A stretch of DNA of 64,000 bases, from assembly GCA_037043015.1 (NCBI GenBank), contig CM073321.1, positions 6,778,001 through 6,842,000 of the forward strand, read 5' to 3'. The translations under genes were made by a program, and so were the position numbers. The notes under the pieces were generated by a model. It made no database searches. It was not told the origin of the DNA and was given only the letters and a program-made list of their open reading frames with translations. The DNA is from Bryum argenteum (taxonomy: Eukaryota; Streptophyta; Bryopsida; Bryales; Bryaceae). Position 1 is the stretch's first letter, and each line of letters begins with the position of its first letter. Shown here in pieces: positions 1-64,000 of the stretch.

Positions 1-545
1 CAAATGCCCAACTAGAATTTCATCTCTAGAACCAATGTAGTATTTGATATAACCCTTGAAGTCAAGTATTTCCTTTATCAAATGAGGAATAACTGGCAAA
101 GACTCTACGTCCATAAATGACTTCATCAACTGAGGAAGTGTGAGAAAGTCATTCTCTTTCAGATTCATGCTCCAACGTCCAAAGAGGGCATAAATATCTT
201 TGTGGGTATGTCCAACTAACAAAAAATTGACATATACTTCATGGAACACACTCATGTGTCAGTACCAGAAGAGACCAAAAGCAAAACATAAATCTATTCT
301 TGTTGTCAGAAGCTACGTTGTCCAGTTGCACATGCGGGACATGAGGTAGAGGCTCCGCCACTCCAGAAACTTCACTTTCAGGAAGAAGAGAGTTTAAACA
401 CCATTCTTTTCCAAACAATACACCTTCAAATAAAGGTAGCGACCCTGAATTTGCGAATAATGATTTTGAATACAAGATTGGAACACCTTCTAGATCTCGT
501 AAAAGCTTTACTAAACCGGAAGCACAAATGGGAAACTGAGGATAT
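1..545 (-). pseudogene. DUF7869-type transposase-like fragment, cut by window edge
   Basis: Read on the minus strand, this carries the catalytic core signature seen in the fuller copies at 3.0-5.0 kb and 42.3-43.0 kb: a VQLDN..SDNKNRF block followed by a VGHTHKDIYALF block, then a conserved 'LPQLMKSFMD...IPHLIKEI' tail. I associate these motifs with the DUF7869 family, which looks like an RNase H-fold (DDE-like) transposase; that fold is inference. The first conserved Asp region is missing, the frame changes near 240, and the third-acidic motif reads HKDIY rather than HEDID, so this copy is probably dead. It is cut on the left by the window start and on the right by an abrupt switch to GC-rich repeat near 560. 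Confidence 0.7.
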
Positions 546-564
546 GCAAAATGTAGTATAGTGC

Positions 565-915
565 GACGAAGGGCAGAGGTGCGGAGGTGCGGAGGTGAGG
601 CGAAGGGCAAATGTGTGAAAGTACGAAGGTGTGGAGGAGCAAAAGAGCGGAGGAGCAAAAGGGCCGAGCAGCAGAGGAGCGAAGAAGCGGGATAGTGCGC
701 AGTGAGAAAGAAGTGCGAGCAACACCAAGCGGGAAGAGAAATGGCGCCAAAATAGAGCACGAACAGGACAGAGAAAGGGCGCCAAAAAAGGCCACTAACG
801 GTCAGAGAATTTTGAGTAAAAGCGATATGGTTGGGAACTTCGGGAGGAACGGGGAACTTCACGAGGAACGGGTACATCTTGGGAACTTTGGGAGGAACGA
901 GGACATCTTGGGGGA
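565..915. repeat. Purine-rich and GGAAC minisatellite block
   Basis: From 565 to about 760 the plus strand is almost all G/A with short repeats such as GCGGAGGT and GGAGCGAAGA. From about 830 to 915 there are three or four degenerate copies of a GGGAAC-TTYGGGAGGAACG unit. The long open frames here on both strands (for example 239-877 minus and 611-919 plus) are products of the composition, not genes. A CT-rich tract of similar style lies upstream of the ParB-like gene at 8.03-8.25 kb, so this may be the leader of the truncated element. Confidence 0.6.
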
Positions 916-1885
916 GTAAAAATCATTTGAAGTTAGGTCACCCGGAAATCCGGAATATTTCTAAAAATAGAAATTACATAATTGTAATAAAAAATACCGG
1001 ATTCGCGAGGAAAATGGATAACCCAAACTCAAATTAACAAACTAATCACATATTGGGCACTAGAATGTTGACCCCTAAATGCGCCGAATGTCGAAAAACG
1101 ACATTTTGGATGGAAGGCAGAATTTTGAATAGCCATATCTTCTTCATCCGAGGTCCGTTTTGGATGAAATCACTTGGGTTATGCTTCAAATCAAGTCTAT
1201 TTTGTATTGTAAAATTTGCAATAAAGTATGATGTAATGGAATGCACTTTAATGAAGACAACTCTTCTATTTTATTAGAACTCCAAGCATGGGACATGTAT
1301 TATCATTGTAAGCCAATTATGTGAAATTAAAACCAGTTTTTCATGATTTGCTTTTCTTGGTCATGATCTTAAGGTGATTCTTAACAACTTTATAGTGACA
1401 AGTTTACAGATTATAATGATTTTGCTATTCGATTTGCAATGATGTTTCTTCAACATAAAAAGTAACGAAATGGATGATATTTGAGGAGCTATATCTCCTT
1501 CATCCACCGTTGAAATTCAACTTAATTTATTGGGATGGCCTATAATTACAGTCTTGTCTAAGTGATAGAAGTCTTAACTAGATCTAAGATGTTTTGAAAA
1601 TAAGGCATGAAATTTAATGCAAAGGTTCTAGGTTTCGACTATTTTTTCTTTGTAAAATTTCCGGTGGTTTTTACCAAGGCATTCATTTACATTGCTTTTA
1701 ATTGAGCCAAGAATTTTGAAAAACTAATTTTTGTGGCGAGTTAATGTATAACGAGTCAATGTATTATTAGTGAAGAAATTAGTCAAGTTTACATGAAACC
1801 ATAAAACCGTAATGAAAAACTCTAAACCCTAAACCATAACTAACTTAACTTTTGATATCTTAAAAATCGATAACTTCAATAATAA
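916..1885. other. AT-rich gene-free spacer
   Basis: No coding sequence is visible. A stretch at about 1,128-1,200 ('TTTTGAATAGCCAT..CTTCTTCAT..TGGAT.AAATCACTTG') resembles 19,537-19,620, so part of this is a dispersed old repeat. A short telomere-like string occurs at about 1,818-1,835. Confidence 0.6.
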
Positions 1886-1890
1886 CGGAA

Positions 1891-1910
1891 ATTTAACTAA
1901 TTATGGACAA
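1891..1910 (+). repeat. Left inverted repeat of element A
   Basis: ATTTAACTAATTATGGACAA here is matched exactly in reverse complement at 30,621-30,640. A weaker AACGG match precedes both. The pair lies 325 bp outside the first and about 20 bp outside the last palindrome copy. The AT-rich composition makes chance matches likelier than in random DNA, but the placement supports a terminal role. Confidence 0.55.
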
Positions 1911-2104
1911 ATTCCGAACTTATGGATAATTTCACTAAAAAAATAAGTATAAAAATGTATGGGAGATTAATAAATAATAGAAAATCAAGCAAGATATATT
2001 GAAAATCAAGCAAGATATATTAAAAAGTGCATGTAAAGTAATAAAACTATCTAAATTACGAAAAAAAAAACTATTGAAATTATATCGGCTGAAGGCGAAT
2101 ACAA

Positions 2105-2215
2105 GGAAAACCGCTAAACCCTAAACCCTAAACCCTAGACCCTAAACCCTATACCGTAGACCCTAGACCCTAAACCCTAAACCCTAGACCGTAGACCGTA
2201 GATCCCATCCCCAAC
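2105..2215 (+). repeat. Telomere-like CCCTAAA array, degenerate
   Basis: About a dozen units of CCCTAAA and variants (CCCTAGA, CCGTAGA) occur in a row. This is the plant-type telomere repeat, here interstitial because transposon sequence continues on both sides. It lies just inside the left end of element A. Confidence 0.8.
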
Positions 2216-2234
2216 CCACATTAGCTGAAATGCT

Positions 2235-3017
2235 GTATCGGACGGCCGCCGATAGAAGCCCCAGGAATATGACGAAGTAGTAGTAACAAATTATCAGATC
2301 TCAGCTCAAAAACGGAATCCTAAAGGTTGCTCACTCATTCATACACTAATCAATTCAATATGATTGAGAGGAATACAGTAATATAATGTCATGAATAGCA
2401 AAGTCCAATATCGGCCGCCAGCCGAGAAACGCGAGAATAATGAAAGAAGAGGAGTACATTGTAAGTGTAAATTACAATGATCGCTACAGTAAAGACAAAG
2501 TAGGATATACTGTATCGGAAAGCCATAGGAAGCTCAGACACGTATCAGCCGCCAGCCGAGAAACAGTAAACTAGAGAAATGGAGGGAGCACAACGAAGCA
2601 ACCAATGAACGCTACATTCTCAAAAACGATGAATATACCGCAATCAAAAGTCATGGATAGCTAAATCCGGTATCGGCCGCCAGCCGAGAAAATGTAAACA
2701 AGAGTAATGGGATGAGAAGAGCAAATGTGATAAAAGAGCTCTAGCATATTGATAATGAAGAGTATGCCGTAGCGAAATTCCAATAGGTACACAGAGACTA
2801 TAGACATGGAACGCACTAGTAAGGTGAGTTGGATATGAACGAGCGGGTATAGCGTCGTGTCGGCTGGCAGCCGATAGGAGGTCGGAGTTGCTGGTGCGAA
2901 AGCATATGAGTGATGATAAGTATCGGCCGACAGCCGACAAGTGCAGAGCAGGGACGTCATAGCGTGGGAGGATGCGAGGGAGGCTCACATGAAGCGTGTC
3001 GGCCGAGAGCCGATACA
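2235..3017. repeat. Seven motif-A palindromes downstream of the transposase-like gene
   Basis: Copies start at about 2,235, 2,408, 2,542, 2,670, 2,858, 2,920 and 2,996. The consensus is TRTCGGCTGSCAGCCGAYA: two 9-base arms around a single central S. Several here carry CGGCCGCCAGCCG variants, so the arms drift while the symmetry stays. They fill the 3' flank of the minus-strand gene ending at 3,035. Confidence 0.9.
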
Positions 3018-3034
3018 AATGTATACAGAACACC

Positions 3035-5020
3035 TTAGCGAACAACTCCAGCGGCCTCAAGGTTAGACATTGCAGCTGCAGCGGCCTGCTCGGGAATGAT
3101 ATGTGTAGCTGGTGGACCTTTCTTTGCATGTGACGGCATCCTATGAGAGAACAGAACAATGTTCACATTCACAATCTGAGGAAGACAAGGCTCCTTATGC
3201 CAGCGGCGAGTCCAGCACTCTCTAGCGATGATCGATTTTCCTTCCTTCTTAGCTCGCATAGGGGTCCACCATTCGATCTTGAAATTGCAGTAGGTAGGAC
3301 CAGGCCTCAGATCAACACACTCAAGGACACGCCCCAGCCAGACAGGAAGGAAATGGTCGTCGCTGGGGCGGCATAAGACGAAGTCTCCAAGAAGAACATC
3401 ACGGAATGGATTAAAGTTGAGCCTCAGTCGGTCTTTAGCAGGACCACAGTAAGGATAAGCATCTGCATCATCCTCAGGCGTAATGTCCTGTGAGTGAGAG
3501 GAGCTAGATCCAGAATCGAGCGAGACACGAAAATGATCAGGAGTCCAGTCTGAAATAGGCCAAAATCCTTCGACAAGACCGTCAAGGGTAGACGGTAATG
3601 GTGAATTGATCTCCCGGTTGATACGCTCCCAGTAGCCAACAGGTCCAGCCATCTCCTCGCAATAACGCCTATTACGCGCCATACCGGTCTTCCAAAACTC
3701 AATGAATTTAGAAATACCGTGCTTGATGAAACCCTGTTTGTCATTGCACTCCGAGGCACAAGCTTGCTCCTTCATGGAGTTCAACTTGTTGGGGTTAACC
3801 TCCGTGACACCCCATAATGGCTTAAATGGAACAGGACGTGGGTCGCCATGTGGAATTCTAGGTCTCCTTTGCTCGTCAGAAGTCCACATCTTGACGGGGG
3901 GACCGGGTGGGAGCCAAGAAGAATCAGTCAATTTCCTCTTCTACCTCATGACAGGCCAGCCACGATCGTCACCGTCGTTTTCGACCCGGAACTTGAAAAG
4001 ATGCATATCACCAAGTCCAACAATTTTGTTGACGCCGTCGTGATGAAAGTCCTGGATGTAGGATTTGAAATCCGCGACCTCTCGAACGAATTCAGGAATG
4101 AAGGCAACTGTCTTCTGCGAGTCCATGAAAGTCTTCATGAGATCGCCTAGAACATACGTATTCTTTCGCTTGATGAGCTTGGAAAGGTAACTGAAATGGG
4201 CATCAATATCCTCGTGAGTGTGGCCAACAATCAGGAACTCAACAGTGACCTCCTTGAATATACGCCGAGCGATCAGCAAAGAGCAGAAGGCCATCACAAA
4301 TCTGTTCTTGTTGTCCTTTGCAGAATTATCAAGCTGCAAGAATAGCTTACGCGGAAGCGGAACAAGCGGATGTCTAGGTTCTGAAGGACCGAATTGAGTC
4401 TCGGTGGCGGGTGGGATAGAAGCAAAACACCTAGACTTTCCATGTAGCAAAGCTTGGAAGAAGCTGTTTTGTGGAGGTGTGGGAAAGAGCTCCCGAGATT
4501 CACGTACCGGTGGCTTCTCAAGCGCTCGCAGTACACGACACAAGGAAGAGATTGTTAAGTTGAAATCCCCCGGCCAGAGCACAGTGGAGTAGTGTGCGTA
4601 CGCACCATCAGCGTGGCCGTGTGTCAATATGCCGGTAACAGAAACCGGAATCTGTCCAAGGCCAGCAGTGGCTTTTGTAATCCTCTGCATTCCGGGAATG
4701 GCCGTCTTTGTGGTATCCATCTTGTCATGGATTATACATAGAAACTCAGAGGGGTTCTCGCAGGACTGGGAACTCCAGCCACCATATATATGGCAGCAGG
4801 CACGCTGGTAGTTGAGATGGCGATTCCGGTCATTGACTAATGCCTGCCATTCATCACAGCCCCTTGGGTACTTGGATATGCACTCCACAAGAAAGTCACA
4901 CTGAGTACACTTAGAGAAACTGCTCCCAACAGCTTTAACCTCGACGTTCTTGAAGTGGTTCTTTCGAAGCTGACTGATGGTGGACTGAGAGACCGGCTTA
5001 TGGTGGCATTTGATATTCAC
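3035..5020 (-). CDS. DUF7869-type transposase-like protein, catalytic exon (interrupted)
   Basis: This large exon encodes the catalytic core and C-terminal part of the presumed transposase. In order it shows a Cys pair (CTQCDF), an IIHDKMD block, a LQLDN..KDNKNRF block and a VGHTHEDIDAHF block. The three acidic positions are what an RNase H/DDE enzyme would need; family membership (DUF7869) is from memory of the motifs and the enzyme class is inference. The C-terminal part from about 3,930 down has a region with PVWLGRVLE..FKIEWW, like a small SH3/BAH-type fold, and an Ala-rich tail. One in-frame stop separates core from tail. The splice acceptor just upstream of 5,020 is a good TTCTAG, and the exon joins that at 5,304-5,867. 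Confidence 0.75.
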
Positions 5021-5303
5021 CTAGAAGGAGAATATATGGAAGGATGTTAACATCCTGGTCGACGCCTCCTATCGGCCGGCAGCCGACAGGACTGCAATGA
5101 CATAAGCACGAACTAATCGCTAACGAAGTATCGGCTGCCAGCCGACAAGTAGCTCAACGACGACTAGATAAGCTACGACGGAATAGACAGTAGAAGGAAA
5201 AGAAGAAACCTCTAATTAGAAACATCCGAAACATAGCAACAAAGTGTATCGGCCGGCAGCCGACATCGAGGACAAAGAGGAAATAAGAATGATTGGGACT
5301 TAC
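5021..5303 (-). repeat. Intron carrying three motif-A palindromes
   Basis: On the minus strand this is bounded by a GTAAGT donor (at 5,303) and a CTAG acceptor (at 5,021). Palindromes sit at about 5,069, 5,128 and 5,248. Splicing would join ..REQVNQ to VNIKCHH.., matching the layout I know for this family. Confidence 0.75.
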
Positions 5304-5867
5304 TTGATTCACTTGCTCACGCATGGTGTCCCGGTTGAGAGCAAATGGAACAACCTTCAGATTGTCAACTCGCTTATTTCCAACAAGCCTGAACTCGTTA
5401 GGCATCTGGTCCGCATTCTCGTCAATAATCTTCTGCAGGGTTGCTCTAGCCTGAATCGTATGTGGGCGTGGACGAACAGCTCCGGAATTGCCATGCGATC
5501 CGCTGACTAATCCACCCATTGCTGCAGCCTTGTAGACGTGGTAAGCTGATCTGGAGACACCGTGAATGATATACCAAGCGTTCTCGCAGACCTCAACATT
5601 CTCAAGCGTGATGAATTTCCTCCCTCCCGGTTCATGTACATGAAGTTGACTTTGAACGGCATACGCTGTCTCTCTTCTAATTTCAAAAGAGCAAGCATAG
5701 TACTTACGACAAAGGATTCGAGTAGACTCCCACGGAAAGGTCTGACAGCACCTACTCTTGCAGCACAGCTGAGAACTAACCTTGCGAATCTCATCATCCG
5801 AGGTCTTCGATTTAAGCCTAGACCCAGCGGGCTGCTCCTTTGACAAGAGTTTACGACGAACGGACCT
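5304..5867 (-). CDS. DUF7869-type protein, N-terminal Cys-rich exon
   Basis: This is the exon upstream of the catalytic one. It starts its recognisable part with a CCKSRCCQTFP cysteine cluster, followed by an RRETAYAVQSQLHV segment, a GRKFITLENVEVCENAW segment and the signature HGVSRSAYHVYKAA, then RPRPHTIQARATL. These blocks precede the catalytic core in plant members of this family as I remember them, and may bind DNA or zinc. The same frame continues upstream into 5,868-7,212 through an in-frame stop, so it may be one long gene. Element B lacks this part, apparently because a retroelement copy interrupts it. Confidence 0.7.
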
Positions 5868-7212
5868 CTAGGGATTCCGAGGGACGCCCTGAAGTCCTGG
5901 ATGTTCGAAGGTAGAATTCTGAGCGGCCTCAGAGCAGAGCAAGACAATGTCTGACCGGAGTTGACCGCCTTCAAGTCGAGTCTGCGAAAGAAGCCATCTC
6001 ATTGTCGTGAGCTGTAGGGTATCATGCTCTGAAATGAACATTACTCCAACATCTGTATCGCCAAGAAGGTCCTCATCGCAGGCTTCATCCGGAAGACAGA
6101 CTTGAATGATCACCTGCCCAAAAAAGGTAAGATCCTCGTTCAGTAGGTCGCAGTACTTATTCCTCCAGTCGGGCCGATCCAGAACTGCCGCAGGTTCCGG
6201 TCGCAAATCTTCAGTTTCGCGTGAGATAGAGGGGCGAAAGTTGATAGCGCTATCGCCGCCAGAACTATCTGTCAAACGGCATAGCATGAAGATCATTAGC
6301 AGATTCATTTCCTTGAGAAGAGAGGACATCGACGCGGGTTGGCGGATTCGTCCCGGACCCACAGTCGTCGCTGCCCTCAAAATAAGAAAGACCGGTTGAA
6401 TGATGCGGGTTACCTGAACTACCACAGCAGTCAGTAGAGGGTGAGTCCTTGCCACCGTCATCGCTGGGGGGTTCAACCTTGACACTCCTCAGCGTGAGGT
6501 GTATCGGCTGCCGACCGATAGAGTTGCCATTCAGCGGTGTAACGTCGAGGGGACGAAGTTTGTAACCGCTCCAAAGAATTTCGTACCCAAGGCACTCACC
6601 AAGCAGAGTGAGAGAAGGATTCTCACAGTACGCTACCAGACCAACAAAGTCCTTATACACAGTAGTGAGCTTGACAACTGCAAAGAAGCTATGGGAGACG
6701 CGAAAACCCTCCCAGGTGCCCTTAGGCGAGCACTCAACAATGACACCCACTCCGATACAGTGATGATCGGTCCCGTCAACATGCAATAGAGCAACCTCCA
6801 TGTGAACAGAGAGAGTGAGAAATTGATTTATGGGCTTCTCATCTAATGGCCCCGGTGTCGGCTGGCAGCCGATAGGCTCGGATGATTCATCGAGGTTATC
6901 AATGAAGGGTCTCACGTCATTCACCTCCCATGTAATGTTGTTACCAGGACACTGACTAAGAAACTTTATGCTAGGAGTGGGAAACGGAATGATCATCTCA
7001 ATATTTGGAGCGACGTCAAGAACGTGGACGTCTAAAAGAAATGGCTTTTGCGAGATAATTCGGTTGATAGAAGCAGTACCAGCATAGTAAAATTTTGCGA
7101 ATGACAGAGCGACAACTGCGCCCTGTTCTATATGCCATCGCCCGGAACCGCCGTTCTTGAGAAAGCTGTCAATCGGTTCGGTTTCCAGCATCATGGAGCA
7201 TGATCTCTTCAT
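5868..7212 (-). CDS. Unrecognised protein region upstream of transposase-like exons
   Basis: Two overlapping minus-strand frames meet near 6,290. The upstream one probably starts at the Met at 7,212 (MKRSCSMMLETEP) because the longer open frame begins inside a motif-A palindrome. I recognise no domain. The downstream frame has acidic segments (DEACDEDLLGDTDVGVMF) and ends in the same phase as the Cys-rich exon. Two motif-A palindromes (about 6,501 and 6,853) are read as protein here (SIGRQP and PIGCQPTP), showing that the palindrome can sit in coding sequence. It could be the N-terminal extension of the transposase-like protein or a separate accessory gene. Confidence 0.5.
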
Positions 7213-7215
7213 TGA

Positions 7216-7460
7216 TCTATCGGCTGCAGGCCGACACAACTGCGAATCTAAAAGGTTGACGAGATGAAAGAAATAATATGAACCTGAGACAGGTGCAATA
7301 GACACAACTACCTGAGGTATCGGCTGCCGGCCGATATCTTATTCTGCAAAACCCGGGAGACAGGACAGACAATGAGGGACACGTGATAGTTCTGTATCGG
7401 CTGGCAGCCGATATAAAGAGATCCGACTAATTCCTAAGGAATCGTATCGGCTGGTGTCAT
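7216..7460. repeat. Motif-A palindromes at the 5' side of the minus-strand gene
   Basis: Copies start at about 7,217 (TATCGGCTGCAGGCCGACA), 7,316 and 7,394, with a half copy at 7,445. They begin the 1.2-kb spacer between the divergent genes. Confidence 0.85.
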
Positions 7461-8029
7461 TCACTATGTCGACTGGCGTCTAATACCAGGGTATTGAGCC
7501 TCTAGCTATTAAATCGTTCTAATTGAAGTAATAAAAGGCTGCTATCTACCGCTCTCTATATAGAAAGAAGCGCACTAACACGGGGAACACAATGACGCAA
7601 TTCTTGACTATTTCTGGCCGGGGAAAACTACAAAAACAGCAAAGCAAATCGCTCAAAGCGTCAGGAAACACGGGAGAAATGAAATGAAATGTCAGAAACA
7701 GTTGGGAAAGGATAGCCATCTGAAACACCAGAGCGTGGATGGCGCTCAAATCAAGAAGATTTCAAACTCAAATTTCAAATGATTTTGAATTTTTGGAGGG
7801 CTAATTGCTAGGCAGGATGAAAAGCAATGATGAAATGGATGAAAAAATTTGAAATGACGTTTTGGAGGCGCGAGCTTCAGAAAAATTTGGCGGGCGGGCA
7901 GGCGGATGCGAGAGCGGGCAAGCCGATTGAAAAGCGGGCAAGGCGCAAATCGGCGAGCAGCCGGTAGCCATCATTGCGAAAATTCTGGAGAGGGTAAACC
8001 TTTCACCCTCCCTCATTTGTTCTCATTTG
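7461..8029. promoter_or_regulatory. Spacer between divergent genes, possible bidirectional promoter
   Basis: There is no coding sequence I trust. It separates the minus-strand transposase-like gene from the plus-strand ParB-like gene, so both promoters should lie between about 7.3 and 8.44 kb. Short direct repeats (GCGGGCA) occur near 7,890-7,940. No TATA box is certain. Confidence 0.4.
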
Positions 8030-8250
8030 TAATTTGCTCTCCTCTCGTCTCTCAGTTTTGCTCTCTCCTCTCACTTTTGCTCTCTCCTCTCACTTTTGCT
8101 CTCTCCTCTCTTCTCTCATTTTCTCATCTCTCCTCTCATTTGCTACTGGCTCTCTCATCTCTCCTTTCTTGCGGTCTTCTCTCCTCTCTCCTTTCATGCT
8201 CTCACCTTTCCTCTCTGCATTCTTGCCTTAGCCGTTACTCTGCTGGCAGC
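8030..8250 (+). repeat. CT-rich leader with about 20-bp tandem unit
   Basis: The unit CTCTCTCCTCTCACTTTTG occurs about three times and is followed by looser TCTC runs. This pyrimidine tract lies about 200-400 bp before the start codon at 8,442, as in plant 5' leaders or core promoters. A TTTAGGG pair follows at about 8,262-8,280. Confidence 0.7.
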
Positions 8251-8285
8251 TAATAGTGTTTAGTTTTAGGGTTTAGGGTTTCTAG

Positions 8286-9012
8286 CAGCGGCCGACATTT
8301 CTTACGCTCCAGCCGACAGCCTTGCGCGGGAGCGGAGGCAGCAGCCGACATTCCTTACTCACCAGCCGACAGCTTTGCGCGGGAGCGGAGGCGATTTACA
8401 CACCAGCCGACATCGAGCACTCGCCAGCCGATACAGCTGCGATGGCGTCGTCGAAGAGGTAAGCCGATTTAGCTCTTTGTGACGTTTCAATTTGTGCCGT
8501 TTCGATTGGCGTCATTTCATTTGCGGCTTTTCGTGATCTTCTTGTGCCTTGTGTGTCGGCTGCCAGCCGATAGCTCACAAAGTGTCGGCTGCCAGCCGAT
8601 AGCTCACAAGGTGTCGGCTGCCAGCCGATAGCTCTCAAGCCGTCGGCTGGCTGCCGATAGCTTGAGAGCTATCGTTACCGCCAGCCGACAACTCGAGATC
8701 TGTAGCTACTTACCTTACACTGCTTGGTGTATCGGCTGCCAGCCGATTGCTCTTATGCTGAAGCTTGTTCTCTTGTAATGCTTAGTGTATACGTTGGCCG
8801 TTAATAGCTCCAATGCTGTAGCGCGTTACCTTGCCTTGTGTATTGGCTGGCAGCCGATAGCTTCTATTCTGTCGGCTGGCAGCCAATAGCATGCTATTTG
8901 CAATAGGTCATTAGATTATCACCGTAACTAATGCATGTCAAAGACAGACACGCATTGTCGCTATCGGTGGCAAAATGATACCATGGTTCTTATCGGCTGG
9001 CAGCCGATAAGA
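8286..9012. repeat. Densest motif-A palindrome cluster (leader and intron 1)
   Basis: Half sites and spaced arms (CAGCCGACA) occur at 8,286-8,440. Full palindromes follow at about 8,553, 8,582, 8,611, 8,640, 8,727, 8,843, 8,868 and 8,990, with a half-like copy at 8,673. The first four are in tandem with a period of about 29 bp (palindrome plus GCTCACAAG-type spacer). Most of the cluster lies inside intron 1 of the ParB-like gene (8,459-9,088). Confidence 0.9.
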
Positions 9013-10552
9013 TATGCATTTACTAATATACAGTATTGCACGTTTACTGGCATTTACTAATATACACTCACATGACTTTATTCTGCAGAAAACCACCAGT
9101 CCTAGTTAGACTGCTTGGTGTTGAGCTTGCACACATGGAAGTCAAGCATGGAGACATCGTCCCGCGTGCAGTATGGGCGGCTAATCCAGCCATCCAGCAA
9201 TGGGGACTATGCTGGAGAGTCCTCCCCAGCCAGCGAATTGAGATTGCTTGTTCATACCTGCACAAGGGTAATATGATCCCTGGGTTTGGTGATGTGCTAG
9301 AAATTGTGGAGAATGTGGAGCACGTCGACATTCTTATAAGCCTCCCGGCCCTGAGGGATCCCTCTGCCCCGACCGACTACATTGCCGTATCACTACCGTG
9401 GGCAGCATGCACTGAGGCGGTTTGCGGAGAGCCGGCGGTTCAGCAGGGCATGACCTTCAACGGAGCTGCGCCTGCGACCATCGAGGAGTTCATGGACGCG
9501 TGGTCCGCTTTAGATTACGCTAGGTTGGCCATTAACAACGCCATCGATGCAGCAGCGACTGTGGTACCATCGTCGTCGAAGAGGAAGCCAACTCCTTCGA
9601 AGAAGAAGCGACCTGCAGCAGAGATGGTTGATCTTGGCGATGACAACAATGAAATCGTCGAGGGGTCACAAAATCCCAGCAAGCCCAAGAGACAGGCGAA
9701 GTCGTCTAAGGATGCCATCGAGTATTCACTAGACGAGACCCTGACTAAGGGCAACCAAATGACTTCAAAGATGAAGGACGTCGAGATCGACGCAATTTAC
9801 AAGGCATTGGAGACTGGTCTTGGTCACCTGTTCCCCTACAAGAAGCGGAGGCTGCCGGGGGTTACTCCTAGCGAGAAGCTGCACATCGCTCCGGACGAGC
9901 TCAAGTACAGACGCATCGCGAAAGAACGTCTGGGCCAGGTATTTTGTTTTTCTCACCTTTTCTCATGAGGTACCGCTTTATGTATTGGCTGGCAGCCGAT
10001 ACATCCTCTGTTCATCTTTGATTCATGATTGTTCATTTATTCTTTTCTTCGCAGGTGAAGGCCATCTACAAGGGCTACGGGGCGGTCCGGAAGAAGCCTA
10101 AGATTCATGGAATTCCGCTGAAACGGGAGCCACTTGATACCGATAGCGGGATGATGGCTGTCATGGATTCGATGCTAGGGGAGTTGGATATGTGGAAGGT
10201 TAACGACACAGACCCCGACACCGCCCCAAATATTCCATGGTGGCAGCATCCTACTGTCCACTGGTATATCATCGGTGGTCAGCATACAGTGACAGCCTGC
10301 CGCGAGTTGGCGGACGAGTACCCTAAAGGATCGGATGCCAAGAAGGAGCTTCTCGAATTTGAGATTATCCCAGTGTTCTCGAGGAACCCCATCGATCTTG
10401 TGAGGGTATCAAACGCCCTGAACTTGAATATCGCAGAGAAGGTCGCCAAGGAGTCCTTTCGATCATGCGCGGAGCTCGGGAGGGCAGCATGGAAGCGACT
10501 CGGGTGCCCTGAGCCACATTAGGGAGGCAGGAAGCCGTCACCGGCCTTCGAG
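8442..10552 (+). CDS. ParB-like domain protein of element A, exons 1-3
   Basis: Three exons fit: 8,442-8,458, 9,089-9,938 and 10,055-10,552, all with GT..AG introns and a continuous phase. The junction gives MASSKRKPPVLVRLLG, which supports this start. Residues about 170-240 are Lys/Ser-rich with likely nuclear signals (KRKPTPSKKKRP). Exon 3 holds the ParB-like segment: WYIIGGQHTVTACREL (10,265-10,308) resembles the G-x-H-R..A box of ParB/sulfiredoxin-fold domains, followed after about 20 residues by FEIIPVFSRNPID..RVSNALN. In bacterial ParB this domain binds CTP and loads onto parS; here that is inference. A stop lies 11 codons before the exon end, so the protein may end there or the copy may be damaged. 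Each intron contains motif-A palindromes. Confidence 0.65.
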
Positions 10553-12121
10553 GTAACCTTACCCTCTGCCATTCCTATCAGCCGGCAGCCGACACATTGC
10601 ATCAATCTCCACCTATCGGCTGCCAGCCGACAGTCCTTCTGCTTGCCTTCATTCATTTAAATATGTTTTGTTGTTCTTCAAGCTGCAAAGGCGCAAGTCA
10701 TGGCGCACTTTGTGAACGAGAAGGTGTCTTCCAAGCTCCCCTTGGTATTCGTCGGTGACAAGGCCTGGAATACGTGGCTCGAGGTCTTCAATGCCTGGGA
10801 AGCAGGTGAGCTAATTGGGGACCACGGCAAGGAGCCGGGACTGATGAAGCGGTCTCCAATTTCGAACATCACGAAGACTGACCTTGTCCCGACAGTGGTC
10901 TCCGTGACTGCGATCTCGAAGAGCTTGCAGCGGAGGTCATTGCGAATCGCGTCTGCATCAAGGCTAACAGCAGGACAAAGGACAGACTCACACTGCCTGA
11001 CTGGTGCCGCGACAAGAAGCTCGACCGGGTCATCATGAACGAGCTTATGTATCAGCTGCAGAGGTATCCGCTTCCTTGCAAGGATGCGAACTGGTCGCCT
11101 TACCCAGATGCTGAGTGGGACAAGTTGGGGAAGGAGCACCATTTCACCGCGAGTGTCGTGCGCAACATCTGGACCGACTTCAAGAAATACACGGACGGGA
11201 ATGAGTGGCTTAATGGCCGCGCGAGCGCAATGAATCCGACAACTGACAAGTCGAATAAGGTTGCGCCGCCCATATTCAGCACTATCCTGCAGACGTATTC
11301 TCAGGTCCAAGTCACGATGCAGGAGGTCGATGCCGAGAAGGCGTATTTCGAGTGAAAATTCGCGGACACAGTTGCTCATGTCGTGCAGGAGATTGACGCA
11401 GCTGTTGGCCATACCGGCATAGAAAAGGACCCACTCCTTATTGTCTACTTCGGGTACAATGTTGGCGGAGTCTCGGTCCCAACTAGTAGAGCGGATCTTC
11501 GTGCGCTCGCGGAACGTTCAAAGGTCCCACTCACGGATGACGACCTCACGATGGACGATGACGACGTCACTCCGACTCGGCCGCTTTACCCAATCCCGAT
11601 GTTGTTCATAACGAGCGCGAAGCAACGGGATCTACTTTCTGCTATCTGGACAACCGAAGATACTGAATGGTATGTTCAGACAGTGTATCACAAGCCGTGT
11701 CTTTGGGGGGTTTCAAGAAGACGGTGACGGAATCTTCGCCGCTTGTTACGCTCAACATGACGTACCCAAAGGTACGCGGGGATGATGATCGGTGGACGAC
11801 ATTCAGGAAGTATACTGGAATCGTGAAGCCAGTCGATTGGTTCCAGGCATGTCCTGAAGGTGCTGTCGATTGGAATGGGGGATTCTGCGGTGTCGACCAT
11901 GAGACGCTCGAGAAGTTCCTTAAGCCAACTCTCACAGCGAAGAAGGTCACCGTCATCAACGTTTGGGGTGGCGGAAACGTCATCAAGCTTGGATTGGTAA
12001 GGCATCCTCTCCTTTTATTTGTATCGGCTGCCAGCCGACACCTTCCGATATTGGTTTATTTTACCTTATTCGTTTTCCAATACTTGTTTGGTTCCCATGG
12101 GTCTCGGTTGCCAGCCGACAT
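9981..12121. repeat. Motif-A palindromes in introns 2, 3 and 4
   Basis: Copies lie at about 9,981 (intron 9,939-10,054), 10,576 and 10,613 (intron 10,553-10,690), and 12,020 and 12,100 (intron 11,998-12,149). None lies in the exons between them. Confidence 0.85.
10691..11997 (+). CDS. Middle region of ParB-like gene with possible methyltransferase remnant
   Basis: The exon begins after an AAAG acceptor and reads AQVMAHFVNEKVSSKLP in phase with exon 3. It matches the layout of 37,333-38,403 in element B. The first part is helical and charged (PDAEWDKLGKEHHF..IWTDFKKYT). The last part reads PLVTLNMTYPKVRGDDDRW and, 80 residues on, KKVTVINVWGGGN. In spacing this resembles the DPPY-type motif and a following beta-strand/GG turn of amino-methyltransferases, a partner known for phage ParB domains, but the catalytic DPPY is not intact, so the call is weak. 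The frame is interrupted about three times. A donor TTGGTAAGG ends the exon. Confidence 0.45.
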
Positions 12122-12149
12122 TGTCTTACTCTTGTTCATGGTCTTGCAG

Positions 12150-15100
12150 AAAAATGGGAGGTCCGTGATCGAGTCTGTCAGAAGTCAGGACCATGATCGA
12201 GTCTGTCAGAAGTTGGCAGTCCAACGTGCGAAGGGACTCAACCTCGATAGGGTCGAGCTTCCACCGTCGTCTTCCGAGGATATGAAGACCGACGCTGGTC
12301 CCTCAGTTTCGTCCCGGGAGCCTGTCAACCCTGGACAACGTGGTGTTAGGATTACGGAACTGGTGGAGGAGATAGATCTTACTCCAATGTCTCTCACACC
12401 TGCAACCACGCCGACGGCTCCCCTTGAATCGACTGCCACACTCATCCCTCCGCTTGTATCGGCTACCGGCCGACACATTGCACTATAAGAAACCTGCGTT
12501 TTTAGTGATGTTGTAAATGATGTCTATAAAGACAACGTAGACATTAATTCGGATGTCTTATAGACGATAAGACATCCTAGACAGCTCAGATATCTATGCA
12601 GACATCTAAATAGACCGGAAGATGTCTTAAAGATCGAAGATGTCTTAAGGTAATTTTGAAAGGGTAAAAAGTGTGCCACGTAGGTGCCACGTAGATGACA
12701 CATCAGCTTGAATTCAACGGGCAGTGCCACTTGGGGATGAAATTCATCATGATGTGGAATTTTACATGGTCCTACGAAAGATGACATGGCGGTGCCAGAA
12801 TCCTACATGGACCCGGGAAAATCCAACGTGGCACGCGGGAAAATCCGACGTGGCACGCGGGAAAATCCGATGTGGCACGCGGGAAAATCCGACGTGGCAC
12901 GCGGGAAAAGTTGACGTGGACGGGGGAAAATGACGTCGCATGCCACGTCAGCATATTTTGGAGGTTTTATGCTTCTATCATGATAGTTTTAGACATCAGT
13001 TAAGACGACTTAAATGTCTTGCAAAATATTTTAAATGTCATACAAGATGTCTTGCAAGACGTATACAATGTCTTACAAGATATCTTAAAAGACATTTTGT
13101 ATGTCTTATAAGATGTCTCCAGTGCGTAGAATGATGTTTAGGTTGATGTCCTTCTTAAATTTGTGATGTTTGCTTGGATGTTTGTAGCGACATCCCGTAG
13201 GACATCCATGTAAACGTTTTGTGTTAAACATAATGTTTGCAACAATGTTACTATTGATGTTTTCTGGGCATATTAAAGGACATCTATGATGACATTTTTA
13301 GATATTTATATCGTAATCAAATTCGTAATCCACAGACGTCTCACATAACATAAACTGTAAACACTGTCACGTCAAAAAGTTTGAGTCAAACATATATTAC
13401 TTAGGTCATTAAAACCTCAGATAACACAAAACTAGACTATTAACTAATACGTCTGTCAACAACTACGATATACTACGCACCCACAATTTGAACTCCGGAA
13501 GCCCCTCCACTACCATCGCTTGCTGTCGATACCTATATGGTCATGTGCATGTCCCGCCGCTACACATGTTCAATAAGCCAATATCAACTGTATTAAAGAA
13601 GGGTTTGTGAAGGTAAAAAAATTCTGATTTAATTCCATTTAATTGCACTACCTAGGTTGACATGGTTTACTTCCTAACCTCAAGATATCGACATAGTTAG
13701 ACATTCTTGCAAACATCTGCTTAGACATTTCTTTAGACATCCTTCTAGACATCATTAAAAACAACGTTATAGACATCTATGCATACATCTGTTTCACTCA
13801 CCTACAAGCACGTATGTCGCTTCATTTTTTCTTCGCGGCCTCACATCGTATTTCGCTGCCCCACCCTCATGTCCCACCCTCCAAAACAGAAATTCCATCA
13901 ACACAATTAGACATCTTCATAGACATGTTGTAAGACATCTTGCAGACATCATCATAGACATCTTCTACAACAAATGAAATACTACAAGTACTAGGCTTTC
14001 CTCCACAACAAATCAAATACTACAAGTGCTAGGGTTTCTTGTACATGATGATTTTGAAATCCAGTTCCTCTTAAGTAGCAAATCTTAGCCACATGAAGAA
14101 GGAAACCACTACTCTTGAGAGCTACTAGATTTCTACAACTACTATTCTCTTATTGTAGTTAACAATCATTCTAAAATTGAATAGAAACAATTTTGAAATC
14201 CTCTATACTTTAAACACTAACTCTTTGGAAAAACTAAGGCAAAATTGAGCTTTGTAATTTCATTTAGAGGTCTCACGACCTAACTATGGCGGCGGCAGCA
14301 AACGCTAACCACATGAAGAAGCAAACCTTAGCCTCTACACTCTAAACACTAACTCCTTGAAAAAATGAAGGCACAAATGAGCTTTATGCGACCTCTAATT
14401 CTACTTAAAGGTCTCATGACTTGACTATGGCGGCGGCAGCAAACCCTAGCCTCCTCTGTTCATCCACTGAAGTCGATGAAAATCATCCCTGTAGATGATT
14501 ATGGATGATGTCGTAGATGTCATCTTCGACAACTTCATAGACATCATGTTAAACATTTTCATGAACGTCATCTTAGACATCCCTGCAGATATTATCAAAG
14601 ACATCTGATGACATCTTCAGAGTTTCAACTACAACACGTTAATCATAAAAGGTTTTTTGTTTTCTTCCACAACAAATCAAATACCAGATGCTTTAAAGTT
14701 CTTTCCACAACAAAGCACGTATTGTAAAACATAGAGTTTCTTCCACAACAAAGCACGTATTGTAAGACATAGAGTTTCTTTCAAAACAAATCAAATAATC
14801 TTTATTGATAGAAAAGTGTGGAATCACAATTATGAGACTATTTATAGTCTCCCATGGTGATAGGCTCTCCTTCCAACTCTTAACTACCTTTTATTTTTGC
14901 CCTAACTAGCTTTCCAACCAACTTTCCTAATACTAATTCTATTCTAGAATTGACTCCTAAACTATATTAAATAGCTACTTTCATAAATTCATATCTCTTG
15001 TAAATTTGTATAGTATTGGTAGTTGATGATAGAATAATGTATAAACTTGCCATTGGACTATAATAATCTAATCTATAAGTAATCAATAATATTTAGTTCC

Positions 15101-15814
15101 TTCTTGAAGTAAGTCAAAAAATACTGTTTATTGTTTTTATTTTCTTTTTATATTTTTTTAAGTATTCGAGGATTAAGGGTTATCAGAGACAGAGCCTAAT
15201 CAGAGACCCGCGCCAATGGAGGACAAGCAGTAAGAGAAGTAGTTGACATTATTCTTAAGAGACCCTTAAGTACTGCCGCTTTTTGGTAAATGACGTCTAG
15301 GAGGATGTCGTGCAAAACATCTTCATAGACATCCCAATAGATGTCTACGCGGACATTCATGCCTGACCGTAGTTATGGTAAGTTGGACATCGTGTTAGAC
15401 ATCCGACTAGATGTTGCATGACTTGTCAACTGGTCCGAAGTGGAGATTTTGTTGCCATGTAGATAAAGCGTTGTAAATAACTTTTTTAATCTATGTCCAC
15501 ACTTTTTTTGAGGATTAGATATTCACGAAATTACTTTTACTTCAAAATTCTATTTTTCGGCACCATTGTTATTTTACAAATATAATATTTTTTATATAAT
15601 ATTTTTTGAATATTTAAATAATTTTAAATCATAAAAAAATTACAGAATTATAATATTTCAGTTTATTTGAATATAATAAAAATTTACAAAATATATTTTT
15701 TATTGGAAAATGATTTTTTATTTTAATATTATTAAAAAATAGACCAATGAAAAAATAGTGAGCACAGCCTGAAATTAGTACTTTCAATATTGCCATGTCA
15801 CATAATGATTTAAC

Positions 15815-15850
<36 letters not shown>

Positions 15851-16429
15851 ACAAAAGTGTGATGTTTTTTTTTCTACTTTTGATAACCGCTGCCCATTCA
15901 GCTACTCTTTTAACATTAGAAATGCTTTTTACCTTGTCCAACGGTAAATTTTGGTCGTTTTTACCTTGCTGGTCCAAAATCCCTTGCCAACGTGGCAGTT
16001 TGATGTCTATCGGGATGTCTTCAAAGACATCCATGTCTTCACCAACATCTTTTTGTTTGGTGATGTCTTCATGCCCCTCCAATCCAAAATGTGCCCGTTA
16101 GACGTACAGACATCCTCCCGTCTTCGAAGACATCTTTTAAGACAGTAAGACACCACAAAATACATTAGACATTACACAAGACATCACAAAAAACAGGGTT
16201 TTCTAATAGTGTTGTCACCGTGTCAGCACCGGCTCCTGATACTAGAGCAGATGTGCCTTCTTGTGCTGGGACCACGATGCAGCTTGATTTGCAACATGCC
16301 CCGGAGGACGAGGTGATCGTTGTTGAGCAGGTGCCACCGTCTCCTCGCCCTCAGAGGCCTTCCCAGTCCGTTCCTGCCCTTATCGGCCGGCAGCCGACAA
16401 CTCCGACTTCTTCCTCTAGGGAACTTTAG
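12150..16429 (+). CDS. Acidic/Pro-rich tail exon, split by a CACTA insertion
   Basis: Coding parts are 12,150-12,480 and 16,214-16,429. The left part (KNGRSVIESVRSQDHDR..) contains a 13-residue local duplication (VIESVRSQDHDRV/CQK) and an acidic segment ITELVEEIDLTP. The right part continues in the same phase (VTVSAPAPDTRADVPS..) across the insertion, and one TTG copy is a target duplication. Both parts are low-complexity, rich in Pro, Thr and Ser. Two motif-A palindromes (12,456 and 16,379) are translated here. The exon's end near 16,429 is where the AT-rich/hAT block starts. Confidence 0.55.
12828..12917 (+). repeat. 22-bp tandem repeat inside the CACTA
   Basis: Four copies of GTGGCACGCGGGAAAATCCGAC with few changes. 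The GC-rich unit contrasts with the AT-rich CACTA body. Confidence 0.85.
13965..14790 (+). repeat. Local duplications inside the CACTA
   Basis: About 40-bp units (CTTCCACAACAAAGCACGTA) repeat at 14,697-14,781. A related unit repeats at 13,965-14,040. A longer duplication relates 14,208-14,310 to 14,338-14,452, each ending in ATGGCGGCGGCAGCAAA. No gene fragment is recognised. Confidence 0.65.
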
Positions 16430-17985
16430 AGGGCTTAAAAAATTTAATTCTAAAAGCAAAATTTCATCATTTACTTTCATCATATACTCTTTAATTTTAT
16501 TATCATATATGTTTCTTTCAAATTCGTTGAGTCTAACCCACTTGAATTTTATGTAAATGGACGTGGTTTTATTTATACCGTATATAATAATTACTCATAT
16601 TTTCTAATATCATTCTTATTCACATTATAATTAGAATACTTCAAAATGACTTATAGGAACAAAATAAGTTTTTTTTTTTTTGCAATAGGATCTAAGATTA
16701 TATACTCCCCAAACGTAGTGCCTATTTTTAACCAAATGACGCATTTCCAAAATAAGGGTCCTATATTAAAATGAAGATGCACAATTTACATTCTCAACCA
16801 TGTAATATTGTAATAGAGTTATAGAGCATGTGTGACCATTTAGTTTCATAACTTTGGTATTACCGTGTTAGGCCTTAAGTTGACCACATTTAGACATAAG
16901 AATACTCTTAACTTAAAAAACATTGTGCTTAAACAACTCATTCTATTATTGGCTATTTTTGTTTGACACCCTTGAACTAAGCTAGGAGTATATTTATATT
17001 GTAGTACATATAATTGTACTTAATTTGCACATATTCTTTTTACATAATTATTAGTAGCATTTTTATTATTGTATTTATTTGAATAATTATTTATTTACCT
17101 CTTACAAAGGTAATAGAAACACGATTCTATTGTTTTCTATTTTGCGATCACAAATAAAGAGAAGTAAAAAGGGAGACAAATAAATTTTTGAAAATATCCC
17201 ACTCTATAAGTTTTTAACATATGGCATCAACTTATAAAGATTGGTGTTGGAAATCTTTGGAAACTCAATTGTGTGTGGAATGAAAATAATGGATTCGTGT
17301 ATGTATGGTGTAGTATTGAATTATATTTTTAATCGATTACAATGCCACTTTTCTCCATCGCATTGTTATTATTTGCAAAATAATCTATTTTTTATTTATT
17401 TTTGTTTGAAGATGTTATTGACATGGAATAAATCACGAGTTTATTGCAAGGAATATATTGGTAGTATTTTCAACATTCAACATAGGATCTAAGATTATAG
17501 ACTCCCCAAACTTAGTGCCCATTTTTAACCAAATGTCGCATTTCCAAAATAAGGGTCCTATATCAAAATGAGGATGCTCAATTTACATTCTCAACCATGC
17601 AATATTGTAATAGAGTTATAGTTGTAGGTCATGTGGCCCAAAGTTGAGTCATATAGCCTCATAGATTACGAAATCATAATATGTTAGTACAAAGAGAATT
17701 TACGAAATTTCATCATTTCCATATTGAAGTGAAAATTCATATAACAAAGCTACTGCAATTATGAAATCTCCAAGTAAACCATAAACCTAAATCCTAAACC
17801 CTAAACCCTAAACCACTAAACCCTATCCGTGAATAAAGAATATATAGCATTTCACAAATCAACATAGGATTCCTTTTTTCATTGTGTAATAATCACTGAG
17901 AATCTAATAACAGAAATCTGAGAGGGATTAAAATTTAAAAAGGATCCTATGAAATTTTGAAAGATTTCAGTAATACATTGGAAAC
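16430..17985. other. AT-rich block with internal direct repeats, no genes
   Basis: The segment 16,686-16,825 recurs at 17,484-17,622 at high identity (both start AGGATCTAAGATTATA). The segment 16,825-17,230 recurs at 18,930-19,440. The segment 17,622-17,760 recurs at 20,835-20,965. This is scrambled old repeat DNA. It lies within the insertion that splits element A, and I cannot tell whether it belongs to the hAT element. Confidence 0.65.
17783..17826 (+). repeat. Short telomere-like CCCTAAA patch
   Basis: About five adjacent CCTAAA/CCCTAAA units. Interstitial. Confidence 0.75.
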
Positions 17986-18015
17986 TAAGAATTAAAAAAA
18001 AAGAAAAAAAAACTC

Positions 18016-18255
18016 AAGCGGTCGGCTCGATGGCGATGTACGATCGGTCAATCTGGGCCGCTCGTGCCCGGCCGACCGATCTGAGGGACCGCATGACCGG
18101 CCTACCGATCTGAGGGACCGCATGACCGGCCTACCGACCGACCAGGCGACCGGGGACCGGCCTAGCCACCGGGGACCGGCCCGGAGACCGACCGGGCGGC
18201 CTGCGGTCGGCCTGGCAATCGACCAGTCGACTATCGGTCGGTCGGCCCGCGTACC
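18016..18255 (+). repeat. GC-rich CCGACCGATC/GACCGGCC array, left
   Basis: Two 29-bp units (CTGAGGGACCGCATGACCGG..) are followed by looser GACCGGGGACCGGCC units. It is preceded by an A-rich run. The open frames across it (17,992-18,330) are compositional. Confidence 0.75.
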
Positions 18256-18259
18256 TCCT

Positions 18260-21117
18260 TCCCCCTCCTCTTCTTGCCTCTCTCCAAAACTCCCCGTTTC
18301 CACAACTTCTCTCACTTCCCTGCATTGCATATTTGCATTTCTATATTTAGCGTCTCTCGTCCCCGTGGCGTCTAAATCAGAGTAGGGAATGTTCTGACAA
18401 GGGATTGTCGGGAATATCTCTTTGTCAGAAACAAGAATGTTTTATGACAAAGATACTCTAGGCTCTAAATAATTCTATAATAAGGGACTCTTTACAAGAG
18501 GAGTCAAGGCCAACATATCTCCCATGCCAATTCCCCCATTTGTGAAGGTGTTGGGAGTTGGTGCCCATTTCTAGAAGGAAAATGAAGGTTATGGGGCCAA
18601 TTCTTATTATTAGCTAGAGTCCATGTTTTTGATTTGTTCTCATTGATTTTATTTCTTAAAAATATTCTTTCTTAATTTGAATCAAGAAAACGCTTTTAGG
18701 CCATGAATTGACATTCATTTCTTGAATGTTTCAACTTTTGTCAAAAATTGATCCATTCTCACAAAGAGATGTTTTCATGTATTGGCCCCATTAATGGCTT
18801 GGCCCCTATTGTGCACTTTGAGGTGGCCCTAAATCCTCTCATATCACGTTCGAGACTTTTTAGCTATTCCTTGATGAGAGTATACTTATGTCTAACATTG
18901 GAGAGATCTAAGTATATATTAAATGTAGGTGAGCATGTGTGAGTATCTTGTCTTCATAACTTTGGTATTACCGTATTAGTCAATATTTAAACTTCCTATT
19001 TAGCCCTTAAGTTGTCCACATTTTATGGTCTATATTATTTGATGTGCATTTAGAAATAACTCCATCGTTGTGTATCTAATTTAGTAGTACTTATTATTAA
19101 AAAACATTGTGCTTAAACAACTAATTCTATTATTGGCTATTTTTGTTGGACAGCCTTGAACTAAGCTAAGAGTATATTTATATCCTAGTACATATAATTG
19201 TACTTAATTTGCACATATTCTCTTTAAATAATTATTTGTAGCATTTTTCTTAGTGTATTTATTTGAGTAATTATTTATTTACCTCTTACAAAGGTAATAG
19301 AAATACAGTTCTATTGTTTTCTATTTTGTGATTATAAATTAAGAGAAGTAAAAAGCTTTACAAATAAATTTATGAAAATATCGCACCCTATAGGTTTTTA
19401 ACATATGGCAATAATGGCATCAACTTATAAAGTTAAAATCATATTTGATCTTGTACACGTATAGTACTTCGATTTTATGTTAAAAGAAGTTGATTATTCT
19501 TATATTAGAAACTTCGATTGATTGATTAGGGAATAGAATATTTTGAATAGCCATCGCTTCTTCATTTAGAGTATATTGTGGATAAAATCACTTGTGGATA
19601 CGATTTAAGGTTTATGGTCTAGGATTTATTAATTTTTCCTGGCTAATTTTTTTATTTTTCCATATCCAATAGATTATTTTACAAACCTTTGTAGGCTAAT
19701 TCCTTTATTATATATTGGACATGTTATAGTCTCATCCCGGATGCTCGTTCTGAACTCGGGTCCCCTCTGAAATGAAAAGAATTAAATAAATAATATATAT
19801 ACACTATACGGTAAAGATAGAGCGGTTTTTGCTAAAAACATATTTAGAGGTAAAGTCACTCTACATAAATAGCGGTTTTCGCTAAAAACATATTTAGAGG
19901 TAAAGTCACTCTACATAAATAGCGGTTATCGCTAAAAACATAGTTGGAGGTAAAGTCACTCTACATAATTAGCGATTTGAGGCTAAAAATATATTTAGAG
20001 GTAAACTAGTTCTATATAAATAGTGGTTCTCTTTAAATACATATTTAGAGGTAAAGCAAATCAATTCTACTTTGTGTGCTAGAACTATAAATCAAAAAGT
20101 AAATAGATAAATATACATACTATACATGTATATAGTAAATAATATATTTATTATATATTCAACCAAAATACAATACAATTATAATATATATTATATATAA
20201 TAAATATACATATTCTAATTTATTAATACATAGTATATACATAAATATACACATCCTACTTTAAATATAAATAGTTTAAATACATAAAGAGTTAGATTTC
20301 TCTAATTGATCTATTAATAAGATTTATTTTTAGAAATAGGAAAGTAAAAGACTAGAGAAAGACTTTTAGGTGGATATATAAACTCGTGGGTAAGAAGGTA
20401 GAGACTATTTTTTGTTGTGAGTTCTTTGGTTATATTTATATACAATTGTTATATTTGATATGAAAATTGGAGTTCTTATCTATCTATCTTGTTGAAGAAC
20501 AATAATTACCAGTTTATAATTATCCTATTAGTATAATAAATTCGTTCGAAGGGAGACGATTAAGTAGGAACTTTTAAGCAACTAGGTCTAATTTTTAAAA
20601 AAAACCTAAAAAAAACCTAAAAAAAACAACTTCAAATTGGTAGAGAAAGTTTACACAATTTGGGAAGAAAGTTTTATCCACATATCTTTTTTCTTGAGAT
20701 CTATCTCACGTTTATTTACATGCACTTCTAACAATGGTAATTGTATTTTCTAATTCAAAATCACTCAAAAGATAGAATTTGGTACAAAGGGCGTTTATTT
20801 AGTGTCCATTGAGGATGCCCTAATACACATACTGTTGTAAGTCATGTGGATAAAAGTTTGATTCATAAAGCCTCATAGATTGCGAGATGATAATGTATTA
20901 GTACACAAGAGAATTTACGAAATTTCATCATTTTCAGATTGAAGTGAAATTCATAACAAGGTGGTTTTGAGGGGTTTTGGCACTTTTTACGGCCAATTTA
21001 TATTAGAGGCCATTTGAAGTTGGGCCCATTTGGAGTTGAGCCCACTTGGACTTGAAGTGGGCCTTAACTTTAGCTCTACTTTACAAAGTGGGTCATAGAG
21101 TGGATCTTGCAATATAA
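18260..21117. other. AT-rich stretch without genes
   Basis: It holds a second copy (18,930-19,440) of the repeat at 16,825-17,230, a copy (19,537-19,620) of the dispersed repeat at 1,128-1,200, and one (20,835-20,965) of that at 17,622-17,760. Runs of AAAAAACCT occur near 20,590. From 21,000 the DNA becomes a likely RING-gene leader with repeated GGGCCCATTTGGA-like units. Confidence 0.6.
19821..20056 (+). repeat. 50-bp tandem repeat, about five units
   Basis: The unit begins AGCGGTTTTCGCTAAAAACA and contains TTTAGAGGTAAAGTCACTC. The first three units are nearly identical and the last two are diverged. Confidence 0.9.
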
Positions 21118-22713
21118 AGTCCTAATGCCCACTTCGAGGGCCCAAATTTAAAATTTTGGGAGGAGGAGGCTCCGGATGGTGTGACAAAGGTGAAGTGGGA
21201 AGAGACCAAAAAAACCTCAATATTGCAAGTTGGGGCCGATATGAAATCGGGGACTGAAGTTCTTGCTTCTATGGCTCCACAATTTTTAGAAATGTCTCAA
21301 ACTTTTGCCCTAATGATGCCTCGAATGCTAGACGCAGCTATAGACTACGAGAAGTTATCAGAGAAATTTCTCCCGCTTATTAAAGCAAGGATAAAGGATG
21401 AGATGTATATTTGTAGTCTTGTCGCGAAGTATTCCGTAGCAATTGCCGTGATTGAAAAGGTGGTTTATGATTTCAAACTTAATGGATATGAGCGCAGAAA
21501 ATCCCCGTACTACTGCAAACTCATGGAGGAAGCGATGAACATTTTGAATGCTTCCAAAGAAGGTGATGTGGAAGATCTTCCCCTAAACCCAAAAGATATT
21601 TCTCCAATTTCAAAAATTGAAGAAAGGATCGAAAGGGAAGGTGATCTTTTCCCATCTAATTATGATGGGAATAATAAGAGTGATGGCCCGGAGATGAAAG
21701 GTACTCCATCACGCGAGCCTGGGCCTACTGACACAGCAGAGGACATTCATGAGAAGGAAGTACGGTTCAATACGCAGGATAAAGGAAAACAAATCATCAA
21801 TTTGGAAGATGATACGGAATCGGAGGACAATGGAAGGAGAGGCGTGCGTGTAGAGGATGATACACAGTCGAAGGGAAAAGCTTGCCTACATAATCAATGT
21901 CCTAAAGAAACATTGGAAATGCAATTGGAGGCAATGATGAAGCAGAGAGATGAGGCACGAGCTGAACTAGAATCTATACGAATAGCATTAAGAAATGTGG
22001 ATTATACACCACGCGAAGAGAACATATTGCCTTGGTTGGCTTGGGTTCACCGACTTCAAGATAGGGAGGCCATGGTTTCAAAGGCACAACATGATCTGAA
22101 GAAGATCGCCGCCAAATCATATGGTTCGAGTGAACATGTGAATACATCATTGGAGGAATTTAAAAAATACGAAAGATTACGAGAACACGAACCTACTAAG
22201 GTCACTATTTGGGGTGATGTGGAGGAGATGATGGAGCGAACAAATTTCAATCGGATGGGAAAAGATGATAATATTGATTGGAGTTTGGAAGTGGCAGAAG
22301 GATGGGTGCCATACAACTCATTCTCATCGCATTTTGTGGAATCAAATCGAAATATAGTTTACACATGCGACCCCCCCCCGACAATACTGAAGGAAAAATG
22401 TGGCATGTGCCGATATCATTTCGGTCCAGAAGGAGCGTACACACTGGGCCAATGTGGCCATAACTTTCATGTTACTTGCATAGCAAGCGCTGCCCGGGGA
22501 AAATCATCATGTCCTATATGTCGTTCTCCAATTAGCACGAGATTCTACGAAGTGATGGGGATGCGCGATGTCATGCCACCTGGGCACGAGTTCAACCGAT
22601 GGAATCTCCCTTTGGATCAACTTCCAAAGAAACTTCACAACTTTCGTGAGTGGGGGAAAGCACTTGAATGGGATAGTTCAACATCAAACACCAACTCCTC
22701 AAGCAGTATGTAG
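21118..22713 (+). CDS. RING-H2 finger protein carried by the hAT element
   Basis: The frame is open from 21,118; the first Met in it is at 21,241 (MKSGTEVLASM), so either that is the start or an upstream intron joins here. The N-terminal half is helical, with an acidic centre and a coiled-coil-like MQLEAMMKQRDEARAELE. Near the C-terminus, at about 22,399-22,530, is a complete RING: C-x2-C-x14-C-x-H-x2-H-x2-C-x10-C-x2-C (CGMC..CGHNFHVTC..CPIC). Such a domain typically recruits an E2 for ubiquitin transfer. The gene converges on the hAT transposase and ends 1 kb from it. Its role for the transposon is unknown; a captured host gene is possible. Confidence 0.7.
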   Translation, partial: SPNAHFEGPNLKFWEEEAPDGVTKVKWEETKKTSILQVGADMKSGTEVLASMAPQFLEMSQTFALMMPRMLDAAIDYEKLSEKFLPLIKARIKDEMYICSLVAKYSVAIAVIEKVVYDFKLNGYERRKSPYYCKLMEEAMNILNASKEGDVEDLPLNPKDISPISKIEERIEREGDLFPSNYDGNNKSDGPEMKGTPSREPGPTDTAEDIHEKEVRFNTQDKGKQIINLEDDTESEDNGRRGVRVEDDTQSKGKACLHNQCPKETLEMQLEAMMKQRDEARAELESIRIALRNVDYTPREENILPWLAWVHRLQDREAMVSKAQHDLKKIAAKSYGSSEHVNTSLEEFKKYERLREHEPTKVTIWGDVEEMMERTNFNRMGKDDNIDWSLEVAEGWVPYNSFSSHFVESNRNIVYTCDPPPTILKEKCGMCRYHFGPEGAYTLGQCGHNFHVTCIASAARGKSSCPICRSPISTRFYEVMGMRDVMPPGHEFNRWNLPLDQLPKKLHNFREWGKALEWDSSTSNTNSSSSM

Positions 22714-22715
22714 GC

Positions 22716-23419
22716 GAGACAGATCCATTGCTTTGGATGACACGTGACTATGAGGTGGAGATTAGGGCGCGAGATATTGAAGACAGCGAGCAACGAGAGA
22801 TGTTTTGCCGCAACTTTGGAGGACTTTGGAGTACTGAACACAATCGTTTCTTCCGATTTCCTCCAAAGAGAGTGGAGAAGATGGTTTGTGGCATGAGGTA
22901 ACAAGTGACATTGAGTTTGAAGAGGAGTACAAGAAGTACGATGATAGCCCGATTGGAAGGGTTTTAGTCCTAGCGAAATTGGAAGAGGCCGCACACTTAC
23001 GGATTTCAACGAAGGAGGAATCTTTCAAAGACGCAGACTGTACTTTCTGGGAGGCGGTAGAGAAATTTGAGTGGCGCATTAAGAACATCATTACTCATTG
23101 GACGACAATGATCAAGGACCCCAAGCCGGAGTTATTGGTGTCTATCACGACAGAGGACTCCTTTGTGAAGGATGTGGTGGGACGAATCGAGGAGGCCATG
23201 AAAATCTTCCGTTCCAAAAATGCTAACCCACCCAAGAAACGGAAAAGGGATGATGGCAATGAGAGCGACAAGAGTTGGATGTCGGGCAACAACAGAGAAA
23301 TTGCTGTAGTGGATCAAGAATACGATGAGGGCGGTAGGATTGCTAGACCAAGCCAAAGACCCCGGACTCGTAGTATAGCACATACGATTGATACAGAAGA
23401 GCATTCAGTTGCGATGTAA
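22716..23419 (+). CDS. C-terminal continuation of the RING protein or second small gene
   Basis: Two plus-strand frames follow the RING stop: about 22,720-22,885 (LLWMTRDYEVEIRARDIED..) and 22,890-23,419 (WHEVTSDIEFEEEYKKYDD..). The second ends with a basic nuclear-type signal, PPKKRKRDD. The frame changes suggest one decayed reading unit, though an intron cannot be excluded. No known domain. Confidence 0.45.
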
Positions 23420-23694
23420 TAGAAATCCAATAGAAGCGTAGACGGTTTAGAACGGTTATAGTTCCCGGAATAGAGTCGCATACCATTTTGGATTTGTAAT
23501 GCATGGTTTTTGTAATGAAGTTTTTTACTTCTTATGATGTAATAGTCTTTTGTTGACTATTCACCAACATTTTCAGACAAAATAAAGCACGAACACATCA
23601 ACTGTTTGGTAATAAAGTTTCACGAGCTATACTACCCGAAACATACACTAAGTATGCTAGACCTCTACTACGTGTCTGAGCATGTAATTAATTT

Positions 23695-26595
23695 CTATTC
23701 ATCCACATCGGTGGGAATTGCGTAATCGCTGTCTCCTTTGACTTCAGCTCCGCTAGATCCCGTAGGGTCATCTTCAAAATCGGTACTAACTTCTTGTTTG
23801 ATTCTTCGTTTGTGACTTCCCGGATGAATGATCTTGAATTTTCCCGCATTCCCAATGGCATCAAGGGGATTCTTCCGTTTATCATGAAGAAACGGAAGCA
23901 TTGGAGCTTTACGTTTTGTCATAACTTTTGGAGGCTCCTTCTTCCGTAGCCCTGAACCTCCTGGAAGGTTTTTGTATCCCAATTGAAGAAGCGGTACATC
24001 CGAGTCACTAGAGATTCCGCCGGAATTGGTATGTAGTGTTTGGGGTCGCACTTGATTTGAAAGGGACACCAAACGTTTGGAAGATTTCTCCATCACTGTA
24101 GGGACCTCTACAGCACATTTTTGAAATAGAGACCGAGAGGCAACAGCAGGCAACGCAGGTTCGTCCCTAGTGGCGGACGTCATATTTCCCGTGATCGGAT
24201 CAAACGTTACTGTACCGCCATGAGTATCATCCCCCACGATTTTCTCATTCAGAACCACATTCTCGTCCGTATTTGGAGTTAGTCCGGTACGAAGGGTATT
24301 ATCACAAGTGACTTTGTCGGTATCCTTTTGAAACCATGGTAAATGAGCTAGGGGCAACAATTCATCTGGATCATCCGCCTCAGCATCATCGTCAACAAAG
24401 TCATACTTGGTGGTCGGGACGTTCAAAGCATCTTGCAAGCTCATAGCAGGGATGCTATTGAGGTCATCTTCTAGGTCCTCTAAAACGTGATCCGCAAGGC
24501 CTTTACCAATTGAGTTATGGGGGTTTCTTCATCCTCGGAGTCACGTACGTCATCATCCTCTACATCCAAGTTCTCCAAGTACCACCTCTTCTCATCCGTT
24601 AACTTTGCGTTTGCAAGTAACTTTGAATTGGTGTATACAAAGACCAACGCATCAGCCCTTTCCGGTAGCAACCGATTCGGCTTCCTATCGTGAACGAAAG
24701 AGTAACTGCTCCAATTGCGTTCGCACGCCGACGATGACACTGTTTGTGCTAGGATTCGCTTTGCAATCGGAGCAAGGAGTTTTCCAACAAACCCTTCAAT
24801 TTCCCACCAAACAAAGGGAGAACATTTCGACTCATTAGGATCCAACATCTCATGAAATGGTGCACTCCTCATTCGAAATGCCATATATTCATTCGCCACA
24901 TCATGATAAGTGCCCGGAGCACATAGAGTTTTTAGAACACGCCTGCACCCATGCCAGACCTCAGTATGATCTGCTAACTGTTTGTCATGTAGTAAATAAG
25001 GATTCAAAAGTGCACCAGCACAATGCAGATCTGTTGTCATCATCTTTTTCCTTGCGTAAAAGTTCTCCTTCGCAATGTCCGCTAAATCCGTCGGGAGAGA
25101 AAATGGTTCTGTAGATAGCGTCAGTACATGCTTCTCGAGCTGATGAACGATATGCAAAGCCTTGCCCGTACAAGGCTCCTTGCTATCGAATTCCCGAAGA
25201 GCATACACTACTGGGGCCACCATATCTCGGAAGTTTGTACAACGCTTCCAGAAACCGTTATCCAAAACCACTTTTCTTACGTTGCGGGACTCCAGTAATT
25301 TATCTCTAGCTGATAGAGACTTTTTCGTGGCATATGACAACCACTGGGGATCTGCAACAGTTTGCTCCAATGATTCCCGAACCTGCAATAAGCGATCTAT
25401 CATTATAAAATTGCACGCAAATCTTGTTTTCCCAGGCATCAATAGGCTAAACCTTGTTTCGTGTTTACGAAACACGGCTAAAGGCATTTGACGATTTTTA
25501 ATGAACTTGACCAAGCCCTTGGCCTTTTCCAAAGTTTCTTTTACCCATGACGCCTTTCCCCAATCTTCCAACAACAAATCCATCGCATGCATGGCGCATC
25601 CCTGAATGAATATATGGGGATAATCCTCAACGACTAATCAAGAGGCATTAATCATTACAGAAGCGTTGTCCGTGCAGACTTGGACAACGTTCTCGGGGCC
25701 AACTTGTTTGATGAACTTGACCATGATAGAGGCCATATACATTCTTGTCTTTTCTTTGCCGATGTATATCGACGGCGCCAAGAAAAAGCTCTCCAAATAG
25801 AGTCACTAGCATTGCATTCACAAGAGGGCGACTACTCACAGATGACCATCCATCCATGGCTAAAGTTCCCCCGAACTTCCGAAGGCTCTCCTTGAGTCTA
25901 CTATCTAGTTTTCCTTCTAGATCACTTTTTACTTGTCCCAACAACCTTGTCCGAATGTCATGGTAAGAAGGAGGGACATATGGTTTTCGGAAAGACGCAG
26001 TTTTCATTACAGCTTCCTTGAAGGCGGGATTCCGTGCTACAGCAAACGGTACGTTTGCTTCATAGAAAAACTTTGCCCAAAGTATGTCTAGTTCCCGCCT
26101 ATCCGCTTCAGCAAAACCATCTTCAATCACAGATTGTTTCATCGCCCTACTGATATGCCCACCAACCCTCACTTGTCCCGCGAAGTTAGGAACGGTGGAG
26201 ATTGATCCAACTAAAGGTGTTGATGGAATCGAAGGGGTAGCTTGAGAGGATCCCACGCAAGAGTCACCACCAGTGGACCTTGACGTGCCAACATTCGGAA
26301 CTTCTGATGATGATGGGATTGAATGTGCACCGCTCATTTCTCCATTATGTGGAGGGAACCGCCCGTCACATCTTGGAAATAAATCCATCACTCGGGTGTT
26401 CAATTTTGGACAAAGCGTTACTGTATTAAGGCGGACCCCATGCTTGCCTTCATAGCCAAGGTGACTAAGCTGCCGTTCTAGCCTCTTGCTCATAACCTTA
26501 TGACAGAGATTGCATTGGACCGTCGGGGTCGTGGTAGGTTGGCCTTGTACTTCATGAACATCAGTGAACCAAGGTGAGGATGATTTATTGGCCAT
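23695..26595 (-). CDS. hAT transposase (BED finger, DUF659, hAT dimerisation), frame-shifted
   Basis: From the Met at 26,595: a BED zinc finger (CNLCHKVMS..RLERQLSHL), a DUF659-type region (PSYHDIRTRLLG..) with the first catalytic Asp in GGTLAMDGWSS, then the second in CTDNASVMINA (about 25,650), and the dimerisation block with the acidic residue in SSSACERNWSSY (about 24,710). The C-terminal 250 residues carry basic nuclear-type signals (RKKEPPKVMTKRK). The enzyme would cut and paste its own element. A stop and a frame change occur around 25.6 kb and a 1-nt shift near 24.48 kb, so this copy is inactive. Confidence 0.9.
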
Positions 26596-26839
26596 TTTGA
26601 TAGGTAAGACACCTCAAAATGAACAAACGTGGTAGTAGATATGTAGAAAAAAATGTCAAGAGTTCGTAAACGAACTCTGCACTTCCAAACTCAATATGTA
26701 GCAAGCAACGGACACATAACATAAAGTTATGCAGCTCAGAGACCTTGGGTCGCATTCACAATTCGGAAGTGAAATGAGGCCTTGTGTCTCTTCTCTTATA
26801 TACCTTCAACCCTGAATTTGACCGTTGAAATTTGAAATT

Positions 26840-27302
26840 TTGATCGGTCGGCCGATCCGGTGGCCGGTCGGCCATGCCATCAACCTGTCGGGCCTTCGTA
26901 CGCGGCCGACCTCGCCGGTCGCCAAAGCGGTCGGCGGCCGACCTCGCCGGTCGCCAAAGCGGTCGGCGGCCGACCTCGTCGGTCGTCACTCCGGTCGGCG
27001 GCCGACCTCGCCGATCCGCTAACCGGTCGGCGGCCGACCTCGCCAATCCGCACACAGTCGGCCTAGGGAACGCCGGGCCCGCCATTGGTCGGCCGGTCCC
27101 GCCACCGGTCGGCCGGTCCAAGCGTCGGACGGGGGTGCGGTCGGCTGGTCAAAGGATCGGACGGGGGTGCGGTCGGCCACTGATCGGACGGTAATTTATC
27201 CCAGGTAAATTATAAAAAACCCGTTATGTCACCGACAGGTCCTAGGGGCTGAGGACGACCGGACCATGGTCGACCGGTCGCCCCTTGGTCCGGTCGTCCT
27301 GA
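26840..27302 (-). repeat. GC-rich GGCGGCCGACC array, right
   Basis: About four units with a period near 32 bp (CGGCCGACCTCGCCGGTCGC..) at 26,901-27,050, then looser GGTCGG units to 27,300. Orientation is inverted relative to the array at 18.02-18.26 kb. The open frames here are compositional. Confidence 0.8.
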
Positions 27303-27305
27303 CAA

Positions 27306-27476
27306 CCCTACCACAAACGAGGAGGCTCTCCAGGAGGACGACGTATACGACATCAGCGCTCCGAATGAGGCGGCCCTCGTCGACGACAGCGTATACGCCA
27401 TCGACGCCCCGAACGAGGCTCTGTCTCCAGCTGCGTCAGATCATGATTCCCCGCAGCAACAACAATTACCTGAAGG
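27306..27476 (+). CDS. Acidic exon of element A, resumed after the insertion
   Basis: It reads PTTNEEALQEDDVYDISAPN and then a repeat of the same pattern (EAALVDDSVYAIDAPNEA), ending DSPQQQQLPE with a GAAG|GTTTG donor. It joins in phase to 28,024. The duplicated DDxVYxIxAPNEA unit suggests a protein-interaction tail. The upstream partner exon is on the far side of the hAT block. Confidence 0.6.
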
Positions 27477-27608
27477 TTTGTCCTAGACGACGGCGTTTCT
27501 TGTATATAGTCTCTTCTCACCATTGCATCAGCATTTTAGGTTCTAGAATGGTTCTGCTATATGAGTTTCCTGGTTGTAACGTGCTCGGCGAGTTCGTCCC
27601 CTTGTACT

Positions 27609-27912
27609 ACTGTATCGGCTGCCAGCCGACTCCCTATTATCGTTTCACGTTTTTGCCTTTATCCCTTGTCTCCTCTGTCGATATCTCTCAACCGTGTTCT
27701 CTCGGCTTATCAGCTCCTAGCCGACAAGTCGTTATGTCAATTTTTTGCACTAATCCTCTCCCTTTCATCATGGAGTTGGATCTTATGTGTTTTTACTCCC
27801 ACCTTTCTCACTTTCTGTGATTCGTCTCATTCACATTGTGTGATTTGTTGGGTTGGCCATCTGTCGGCTGCTAGCCGACAGATGTTCCCTTGTCGGCTGC
27901 CAGCTGATACAC
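27609..27912. repeat. Four motif-A palindromes in an intron
   Basis: Copies lie at about 27,612, 27,700 (diverged centre), 27,860 and 27,888, in the intron 27,477-28,023. Their return right after the hAT block shows that element A resumes here. Confidence 0.85.
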
Positions 27913-28023
27913 TCTCATCCCTATAGTCTTTAGCCACACTCCTCTGCCTCGCTCTTACCTCACTCTTTTGCATACATCTTGCTTCTCTTTTGGTTATTGT
28001 ACAAATGCTCTAATCTCATGCAG

Positions 28024-28781
28024 AGGTAGGTGAGTCTGCGAACGAGGAGATCGTGGACTCCGCTTTTCATGGATCGCAGCCGGGCACCTCTATTGCGACT
28101 CATCTCTCACCTCGAGGGCAGGTAGCCCCGCTAAAATATTTTATTCTCTTCGTCGTCAATGGCACTCTCGTTCACTTCGTTCCTCGTAGGGTCGTTCCCG
28201 ATGGGGATTGTCCCCGTTAGTTGAAGCAGGAGGCAAGGGCAAGACCTGGCCTTGCGGAGTTAATAACCTTTTGCCTGAATGCAAGGTTTGAAATTTGTTT
28301 CTGGTCCTCGGTATATCAGAAGAACCTTAATCCGAGGATTGATTTTATTCGGAAAATTTGTCCCAATCTCTCTAAGGACGTCTTGGAGTTTGATCAGAGA
28401 TATTGTTTCCGGAGTTGCTACCGAGACCCTCATAATCCTGACCGGCCCTACTTTCTAAAGTCAATTGATCATCTCCTTGAAATGAGTCCTGAGCTGGTTC
28501 GTTGTGGTGTCAATCCCGATAACACGCCTCTCATTGACGACTCCCCCTACAAGAACGTTTTGAACAATCCGTATAATGCGTTCCACTCCTCCACCTGCAC
28601 TTTGACCTCGGAGCTGAATTTGAGTGGGAAGCCTTACTTTCAGAGGATTTTGCAGCCTCTATTGTACGAACTCCTATTCCTCCGGAAAAACTATTCCTTA
28701 GTTTTTTCAGGAGCACCCAAGGTTAGGGCAACACCGTATGTTCCCGACTCATCCGCTGTACGAGAAGTACAAGAAGATTGA
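28024..28781 (+). CDS. FCP1/NIF-like HAD phosphatase domain, first copy
   Basis: After an acidic stretch (GESANEEIVDSAF) the HAD fold starts with YFILFVVNGTLVHF. Then come RPGLAELITFC..FWSSVYQKNL (motif II), KSIDHLLE (motif III Lys) and TPLIDDSPYKNV (motif IV at 28,536-28,547), in the order and spacing of FCP1/NLI-interacting-factor phosphatases. The nucleophile of motif I, an Asp in DxDG or DxNG, is Val here (VVNG), so activity would be lost unless this is a sequencing or decay change. One in-frame stop lies between motifs I and II. Known relatives act on RNA polymerase II C-terminal domain phosphoserines; what a transposon gains from one is unknown. Confidence 0.75.
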
Positions 28782-28878
28782 TTTTGGAAGGAAGGAGTAA
28801 TCATAAATTGATTACTCCTCCTCCTCTTTTTTTGCCTACGAGGTGTTCAAGATGTTGGAACAAGTTCAAGAGGCTCCA

Positions 28879-30605
28879 GTTGTCGGCTGCCGGCCGATAC
28901 ACCTCTTGTTAGCCTACATAGAATACCATCTTAGTACAGGTCTTTAGCGTGGGTGTATAGATTTTGATATCATGATCTAGGGAACTAGAGTTTATAAATC
29001 ACTTAGATTTTCTTCTAGTTCTGTAAAGTTTCTAGGGATCTACTCCAGACTTTTTCTTAACTGTATATTATGAGGTTGTTTAATATGCGAAGAATTTCTT
29101 TATCTCAACATGTAGAGTTTTCTATCATAGTCCCTTTCTTGGTGTTGGTTCTTATATTTGGTGTTTGCTGATTTATTCTTTTTAGCTTAAGGATCCATGG
29201 CTTCTTCTGGTCATTGTTTCGGTGATGTTTCTACTCATGGACTGTCTAGTTTGTTTTCTTCTCCTGTCAGCTGCCATCCGACACCTCAATGTTTATATTG
29301 TTTTTGTCTTCTTGTCGGCTGCCGGCCGATACGCCTGCCCTTATCATTCTATTGCTGTGAATGGCATTTCTATCCTTCGATCTGACTTATTTTAGGCTTG
29401 TACCGTTCAGGGTGACTGCCGTTTCGATTATGACATTGCTGGTACTTCTTCCTCCAAGAAGTGTATCATTCTATGCGTATCTGGATTGCTTTGCTACATC
29501 AACCCCAATATTCCGACGGATCGTTGGAATGCTCACCGTAATGTTATCAAGCGGCCAGGTCTAACAAAATTATTTGCCATGTTGTTGGAGCGCTTCCATG
29601 TTGGTCTCTGGTGTACGATGCCGATCCGTGACTTGACGGCTCTCCTATCTTATATTCTACCTTCTGGCGTCATGGACAGGCTATCATTTGTTTTTGGTAG
29701 AGAATGTTGTGATCGTCCTATGAATTTTCCGTAGTGTTACAAGCTCCTGAAGACTCTCTATTGCAAGCGGCGTTCCCGTGAGGTGTGCAGGCCCGACCAG
29801 CTTCTCCTCGTTGATGTTTCTCCACAGGCGTTAAGGTTGGCGCCGGATGCTGCGTGCTACATGCCTTATCCTTTTTGAGGTGATTTGACGTCTTCAAGTA
29901 CTACTATTCCGAATGTAGCTACAGATATCCTTCTGATCATCTACCCCTTACACTAGTTCGAATCTGTTAGTGAATATATGAGTCTTTCCAATAGACCGGG
30001 TCAACTTCATTATGAAGTTGCTCATTCCCTCAAGGACAGTGTTCCTCTCAGATTGCAGTGTTCCTAGGTTTTACTTATTCTGCATGCCTGTCGGATGCGA
30101 GCCGACACTTGAAGCGATGAGCCGGTGCAGCAGAACCTGCGATGAGCCGGTCACCACTCGCACTTGTCGACTTCTCGCAGTCGGTCTTCAAATCGAGATT
30201 TGCCAAGGAATTATATCCTGGATTGTTGAACATGGAGCGCCAGAAAGGAGGAAGCCGATGATGGAGTGGCGTTGCTACTTATCGGCTGCGAGCCGACACC
30301 ACTGCAGTTCACCTATATTATATCTATGTTCTGCTTCAATACGTGGTGTTGCTGTATTTTGTATACGGTGTTGCAATATTTATTGATGCGAAGTTAGTGC
30401 AATCGGCTGCACGCCGATACCACATGCTAATGGGTCGAGCTTCGTTTGGAATATTCGTTTATTCTTTTAATGAAATGGATTTGTTTCCTACTCTAATAGT
30501 GTATTCATCTTTAATTTCTGCCAATTGCTAATATATTCAATCATTCTGTTTTTTTGCCTCGCCTTGTTTGCGCCTTTGAGGTGTGTCGGACGGAAGCCGA
30601 TTGAT
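28879..30605. repeat. Seven motif-A palindromes near the right end of element A
   Basis: Copies lie at about 28,879, 29,267, 29,312, 30,088, 30,278, 30,399 and 30,583. The outer ones are more diverged (GTCGGATGCGAGCCGACA, GTCGGACGGAAGCCGAT). The last is about 20 bp from the right inverted repeat. Confidence 0.85.
29411..29878 (+). CDS. FCP1/NIF-like HAD domain, second copy
   Basis: It starts after a CAG acceptor (GDCRFDYDIAG) and shows KKCIILCVSGLLCYI as motif I, KRPGLTKLFAMLL..VGLWCTM as motif II, YKLLKTLYC as motif III and LLLVDVSPQAL as motif IV. The nucleophile position is Cys (IILCVSG). One in-frame stop lies between motifs II and III. Only remote similarity to the first copy remains, so this is an old tandem duplication or an inactive partner domain. 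Confidence 0.6.
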
Positions 30606-30620
30606 TTCTGGACTTCCAAA

Positions 30621-30640
30621 TTGTCCATAATTAGTTAAAT
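30621..30640 (-). repeat. Right inverted repeat of element A
   Basis: Reverse complement of 1,891-1,910, all 20 bases identical. AT-rich DNA without palindromes starts immediately outside it. Confidence 0.55.
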
Positions 30641-30659
30641 ACCCGTTTAATAAAACTTT

Positions 30660-33600
30660 TACCATTGTTGCAAACATTTTTTACCACAATTCATCCGACT
30701 ACACAAAGAGAAAAAGAAACTTTTAGTTATTAAAGAGATAGTGTCATTTGTTATTTGAATCTCTACAAGATTACCTTAAATAGAGTATAGGGAGAAAAAC
30801 ATGTAAATATTTAATTACATGAAACTTATACTTAATAAATGTTCAGAGGGAAAACAAATTGTTTTCATTGTGTACCTTGGATTGATGTAGTCTTGACTAA
30901 TTTTATTTTATATTATACTAAATTAAGTACGCAGAACTTCGAAGAGTTTCATAGAGCTGTGATAGAGTAGGAAATGGAGAGTAGAATTGTAGAGTAATTA
31001 TGTGAATCTATTTGCTTTACTTCCATATTTCAATCCTAACAATTGTTAGGTTTATTTTAGTCAATTAGCATGTGAAATGGTGAACGCTATTAACATTTGC
31101 TAAGCCTTTATGTCTAGCGTTTATGCTCAATTTATCAAAATCCACAGGTCATGTGAAGTATTGTAAGATTCGTATTTACTAAAATAGGTGTAATATTAAA
31201 AGATTGATAATTTGTACCCTAAAACAATTATAGTAAATAAAATTTTGAATTTATTTAAATGTTATTCTATAAGATTAGTTTCTACCTAATTAGGTGTGGT
31301 ATATTAAGTATGATATTTAATTATGTTGAATGTGATATTCTACAAATGGATATTATAAAGTTAATATTCAATATATTTATGTGAGATACTATTATATAAG
31401 TATTTAGACAGTGAATAAGTTGAGGAATTATAAGTTTATTACTTACTTTTTTCAAGTGTATTATTTCCATATATGATATTTAAAGTATAATATTATTGGT
31501 TTAGAATCAAGTCTTATTAACATTCAGTGGGTAAATATATTTTGTAGGTTTAGTATTCTATGTGTGATATTCAAACGTAATAATATTTAGTTTTACTTCA
31601 ATTCTTATGCTAAGATGAATTTTATATTATGGTATTCTAAACCTATTTTCAAAAATTTAGAATGTATCCACATTTACGCTTTCTTCCATCAAGTTGCTAT
31701 CTAGCTTCTATCTTTACTTTTCAATCCTAAATCTTTAACTTCAAAAATAATTAACCTTTAATCCTGAACCCTTAACCCTATAACCAAAACCTTAATTCCT
31801 AAACACTATAGTCTAAATTCTATATAGTATACCCTATACTAAACCCTTAACCCTAAACACTTAACCTTGAATCATAACTACTATACTGTAAAATATTTTA
31901 AACTTGGTAGTTACTTTGAACTTCAATCCGTAATTATGGAAAAATATCAAAAAACACAAATTTTAAAATTCGCCCGTCAAACACTAGATAATTTTTGAGA
32001 TTACAGGTATTTTAAAGTTAAAGGTATTTTTTAGTATTACGTAAAAATTTTTAAGAATATAAATTTAAATTGTTTTATAGAATAAAGAATAAAAACCATA
32101 TGTAAAAAAATAACTTAGACAATGTTTAAATAAAAATTTATCATTTATTAAACTAGGTTAAAATTATTATGAAGTAAGGCTTTTAGCAATTTATCCTTAT
32201 GATTGAAGTTATATACTATTTCTGAACATAATTCTTATTTCTACAACCAACACAAAACACGTGACATTACACGTAAGTATGCATTTGGTATATATATGGC
32301 CTCTTAAAATAAGGAATGGAGCGACGGCCAATAAACTTGTATTATGTTTTAAAAGTATATCATATTACATTATATTATATTATACGAAAAGGTGACCGAG
32401 ATGCTACTAGCAACGTTTTGATTACAGAGACTCGAGAAGCATTTTTGCAAGTTTTGAAGGTTGGGAAGAAACAACATGAAGATGAACGTGAGGTGAGTCG
32501 TTTACTTCAAGACTTAGAAGAAGACATCGATCGATGAGATCGATCGATTTCACGTAGATTGAAATTGACTGATTGTGATTGCCTCTAGAATGGTGTATCT
32601 CTTATATCGATTCCAGTTTATTCTATAACCTTGGACGTCTATAGGATCACTGTCTTGGGAATTTGAAGTCATGGCCCATTTTTTAGTGTTTTTAATTTTT
32701 TTTATGGGGAATACTATGAGTTCTTCAAAGGGCCGGTTCACATTACAGCAAAAATGCGAGAAGTTTTTTGATTTTATAGTTTACTAAACTATATCAAACC
32801 AAATTTATTATTTTATTATATTAAACTATATTAATTTTTATTTAATGTACTAATATGTTTTATTTTACTATATTATACTATATGAAAATATATTTCTTAA
32901 TTAAGTATATTAACTATTACCAAATATACTCTTATATACTATTATACTATATTAAACTATATTAAAATAATTATTATTATATCATATCATGTTAAGTTAT
33001 GTTATATTATACTATTTGTTTTGAATTTTTACTATTATACATAGAATAATCTATTGTACTTTGAATTTTTTAATAATATTTGGTGTCTATCAGTTCTAGT
33101 TGTTGAATGTAAATTTTTATTATGTTTTGTTTCATTAGGCTATTTACCTGCTAAATGAGGAAATGTAGATTTGCAATCATGTGCATTCTTCATATATAAA
33201 TTAAATGCAATTTGAATTGAGCGTTTGTACTTTATTCCGTTCCTTGCTAACAATATGCTTATTGCATACAAAATTACCCAATGTAGGTGAAACAAATTAA
33301 ACCTTAACCCTTATCAATTAGATAATTATGTTGCAATAATAAAACTTGTCCTAACTTTGAAATCAAACATGAAAAAGAACCATTTTAAACAAACAGTGAA
33401 GGGAATTAGTGATGTACTCTGAGCACGGACTGTAATCTCAATCCAATATGTCAGATGTGAAGACTTAAAACGAGGGAGATTGATAACGTTATGAGCATAC
33501 CAACCTACGCAGGTAGGATTGATCTTTGTAGGATTGATCTACTTGATTCCGCTTCCCGCTTGGTTCCTCCATTGAATCAATCTGATAGTTGCTACTGTAG

Positions 33601-35590
33601 AATGTCTGCAAATGACACAAGTTGAGTGTCGTCCCTCAAAACAAGTTGAGTGTCGTCCCTCCTATTTTTTTCAAGGAATGTAAGCAATCGGAATAGAAGG
33701 TGATGTAGTTGAAGCGCAAGGGGTTCTTTTTGCTTGATTCAAATTTTACAATGTTGCCCGTCACATTGGGTGTCAAAGTTTCCTCGTGGATTATGATCGA
33801 CACAAATGAAAATATAAATAATGTAAACTTAATTGTTTAAACTTTTGTTTTATTCATTAATTTTGATAAAATCATAAAATTAGATTCCTAAAATTCAGTT
33901 TAGATCTTAAATAAATATTTGAGTGTTACTAGTTTGTACTAGAGGATCACAAGTGTCAAGTTAGTACTTGCGGGTTTTAAAATTGTAGTGGCAAGTTACA
34001 AGTTTGTACTTCTAGTTTTAAGTTTGCATTAAAGGATCCCAAGTTTGTATTTAGGCTTGAAAACAATAATAGTAAAGGAGTCTTTTGTATTTCATTTTTA
34101 AACAATTATAAATAATCGGATCCAAAGTGAATTTCTTTAGAGTTCAGTTCAATGCACTAATTCAAATAAAATGATAAAATTAGATTTTTGAATTCAATTG
34201 GGATCTCAAGTTAGTTCTTGAATGTCTCTAGTTTGCCTTTGAAAGCAGTAATCCGGCATAGACCTGTATATAGTAAGATTATCAATCTATAATATATTCA
34301 TCTTTATCATAATTGGAAACTTGCTGAATGAGGTAGGCAATGATTGTAATTGATATTGTTTATAACGTTTATGGTGACAAATTCATACATGCAATATTTT
34401 GAGTCTATTTAGGCGCTTTAGGGTTAATCGACCTGTTTGGTTTAAATTAAAATTGCTTATATCTCTCATAATTACATAAGCTTAAGGTTAAACGTCATGT
34501 ACAAAATTAAGTCTCATAACATGAGTACCATAATTCTTATGATGAATGCACTCCTATAGGTTCAATTGCACCAAATCGGTTTCCAAAATTTTGCATGCAA
34601 GTAGCTAATTTGGAATCCTACTTGAAAAAAATATGCCATAAACATTTGAGGTAACGAACTTCAACTTGCCCTTGGCACCATTTGCACTATGTGTCCCGGG
34701 CAATAGCCAAAAAAACTTTTGCATCAACTTTGAACGTTATGATCTCACAAATGGAGAAGATCCAACGGTTGAAATTTTCAACAGCAGATCAAAATCAAGT
34801 ACATTAGAAGATCTTACGACTGGATTTCTCAAATTTGTAAAAAAGTTTGATGCAGATAGCCGGGAGTGAACCGGACTCAAAACAGGCAGTTTTGAGACTT
34901 CTTGCTCCCAAAACATCAAGGAAATTTAGGGGTTAATAAGTTACTCCTACGTATCGACTGATGATGATGTCATTGATCAGCAACAATTTTCCATCGAATT
35001 TGACGATTGATTGATCATCAACATTACTATGAAGTGTAAATTCGCGAGCGACTCGGAGCTCACTTGCAAAAGAGAAAATTGTAGACAAAATTTGAATTTA
35101 AATTAACATATAATGCACTGGAATTCTCATTTTCCTTCTACACATAGTTGTTTTTAGCATATGATACTTTTAACATGTTTACTACAAGTAAATGATCTTA
35201 TTTTGGTATTTTAGAAATGATAATATCCTCCTTATTCAAACTTAAGAGGGTTAATTTAAATGATGACAGATACATTCGTTACTCTTATATTTTATTTGTT
35301 GGATTATTTCATTTTTAAGGTTCTTATAAGGTAATACAAGTACAACAATCTTATCCTCGTATTTTAATTATTTACATTTCACTTATTATTCAAAGTTTGA
35401 ACGTATTAAAACTTTTGCAAAAAACTTATAGCATATAAAGTCAATTTTTTCACAAGTTATACAAGTTATAAATATAACCATCATTTTTATAGGATTCCTT
35501 TTTAAGATTTTAAATTATCTTAATTCACCTTATTTTGATTTCCTTCCAATTAATCAAAGTTTTAACCATACAAATAAATTAAAGTAATTG
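30660..35590. other. AT-rich gene-free region
   Basis: I see no credible gene. It contains degenerate CCCTAA-like strings (31,745-31,870), simple TA/TTA runs (32,760-33,060), a 23-bp direct duplication around 33,617-33,661 (AAGTTGAGTGTCGTCCCTC), and small open frames (32,316-32,537, 34,666-34,869) without domains or codon bias. Confidence 0.6.
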
Positions 35591-35599
35591 AATTATGAA

Positions 35600-36170
35600 A
35601 ACAAAACAAAAAAAAAAAAACAAACGAGCAACCCAAGCTGCCCGGGCAGCCCAAGGAGGTCGGCTTAGCTCGGGCAGTCGGGGCAGCCCGGGCAGCACCC
35701 AAAGGCGGCGGACGAGCTTGGTACAGGGCGGGAGCGGCCTCCTCCCGACAGCTCTTTCCGCCCGCCTCCCCCCGCCCAACTCCCGCGCCTCCATCGTTTT
35801 GTTGTTGTTCATCGCTATGTCGGTGTTGCCTTCGCGCCTACCCCACCCAGCTCCCGCGCTTCTCTCGCGTCGTCCTGCTGTTGTTCATCGTGCAGTTGTT
35901 CATCGTGCAGTATCGCTGTGTCGGTGTTGCCTTCGCGCCTGCTCGTGCTTGCTTCGCGTGTGCTTCCGCCTGCTCCGTGCCTACTGCGGCCTTCCATTTG
36001 CTCGTCGTCGTTCCCTGCTCTGCAAGCGCATTTATCCACGAGCTTTTGCGCATCCTCGTCCTCGTTTCCTGCTCGTTCTCGTTTCATGCTCGCTGATTTA
36101 GGGCGCTGCCGCATCCTCATTGCATTCTTCCACGACCTTCCAGCGCAGATTGTAAGTTCATAATTCTGAA
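35600..36170 (+). promoter_or_regulatory. GC-rich leader of element B
   Basis: An A-rich run is followed by CpG-rich DNA with GCCCGGGC palindromes (35,640-35,690) and a duplicated segment (ATGTCGGTGTTGCCTTCGCG at about 35,817, near-repeated at 35,917). The open frames on both strands here overlap and lack domains, so I read this as a non-coding leader of the plus-strand genes. Confidence 0.4.
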
Positions 36171-36397
36171 TTTTAGGTTTTATACTGAGGTTGCGCTTTT
36201 GGAGCTTGTTTTGTACATTCCAGGGCACAATGTTATAGGATTTTGCTCCCAGTGTAATGGCATTCATGCAAATTTGTGTTCTTTGCTTCGAAATTTGTGT
36301 TTTTCTGTTGAAATGCGCTCATTTCAGCTTTCAGCTCATTTAGCTCGATGCCCATTTAACTAGATTAAATAATGTAATTCTCCAGGACAACCCAAGC

Positions 36398-36634
36398 CCA
36401 TTTAGCTCGAGTCGAGCTAAATGATCTCGCACCTCGTTTCAAGGCAAGCCCATTTAGCTCGACTCGAGCTAAATGGGGTTTCTACTTGGCTCGAGGTCAA
36501 GCCCATTTAGCTCGACTCGAGCTAAATGGGCCTGACCTGAAATCAAGTAGCAAGTCAATTTAGCTCGACTCGAGCTAAATGGGCTTGACCTCAAAACAAG
36601 GTTCGCGACCATTTAGTTCGAGTGGAGCTAAATG
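36398..36634. repeat. Five motif-B palindromes upstream of the ParB-like exon
   Basis: The consensus is arm TTTAGCTCGA, one central S, arm TCGAGCTAAA. Copies lie at about 36,398, 36,449, 36,502, 36,556 and 36,609, roughly every 53 bp. The copies at 36,449 and 36,502 extend to 29-bp perfect palindromes with CCCA/TGGG flanks. Confidence 0.95.
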
Positions 36635-36656
36635 GACTTGAACTAGAGCCAAGTAG

Positions 36657-37194
36657 TGTGTTTGGTCGCGACAATCCGCCTGACGTGTCGATCGGCCTGC
36701 TCAACCCTACTGAACCAAGATTCATCGTGAGATCTTTGGAACCGACCGGAATCGCCCATTACAAAAACATATTGATGAATTCCCTCGATGTTAGTTCCAG
36801 GCAAACAATCATCACTATGCCAAAGATTAAAGATGAGCCTAAGATTTGGGATTAGGAAGTTCTGGTCCAAACTTGTCGATTCCGGATTATCGATGGGCAG
36901 CACCACGTTGAGGCTGCGAAACAGTTGATTCGTGACAAGAAGGTTGACGCCGCAAAGATCCTTGCCCTGCAGACATGGAAAGCTCATGTTGTGTGGCATT
37001 CGGACATTAGCAAGATTCTGGACGTGTCGGCCATGGCGAACAAGACGAACAATGCTGGCACGTTCATTCCTTCCTGGGCAACGAACATCAAGGGCGCAAG
37101 AAAGGTTTGGGAAGATTACGGCCGCCCGGTAAAATTGAAGAAGCCACACCGATGTGAAACAGCGGTTGAAGAAGATAACCGTAAACGATATGAG
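36657..37194 (+). CDS. ParB-like domain exon of element B
   Basis: It starts after a CAAGTAG acceptor (VFGRDNPPDVSIG..) and contains FRIIDGQHHVEAAKQLI at about 36,880-36,930, the same G-x-H..A box as in element A, followed by HVVWHSDISKILDVSAMANKTN, which parallels PVFSRNPID..RVSNALN in A. An in-frame stop precedes the box. It ends at a TATGAG|GTATGA donor. The upstream segment FIVRSLEPTGIAHYKNIL would fit the first strand and helix of a ParB N-terminal domain. Function (CTP or DNA binding) is inferred. Confidence 0.6.
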
Positions 37195-37270
37195 GTATGA
37201 GATTACTTGTTCTTTTCTGTTTCTGTTTGGCTTAATTCGCATTGTATGTCGATGTTTTTTGGAGACGTTG

Positions 37271-37292
37271 TTTTAGCTCGACTCGAGCTTAA
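37271..37292. repeat. Motif-B palindrome inside an intron
   Basis: It lies in the intron 37,195-37,332 and is nearly symmetric over about 30 bp, with GTTGTTT and AAACAAC flanks. Confidence 0.85.
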
Positions 37293-37332
37293 ACAACATA
37301 GCTTGTTCCTTATTCGTTTGGCTTTGGTCCAG

Positions 37333-38403
37333 ACATTCGTGGTTGCTATGGTGAAGATGTTCATGAGCATCAACACAAACGCTAGGGACAAGATCGTCAG
37401 ACCGTCCGACCTTCTCAACGAGCTCCTCATCATCACATCTCCGGACGACGTCTACGAGTTGTGGTCGAGGTTCATCACCAACTACGGACTTGGAGAGCTG
37501 ATTGACCCAAACACCGAGCTCCCATTTAATCGGGCGAAAGATTGAGAAATCGCCGCAAAGAAGTTCACCTTGAACAGGGAGTTCTTCAAGGGAATGGGGC
37601 AGCTAAACGCAGAGGACCTCGAGGTGTTGGCGCTGCTTTTGTTGAACGAGACTCATGATCGGACATTGCCTTACCCGAAGGTGGCCGTGAAGAAGCCCGC
37701 AAAAAAGTACTTCCAGTGCTTGAGCGCAAAGCAGTGGGTCGAAAACCGGAAGAGGAAGAACACTGTCGCAAGGGAATTGCACAACCTGAAGCCCTCGCTC
37801 GGTTTGTTCAACTCGGAGTGGCAATTCAACGCCGACAACTGGAAGAAGTTTAAGAAGGACTACAATCTGACTCGTCAGGCTATGTCCATGCTTCTCTCGG
37901 TCCCGGGCGACTCGTTCTTCACCCTGTACCGCCAAAAGCAGACAAAGAATAAGAGTGCAGAAGAAATTTTGGACAACGCAGCCTCAAGAAGTTTCCGGAT
38001 GTCAAAGGGACATTTGAACCTCCTGCACCAATTCTTTACACGCGGCACTTCTTCTCATCGGAATTCAGATTCGGGATTTGAGACAAAGACTACGCTTGGA
38101 GCCAATCTAGCAAGTGTGATATCGGCTTCATTGATTTGCGATCTGTCCCTGGGAGTGGAAGTAGAGTGGACGACACGGAGAGTCCATACTTTTGAGAATT
38201 CCTTGATTTCGATTCCACCTGTATTCTATGCGCCAGAATTGCCCCTATACACAAAGTCCGGGGCGTATTGAGAACACGACTTAGGTCTCAGTCACTCCGA
38301 GTTGCGATTGGAGTTCTATTGTCGTGTATTGAAGATGTTTTCATCTTTGGGGGGGAAGTTCTTATTGATAATGGCTGGCACAAAGCCAATGTTGGCTGGA
38401 ATT
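37333..38403 (+). CDS. Middle region of element B protein, possible methyltransferase remnant
   Basis: Following a GGTCCAG acceptor: TFVVAMVKMFMSINTNARDK.., a helical region corresponding to AQVMAHFVNEKVSS.. in A, then a Lys-rich segment (KKPAKKYFQ..AKQWVENRKRKN). Toward the end one frame reads KCDIGFIDLRSVPG and VFIFGGEVLIDNGWHK, which look like the DPPY-type strand and a later strand of an amino-methyltransferase. The catalytic tetrad is not intact. The frame is interrupted two or three times. A donor ATT|GTAAGT ends the exon. Confidence 0.45.
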
Positions 38404-38447
38404 GTAAGTACCTCGCACCATTCCTTTAATTGTAAGTGCATATGCTC

Positions 38448-38573
38448 GTTTAGCTTGAGTCGAGCTAAACGGTCTCATGCTCGTTTAACTCGAGTCGAGC
38501 TAAACGGTCTCATGCTTAAATCTTTTCATTCTTTGTATTTTGTCCATGGCCTTTCAGCTCGAGCCGAGCTATT
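38448..38573. repeat. Three motif-B palindromes in an intron
   Basis: Copies lie at about 38,448, 38,482 and 38,551 in the intron 38,404-38,616. The first two sit 34 bp apart within the same CATGCTCG context. Confidence 0.9.
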
Positions 38574-38616
38574 TCGTCTTAGTCTTCTTATAAGTTTATG
38601 TCTCCTTCTAAAACAG

Positions 38617-39342
38617 ATGTGTCAGGCTGAGACATATGTTGTTATTCGCGGAAACGAGGCAGAGGCTTATACAAATGCGGACTATCAACATTTGGACTAC
38701 AACGATATCAACGTTGCAGCATACGTAAAGCCGGAAGCTTATGCCGGTCCGAAGCGTGGTGCTGAAGGGTCGGGAAAGGGAAAGAAGAGGAAGTCGAAGA
38801 AGAAGTCCACGCAGCCTCTTAGCGATGACTTTTCAGCTTCAGAGCATGAGCCCACAGATGAAGGTGGTCCTTCTTCTCCGGCGGGGATGAATGCCCCCAT
38901 GGAATGAACCGTTGCTCTCGTGTCTCCTGCCGCAATTGACTGGGCAGCTGTGGCAATTCCGTCCAGTACTGCTCGTGCTCTTCCTCGTGGTCGTGGTACT
39001 GCTCGTGCTCCCCCTTAGAGTCGTGGAAGCGGTCGAGCTCGGTCTTCAGCGTCTCGTGGCCGCAATACAACACGCGCCCCCCACCACAAATCCGCTAAGC
39101 GTTCTTCTTCTAAGGCGCAAGCTGGTGAGGCTTCTTGGTCGAAAAGCCATACTGTGCCTCAAGCAGATAGGGCGCTTAAATCCAACTATGGCGCTTGCGA
39201 TCTCGTCGGGGACATAGAGAGCCCCCCCCCCCTCCAGCGCCTGCATCGTGTACGTCCAACCGGTGAGGATTTAGCTCGAGTCGAGCTAAACGAGCAGTCT
39301 CAAGGGGTCGTCGATCTTGGGGCCGCTGGGACTCCGGTTTAA
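38617..39342 (+). CDS. Basic Lys- and Arg/Gly/Ser-rich tail exon
   Basis: It starts after an AAAACAG acceptor (MCQAETYVVIRGNEAEAY). A Lys-rich nuclear-type stretch (GKGKKRKSKKKS) is followed by RGRGTARAPP and SRGSGRARSSASRGR, typical of nucleic-acid-binding tails. A motif-B palindrome at 39,269 is translated as LARVELN. The frame has two interruptions. No enzymatic domain is seen. Confidence 0.5.
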
Positions 39343-39390
39343 CACACTGTTACACCCTCGGGTTTTCGAAGGGAGATTCGTTCAAAGAAC

Positions 39391-40470
39391 TTGAATGATA
39401 GAGTCTATTGGGAGATCTTTGGCGAAGACGATGTAGTGCGTGGCCAAGAGCAACTGCCACGGGATGCGCCAACTTCCGACAGCTCTGACTCATCCGACGA
39501 TGACGATGTTGAGGATGCGAGCGACGACGATGACGGCGACGACGATGACGGCGACGACGATGACCGCGCTAATGATGCTGACCCCGTAGCCATGACCTCA
39601 GGCAACGAGGTGGCTCCTGATCCATCCCACAACGAGACTACTTTGGCGGCTGCTCCCTAATGCCCGCAGATCGCACCGAGGAGGCAGATTGAGAAGGGGA
39701 AGTACGACAAATGGTTTGTGAAAGGAGTGCGGAAGCCCGAGGACGAGCCGGAGGATAACATAGAATTCCGGTATTACGACTTCTCGAAGGCGCCTAGTTC
39801 TCTAAAGCCAAAGAACACTGAGGATGATCCTCTTCTCCCTATCGTGCCTCTGTTCAGGGAAGAAGGAGAGCCTTCAGGACCACCAGTGAAGCTGGAAATT
39901 GTTGCCCCTCTGCTCACTAAGGATCAGAAGCGGACACAGGAGCGGCAAGAGAAGGAGGCGTAGAAGGCCCTCAAGGCAAATGAAGAAATGGAGAGAGAGA
40001 AGCAAAGGTTAGCAGACATCGCGGCCCAGAATGCATGAGTTGACAGATTAGAGTCCACCCTTCTAAGCTCTCAGTCTGAAACTTGCATGCAGCTGGGCAA
40101 GATGGAGCAAATTTTTCTTTCATTCGGAAATATCTTATCCCAATTACCTATTCCTCTCTTCATGGCCTCCATCAACCCTGATCAACCCTGCCTCAGCATC
40201 TGTGTCGCGAGTCCACTAGCCATCGTTGGGCCTCCACAACCTCCTCATGTTGCTTAACTGCAGATCGCACCCTGCCCCGTACTCCTCGAGATTTTGGATA
40301 GGCCTGCACAAGAGGATGATGACCCGACTGAGGTAACCGCAACGCTGACGCATCACACCTCTGCAGTAGCATTGGATGTGGGGGAGCATGCAGAGGTTGT
40401 TCCTTCCCGTGACTCTCCCGTGGCTGCTATCGAGACGGCTAAGACTTCACTGGTAAATCCAGAGGTTAGT
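39391..40470 (+). CDS. Acidic and coiled-coil tail of element B
   Basis: It contains a strongly acidic run near 39,480-39,580 (SDSSDSSDDDDVEDASDDDD and more), then a charged globular segment (KGKYDKWFVKGVRKPEDEPE), then Glu/Lys/Arg-rich coiled-coil sequence (QKRTQERQEKEA). Another acidic exon (40,294-40,465) ends in a GAG|GTTAGT donor. The position between the basic tail and the FCP1-like domain matches the acidic tail in A. Interrupted in at least two places. Confidence 0.45.
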
Positions 40471-41000
40471 TACTATCCTTTCCTTCTCTTTGTCTTTGTA
40501 ATCGATGCTAGTAATGGCAGTTGCTCTGCTATTCCGTCATGTCTTGAAGTTTTCGCATTTAGTAATCTTAAAGCCGGCGCTCCTTGTTTGACACGAGTTT
40601 GGCACCGATGGCGACGAGTAGGTCGACGAGTAGTGTCCGAATTGTTGGATGTTGTTTCGCTTTTTGTACATAGTACACTTATAAACGTTGTACTTATTGA
40701 AACATCATTCAATAAAATTGAGACTCTTTTTTTGTACATCACTTTTCGTCTTCACTGAGTCTACGTCCTTCTCATTACAAGGCCCTAAACATCGTCCTTT
40801 TCTACCAGGCCCCCCTTCTGAATACCTTGTTCCGTCCGATTGCTTCAAAATCCCCCACCAACCACCTCATGTTACCTGTGGGTGTCGCGGTTCAATACCA
40901 AATAACTGCTGGCAGTTCTTTGCATACTTCAGCATTTTGCAAGGTACACACCCTCTTTTTTTAATACCATTTGCTATTATTACGTGTTCCCTTGATGCAG

Positions 41001-41791
41001 GCCGGACCCTCCAAACAGCCAAAACAACGTATCACGCCCGAGCTACCCATTACGCATATCTCGGGCAGTCTTTTACGATCCAAGCCCAAGTGGTTGAATG
41101 TGGTGTTGGAGTTGGACGGGGTTCTATGTTCAATGGCCTCTGTGTCTACCCCAACGCTTGCAGAGTGCCTGTGTTTTCCGGATCCCAATAATCCTCCGGT
41201 GTTTTCCTCCACCGTCCCAACCTTAGTTGCCGGCAGGGTCGTCTACTGTCGTCCAGGTTGACCGGGTTCCTTCGCTAATTAGCTTTGTTTTGCCACATCC
41301 ACGTCTGGAGTACCCTAGATCCTAAGGTTGTCCATAGACTCTGCTCCTTTTTGTTCTCGAAGTCAGACGTTGCCCCTGGAGTTGTCTTGGCTTCCAACCA
41401 ATGCGATAATCTGTCGTTAAAGAATTACGCATTCGCCAAGTACCCCGGAACGACAAATACCATCCTCTTAAAATATCCTCGGCGTCGGTTGTATCCTAGG
41501 AAGGGTGCCAATTTCAATGACGATAACTTGCTCATTGTCGATTCCAAGCATGAGACTTGCATTGCGGTTCCCACAAAGAACACACTTTTCACTGTTTTGT
41601 GGAACCAATCCTGTCCGGAAGAGCCAAAGTCCGAGTTGTTAAAAAAGATAGGCGAAATATGTCTTGCCGTGCATTTGAACGGTCCTGAGAATTCTCATGA
41701 GACTATGCGCTATCGTAGACCCACGCATAATGAACTGTCGAAGGACTCAGAGTTGTATATGCTCCTGAGCCGTAACCTTCCATATTTGTAG
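41001..41791 (+). CDS. FCP1/NIF-like HAD phosphatase domain of element B
   Basis: After a GATGCAG acceptor, KWLNVVLELDGVLCSM is motif I, RVVYCRPG and IHVWSTLDPKVVHRL cover motif II, and DDNLLIVDSKHETCI is in the motif IV position. The first Asp of DxDG is Glu (ELDG). The frame changes near 41,260. The C-terminal part has a VPTKNTLFTVLW strand as in FCP1-like proteins. A Lys for motif III could be in TILLKYPRRRLY. Same place in the cassette as the two copies in element A. Confidence 0.6.
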
Positions 41792-42028
41792 AATCAAGAC
41801 CGAATCACTGGGAAGAATTTGCCTTGAATACTTTCATCATTGGTATTATTTTGATTTTTACTCTAGCAACCTTATGTTTATCAATTGCTTAGATGGAGAT
41901 ATATTGTGGATCGATTGGTAAATCCCCCCTCGACATACGTGATTAAATGCGTTGTTATATTGTGTACCTTTTTCATTGCACTTAGTGTCATGGACTCACT
42001 TTCTAAAATGGGTGTGTTTATAAACCAG

Positions 42029-42382
42029 GTTGCTGCCGTTGGACGTCAGCTTTCTCCACTTCCATCATGTGCTTTGCAAGCAAATCTTGTAACTGGTCCT
42101 TCCACAGTGTCAGATGCTTCCATTACAAGTGAGGAATCGAGAACTTTCTCGGAACGAAGGCGGGGACGGTTGATCTATTGTGCTCCGGACGACGCGTCGG
42201 CTGTAGATTACACGAAGGAGGACATGGATTATGACGAGGACGATGTAGTAAACAGTCCCCCTATTGAGACTCATCCAAGTATTGCAACCCGCCATGATCA
42301 AATCAGTGTGATGACCTCGGTTGCAGCCGCACCTCATCCATCCCATGTTCATCCGTCCTCATGGATAAAGAATCTGAATTGA
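42029..42382 (+). CDS. Unrecognised Ser/Asp-rich small protein
   Basis: This open frame follows a possible AACCAG acceptor: VAAVGRQLSPLPSC..., with an acidic patch (DYTKEDMDYDEDDV). It overlaps the end of the convergent transposase-like gene by about 34 bp. It may be the last exon of the FCP1-like gene. No domain recognised. Confidence 0.35.
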   Translation, partial: VAAVGRQLSPLPSCALQANLVTGPSTVSDASITSEESRTFSERRRGRLIYCAPDDASAVDYTKEDMDYDEDDVVNSPPIETHPSIATRHDQISVMTSVAAAPHPSHVHPSSWIKNLN

Positions 42383-43035
42383 CTTCCCTTGCTATGGCCC
42401 CCTAGCCTTGTCCTTCGAGCCTTTGCCATGTATAAAGCAATGAACTTCTTGAAATCCGGAACTTCTTCAATAAGGTGCGGAATCATAGGGCCATCCTTGT
42501 CTAGATTCATGTAAGATTTCATCAGCATCGGAAGTGTTGGATGATTCTTTTCCTTCAAAACCGCACTCCACCTCCCAAATAAAGCATCAATGTCTTCATG
42601 CTTATGTCCCACCATCATAAATGACACTACCACTTCTCTCACGATCCTCTTCGCCACTATCAACGACCAAAAACAAAAAGAGTATCTATTCTTATTCTCC
42701 CTCCAACAATTATCCAATTGCATATGCAATACGGGTGTATGCGGTCGTGCTACTTTTGAACTCTCAGTTGGTTCCGGGAGAGATGCTAAACACATTTTTT
42801 TCCCGTGCAGAATGGCTCTATACAATGCGGTGCTTTCACTTTGTGAAAATAATGCTCTCGACGATGTTGTCGACGTGTCTTCTATATTACGCAACAATTT
42901 TGCAACAGACCAAATTGTAAACTTACTATCATTAAGAAACACATCCACTGTACAGTGAGCGTACCTTGAACCACCATGTCCATGAGCATACATGCCTGTC
43001 ACTGATATGGGTAGCTTCATCAACGCATCCAAATC
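42349..43035 (-). CDS. DUF7869-type transposase-like core of element B (5' truncated)
   Basis: It shows PISVTGMYAHGHG, MQLDNCWRENKNRY and MVGHKHEDIDALFGRW, then LPMLMKSYMNLD..IPHLIEEVPDF. These align in order with the element A copy and with the fragment at the left window edge, to which it is closer in the FGRW and IPHLI segments. The frame continues upstream to about 43,035, where retroelement-derived DNA starts, so the first acidic motif and the Cys-rich N-terminus are missing. It ends at FRFFIHEDG, before the C-terminal domain seen in A. Confidence 0.75.
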   Translation of the reverse strand, partial: DLDALMKLPISVTGMYAHGHGGSRYAHCTVDVFLNDSKFTIWSVAKLLRNIEDTSTTSSRALFSQSESTALYRAILHGKKMCLASLPEPTESSKVARPHTPVLHMQLDNCWRENKNRYSFCFWSLIVAKRIVREVVVSFMMVGHKHEDIDALFGRWSAVLKEKNHPTLPMLMKSYMNLDKDGPMIPHLIEEVPDFKKFIALYMAKARRTRLGGHSKGSQFRFFIHEDG

Positions 43036-43099
43036 TTTTGTACGCGTTAAACCACGTTAAACTGCGTTAAAAACAGCGTTAAAAACAGTGTCCGAGGAC

Positions 43100-45960
43100 C
43101 CTGTTTTCCTCTAGTGATGACGAGGAGTGCCAAAGACGGCTCCGTACGAGGTCATGATGGCGGACGGACAGGTTATGATGGCCGGATACCAATCCGACCC
43201 TCCCTATAAAACCCGACCCGTCCGCTCTTGTCGTTACCTGCCTTCTCGCTTTCCTGCTTTCTCGCGCTCTCGCGCTCTTGCTTACCGCCTTCTTGCTTTC
43301 CGTCCTTCTTTACCAATCCGGTCCCCTAGCCGATCTCATTCCGGCCACTCGTTACTTCTTGTCCTTCTTCTTTCCGATGGCACGATCGGCGTCTGATTCC
43401 GCTCCTGCACAAGAGGAGCACAAGATCTCGATCAAGTCAGTACTTCCTATCATTTTGGGGGATGAAGAAGAGAAGAAGATGTTGATGGAGGACCTCGATC
43501 GGATGGGCCTGTCTGGCTTGCTCGAGACCCCGTAGGGACTACGTGATGCGGGAATGGTGCGCGAAATAAAGATCAACGCGCCAAACCAGTTTGAAGGGAC
43601 GGTTAGAAGGAAGCCGGCGTCTTGGACGACCGATCATTAGAGGACATTTTACGACCTGATCGGAAACATCGGGGTAGGGTTGTGCGGCCGAAAACATAAA
43701 TCGGCAAAGACAGCCTTCCACGGGAAGCCGCACAAGAACAACGGCTACGCAGTGGAGGACTGCAAGGAGCGGAGGGAGCGCGCAGTGATCATGTTTCTAG
43801 CGCCGATCATTCACGCGGAGAAGCCGCATCGAATCATTGTCCGGCTTGCCAACACCGTCCTGGGGTCTGTGCTAGGAGAGCGAGAAGTCAACTGGGGGAT
43901 CATCATCTACGACTTAGTCGCCCGGCTCGCGGAGAATGTGGGTAAGACCCGACCGAGCCCGATCAATTCTTTTCTCTATCATTTGTATAAAAAGGAGGAG
44001 GTCCTGACGGAAGAGGAGGAATCCAATTACGAGATCGCGTTGTCGTCCCAAAACAACGGCGTTTTCGAATCAGAGGAGGACGTGGACAGCAAGGCCGTCT
44101 ACTCGGATGACGAAGAGTACGAGGCCGGATCGGACGAGGAAGAAACGCAACCGGATGCGCCTCAAGAGCCGGCTCGCGAGGAAACCCCGCCGCTAGCCGC
44201 ACTTGAGGTAATCATACTTTCGTCCCCGTCCCCTCCTAAGAAGCCGGCTTCGGTCGGAGTTCAGACCGAGCGCGGCCAAGCTTCTACGGCCGCGGACGAT
44301 GACGAGGTTACGGCCGACTGGGAGAATCCGATGCGGCCCAACGATCCCCGACTTCCGTCACCCAGTAGTGCGTCCGCAAACCATCCGGATCCGATGAGGA
44401 GGGCATGGTATCACTTCACAGAGGCTCGTACCACGTATTTCCATTGCCAAGGATTGATCGCTAGATTGTGTAAGGAGTTTGGAGTGCAAACCTTGCTCAA
44501 GGTGAAGCAGACGTGGGATTCCAAGCCGACCGAGGAGGAGTACCATCAGCTGGAGAGACAGATTACGAAGCTCACGATGGACAATTGACGCTTGAGGGAG
44601 ACGGTCAAGCGAAGGGAGGAAGAACTCGTAATCGGCCGACAAGCCATTCAGACTACTCACGAGCAGGTGGTGAAGTTAGTAGAAATCTGTGAGATTCTGG
44701 TCGAGGTACTTCAAAAGGCCAACCTGCACGAGGCCGGAATCTTGCAGTCGGAAGTTTTCAAGGTGGAGACCTTTATTAAATTCTTACTTGCGGCAAAGAC
44801 GTACTTGACGAAGATCGAGAAAAGCAACGCCGAAGTGAATGTGGTCCTGGACTTTGTCCGTGAATGGATTGCAGAGATGGCATCGATTCCGGCCTTTGCG
44901 GCTACCCCAGCACAGACCCCGACCCCAAAGCAAAACCCGGTTGACGTTGAGAGGACGGATGCTGGACCCTCCTGTCCGGCCGATACAAAGAGTAAGAGCA
45001 AGGTAAAGACGGAGGAAGGCGCAGCCGGCTCGACAGATTCTCCGGCCAAGAACACCCGCACAACGAAAAGGAAGCTCACGACGAAGGAGTATGAGAAGTC
45101 CCCAGGCGCCCGGAAGCTTCACGATATTGGCCTCGAACACTCAGAGGAGGAGGAGTTGAAGAGCAGAGACGACACGGACGAGGGCGCAAGCGACCACGAG
45201 TATATGATTACGGACACGGGCAAGAGGGTCAAGACAGGTCTGATTGCAGCCTCGCCACTGAAACGGCCAAAGCAAGGGGTAAGCTCAAGGAAGAAGAGGT
45301 AGGACGGACTCAGAGGCCGTAATTTAGAAGTCGGCTAGGGTTTGGAAGCCGGATTAGAATCCGACCTAGGACAGTTAGTAGGATCTTTCTTGGGAAGCGA
45401 GTCGCTTTTTGCGGAGTAGGCCGTGTAGGTTGGCGCCGCAATCTAGTTAGGGTTCTAAGTCGTTGACTTAGAAGTACTTATAGGTGAATGTTTGATCACC
45501 TAAAACATTCCTTACTTGTTAATCTAAACCATCTTATGCGCATATTCAGTGTGATCCTTACTCTGTCTCCCTTTGAGGTTTAGTGCTTCGAAGTCGTATC
45601 TACTGTATCTGGGTCGTGAGTTGGAAGTTAGGAGTCCGGATTCCTTGTTAGATCGTTTCTGTGGAGGTGAGAGCGGGTTGGGCGTATTCTTGAGTGCCTT
45701 GTGTCTTGAGCTGGTCTAGGTGTCTGAGAGAAGGAAACTGCTGTGGTAAACACCTTATGGTCTGGAAGGGTCTAGGAGTGGAGTGTGCGAGGCCGGATTA
45801 CAATCCGACCTCCAACTGCTACAGACTTGGGTTCCTCTATAGTCTCAGAGGACGGATCAAGCACAGTACGTGACCAGAATACGTGTAGACGTCCTCTAGT
45901 CGAATTTGGATCTCTTGGAGTTTGTCATTGTAGTAAGTGTGATAGGGCAACGAGGACGGC
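43100..45960 (+). mobile_element. Retroelement-derived non-autonomous copy 1 (fossil)
   Basis: A promoter-like start (GTGCCAAAGACGGCTCCG) leads to a plus-strand coding region with RMGLSGLL near its start, an IIVRLANTVLGS helical block, acidic linkers, a coiled coil and a basic end (KRPKQGVSSRKKR). The non-coding 3' part (45,300-45,942) matches 49,520-50,153. The LxRMGxxGL..D start resembles the 3' accessory ORF of the gypsy element at 52.9-53.1 kb, so I place it among LTR kin, probably a derivative without pol. It is broken, with a few interruptions, and middle-aged by its divergence from copy 2. Confidence 0.6.
43185..43215 (+). promoter_or_regulatory. TATA-type promoter of copy 1
   Basis: TATAAA at 43,205-43,210 lies in CCAATCCGACCCTCCCTATA context, conserved in copy 2. 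Confidence 0.6.
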
Positions 45961-46250
45961 TTGCGTGACCTGCTAATCCGGAGGGCCAGGACGGATTAGT
46001 TGTGAGGACGTAATGCTTGCTCAAGTGGGGTGTTTCTGTGATAGAGTCGAAGTGTAGACGTTTCCGCCACGATAAACATAAGGGAAAGAGTCTTTGTGCA
46101 TCCCCTCTTGCAAAGGGATACCCTTGCTATGCCAGGCTAAAACATAAGTTTAAGAATAGGACGCTGTTGTTTTAGCACTACTTTGTCTTGGTCACTTCAC
46201 AGAATCCCTGTAACGATACACGAGTCACCTAAATACGGGTATTATACTAA

Positions 46251-46990
46251 TTACATGGAAGGGAAGACAACGTGAATACATGGCATCCGACACATAGTAC
46301 GGAAGAGCAAACACAATGTATCAACAGCATGGCCAACAGAAGGTTTAGGTGGCCCTATTAATTCTGTCATGCAGTCTCTTAGTTCTGTTGCTGGCTCCAA
46401 AAACTTCAATGGACAAGGCGTAGAGAGAGAATGTGTTGTCGCGCCTTGAGATATTTTCGGCGTTGATGCCTTATGAGGTGATATACGAATAGCCGGGGAC
46501 TCAAAGATGATTGGTATGGACACGACTGCTGCAGTTGTCACCTAAGTCCATGAAAAGAGATAGAGAAATGTAAGTAAATCAAACTACGATTGAATTTAAC
46601 AACCACAGAAAAATTTATAGATGAAGTGCTTCACTTATTACATACCCCTACCGGAAGTGCATCCTCAACTAACTAAGAATTATCATAAAACTTTCTTTGC
46701 GGAGCGCCACCTCGACTTGATTTGTCTATCATGGTACGGTTCTTCAGCGGGGAATGAGAATATGCAAAGTGTGGTTGTTTACCGCCAAAAGGAGGACTAT
46801 CCACAACACCATCATCCATTACCATTGTCAAGTAGTCCATAGTTGATTGTGCAGTAGCTGCTGAGTACATTATATAGCCCATTCCACTCTGCGAACTTGT
46901 GTATTGTCCATAGTCCAAAATCGAATCAGCAGAAGCAGCGCAACGGAAATCCAAATCATTGTCCGAAACCGAGACGGAATAGGACACCTG
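46251..46990 (-). CDS. Two short spliced-looking ORFs, unrecognised
   Basis: Minus-strand frames 46,673-46,987 (VSYSVSVSDNDLDFRC..) and 46,251-46,541 (VTTAAVVSIPIIFES..) are each preceded by a good AG acceptor. Both are short and have no domain I know. They may be exons of element B beyond the retroelement insertion, or of another old transposon. Confidence 0.3.
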
Positions 46991-47047
46991 GATACGATTT
47001 CATTTTAGAGGAATCATCAACAAGAATAATATGCAATATGATATAGC

Positions 47048-47074
47048 CAAATCAGCTGGACTCGAGTTAAATCA
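47048..47074. repeat. Degenerate motif-B copy
   Basis: CAGCTGGACTCGAGTTAAAT matches the motif-B core with three or four changes. It is the only copy to the right of the retroelement-derived insertion. Confidence 0.4.
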
Positions 47075-47079
47075 ATCCT

Positions 47080-47689
47080 GAGAGAACTAGCACCATCAAA
47101 TACTACGATAAGATAAAATGTCGGACACAAGCACGCTCTATAACGAAATCAGTCCAAGACGAAAGATTATTATTGAAATCATTTATTATAATTTACACAA
47201 TATACATGACAAATTTGAATCTTGTCTGGTGAGACCAATCATAGTTAACTAGCCTAATCAAGCACTAGCTTCCTAAAAGCCTCTACGGCGCTACTGAGCT
47301 CTTTGTATTATGAAGTATCGAGTTTTTCAGAGAGCATTCTACGCCCAATATTGTCTTCCCTACGGAAAGACAACAAGCCCTGTGTTAGACCCTGTTTTTT
47401 TTATTGAGTGCTCAATATGTTTTAATGCGCATTAAGAATAAGTATAGTGTCTAGAATCCGATCTAAGTATGTGATAGGGCATATACTCTAAGACAAATAA
47501 GTTTAAACATTTATACGTGAACATTAGAAAGTAGTTTTGAATAAGATGGACGGGTTCAGGAATCCGTACTCTGCACTCGAACGGCGAGGACGTACTGTCA
47601 AAAGTCGGAAAGTAAGGGTTAAAGAGGGGTTTAAGACGGGTTAAAGACGGCGGCTGAAGGCCGGAGTGGGTGGAAGGACAATAATGACA
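47080..47689. other. Spacer between the two retroelement-derived copies
   Basis: No genes are seen. A TGTTAGACCCTGTTTTTT string at about 47,392 looks like an LTR start, but no partner was found. Confidence 0.4.
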
Positions 47690-50153
47690 GGTGGTGCCAA
47701 AGACGGCTCCGTACGAGGACGGTCATGATGGCGGACGGACAGGTTATGTTGGCCGGATACCAATCCGACCCTCCCTATAAAACGCGACCCGTCCGCTCTT
47801 GTCGTTACCTGCCTTCTTGCTTTCATGCTTTCTCGCCTTCTTGCGATCCTGCTTTCTGCCTTCTTGCTTTCCGTCCTACTGTTCCGATCCGGCCCCTTGG
47901 CGGATCTCAGCCTAGCCACTCGTTACTTTTTGTTGTTTTACTTCTTGATGGCAGGATCGGCATCTGCTTCCGCTCCAGCGCAAGAGGAACTGAAGATATC
48001 CGTCAAATTTGTGCTTTGACCATTCCGGCCGAGGAAGAGGAGAAGAAGGCGTTGATCGAAGACCTCGATCGGATGGGACTTTCCGGCATACTGGGACTCT
48101 GTGGGAATGCGCGATGCGGAGATGGTGCACGAGATAAAGACCGGCGCGCCGAATCAGTTTGAGGGGACAATCAGAGGCAAGCCGCCAACTTGGACGGCCG
48201 ATCATTGGAGGGCAGTTTACGGCCTGATCGGAAACAGCGGAATAAGGTTATGCGGCCGGAAATACAAGTGGGCGAAGACGGACTTTCACGGGAAGCCGCA
48301 CAAGAACAACGGCTACGCGGTGGATGATTGCAAAGATCCAAAGAAGCGCGCGGTGGCGATGTTCTTGGCCCCGATCATACATGCGGAAAAGTCGCACCGT
48401 ATCATCGTCCGGCTTGCCAACACCGTCCTGGGCTCGCTTCGCGGAGAGCGTGAGGTGGATTGGGGGAACGTCATCCGCGATTTAGTTGCCCTGCTCGCGG
48501 AGAATGTGAGTAAGATCCGGCCGAGCCTCATTACCCCCTTTCTTAACCACTTGTATCACAAGAAGGAGGCTGAGACGATGGATGAGGAGTCGGCGTACGA
48601 GATGTCGTTGGCGGCTCAAAACAACGTCGCCTTTGAATCCAAGGAGGACGTAGATAGCAAGGTCGTCTACTTGGATGAGAAAGAGGAGTCTGGATCGGAT
48701 GACAAAGAAGTGCAGCCGAGAGCGCTCCAAGAGCCGGTTCGCGAGGCGACCCTGCTGCAAGCAACACCGGAGGTAATCATACTTCCGTCCCCGTCCCATA
48801 TTGAAGCTTACGATCGACAATAGACGCTTGAGGGAGACGGTCAAGCAAAGGGAGGAAGAGCTCGTGATCAGCCGACAAGGACTTCAAACCGCTCACGAGT
48901 AGGTGGTCAAGCTCGTGGAGATTTGTGAGGTTCCGGCCGAGGTCCTCCAAAGGCAAATCTATTCGAGGCCGAAATCTTACAGTTAGAAGTCCTCAAGGCA
49001 GAGACTTTCCGCAAGTTCCTGCTTGCAGCAAAGACTTACTTGACAAAGATCGAGACGAGTAACAACGAAGTGAAGGTGGTGTTGGACTCCTTCCGTGAGC
49101 GGATTGCGGAGAGGGCTTCAACTTTGGCCTTTGCAGGTACGCGAGCGCAGACTCCTGTCGCGCGGCCCGAGCCAGTTGAAGTTCACAGGACGGATGCAGG
49201 ACCTTCGAGTCCGGCCAATCCGAAGGGCAAAGTCAAGATAGAAGTAGGCACAGCCGGCCCAGCTGATTCCTCGGCCAAGAATACGCGCTTAGTGGCAAGG
49301 CGGCTTACGAATGAAAAATGGGAGAAATCCTCAGCCACTTAGAAGCTCTACGAGATCGGCATCAACGTATGAAAAGAAGAGGAATTGAAGAGCGATGCTG
49401 AGACGGACGAGGACGAGAGTGACGAGGAGTTCATGACCGACGCGGCCAAGAGGGTCAAGGTAGGACGGATTGCAGCAACGCCCCTGAAATGGCCAAAGCA
49501 TGGAGTGAGCTTAAAGAGTAGGAGATAGGACAGATTCAGAATCCGTAAGTTAGAATCCGGCCCGAGGTTAGGACGTTGGATTAGAACATTACGAAGGATC
49601 TTTTTAAAGCGAGTAGCTTTTTGCGGAGTAGGCCGTGTAGGTTGGCGCCGCAATCTAGTTAGGTTTCTAAGTTGTTGACTTAGAAGTACTTATAGGTGAA
49701 TGTTTGATCACCTAAAACATTCCTTACTTGTTAATCAACAACCTCTTATGCGCACATTCAGTGTAATCCTTGCTCTGTATCCCTTTTGAGGTTGAGCACT
49801 TAGAAGTCGTATCTACTGTTTCTGAGTTGTAAGTTGGGGGTTAGGAATCCGGATTCCTTGCTAGATTGTATCTGTGGAGTTGAGAGCAGGTTGGGCGTAT
49901 TCTTGAGTGCCTTGTGTCTTGAGCTGGTCTAGGTGTCTGAGAGAGGGAAACTACTGTGGTAAACACCCAACGGTCTGGAAGGGTCTAGGAGTAGACTGTG
50001 CGAGGCCAGATTACAATCCGACCTCCGACTGCTGCAGACTTGGGTTCCTCTGTAGTCTTAGGGGACGGATCAAGAAGAGTACGTGACCAGAATATGTTTA
50101 GACTTCCTCTAGTCGGATTCGGATCTCTTGGAGTTTGTCATTGTAGTAAGTGG
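47690..50153 (+). mobile_element. Retroelement-derived non-autonomous copy 2 (fossil)
   Basis: It matches copy 1 from the GTGCCAAAGACGGCTCCG start and TATAAA box (47,775-47,780) through the coding region and 3' part, with an internal deletion in the acidic linker region. Similarity stops at 50,153, while copy 1 continues a little further. It is broken, with a few interruptions, and similar in age to copy 1. Same orientation, 1.7 kb apart. Confidence 0.6.
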
Positions 50154-51000
50154 GGGAATGCACGGGTGTGAGCGGAGAGCGGTGAGCGTGAATTTTTGGC
50201 ACAATTTGATTTTTTTTTTTCAAAGATTGAAACCCTATTACCACTGAATGGGTTTTATCAAAATGTTCAAATGTTTATTTATAGGGTATTAAGTACCCCA
50301 AATCCGTGGTAGATGGTCCTGCTCCCGTCTGTATTGAAAAAGGGTCTTAGTTCATTCATTCTAATATGATCAATATTATTAAGTGAATATAACAATTTCT
50401 ATGTATTTAAGGCTGAAGTTATCATTTGTGACTTGGTTTAGTTAAATTGATTTTGATTTTAGGGTGTAATAAAGACAAGTTTTTATACAAGGTGCCGGTT
50501 ACTTCGACAATTTTTTAGAGGCCGATCACTTGGAGTTCTTGGATAGTGATTAAAATTAGGGTGACACCATCTAGAGCTCCTATCCACTTTGGCAAGATTC
50601 TATCAACTATTGTGTAGTAAATTGATTATGATTTTTGGAAAGTATTCAGAGTATTATTTTGATTAATCACAATAGAAAGACCAAATACAAAAAAACAAAG
50701 AACATATAAAAATGATAAGATGCATAAAAAATAACAAAGAAAAGCCAAGTACAGATAGATGGCACTACTTAGTCCAGAATAAGATATCGAAGAAACGCAT
50801 ACTAAGCAGACGGTGAAGCACCATTAAAATGCTGATCACATTTATCAGCCTCAAAGTCTATGAACCTAAGTACACCTTTGTTGAAGCGCTTTCGTGTTGC
50901 GCCTGATAGAATAGGAGATGGAGCTCTAACAAACTCACAAGCTTGGCGTTCCCCGTAAGAAGGTAGGCCGTAAGTGGCTGGAGGACTTAGAGCGGTTCGA
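50154..51000. other. AT-rich spacer
   Basis: No clear gene. A minus-strand frame at 50,802-51,005 (PSYGERQACEFVRAPSP..) follows an AG acceptor but has no domain; it could be a stray exon. Confidence 0.4.
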
Positions 51001-54000
51001 CTCAATCGTCGTTTGAAATAGAAATATTCAAAGCTAAATATTCAAACAAAGTCAGTACAAGATATTCAAACTGTCGTGAGTTACCGAACCGAGGAGACCA
51101 AAATTAACTCAATTTACCCTTACAACCTAGCAAGATGGTCCACCTTCCGGGTAACGTTCCACAGAGATTCTGTGAAGTGTGAAGACAAGACGAAATCCGG
51201 ATTGATCACCGGGTTGACGCTACAACGACCAACACGGTCTAGTGTACCGGATCAGGGAACGCAAGAGTTTAGACCTGACTGGTTCCTTAACCCAAAACCC
51301 CAGGGTGACCGGTTGATTCTGATCCGGTTGCTCTCCCCAACTAAACTATTACTTTGACCGGTTAGGGCATGTTAGTGAGTGATGATTTAATTTAACCTCC
51401 GTAAGTCCTCGGAGGGGTTCTCCCTGTAAGTTTTTAACAGAGCACGGAATGGGCACTCTCCTCCGGTTGATTAGGGTGACTGGAGTTTCACCTATACTCG
51501 TATCCTTCTCTCTCTCTCTCTACCCGGGGTTCCTCCCTTACAACTGTCGCTACCGTCGGGTGATTTGTTTAGACGGTAGGTCACACCGGCAGCTGTCCGG
51601 TTCTCTCCTTCTCTCTGGGCGACACAACTTGTGATCCGGTCTGCAGTGAGTAGCATCCCACTACCCTGCCCACGAGATTTCTACTAACGTATCTTGGGGT
51701 TAGGCGGCACCCGGGGTTACGTGCAACTCCCGTCGTGGACTTTCTCACCCGAATATCCCATCCGGGGGGTGGTTATGCAGGGTGGCTTTACTCGCCAATT
51801 CCAACTCCTCTGTCCAGTCCGGTTGGAATCACAACCCCCCTTGGCACTCGCTAAACACCTCCAGGACGCTCGGACTCCTCTCACTGGGACCTCTTCTCGA
51901 CGGCGTTACTCCTCCTCCGCTATCCCCTCCTCGGATATCTCGGACTCGTAACTACCCGGACCAACAAGGGACTTCCTGTCTCCACAACCGGTTTTCAATC
52001 CTCACTTTACACAAAATACCAAGCAAATCACTCACACATGCACAAAGAAGGACGCAAGGTTTCGGATGCAAATTGAACCTTTACTCACAGAGGTGGATCG
52101 CGAAAAAAGACCCGAAGGACTCCGCAGAGTCTTCGGTAAGTCTGAGGGTTCCGGATTTCCCGGAAACCCTATCAGATCCGGAATTCCCGGGCCTCCGAGA
52201 TTCCCGGGTGAGTGGCCAAAAGGGCATCTACTATTTCTAGCTACCTCTAACCTAACTAATTTATTAATTACTATCTTCTTCCGGCGGCGTGGGGCGGCTC
52301 GAGGGGTCCGCGGGCGGGGTATTCCCCCGGGAGTGCCTTTCCACTCGCGGGGAGGGGAACCTGCCTCTTTGATCGACCCGAGTGTCGATGTAAAACCTCG
52401 GGTTTTTCTGTGTCCTCCGGCTCTTCCACCTGTCCCGGAGTGCCTTCAACTTCGATGGAGGGGGCACGGGTTGGGCTTCCACTTCTTCCCGAGGGACCAC
52501 GGGCTCCTCTTGCTGCTTTACGAGGGGCCACGGGTTCATTCTCGCTGTCCTGTTCGCCCGGATCTCCCACCTCGTTGACTTGGGCCTCCGGGTGAGGTAC
52601 TACCTCCTCAACCTGCTCGGGGAGTCCTGCCTCTTCTCCCGTGACACCGTCCACCGGATTCTCATCCGGTTGTTGAGAGGGGTTAACCTCTCCTTCTACC
52701 GCCTCTTCCACCTCGGAGGGACCAAGTAGCCCTACTTCACTCGGGATGTCACCTCCCCGAGGGGGAGTTACATCTCGGTCTTCCTCTCTGTCCTCCGGAA
52801 CGCCACCATCAACTGGGATCCCCTGCTCTTCCGAAACGGGCAGGGACACTTCCTCGACCTTCATGGGCACCGGCCCCTCCGTGGGCACCTCTGGGGGTGC
52901 GACACGTACATCTCGGGGAAGCGGTGGGTGACGGTCTCCTCGATGATGGCCTGATCCGCCAAATCCCACGGGGCATCGTACAGCCCGGCGCACCCCATCC
53001 GGAGGAGGTCCTCCCTCAGCTCCGCCTGGTGCAGCGGAAGTTCGGGCACCTGCGGCTTCACCGACTTGAGGGGGATCGGCATCCCGGGTCGCCATGGGAC
53101 GACTTCCCTCCTCTTCGGCATTGCTCCGGTTCTACTCTCCTGTAGCTGCCCGGAAATACTCTCTCCCGCCTTCCCGGATCGACTCGTAGAAACCCTACTT
53201 CCCGAAACCCTAACCTCACGAAACTCGCTTTTCCAACTCTCGCGGATTGCCGAGCGCTCAAGATTGCTCGATCTCTCAAAACGCGCGGATGGAATGGCCG
53301 AGAATGGAGGCGGCGGCTCCTAATAACAACAAACCGGAGTTCTCCTTCCGAGACATCATCACCCCCGCACTCGAGACGTACACCGGGAATTACCCGGTCA
53401 TCATTGAGCCGCGCGGTGGTTACTTCCGGGCGCCCGCGAAGTTTTCCGGCCCTTTCTCCGGGTCGACCGGCGGCCCCGGTCATCAATCCGGTAGGAGAAC
53501 CGCCCATCCGGCATCTCGGGGTATCGGCCGGATATCAATACGGGTATCCGGTAGGCTCTAAAATCCCCTAAGGTTAGCCGGAGGAATCCTAACACAAAAT
53601 TACTACCTACAAACCGGTTTAAGCAGACCGATTTTTATTTCCACTTGCTAAAATTACCCTTTTACTCCTAATTAATTGCTAAAAACAAAAATATTGGAGA
53701 ACAGGGTTCGACATTACCCCTTTCTTAAATGTGAGCGTCCCCGCGAACACATTCGTCCTCACAACATGATTGTCTTTAACTGGAATCATCAGCTGAGGCA
53801 TCCTCCGGTTCGGAACCGGTTTCTGCCTCCGAAATTGTTTCTGGGTAGTACCTTTTTACTCGAGATTCGTTCGTTCGGGTTGGTAGGGGGTTACCTTGCA
53901 AATCCTCCAACTGCAATGACCCATTGGCGAAGACCTCCGTGACCTTGTAAGGTCCGATCCACCGGGTGTGGAGTTTTCCGGGGAAGTCCATGAACCGGCT

Positions 54001-57000
54001 GTCGTACAGTAGGACCAACGTCTCGGTTCGGATTCCGTGATCCCGGGGAAGGCGTCGGTCGTAGATTACCTTACGGTTCTCTTGCTCCACCCGGTTTTTC
54101 TCAATGGCCTCCTCCCTCAGCTCCTCCAAATTGTCAATGGCCATCAGCCGGGGGGTGTCATCCTCTACTCTTTCCCCCATCCGGATTGGCATTACTCGGT
54201 GAGACTCGATGTTGAGCTCAATGCCGTGGATGCATTCTTGTCCGAACACCATGAAGAACGGGGTCTTCCCGGTTGTGGTCTTCTCCGAGGTGTTGTAGGC
54301 ATGTATGGCGGATGGCAGCTTGCGATCCCAATCCGTCTTGTGTGCCGACACCATCTTGCTGAGGATTTTGCCAACGATTCCGTTGGACCGCTCCGTAAGG
54401 CCATTAGCCTTCGGGTTATACGGAGTCGTCTTCCGGTGTTTGATGGCATACCTCTTGGTCAGATCCTCCACAATGTCGTTGATGAAGTGCTTTCCCCGGT
54501 CACTCACCAACTCCAGGGGGTACCCAAAACGCATCATGATCTCTTCGAAAAGGAACCGGGCTGCTACACGGGCGTCGTTTCCTCTTGTAGCCCGGGCCTC
54601 TACCCATTTGGTGGCATAATCCGTGGCGAGGATTATGTACCTCTTCCGATCATTCTTGGCCGGATTGACCGACCGATGAAGTCAATCCCCATTTGACAAA
54701 AGGGGCTAAGGGGATGATGGGGGTCAATGGCCAGTGGTGCTTAGTCTGCGGGGCACCGGTTCGTTGGCACTGGTCGCAACTCCGAACATACTTCTTCACG
54801 TTACGGATGATGTAGGGCCACCAATAACCAGCACTCTTGATCCGGTTCACCGTGCTCATCGCTGCGAGGTGTCCTCCCCGAATCGCTGCGTGAAGTGCTT
54901 CCATTACCGGTTTGCGTTCATCGGGCTCCAAACAAATGTCGGATGACATCATCAGGTCCCATCCGGAAAAGGATCCCGGATAGGAGGGTATACGGTGCCA
55001 TTTTGTACTGGAACACGCTTTTCTGGTCCCTTGACATACCTTCCGGATACTCCCCCGTGTTCAGAAAATCCCTGATGTCCTGATAGTCCGATATGGGTGC
55101 CTGTTCAATGTGAAACACTCCTGTGGAGGGAACCGGGTTCCCTTCCGAAAACTCGTCCGGAAAAAGGCTCGGCACATCCTCAAAAGCTTTGTCCCCGCGC
55201 ATCCTGGAGAGGTAGTCTGCATTGGAATTGGCTTTCCCGGATTTGACCTTCACCTCGTAATCGAATTCCTGGAGGAGTAGGATCCACCGGGCAATCCTTC
55301 CGGACAGGTCAGCCTTGTTGACAAGGTACTTCAGGGAGTCATGGTCCGTGTGGAACACGACTTTGTAACCGAGGAGGTAATGCCGGAACTTCTTGCAGGA
55401 GTACACCACCGCTAACGCTTCTCTCTCTGTGGTGGTGTAATTGCGCTCCGCGGAGCTCATCTGCCTGCTAGCGTAGTAAATCGGGTTCTCCCGCCCTTGG
55501 TCGTCCGCTTGCCACAAGATGGCCCCTAGGCACCATCCGGACGCGTCAATGGTCACATTGAACTCCTTCTTCCAATCCGGTGGGGAGAGGATTGGAGCAC
55601 TGAACAACTGCTTCTTCAGATCCTCGAACGCAGCCTGCCGTTCGGATGTCCACATGAACGGCTCGTTGTTCTTCAGCAACTCCGTCAGAGGGGACGCCCT
55701 CCGTGCATAGCTGTCGATAAATCTCCGGTAGTACCCGACACAGCCAAGGAACCCTCGAACTTCCCGCACCGTCCGGGGTGGAGATAGGGTCAGGATTACC
55801 TTGACCTTATCTGTGTCCACTTGCAACCCTTGCCGACTAACGACGTGTCCTAACAGCAACCCGGTTTCCATGCCGAAGAAGCATTTACCCGGATGCAGTT
55901 TGAGGTCCGTCTCTCTGCAGCGCTGGAAAGTTTGGCGAAGGTGGGAGAGGTGGCTATTCCGTTCTCCAAACACCGCGAAGTCATCGATGAAGACTTCCAG
56001 GAAATGTCGCAGGAAATCTTTAAAGATGTCAATCATCAACCTCTGGAAGGTGCCCGGGGCGTTACAAAGTCCGAAGGGCATCCGGTTGAACGCGTAGGTC
56101 CCCCATTCCGTCGTGAAGGTGGTCTTCAGCTGATCGCTAGCCCGGATAGATACCTGGTTGTAACCCGAGAATCCGTCGAGGAAGCTATACAGTTCCCGAC
56201 CGGCTACATGATCGAGGATGACATCGGTGAAGGGTAAGGGGTAGTAGTCCTTTTTGGTGGCTGCATTGAGTTTCCGGAAATCCTGGCAGACACGGATTTT
56301 CACTTTCCCATCTGCTCCGGTTTTCTTCGGAACAACCACTATCGGAGAAACCCATTCCGAGTTGTTGACCGGGTAGATGAACCCTGCATCCAGCAACCGA
56401 TCTATCTCGTCCTTCACCATCAGCGAGTACTTCGGATTCAGCCGGTACTGGCGTTGTCTGACCGGAACGGCTCCATCGATCAAATCGATTTCATGTTCCC
56501 CCAGGTGAGAAGGAATCCCCCTCAGGTCGCTCGGAGTCCAGGCGAACACGTCGGAATACTCCGCCAGCAGTTGGCGGCATTCCTCCTTTTCTTCCGCGGT
56601 TAACGTCTTCCCCACGTAGAACTTCCGTCCTGCCCGGACTTCCATCTCCTCGTAATCCTTGGGCGAGACCACGTTCTTGATCCTCTCAGGTCCCTTCTCC
56701 TCTGGATCCGGATCCAACGCCCCCCATGACAAGTGACTCCCCCCTCCCATTCGTACAGGTTGGGTATCCGGGTTAGTCAGTTGTTGGCGTACCCATTTCT
56801 CCATGAGTGCGGTACATGATTCGCCCAGGGAACGGTCCTCCACGTCGGCCTTCCCTTCCCTAAGTGGGTCCGACTGCAGGAGTGGTGCCTCCTCCGGGAC
56901 CTGCTCTGGGAATTCGAAATCCTTCTCCACCAATCCGGTAAACTCATCGACCAGATAACACGCCTGGGACTCCGGTTCTGACTCTGACCAGTCCGAGGTG

Positions 57001-58378
57001 TAATCCTCAGTTGCACTGGTCTCTCCTTCGTGAGCGACGTATTTCCAAGGAATTCGGACAGGGGGTCTCCCAACCCGGAATTCCTTCTCTCCCTAGTCTA
57101 CCACTACCTTGGCCAGATAGAGCCATGGTCGTCCAAGCAGCATTCGGAATGGTCTTCCCTCGTCCACCCGGATCACCACGTAGTTCAGCAAATAGGTCTG
57201 CTTTCCTACACGGGACGGGATCTGAGAGAGAAGGCCGACCGGAACTACTCGAGATTGGTCTGCCATCCGTAGTACCAGGCCGGTCCGCTCCAGAGTCGTG
57301 TAGCCGAGATCGTATGCCGTATCCTCCAGCATGAGGTTAACTCCGGATCCGCCATCCACCGGAACGTTATGGATATTGCAGCCATCGACTTCAACTGTAA
57401 TTTCCGGGGCTCCGTAATCCTCGAGGGCAGCAAAATTCACTGCCACCGCCGGAAGCTTGTACCTCTTCTTCCTTCTCTGTATCCAAGCCTCCCGGATAAC
57501 CTTCTGGTAGTTGACGTTGTCGTGGAGTAGTTGACCGATCGTGACATTCGCGCGCTGATCCTTGACGTCCTGCAGGATGTCGTACTCATCTACCCTTGCT
57601 TTGGGTCCCGGTTTTAATATGACCGGATTGTCCACAAACCGGACTTTCTTCGCCTCCGGTTTCGGATCCTCCTTCAGCAAGGAGTCCCTGACCTCATCAG
57701 TTATGTCTATTTCTAACCTATTGTACTCCACCCCTTTCTTTGCTTCTACCGGGGGTGGTTCTACTGGTGGCTGGCTACTCCGGTTTACGTCCCCAGAGTA
57801 ACCACCCGGACTATCGCTGCGTTTCCGGTTGGCCCTTGTACTCTTCTTCTTTCGCCGGTTACCGGAGTCCTCATTGCCTTTGGTGGAGCTGCGGGTGGAG
57901 ACTTTGTTCACAGCAACCTCCCCCACGTCCGGCAGTTCCACCTCCTGGCATCATTTAGGCGGATTGTCGACCCCGGCGGTATGCGCGTAGTTCAGCGCAG
58001 TCATCTCCCGAGGTGGCTCCACCACCATTTTCGGTGCAATCTTCTGTCGAGGAGGTTTTGGACAACTCGTCTCTCTATGGCCATGCTCTCTACAGTTTTG
58101 ACAAGGTAGGATTTGCGACTCCTCCGTTACTTGTAAGGGCTCGTTGAAGCACCCGGTCGCATAATGACCATCTTGTCCCGCACCGTAGCACTGGACATTG
58201 TCCAAGTAGTCAGAACTCGCCGATCTCCGGGTGGGCCGTTCGGACTGGCTCCCCGCCCATGCCCGGATCTGCCTAGGTTACCGGTCGGTCGAGGGGGGTT
58301 CCCCCTTCCCCTTCCGTAACCGGTTTGGACCTGGTAGATGTACTGGACATCACCATCCGAATAATCATCATCATCCGG
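51000..58378 (-). mobile_element. Ty3/gypsy retrotransposon 1 (fossil, interrupted)
   Basis: Minus-strand order: zinc knuckles (about 57.95-58.2 kb), aspartic protease (VPVDGGSG, about 57.1-57.9), reverse transcriptase with FIDDF and RNase H with TIDASG (about 54.9-56.9), integrase with HHCC finger and core (about 53.8-54.95), then a 3' accessory ORF (about 52.3-53.1). The left end, where one LTR should lie (51.0-52.3 kb), could not be fixed. The right end is interrupted by gypsy element 2 at 58,379. It is broken, with roughly five interruptions, and older than element 2. The sequence is unusually rich in CCGG. Confidence 0.85.
52271..53121 (-). CDS. 3' accessory ORF of gypsy element 1
   Basis: It lies downstream of integrase, where some plant gypsy elements carry an envelope-position or unknown ORF. 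Its start contains LREDLLRMGCAGLYDAPWDL, resembling the beginning of the proteins in the two copies at 43-50 kb, followed by a long Pro/Glu/Gly-rich acidic region. No membrane segment is seen. Part of a fossil. Confidence 0.5.
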
Positions 58379-58402
58379 TGTCGCAACCCTTGCTAGCTCA
58401 CC

Positions 58403-58508
58403 TTGGCTTACACCAACTTTTTCCCAACTCTAGCAAGTGTCACGAGCGCTAACTCTTGGCTTACACCAACTTTTTCCCAACTCTAGCAAGTGTCACGAGC
58501 GCTAACTC
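58403..58508 (+). repeat. 53-bp tandem repeat, two units, in left LTR
   Basis: The unit begins TTGGCTTACACCAACTTTTT and includes AGCAAGTGTCACGAGCGC. The right LTR has three units. Confidence 0.95.
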
Positions 58509-58831
58509 TGCACATCCCCCACATGCACAAAGTTAGCTCTCCATACCAACCACCAAGCTCACTGCTTGGTTATCAATCCCTCTTACTCATGCAACCGGGA
58601 CTCAACCCCTTCGTAGGTAGCCAATGGTTAGGTGCGGACTTCCACTTATGTCCAAGGCCCAACTTGGTGGCACTCCCATACCATGCGGCCTAACCGCACT
58701 TGGTGGTGTCTCCTCACCACCGCCCATGACCACCATGGTGACCCCAAGGCCACCAAGTAATCACAACGCCGGCGGTGAGACACCACCCCACATCGGTAGC
58801 ACTCATGGTCCTCATTTTGCCTATATGAGTC

Positions 58832-59050
58832 CCGTGGTGAAGCCCCAACACTAGCTCCCCCACCGGGACTCACCTTGTCCTTATGAGCCACCGTGGTGAA
58901 GCCCCAACACTAGCTCCACCCACCGTGCCTCATTTTGCACTTTGAGTCCCCATGGTGGAGCCCCAACACTAGCTCCACCCATTGGGACTCACCTTGGCTT
59001 GGGAGTCCCCATGGTGAGGCCCCAACACTAGCCACACCACTCGGGACTCC
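58832..59050 (+). repeat. About 65-bp tandem repeats in left LTR
   Basis: Four diverged units share GCCCCAACACTAGCTCCACC and GGGACTCACCTTG. Confidence 0.8.
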
Positions 59051-62000
59051 CACCTTGGTCACCACCAAGGCACCATGGGAGTGGGGAGGGAGACCAGCCC
59101 TCCCCATAGTATACTCTGTGGGATTCGGCAGCCCCCTGGTCCTAGGTGAAGGGCTGGACCCTCACACCTCTAAGGTTTGGAAGACCACCCAATCTCCCAA
59201 TGCCTTAGCCGCTGGAAGGCCCCGGGAGACTTCCCGAACCTTCCAGGGCTCGTATCTACCTCGTCCCGCATCCAAACGCGACGAGCGACCACTCTATCGA
59301 CATCTACTCGTCAAGTAGATGCCGATAGACACCTTACTTGCCTCATTCCGACAAGTATTGAGGGAGTTATGCCCCTCTGAAGATTCGGGAGTCCCGGGCC
59401 AGCTTCCCAGTCCAGCACTGTCCCTGGACAGCACTCCCTTTTGTCCCACCTCATACTCCACTTCACGTCTTCCGGCATTGACTTGCTTCTCATAGCGCCT
59501 TCTTGCCTTCTCCAACAACAACTTGGTTTTTTCCAACATATGTTCCCGCTTCTTGGCCAAGTCTTCACCATCTTGGTTGAACTCTGGTGTTGAATGTGCC
59601 CCCTCGAGAGCTAAGTCAGCAGGTTGGAGTGGCTCCACTCCATAGGCCACTTTGAAAGGTGACTCCTTAGTCGCCGAGTGTGTGGCCGCATTGTAACTGA
59701 ACTCCGCCAACCCCACATAGTCTACCCAATCACGTTGGTCCGCACTCACAAAGTTCCTCAAGTATTGGTTCAAGACCCCATTCACCCTTTCAGTTTGCCC
59801 ATCTGTTTGGGGATGAAAGGCGTGCTAAATGTCAACTTGGTTCCCACCTTCCTAAAGAAGTGTCTCCAAAATGCACTTGTGAACTTTGGGTCTCGATCGA
59901 CACAATCACTCTTGGCAACCCGTGATGCTTCCACCATGCATCGAGAAAGATCTTGGCGGTCTCAAGCGCGATTGCGGTTCCTCTAGTTGGCACCATATGA
60001 GCCAACTTGCTAAACCGATCCACCATCACTAAGATGGCATCATACCCTTGCGACTCGGGAAGGCTTGTGATGAAGTCCATAGACACACTATGCCAAGGAC
60101 CCGGCGGAATTGGCAATGGTTGCAACAAGCCCGCTTGCTTTTGATATGAAGCCCGTTAAGTTGGCACTTCACACAAGTCTTCACAAAGTGGGTTATGTCA
60201 TCTTTCATCCCCGCCAATAGTACCTCCTTGACACCGTTGCAATGGTAGCCTTTTCTCCCCTATGGCCGGCTATGGGACTATCATGTTCCTCCTTCAAAAC
60301 CAACAATCTAAGCTTGCCTTGAGGAACATACACCCTACTTTGCTTATACTTGAGCAATCCATTCACCAACTTGATCTCCTTGAGCTTCTTGCCCTTCCTA
60401 AGATCACCAAGCATTTGTTGTGCCTCGGGGTCCTTCATGTACCCCTCTCTTATCCGCCGTTCCCAATTGCCTTCACCCTTATACATGAGCCGCAAGACTT
60501 GGGTGGTGCTCATGGCATGAAACTCTTCCTTTCTACTTAGCGCATCCGGCACCACATTGTCACGGCCCGGTTTGTGGATCAAGTCCACATTCATGAGCGC
60601 CAAAGTATCATGCCACCTCAATTGTTTGGCACTCATTTGTGCTTGTGTCTCAAAATACTTCAAAGACACATTATCGGTGTAGACCTTAGTCTTGTGCAAC
60701 CCCAAGTAATGTTGCCATGTCTTCAAACAATGCACCACCGCAAAGAGCTCCTTCTCGTGAGTTGGCCATCTCCTTTGACACCCATCCAACTTCTTGCTCT
60801 CATAGGCAATTGGCCTACCATCTTGCATCAAGACGCCTCCAATGGCAAAGTCACTTGCATCTGTGTGGACCTCAAAGGGCTTATCAAACTCGGGGAACTT
60901 CAACACTTTGGTGGAGATGACAACTTGTTCTTGAGTTCCTCAAAGGCTTGGTAGCAAAATTCATCCCATACTTGGTTCACCCCTTTTTCAACAAGTCGGA
61001 CAAAGGCTTGGCAATCTTAGAGAAGTTGCGTATGAAGCGGCGATAGTAGTTTGCTAGGCCAAGGAATGACCTAAGTCCCTTTTGTGTAGAAGGCCGCTTC
61101 CACTCTTGAATTGCCTTCACCTTCTTCATGTCCGGCTTGATTCCATCTCCGGTAACCACATGGCCCAAGAACTCCATCTCAAGTTGTGCAAACTCACTCT
61201 TTTCCCCATTAGCATAAAGCTTGTTGTCTCTAAGCTTCATGAGTCTTCGCCTCAAGGTGCCTTGCATGTTCCTCGGCCGTCTTGGAAAACACCAAGATGT
61301 CATCGATGTAGACAATCACAAAGTCATCCATTTCCTCTCGAAAGATGGTGTTCATAAGGGTTGTGAATGTTGAGGGTGCATTGCACAACCCAAAGGGCAT
61401 CACAAGGAACTCATAAGACCCATACCTTGTGCGGCACGCGGTCTTTTCTACATCCGCATCCGCAATGCGGATTTGGTAGTAATCCGACTTCAAGTCTATG
61501 CGACTAAAGTACTTAGCTCCCGCCAATCTATCAAAGAGATCATCAATTCGAGGCAAAGGGTAGTTGTTCTTGATGGTCACCTTATTCAAGGCCCTATAAT
61601 CAATGCACATCCTAAGCTTGCCATCCTTCTTGTCCACAAAGAGGACCGGTGCACCATATGGTGACTTGCTTGGTCTCACATAACCCCTTTCCAACAAGTC
61701 GTTTAGTTGCTTCTTTAGCTCCATCAACTCTTTTTGGTTTAACCGATAAGGTGCCTTAGAAGGTGGTTCAGCTCCAGGTAGCACCTCGATCTTGTGATCC
61801 ACTTCTCTTCTTGGGGGTAGCTCTTTGGGTAACTCATTGGTAAGCACATCCTTGTACTTGGCCAACACCTCTTGAATTTCTTTGGGAAGTGGTTGTTGCA
61901 CCCCCTTCCCCTCATGCCCAAGTTGCTCTTCACGAGCCATCACCACAAATTGATGTTCCAACATTTGGTCTAAAGAGACCAAGTTTAATTTGCCCCCCGC

Positions 62001-63504
62001 TATTGAAGGGCCACGAGTTAACTTCAACACTAACTCCTTGCCATCACGGCGCACCACTAACCGTGCTGGCTTGCGCCTCACATCCACTGTGTGCGCCTCA
62101 AAGAAGGTATCCCCTAAGATGAGGTCTACCTCATCCATCTCACATAATGTGAATTCTCAACAAACTCCAATGTCCCACACTTCAAGGTCACTTGCAACGC
62201 CACTTCCTCCGTCTTGTGCGGTTCGCCCTTTGCAAAACGCACATTGATGGGCTTGCTTGCCTTTTGCAGTGGCAAGCCCAACTCCCTTGCTAGTTTGGGA
62301 CTCATGAAGGAGTGCGTTGCCCCTTCTTGTCGGGGCACTCCGCAATGAAGTGGCCAATCTTGCCACAACCATGGCACCTCTTGGCCTTGGTGTCATCACC
62401 TTTGTCTCCCCCTTTCGATGGCTTTCCCCCTTGGTGTTCCTTTTTGTTAGAGGCTCCACCATCCACTTGTCCCTTGTGTTTGTTGCCAAAGCCAAACTTC
62501 TTGCGCTCTTTGCCTCGAGCCGCATTCCTATTTGAGCCCCTTTGTTGAGAGGGGCCACTTGACTTCCTCTCGGGTCCATCAGCCTCAATCCTTTCAACAA
62601 TCTTGATGATGCCCGCCACATCCTCAGGAAGTTTTGGGAACTTGAACAAGGCATCCACCACCCACTTTTGAAGCCCACCCAAAAAGATGCACTTCTTAGA
62701 GAACTCATCCATCTTGGGTGTGGCATTCATTTGGGCATTGAAGTCACGCACATAGGCCTTGAGAGACCCGGTGTGCCTCATTTGCACCAAGTTCATGCCT
62801 TCCCTCAACTCCCCGATACTGCGGTGTGAAGCGTTCACTCAACAAGTCTTTGAAGCCACCCCAAGTCAAGTTTGCCACCAACTCCGGCTCTTGCTCCTTT
62901 TTGCTTGTCCACCATTGAAGAGCATGATCCTTGAGAAATGTCACCGCAATGGAAACCTTGTCCTCCTCATCCGGCTTTTGGACATCATAGTAGTTATCCA
63001 TCTCAAGAAGGAATTCCTTCACCTTCCTTGCCTTACCAAGTCCCGAGAAGGTGCTTGGCATGTTTACCTTAGCCAACTTTTTGGTGGAAGATGAAGGTCG
63101 GGACCCTTGCATCATGAGGTGTTCAATCAACCTCTCTTGGCGATCCCTTTCTTCCTTCCCACGCTTGAGCTCTTGATTCACGGAGTCCATGAACTCAAGC
63201 ATTCTCATTTGGAAAGCCAATTGAGGATCTTGTTTTTCCACCCCTTGGGAAGACTCTAGGCGTCTCGACCTAGAGCGCTCCCCTTCACCCAAGGGCTCCT
63301 CTTGAAGTGACAATTCCATTTGCTCATTGCCCTCACTAGTGGCAGCTTGCTCATTGGAGTCATGAGAATGAGCCTCACTTGTAGGATCGGGGTCTTTGTT
63401 CCCCCTCGTGCGTGGCCGCTTGGAAGCTCCAGGCTCATCACCCTCAATGGTCTTCTTCTTGCCCATTGCTCCCTCACAACTTTGCACTTGGGTACTAAAA
63501 GCCT

Positions 63505-63516
63505 GCTCTGATACCA
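63505..63516 (-). other. tRNA-Met primer binding site
   Basis: On the minus strand this reads TGGTATCAGAGC, the standard plant initiator tRNA-Met site, 2 bp inside the LTR edge at 63,519. Confidence 0.9.
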
Positions 63517-63518
63517 AG

Positions 63519-64000
63519 TGTCGCAACCCTTGCTAGCTCACCTTGGCTTACACCAACTTTTTCCCAACTCTAGCAAGTGTCACGAGCGCTAACTCTTGGC
63601 TTACACCAACTTTTTCCCAACTCTAGCAAGTGTCACGAGCGCTAACTCTTGGCTTACACCAACTTTTTCCCAACTCTAGCAAGTGTCACGAGCGCTAACT
63701 CTGCACATCCCCCACATGCACAAAGTTAGCTCTCCATACCAACCACCAAGCTCACTGCTTGGTTATCAATCCCTCTTACTCATGCAACCGGGACTCAACC
63801 CCTTCGTAGGTAGCCAATGGTTAGGTGCGGACTTCCACTTATGTCCAAGGCCCAACTTGGTGGCACTCCCATACCACGCGGCCTAACCGCACTTGGTGGT
63901 GTCTCCTCACCACCGCCCATGACCACCATGGTGACCCCAAGGCCACCAAGTAATCACAACGCCGGCGGTGAGACACCACCCCACATCGGTAGCACTCATG
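63519..64000 (-). repeat. Right LTR (5' LTR) of gypsy element 2, cut by window end
   Basis: It matches the left LTR over all visible sequence with one base difference and one additional 53-bp unit (63,543-63,701 has three). Confidence 0.93.

Follow-up and report, generated by a model that had tools for sequence, protein, structure and literature searches.

Clade-specific palindromes accompany ParB-like genes with a methyltransferase-like region in putative DNA transposons of the moss Bryum argenteum

The stretch of Bryum argenteum DNA analysed here (the window, 64,000 nucleotides, C1:6778001-6842000) belongs to a genome whose 25 contigs total 258.8 Mb. It carries two elements, A and B, each with a gene resembling ParB/sulfiredoxin (Srx) proteins and with many copies of a palindrome (Table 1). 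Both ParB-like genes in the window are broken copies. In element A, the ParB-like gene and a DUF7869 gene lie on opposite strands in divergent orientation. A Pfam scan of the N-terminal open frame (9027..9968) returned zero matches. The ParB-like exon stops at a TAG codon (10520-10522), at which point the frame continues in the relative L016, and the first downstream exon is related to the C-terminal exon of the C class (BLASTP E 1e-14 to L065). A third motif A cluster contains an ORF of the NIF-type phosphatase family (5.2e-5). The initial annotation had recognized element A but given it too small an extent, since motif A extends over the divergent gene (2.2-7.9 kb) and turns up once more at 16381, past the nested insertion.

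Table 1 Features of elements A and B in the window (exon and intron limits are predicted)
Feature	Position	Strand	Remarks
DUF7869 (PF25273) ORF, element A	3944..5020	-	hmmscan E 4.2e-43, score 147.6 bits (cut-off 26)
Motif A palindromes within and around the DUF7869 gene	2236..7966		16 sites; the last (7948) with 4 mismatches
Motif A, ParB-like gene of element A, 5' region	8554..9009		8 sites, four at 29 bp spacing
ParB-like gene of element A, N-terminal region	9027..9968	+	open frame
Motif A in two putative introns flanking the ParB-like exon	9983..10632		sites 9983, 10576, 10614
ParB/Srx-like exon, element A	10055..10522	+	predicted exon start; within ORF 10022-10522(+)
Downstream exons, element A	10882..12016	+	disrupted by TGA 11353-11355 and frame changes
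Motif A, 3' part of element A	12022..12475		12022 and 12102 in a putative intron, 12457 in an open frame
CACTA-type insertion splitting the 3' part of element A	12481..16211		CACTATAAGAA...TTCTAATAGTG, 3-bp duplication TTG; read from the sequence
Motif A in the putative continuation of element A past the CACTA-type insertion	16381..16399		
Motif B upstream of the element B ParB-like exon	36401..36632		5 sites, spacing 52-53 bp
ParB/Srx-like domain, element B	about 36661..37200	+	interrupted by TAG 36853-36855
Motif B in putative introns of element B	37272..38573		sites 37272, 38449, 38484, 38553
C-terminal methyltransferase-like exon, element B	37546..38271	+	partly degraded; aligned in A4; L069 model
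Motif B near the 3' end of element B	39270..39290		inside an open frame
DUF7869 ORF downstream of element B	42352..43056	-	hmmscan E 2.2e-36

The ParB-like domain annotated in element B is likewise present, but it starts at about 36661, upstream of the ORF at 36856, and a stop codon interrupts it in this copy. The window copy is also without the N-terminal coding part that precedes the domain in the relative L061, downstream of which another NIF-type phosphatase ORF was found (4e-6). Since the DUF7869 ORF beside the window's B copy lies downstream, while elsewhere such ORFs are mostly upstream and divergent, it may come from another element copy.

The resemblance to ParB was first proposed from short boxes. 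These begin at 10268 in ORF 10022-10522(+) of element A (IIGGQHTVTACREL) and at 36886 in ORF 36856-37200(+) of element B (IIDGQHHVEAAKQL), each 3 bases from the place originally given, and are followed by the matching second segments described with them, PVFSRNPIDLVRVSNALNLN after IIGGQHTVTACREL and VVWHSDISKILDVSAMANKTN after IIDGQHHVEAAKQL. The suggested ParB/Srx fold was borne out by structure prediction on L061, an intact relative of B, whose predicted structure has the three-dimensional fold of the ParB N domain; the element A exon is one row of the alignment underlying this model. No ParB-type Pfam family matched the ParB-like exons at E up to 1, 5 or 10 (HMMER filters remove most matches above 0.1), none appeared in an NCBIfam scan at E up to 1, and a PDB sequence search with protein and profile as queries returned zero ParB. 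When the ParB-like and C-terminal exons were scanned against Pfam, NCBIfam and PHROGs, all matches were weak or unrelated, and a PHROG of unknown function ranked highest (4.6e-4). No relatives of the ParB-like protein were found in two scans of viral contigs or in a first scan of genome contigs, and the sole match of a further genome-contig scan was the record behind P0015.

The canonical nucleotide motif of ParB is GERR. In its place the alignments of the ParB-like proteins read [DGN]GQH[HST], and a GERR-type motif was not seen. A related DGQ signature characterizes the DGQHR/GmrS proteins, which, as far as the accessible text goes, are bacterial (PMC4619093); the corresponding positions here read DGQH[HS], NGQHS or GGQHT, and SxxxN, so that the exact DGQHR and FxxxN are unmatched.

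The structure predicted for the C-terminal exon (relative L069) matched DNA methyltransferases or MTA1/METTL3-type enzymes in all 50 of the 50 matches listed. An intact N4C/N6A methyltransferase carries the catalytic motif [DNS]PP[YFW], which was absent from 17 of 17 alignment rows (some of them partial) and from three window ORFs. In our model the C-terminal region of the protein is a degenerate N6A/N4C-methyltransferase-like region. A comparable gene has been reported as an accessory of the Ectocarpus transposon Sola1-1_Ec32, with mention of green and red algal relatives (PMC12477816). Going by the accessible parts of that report, its product has an N4C/N6A methyltransferase domain behind a ParB-like domain, and the gene stands opposite the transposase of a large DNA transposon; the genes described here would share this layout. 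In contrast, the neighbour here is DUF7869, the rows read lack the catalytic motif, and the clade-specific palindromes described below have no counterpart mentioned for Sola1-1_Ec32 in those parts. Bce_0392 is also a fusion of a ParB domain and an adenine methylase, but a bacterial one with reported nicking activity, according to the text available (PMC5512222). As has been proposed for algal transposons, the Ectocarpus Sola1 element among them (PMC12477816, accessible parts), the ParB part could direct an active N6A/N4C methyltransferase to the palindromes and so mark the element's own copies. The uniform structural matches of the C-terminal exon speak for such self-marking, which we consider very unlikely in these families.

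We infer that DUF7869 is transposase-like. The ParB-like families are putative DNA transposons, given their scatter across many contigs and the DUF7869 genes they contain. Of the best 150 of 1,809 DUF7869 candidates, 20 have a B-type exon no more than 30 kb away, against a mean of 6.7 and a maximum of 15 in shifted controls. Eleven of these are upstream and divergent at a distance of 9.2-12.4 kb; the other nine comprise two that are upstream and divergent but farther away, three located upstream in the same orientation and four situated downstream, the last two groups making seven of 20 that deviate from the upstream-divergent geometry. The ParB-like gene therefore stands opposite a putative transposase gene in element A and at 11 B-type places. 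B-type exons seemed to be enriched on contig C1 (120 of 150 matches), but this was set aside because the scoring covered 150 of 841 candidates. A search of mostly non-subscription literature found no paper naming DUF7869.

Each clade has a palindrome of its own, 18-21 bp long: TATCGGCTGSCAGCCGATA in the A clade (motif A), TTTAGCTCGASTCGAGCTAAA in the B clade (motif B), ATCGGGCGATCGCCCGAT in the C clade (motif C, from two loci) and TATCCCCGGSCCGGGGATA in the D clade (motif D, from two loci), the last arranged in upstream arrays spaced mostly 61-62 bp. At up to 4 mismatches, the dozens of palindromes reported by the initial annotation amount to 41 motif A sites (16 at 2236-7948, 14 at 8554-12457, one at 16381 and 10 at 27613-30401) and 11 motif B sites (10 at 36401-39270 and a weak one at 47051), and 10 first-order Markov shuffles of the window contained neither motif. 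Exact matches in the whole genome number 256 for motif A, 4,929 for motif B and 689 for motif D, with 0 for each reversed-pattern control. Under uniform base composition, about 0.0001 matches are expected in this genome for a 21-base word with one two-fold position, and about 0.002 for a 19-base word.

Pairing of palindrome and gene was examined in 66 loci, a set that omits L001-L004, which had been retrieved via the motif itself, and all later loci. Every locus carries its own clade's palindrome at up to 3 mismatches, and motifs A-D never occur in a foreign class: motif A is present in all 30 A loci (248 sites), motif B in all 30 B loci (146 sites) and in both B' loci (7 sites, those in L069 degenerate), motif C in both C loci (27 sites) and motif D in both D loci (39 sites). 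As around canonical parB genes, a candidate palindromic site thus lies near the gene in 66 of 66 loci. On contig C1, 45 of the 50 motif A sites listed have an A-like exon within 12 kb, against an average of 1.0 for random places, and five lie away from any A-like exon; the 44 A-like exon places used omit weaker classes (~32-40% identity) and some short fragments. These data support a tight link between ParB-like gene and palindrome, clade by clade. Because the copies of a clade have inherited their motifs from a common source, the 66 loci count as roughly four independent pairs, to which another record adds one.

Since each ParB-like family sits among many copies of its own palindrome, its protein probably binds its own element. 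Motif A covers the DUF7869 gene as well, and both element proteins are candidate binders; the DUF7869 protein, or a host factor, might be the binder and the ParB-like gene a passenger. However, palindrome identity matches the ParB-like clade exactly across the 66 loci (a comparison made with ParB-like clades), and a passenger role seems highly doubtful to us.

A fifth motif, E (TATCCTCGASTCGAGGATA), comes from the single locus L071, whose contig is catalogued with a cyanobacterial metagenome assembly but is probably of eukaryotic origin. At up to 3 mismatches it overlaps motif D, with four matches in D loci, while L071 itself has five E sites and one D site; three single matches fall in A loci. 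Among loci related to A, L075 (exon 74% identical) has 10 sites, of which five have shifted toward TATCGGCCGSCGGCCGATA in both arms and five in a single arm, and L074 (65%) has the shift in both arms at two of seven sites, whereas L073 (56%) retains motif A with no such shift. The B' loci (exons 57 and 63% identical) retain motif B. Palindrome change and protein divergence are not closely coupled.

Conservation was compared within the two large clades, using predicted exon and intron limits. Across 29 A copies, identity to the window is 94.3% in the intronic palindromes, 82.6% in the remaining intron and 88.6% in the exons; across 29 B copies, identity to L061 is 95.4% in the intronic palindrome (the counterpart of 37272), 83.6% in the remaining intron and 88.3% in the exons. 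Resampling of copies puts the intronic excess at 0.091-0.141 for A and 0.074-0.144 for B, and circular shifts reach it in 0 of 242 cases for A and 1 of 130 for B. Upstream palindromes are conserved above their surroundings but below the exons: as a group 78.8% against 71.4% elsewhere in the 5' region in A (single sites 67-90%, with many gaps), and 83.5% against 71.7% in B. The far 3' motif B site is barely alignable among copies. The intronic excess speaks for the importance of at least these sites. Covariation between palindrome arms was also considered: one of nine base pairs (8/12) exceeds all shuffles, pair 2/18 falls below the shuffle mean and the seven remaining pairs are indifferent. 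With pair 8/12 alone topping all shuffles, compensatory arm changes were rejected as proof of binding.

The placement of the palindromes bears on two further explanations. They could serve transposition, together with the protein, as accessory sites for assembly of a transposase complex or for end recognition; they do form clusters upstream of the gene and others several kb from it, and element A and some B elements pair the ParB-like gene with a DUF7869 gene. We nevertheless find this unlikely, because conserved palindromes occupy internal introns, where ends are not needed. Around element A, a comparison of 200-3200 with 12000-17000 for exact 12-bp inverted matches yielded no terminal inverted repeat (setting aside an A-run and matches in or beside palindromes), in a search that located neither the true ends nor a target-site duplication. 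Alternatively, the protein might act like KorB as an autoregulatory repressor, binding promoter-proximal palindromes to hold down its own gene and that of the transposase. A simple promoter repressor would not be expected to have sites in several putative introns, and we regard this role as distinctly unlikely.

We then propose a model in which the accessory protein is self-specific and anti-silencing or activating. The element would consist of a transposase-like DUF7869 gene and a divergent accessory gene, whose product would combine an N-terminal domain, a ParB/sulfiredoxin-fold domain and the degenerate N6A/N4C-methyltransferase-like region. This protein would bind its own clade's palindrome, both in the array upstream of its gene and at the repeats in putative introns of both genes, and could thereby pick out copies of its own element over other sequences. 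Occupancy at many points may keep the element transcribable, as VANC does for VANDAL elements of Arabidopsis, and the protein may recruit or exclude chromatin factors. VANC binds at its target motifs and causes methylation loss, the VANC21 motif being the 9-bp YAGTATTAY, as given in the accessible parts of PMC5735166 and PMC10398659. With VANC the present system would share an element-encoded protein and short family-specific motifs that occur in tandem and in non-coding parts (PMC5735166, PMC10398659, as accessible); such motifs are indeed repeated in non-coding parts here, by predicted intron limits. The likeness concerns the motif pattern; the palindromes measure 18-21 bp against 9 bp, and the ParB-like proteins match no Pfam family. 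As a family-specific motif with upstream tandem repeats and intronic copies is the pattern of VANC targets, we favour this self-specific accessory role, at a probability we would set slightly short of even.

It is also tempting to consider a eukaryotic system of the parS-ParB kind, in which a nucleotide-gated ParB-fold clamp encoded by each transposon clade would load at private palindromes, spread and shield the whole element from silencing, with non-cross-reacting protein-palindrome pairs diversifying together. Bacterial ParB, Noc and plasmid KorB do share with these elements the ParB/Srx fold and palindromic sites near the gene. A spreading clamp is attractive given the predicted fold, but the nucleotide motif differs from the canonical one and the sites, hundreds to thousands of them, are spread with a repeat family; we judge the full scheme improbable. 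The fold and the clade-specific link between gene and palindrome remain from the initial annotation, which had overlooked the methyltransferase-like region, the DUF7869 gene and the algal precedent.

Among titles and abstract openings of mostly non-subscription literature, we found no report of clade-specific palindromes tied to ParB-methyltransferase genes. Of the papers considered, PMC12477816 alone bears directly on these genes, and against its accessible text the palindrome link looks new. For the question of how ParB-methyltransferase accessory proteins find their own elements, private palindromes, thousands per genome for one family, offer a concrete candidate, their intronic copies surpassing even exons in conservation. 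Self-recognition could be tested with one protein and two DNA probes. The system may represent an independent parallel to VANC, and a single moss genome could supply orthogonal protein-DNA pairs.

Apart from elements A and B, the inferred DNA transposons that carry a ParB-like gene, the window contains other transposase ORFs and several repeats, which are listed in the table below. Elements A and B are apparently unconnected to the hAT-type ORFs.

Additional features of the window (positions in the window)
Feature	Position	Strand	Detail
DUF7869 fragment	242-922	(-)	2.4e-6; left window edge
CCCTAAA telomere-like repeats	2119-2177		Short run; the first motif A palindrome lies just to its right
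CACTA-type element	12481-16211		TTG 3-bp duplication; nested inside the 3' part of element A
hAT-type transposase ORFs	24483-26613	(-)	Dimer_Tnp_hAT 1.1e-8; DUF659 2.4e-9
Tandem repeat	26870-27061		32-bp unit, GCGGCCGACC-rich
Motif A palindromes, third cluster	27613-30401		
NIF-type phosphatase ORF	28221-28778		
Direct repeats	58402-58701 and 63595-63894		300 bp, identical, LTR-like, 5.2 kb apart

The third cluster of motif A palindromes surrounds the NIF-type phosphatase ORF, and a second NIF ORF is found in locus L072, downstream of the intact B-clade relative L061. The NIF-type phosphatase is a possible further accessory gene of elements A and B.

Of 841 candidate B-type exons, 150 were scored. 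A total of 120 of these 150 lie on the contig of the window, which spans 44 Mb and makes up 17% of the genome. This excess possibly reflects a repeat-rich chromosome, or possibly a bias in the selection of candidates.

Two of the palindromes, D and B, can also be read as peptides. The D palindrome is additionally present in frame within the coding tails of two further loci with a ParB-like gene (L067 and L068), giving repeated DYPR.GDN-like peptides; IYPRPGDN occurs in the homologue P0012 from a different source. The B palindrome encodes the peptide LAR(V/L)EL. Since LAR(V/L)EL is also found in the tails of the B-type homologues P0027, P0028 and P0037 from other sources, conservation of motif B may extend to other species.
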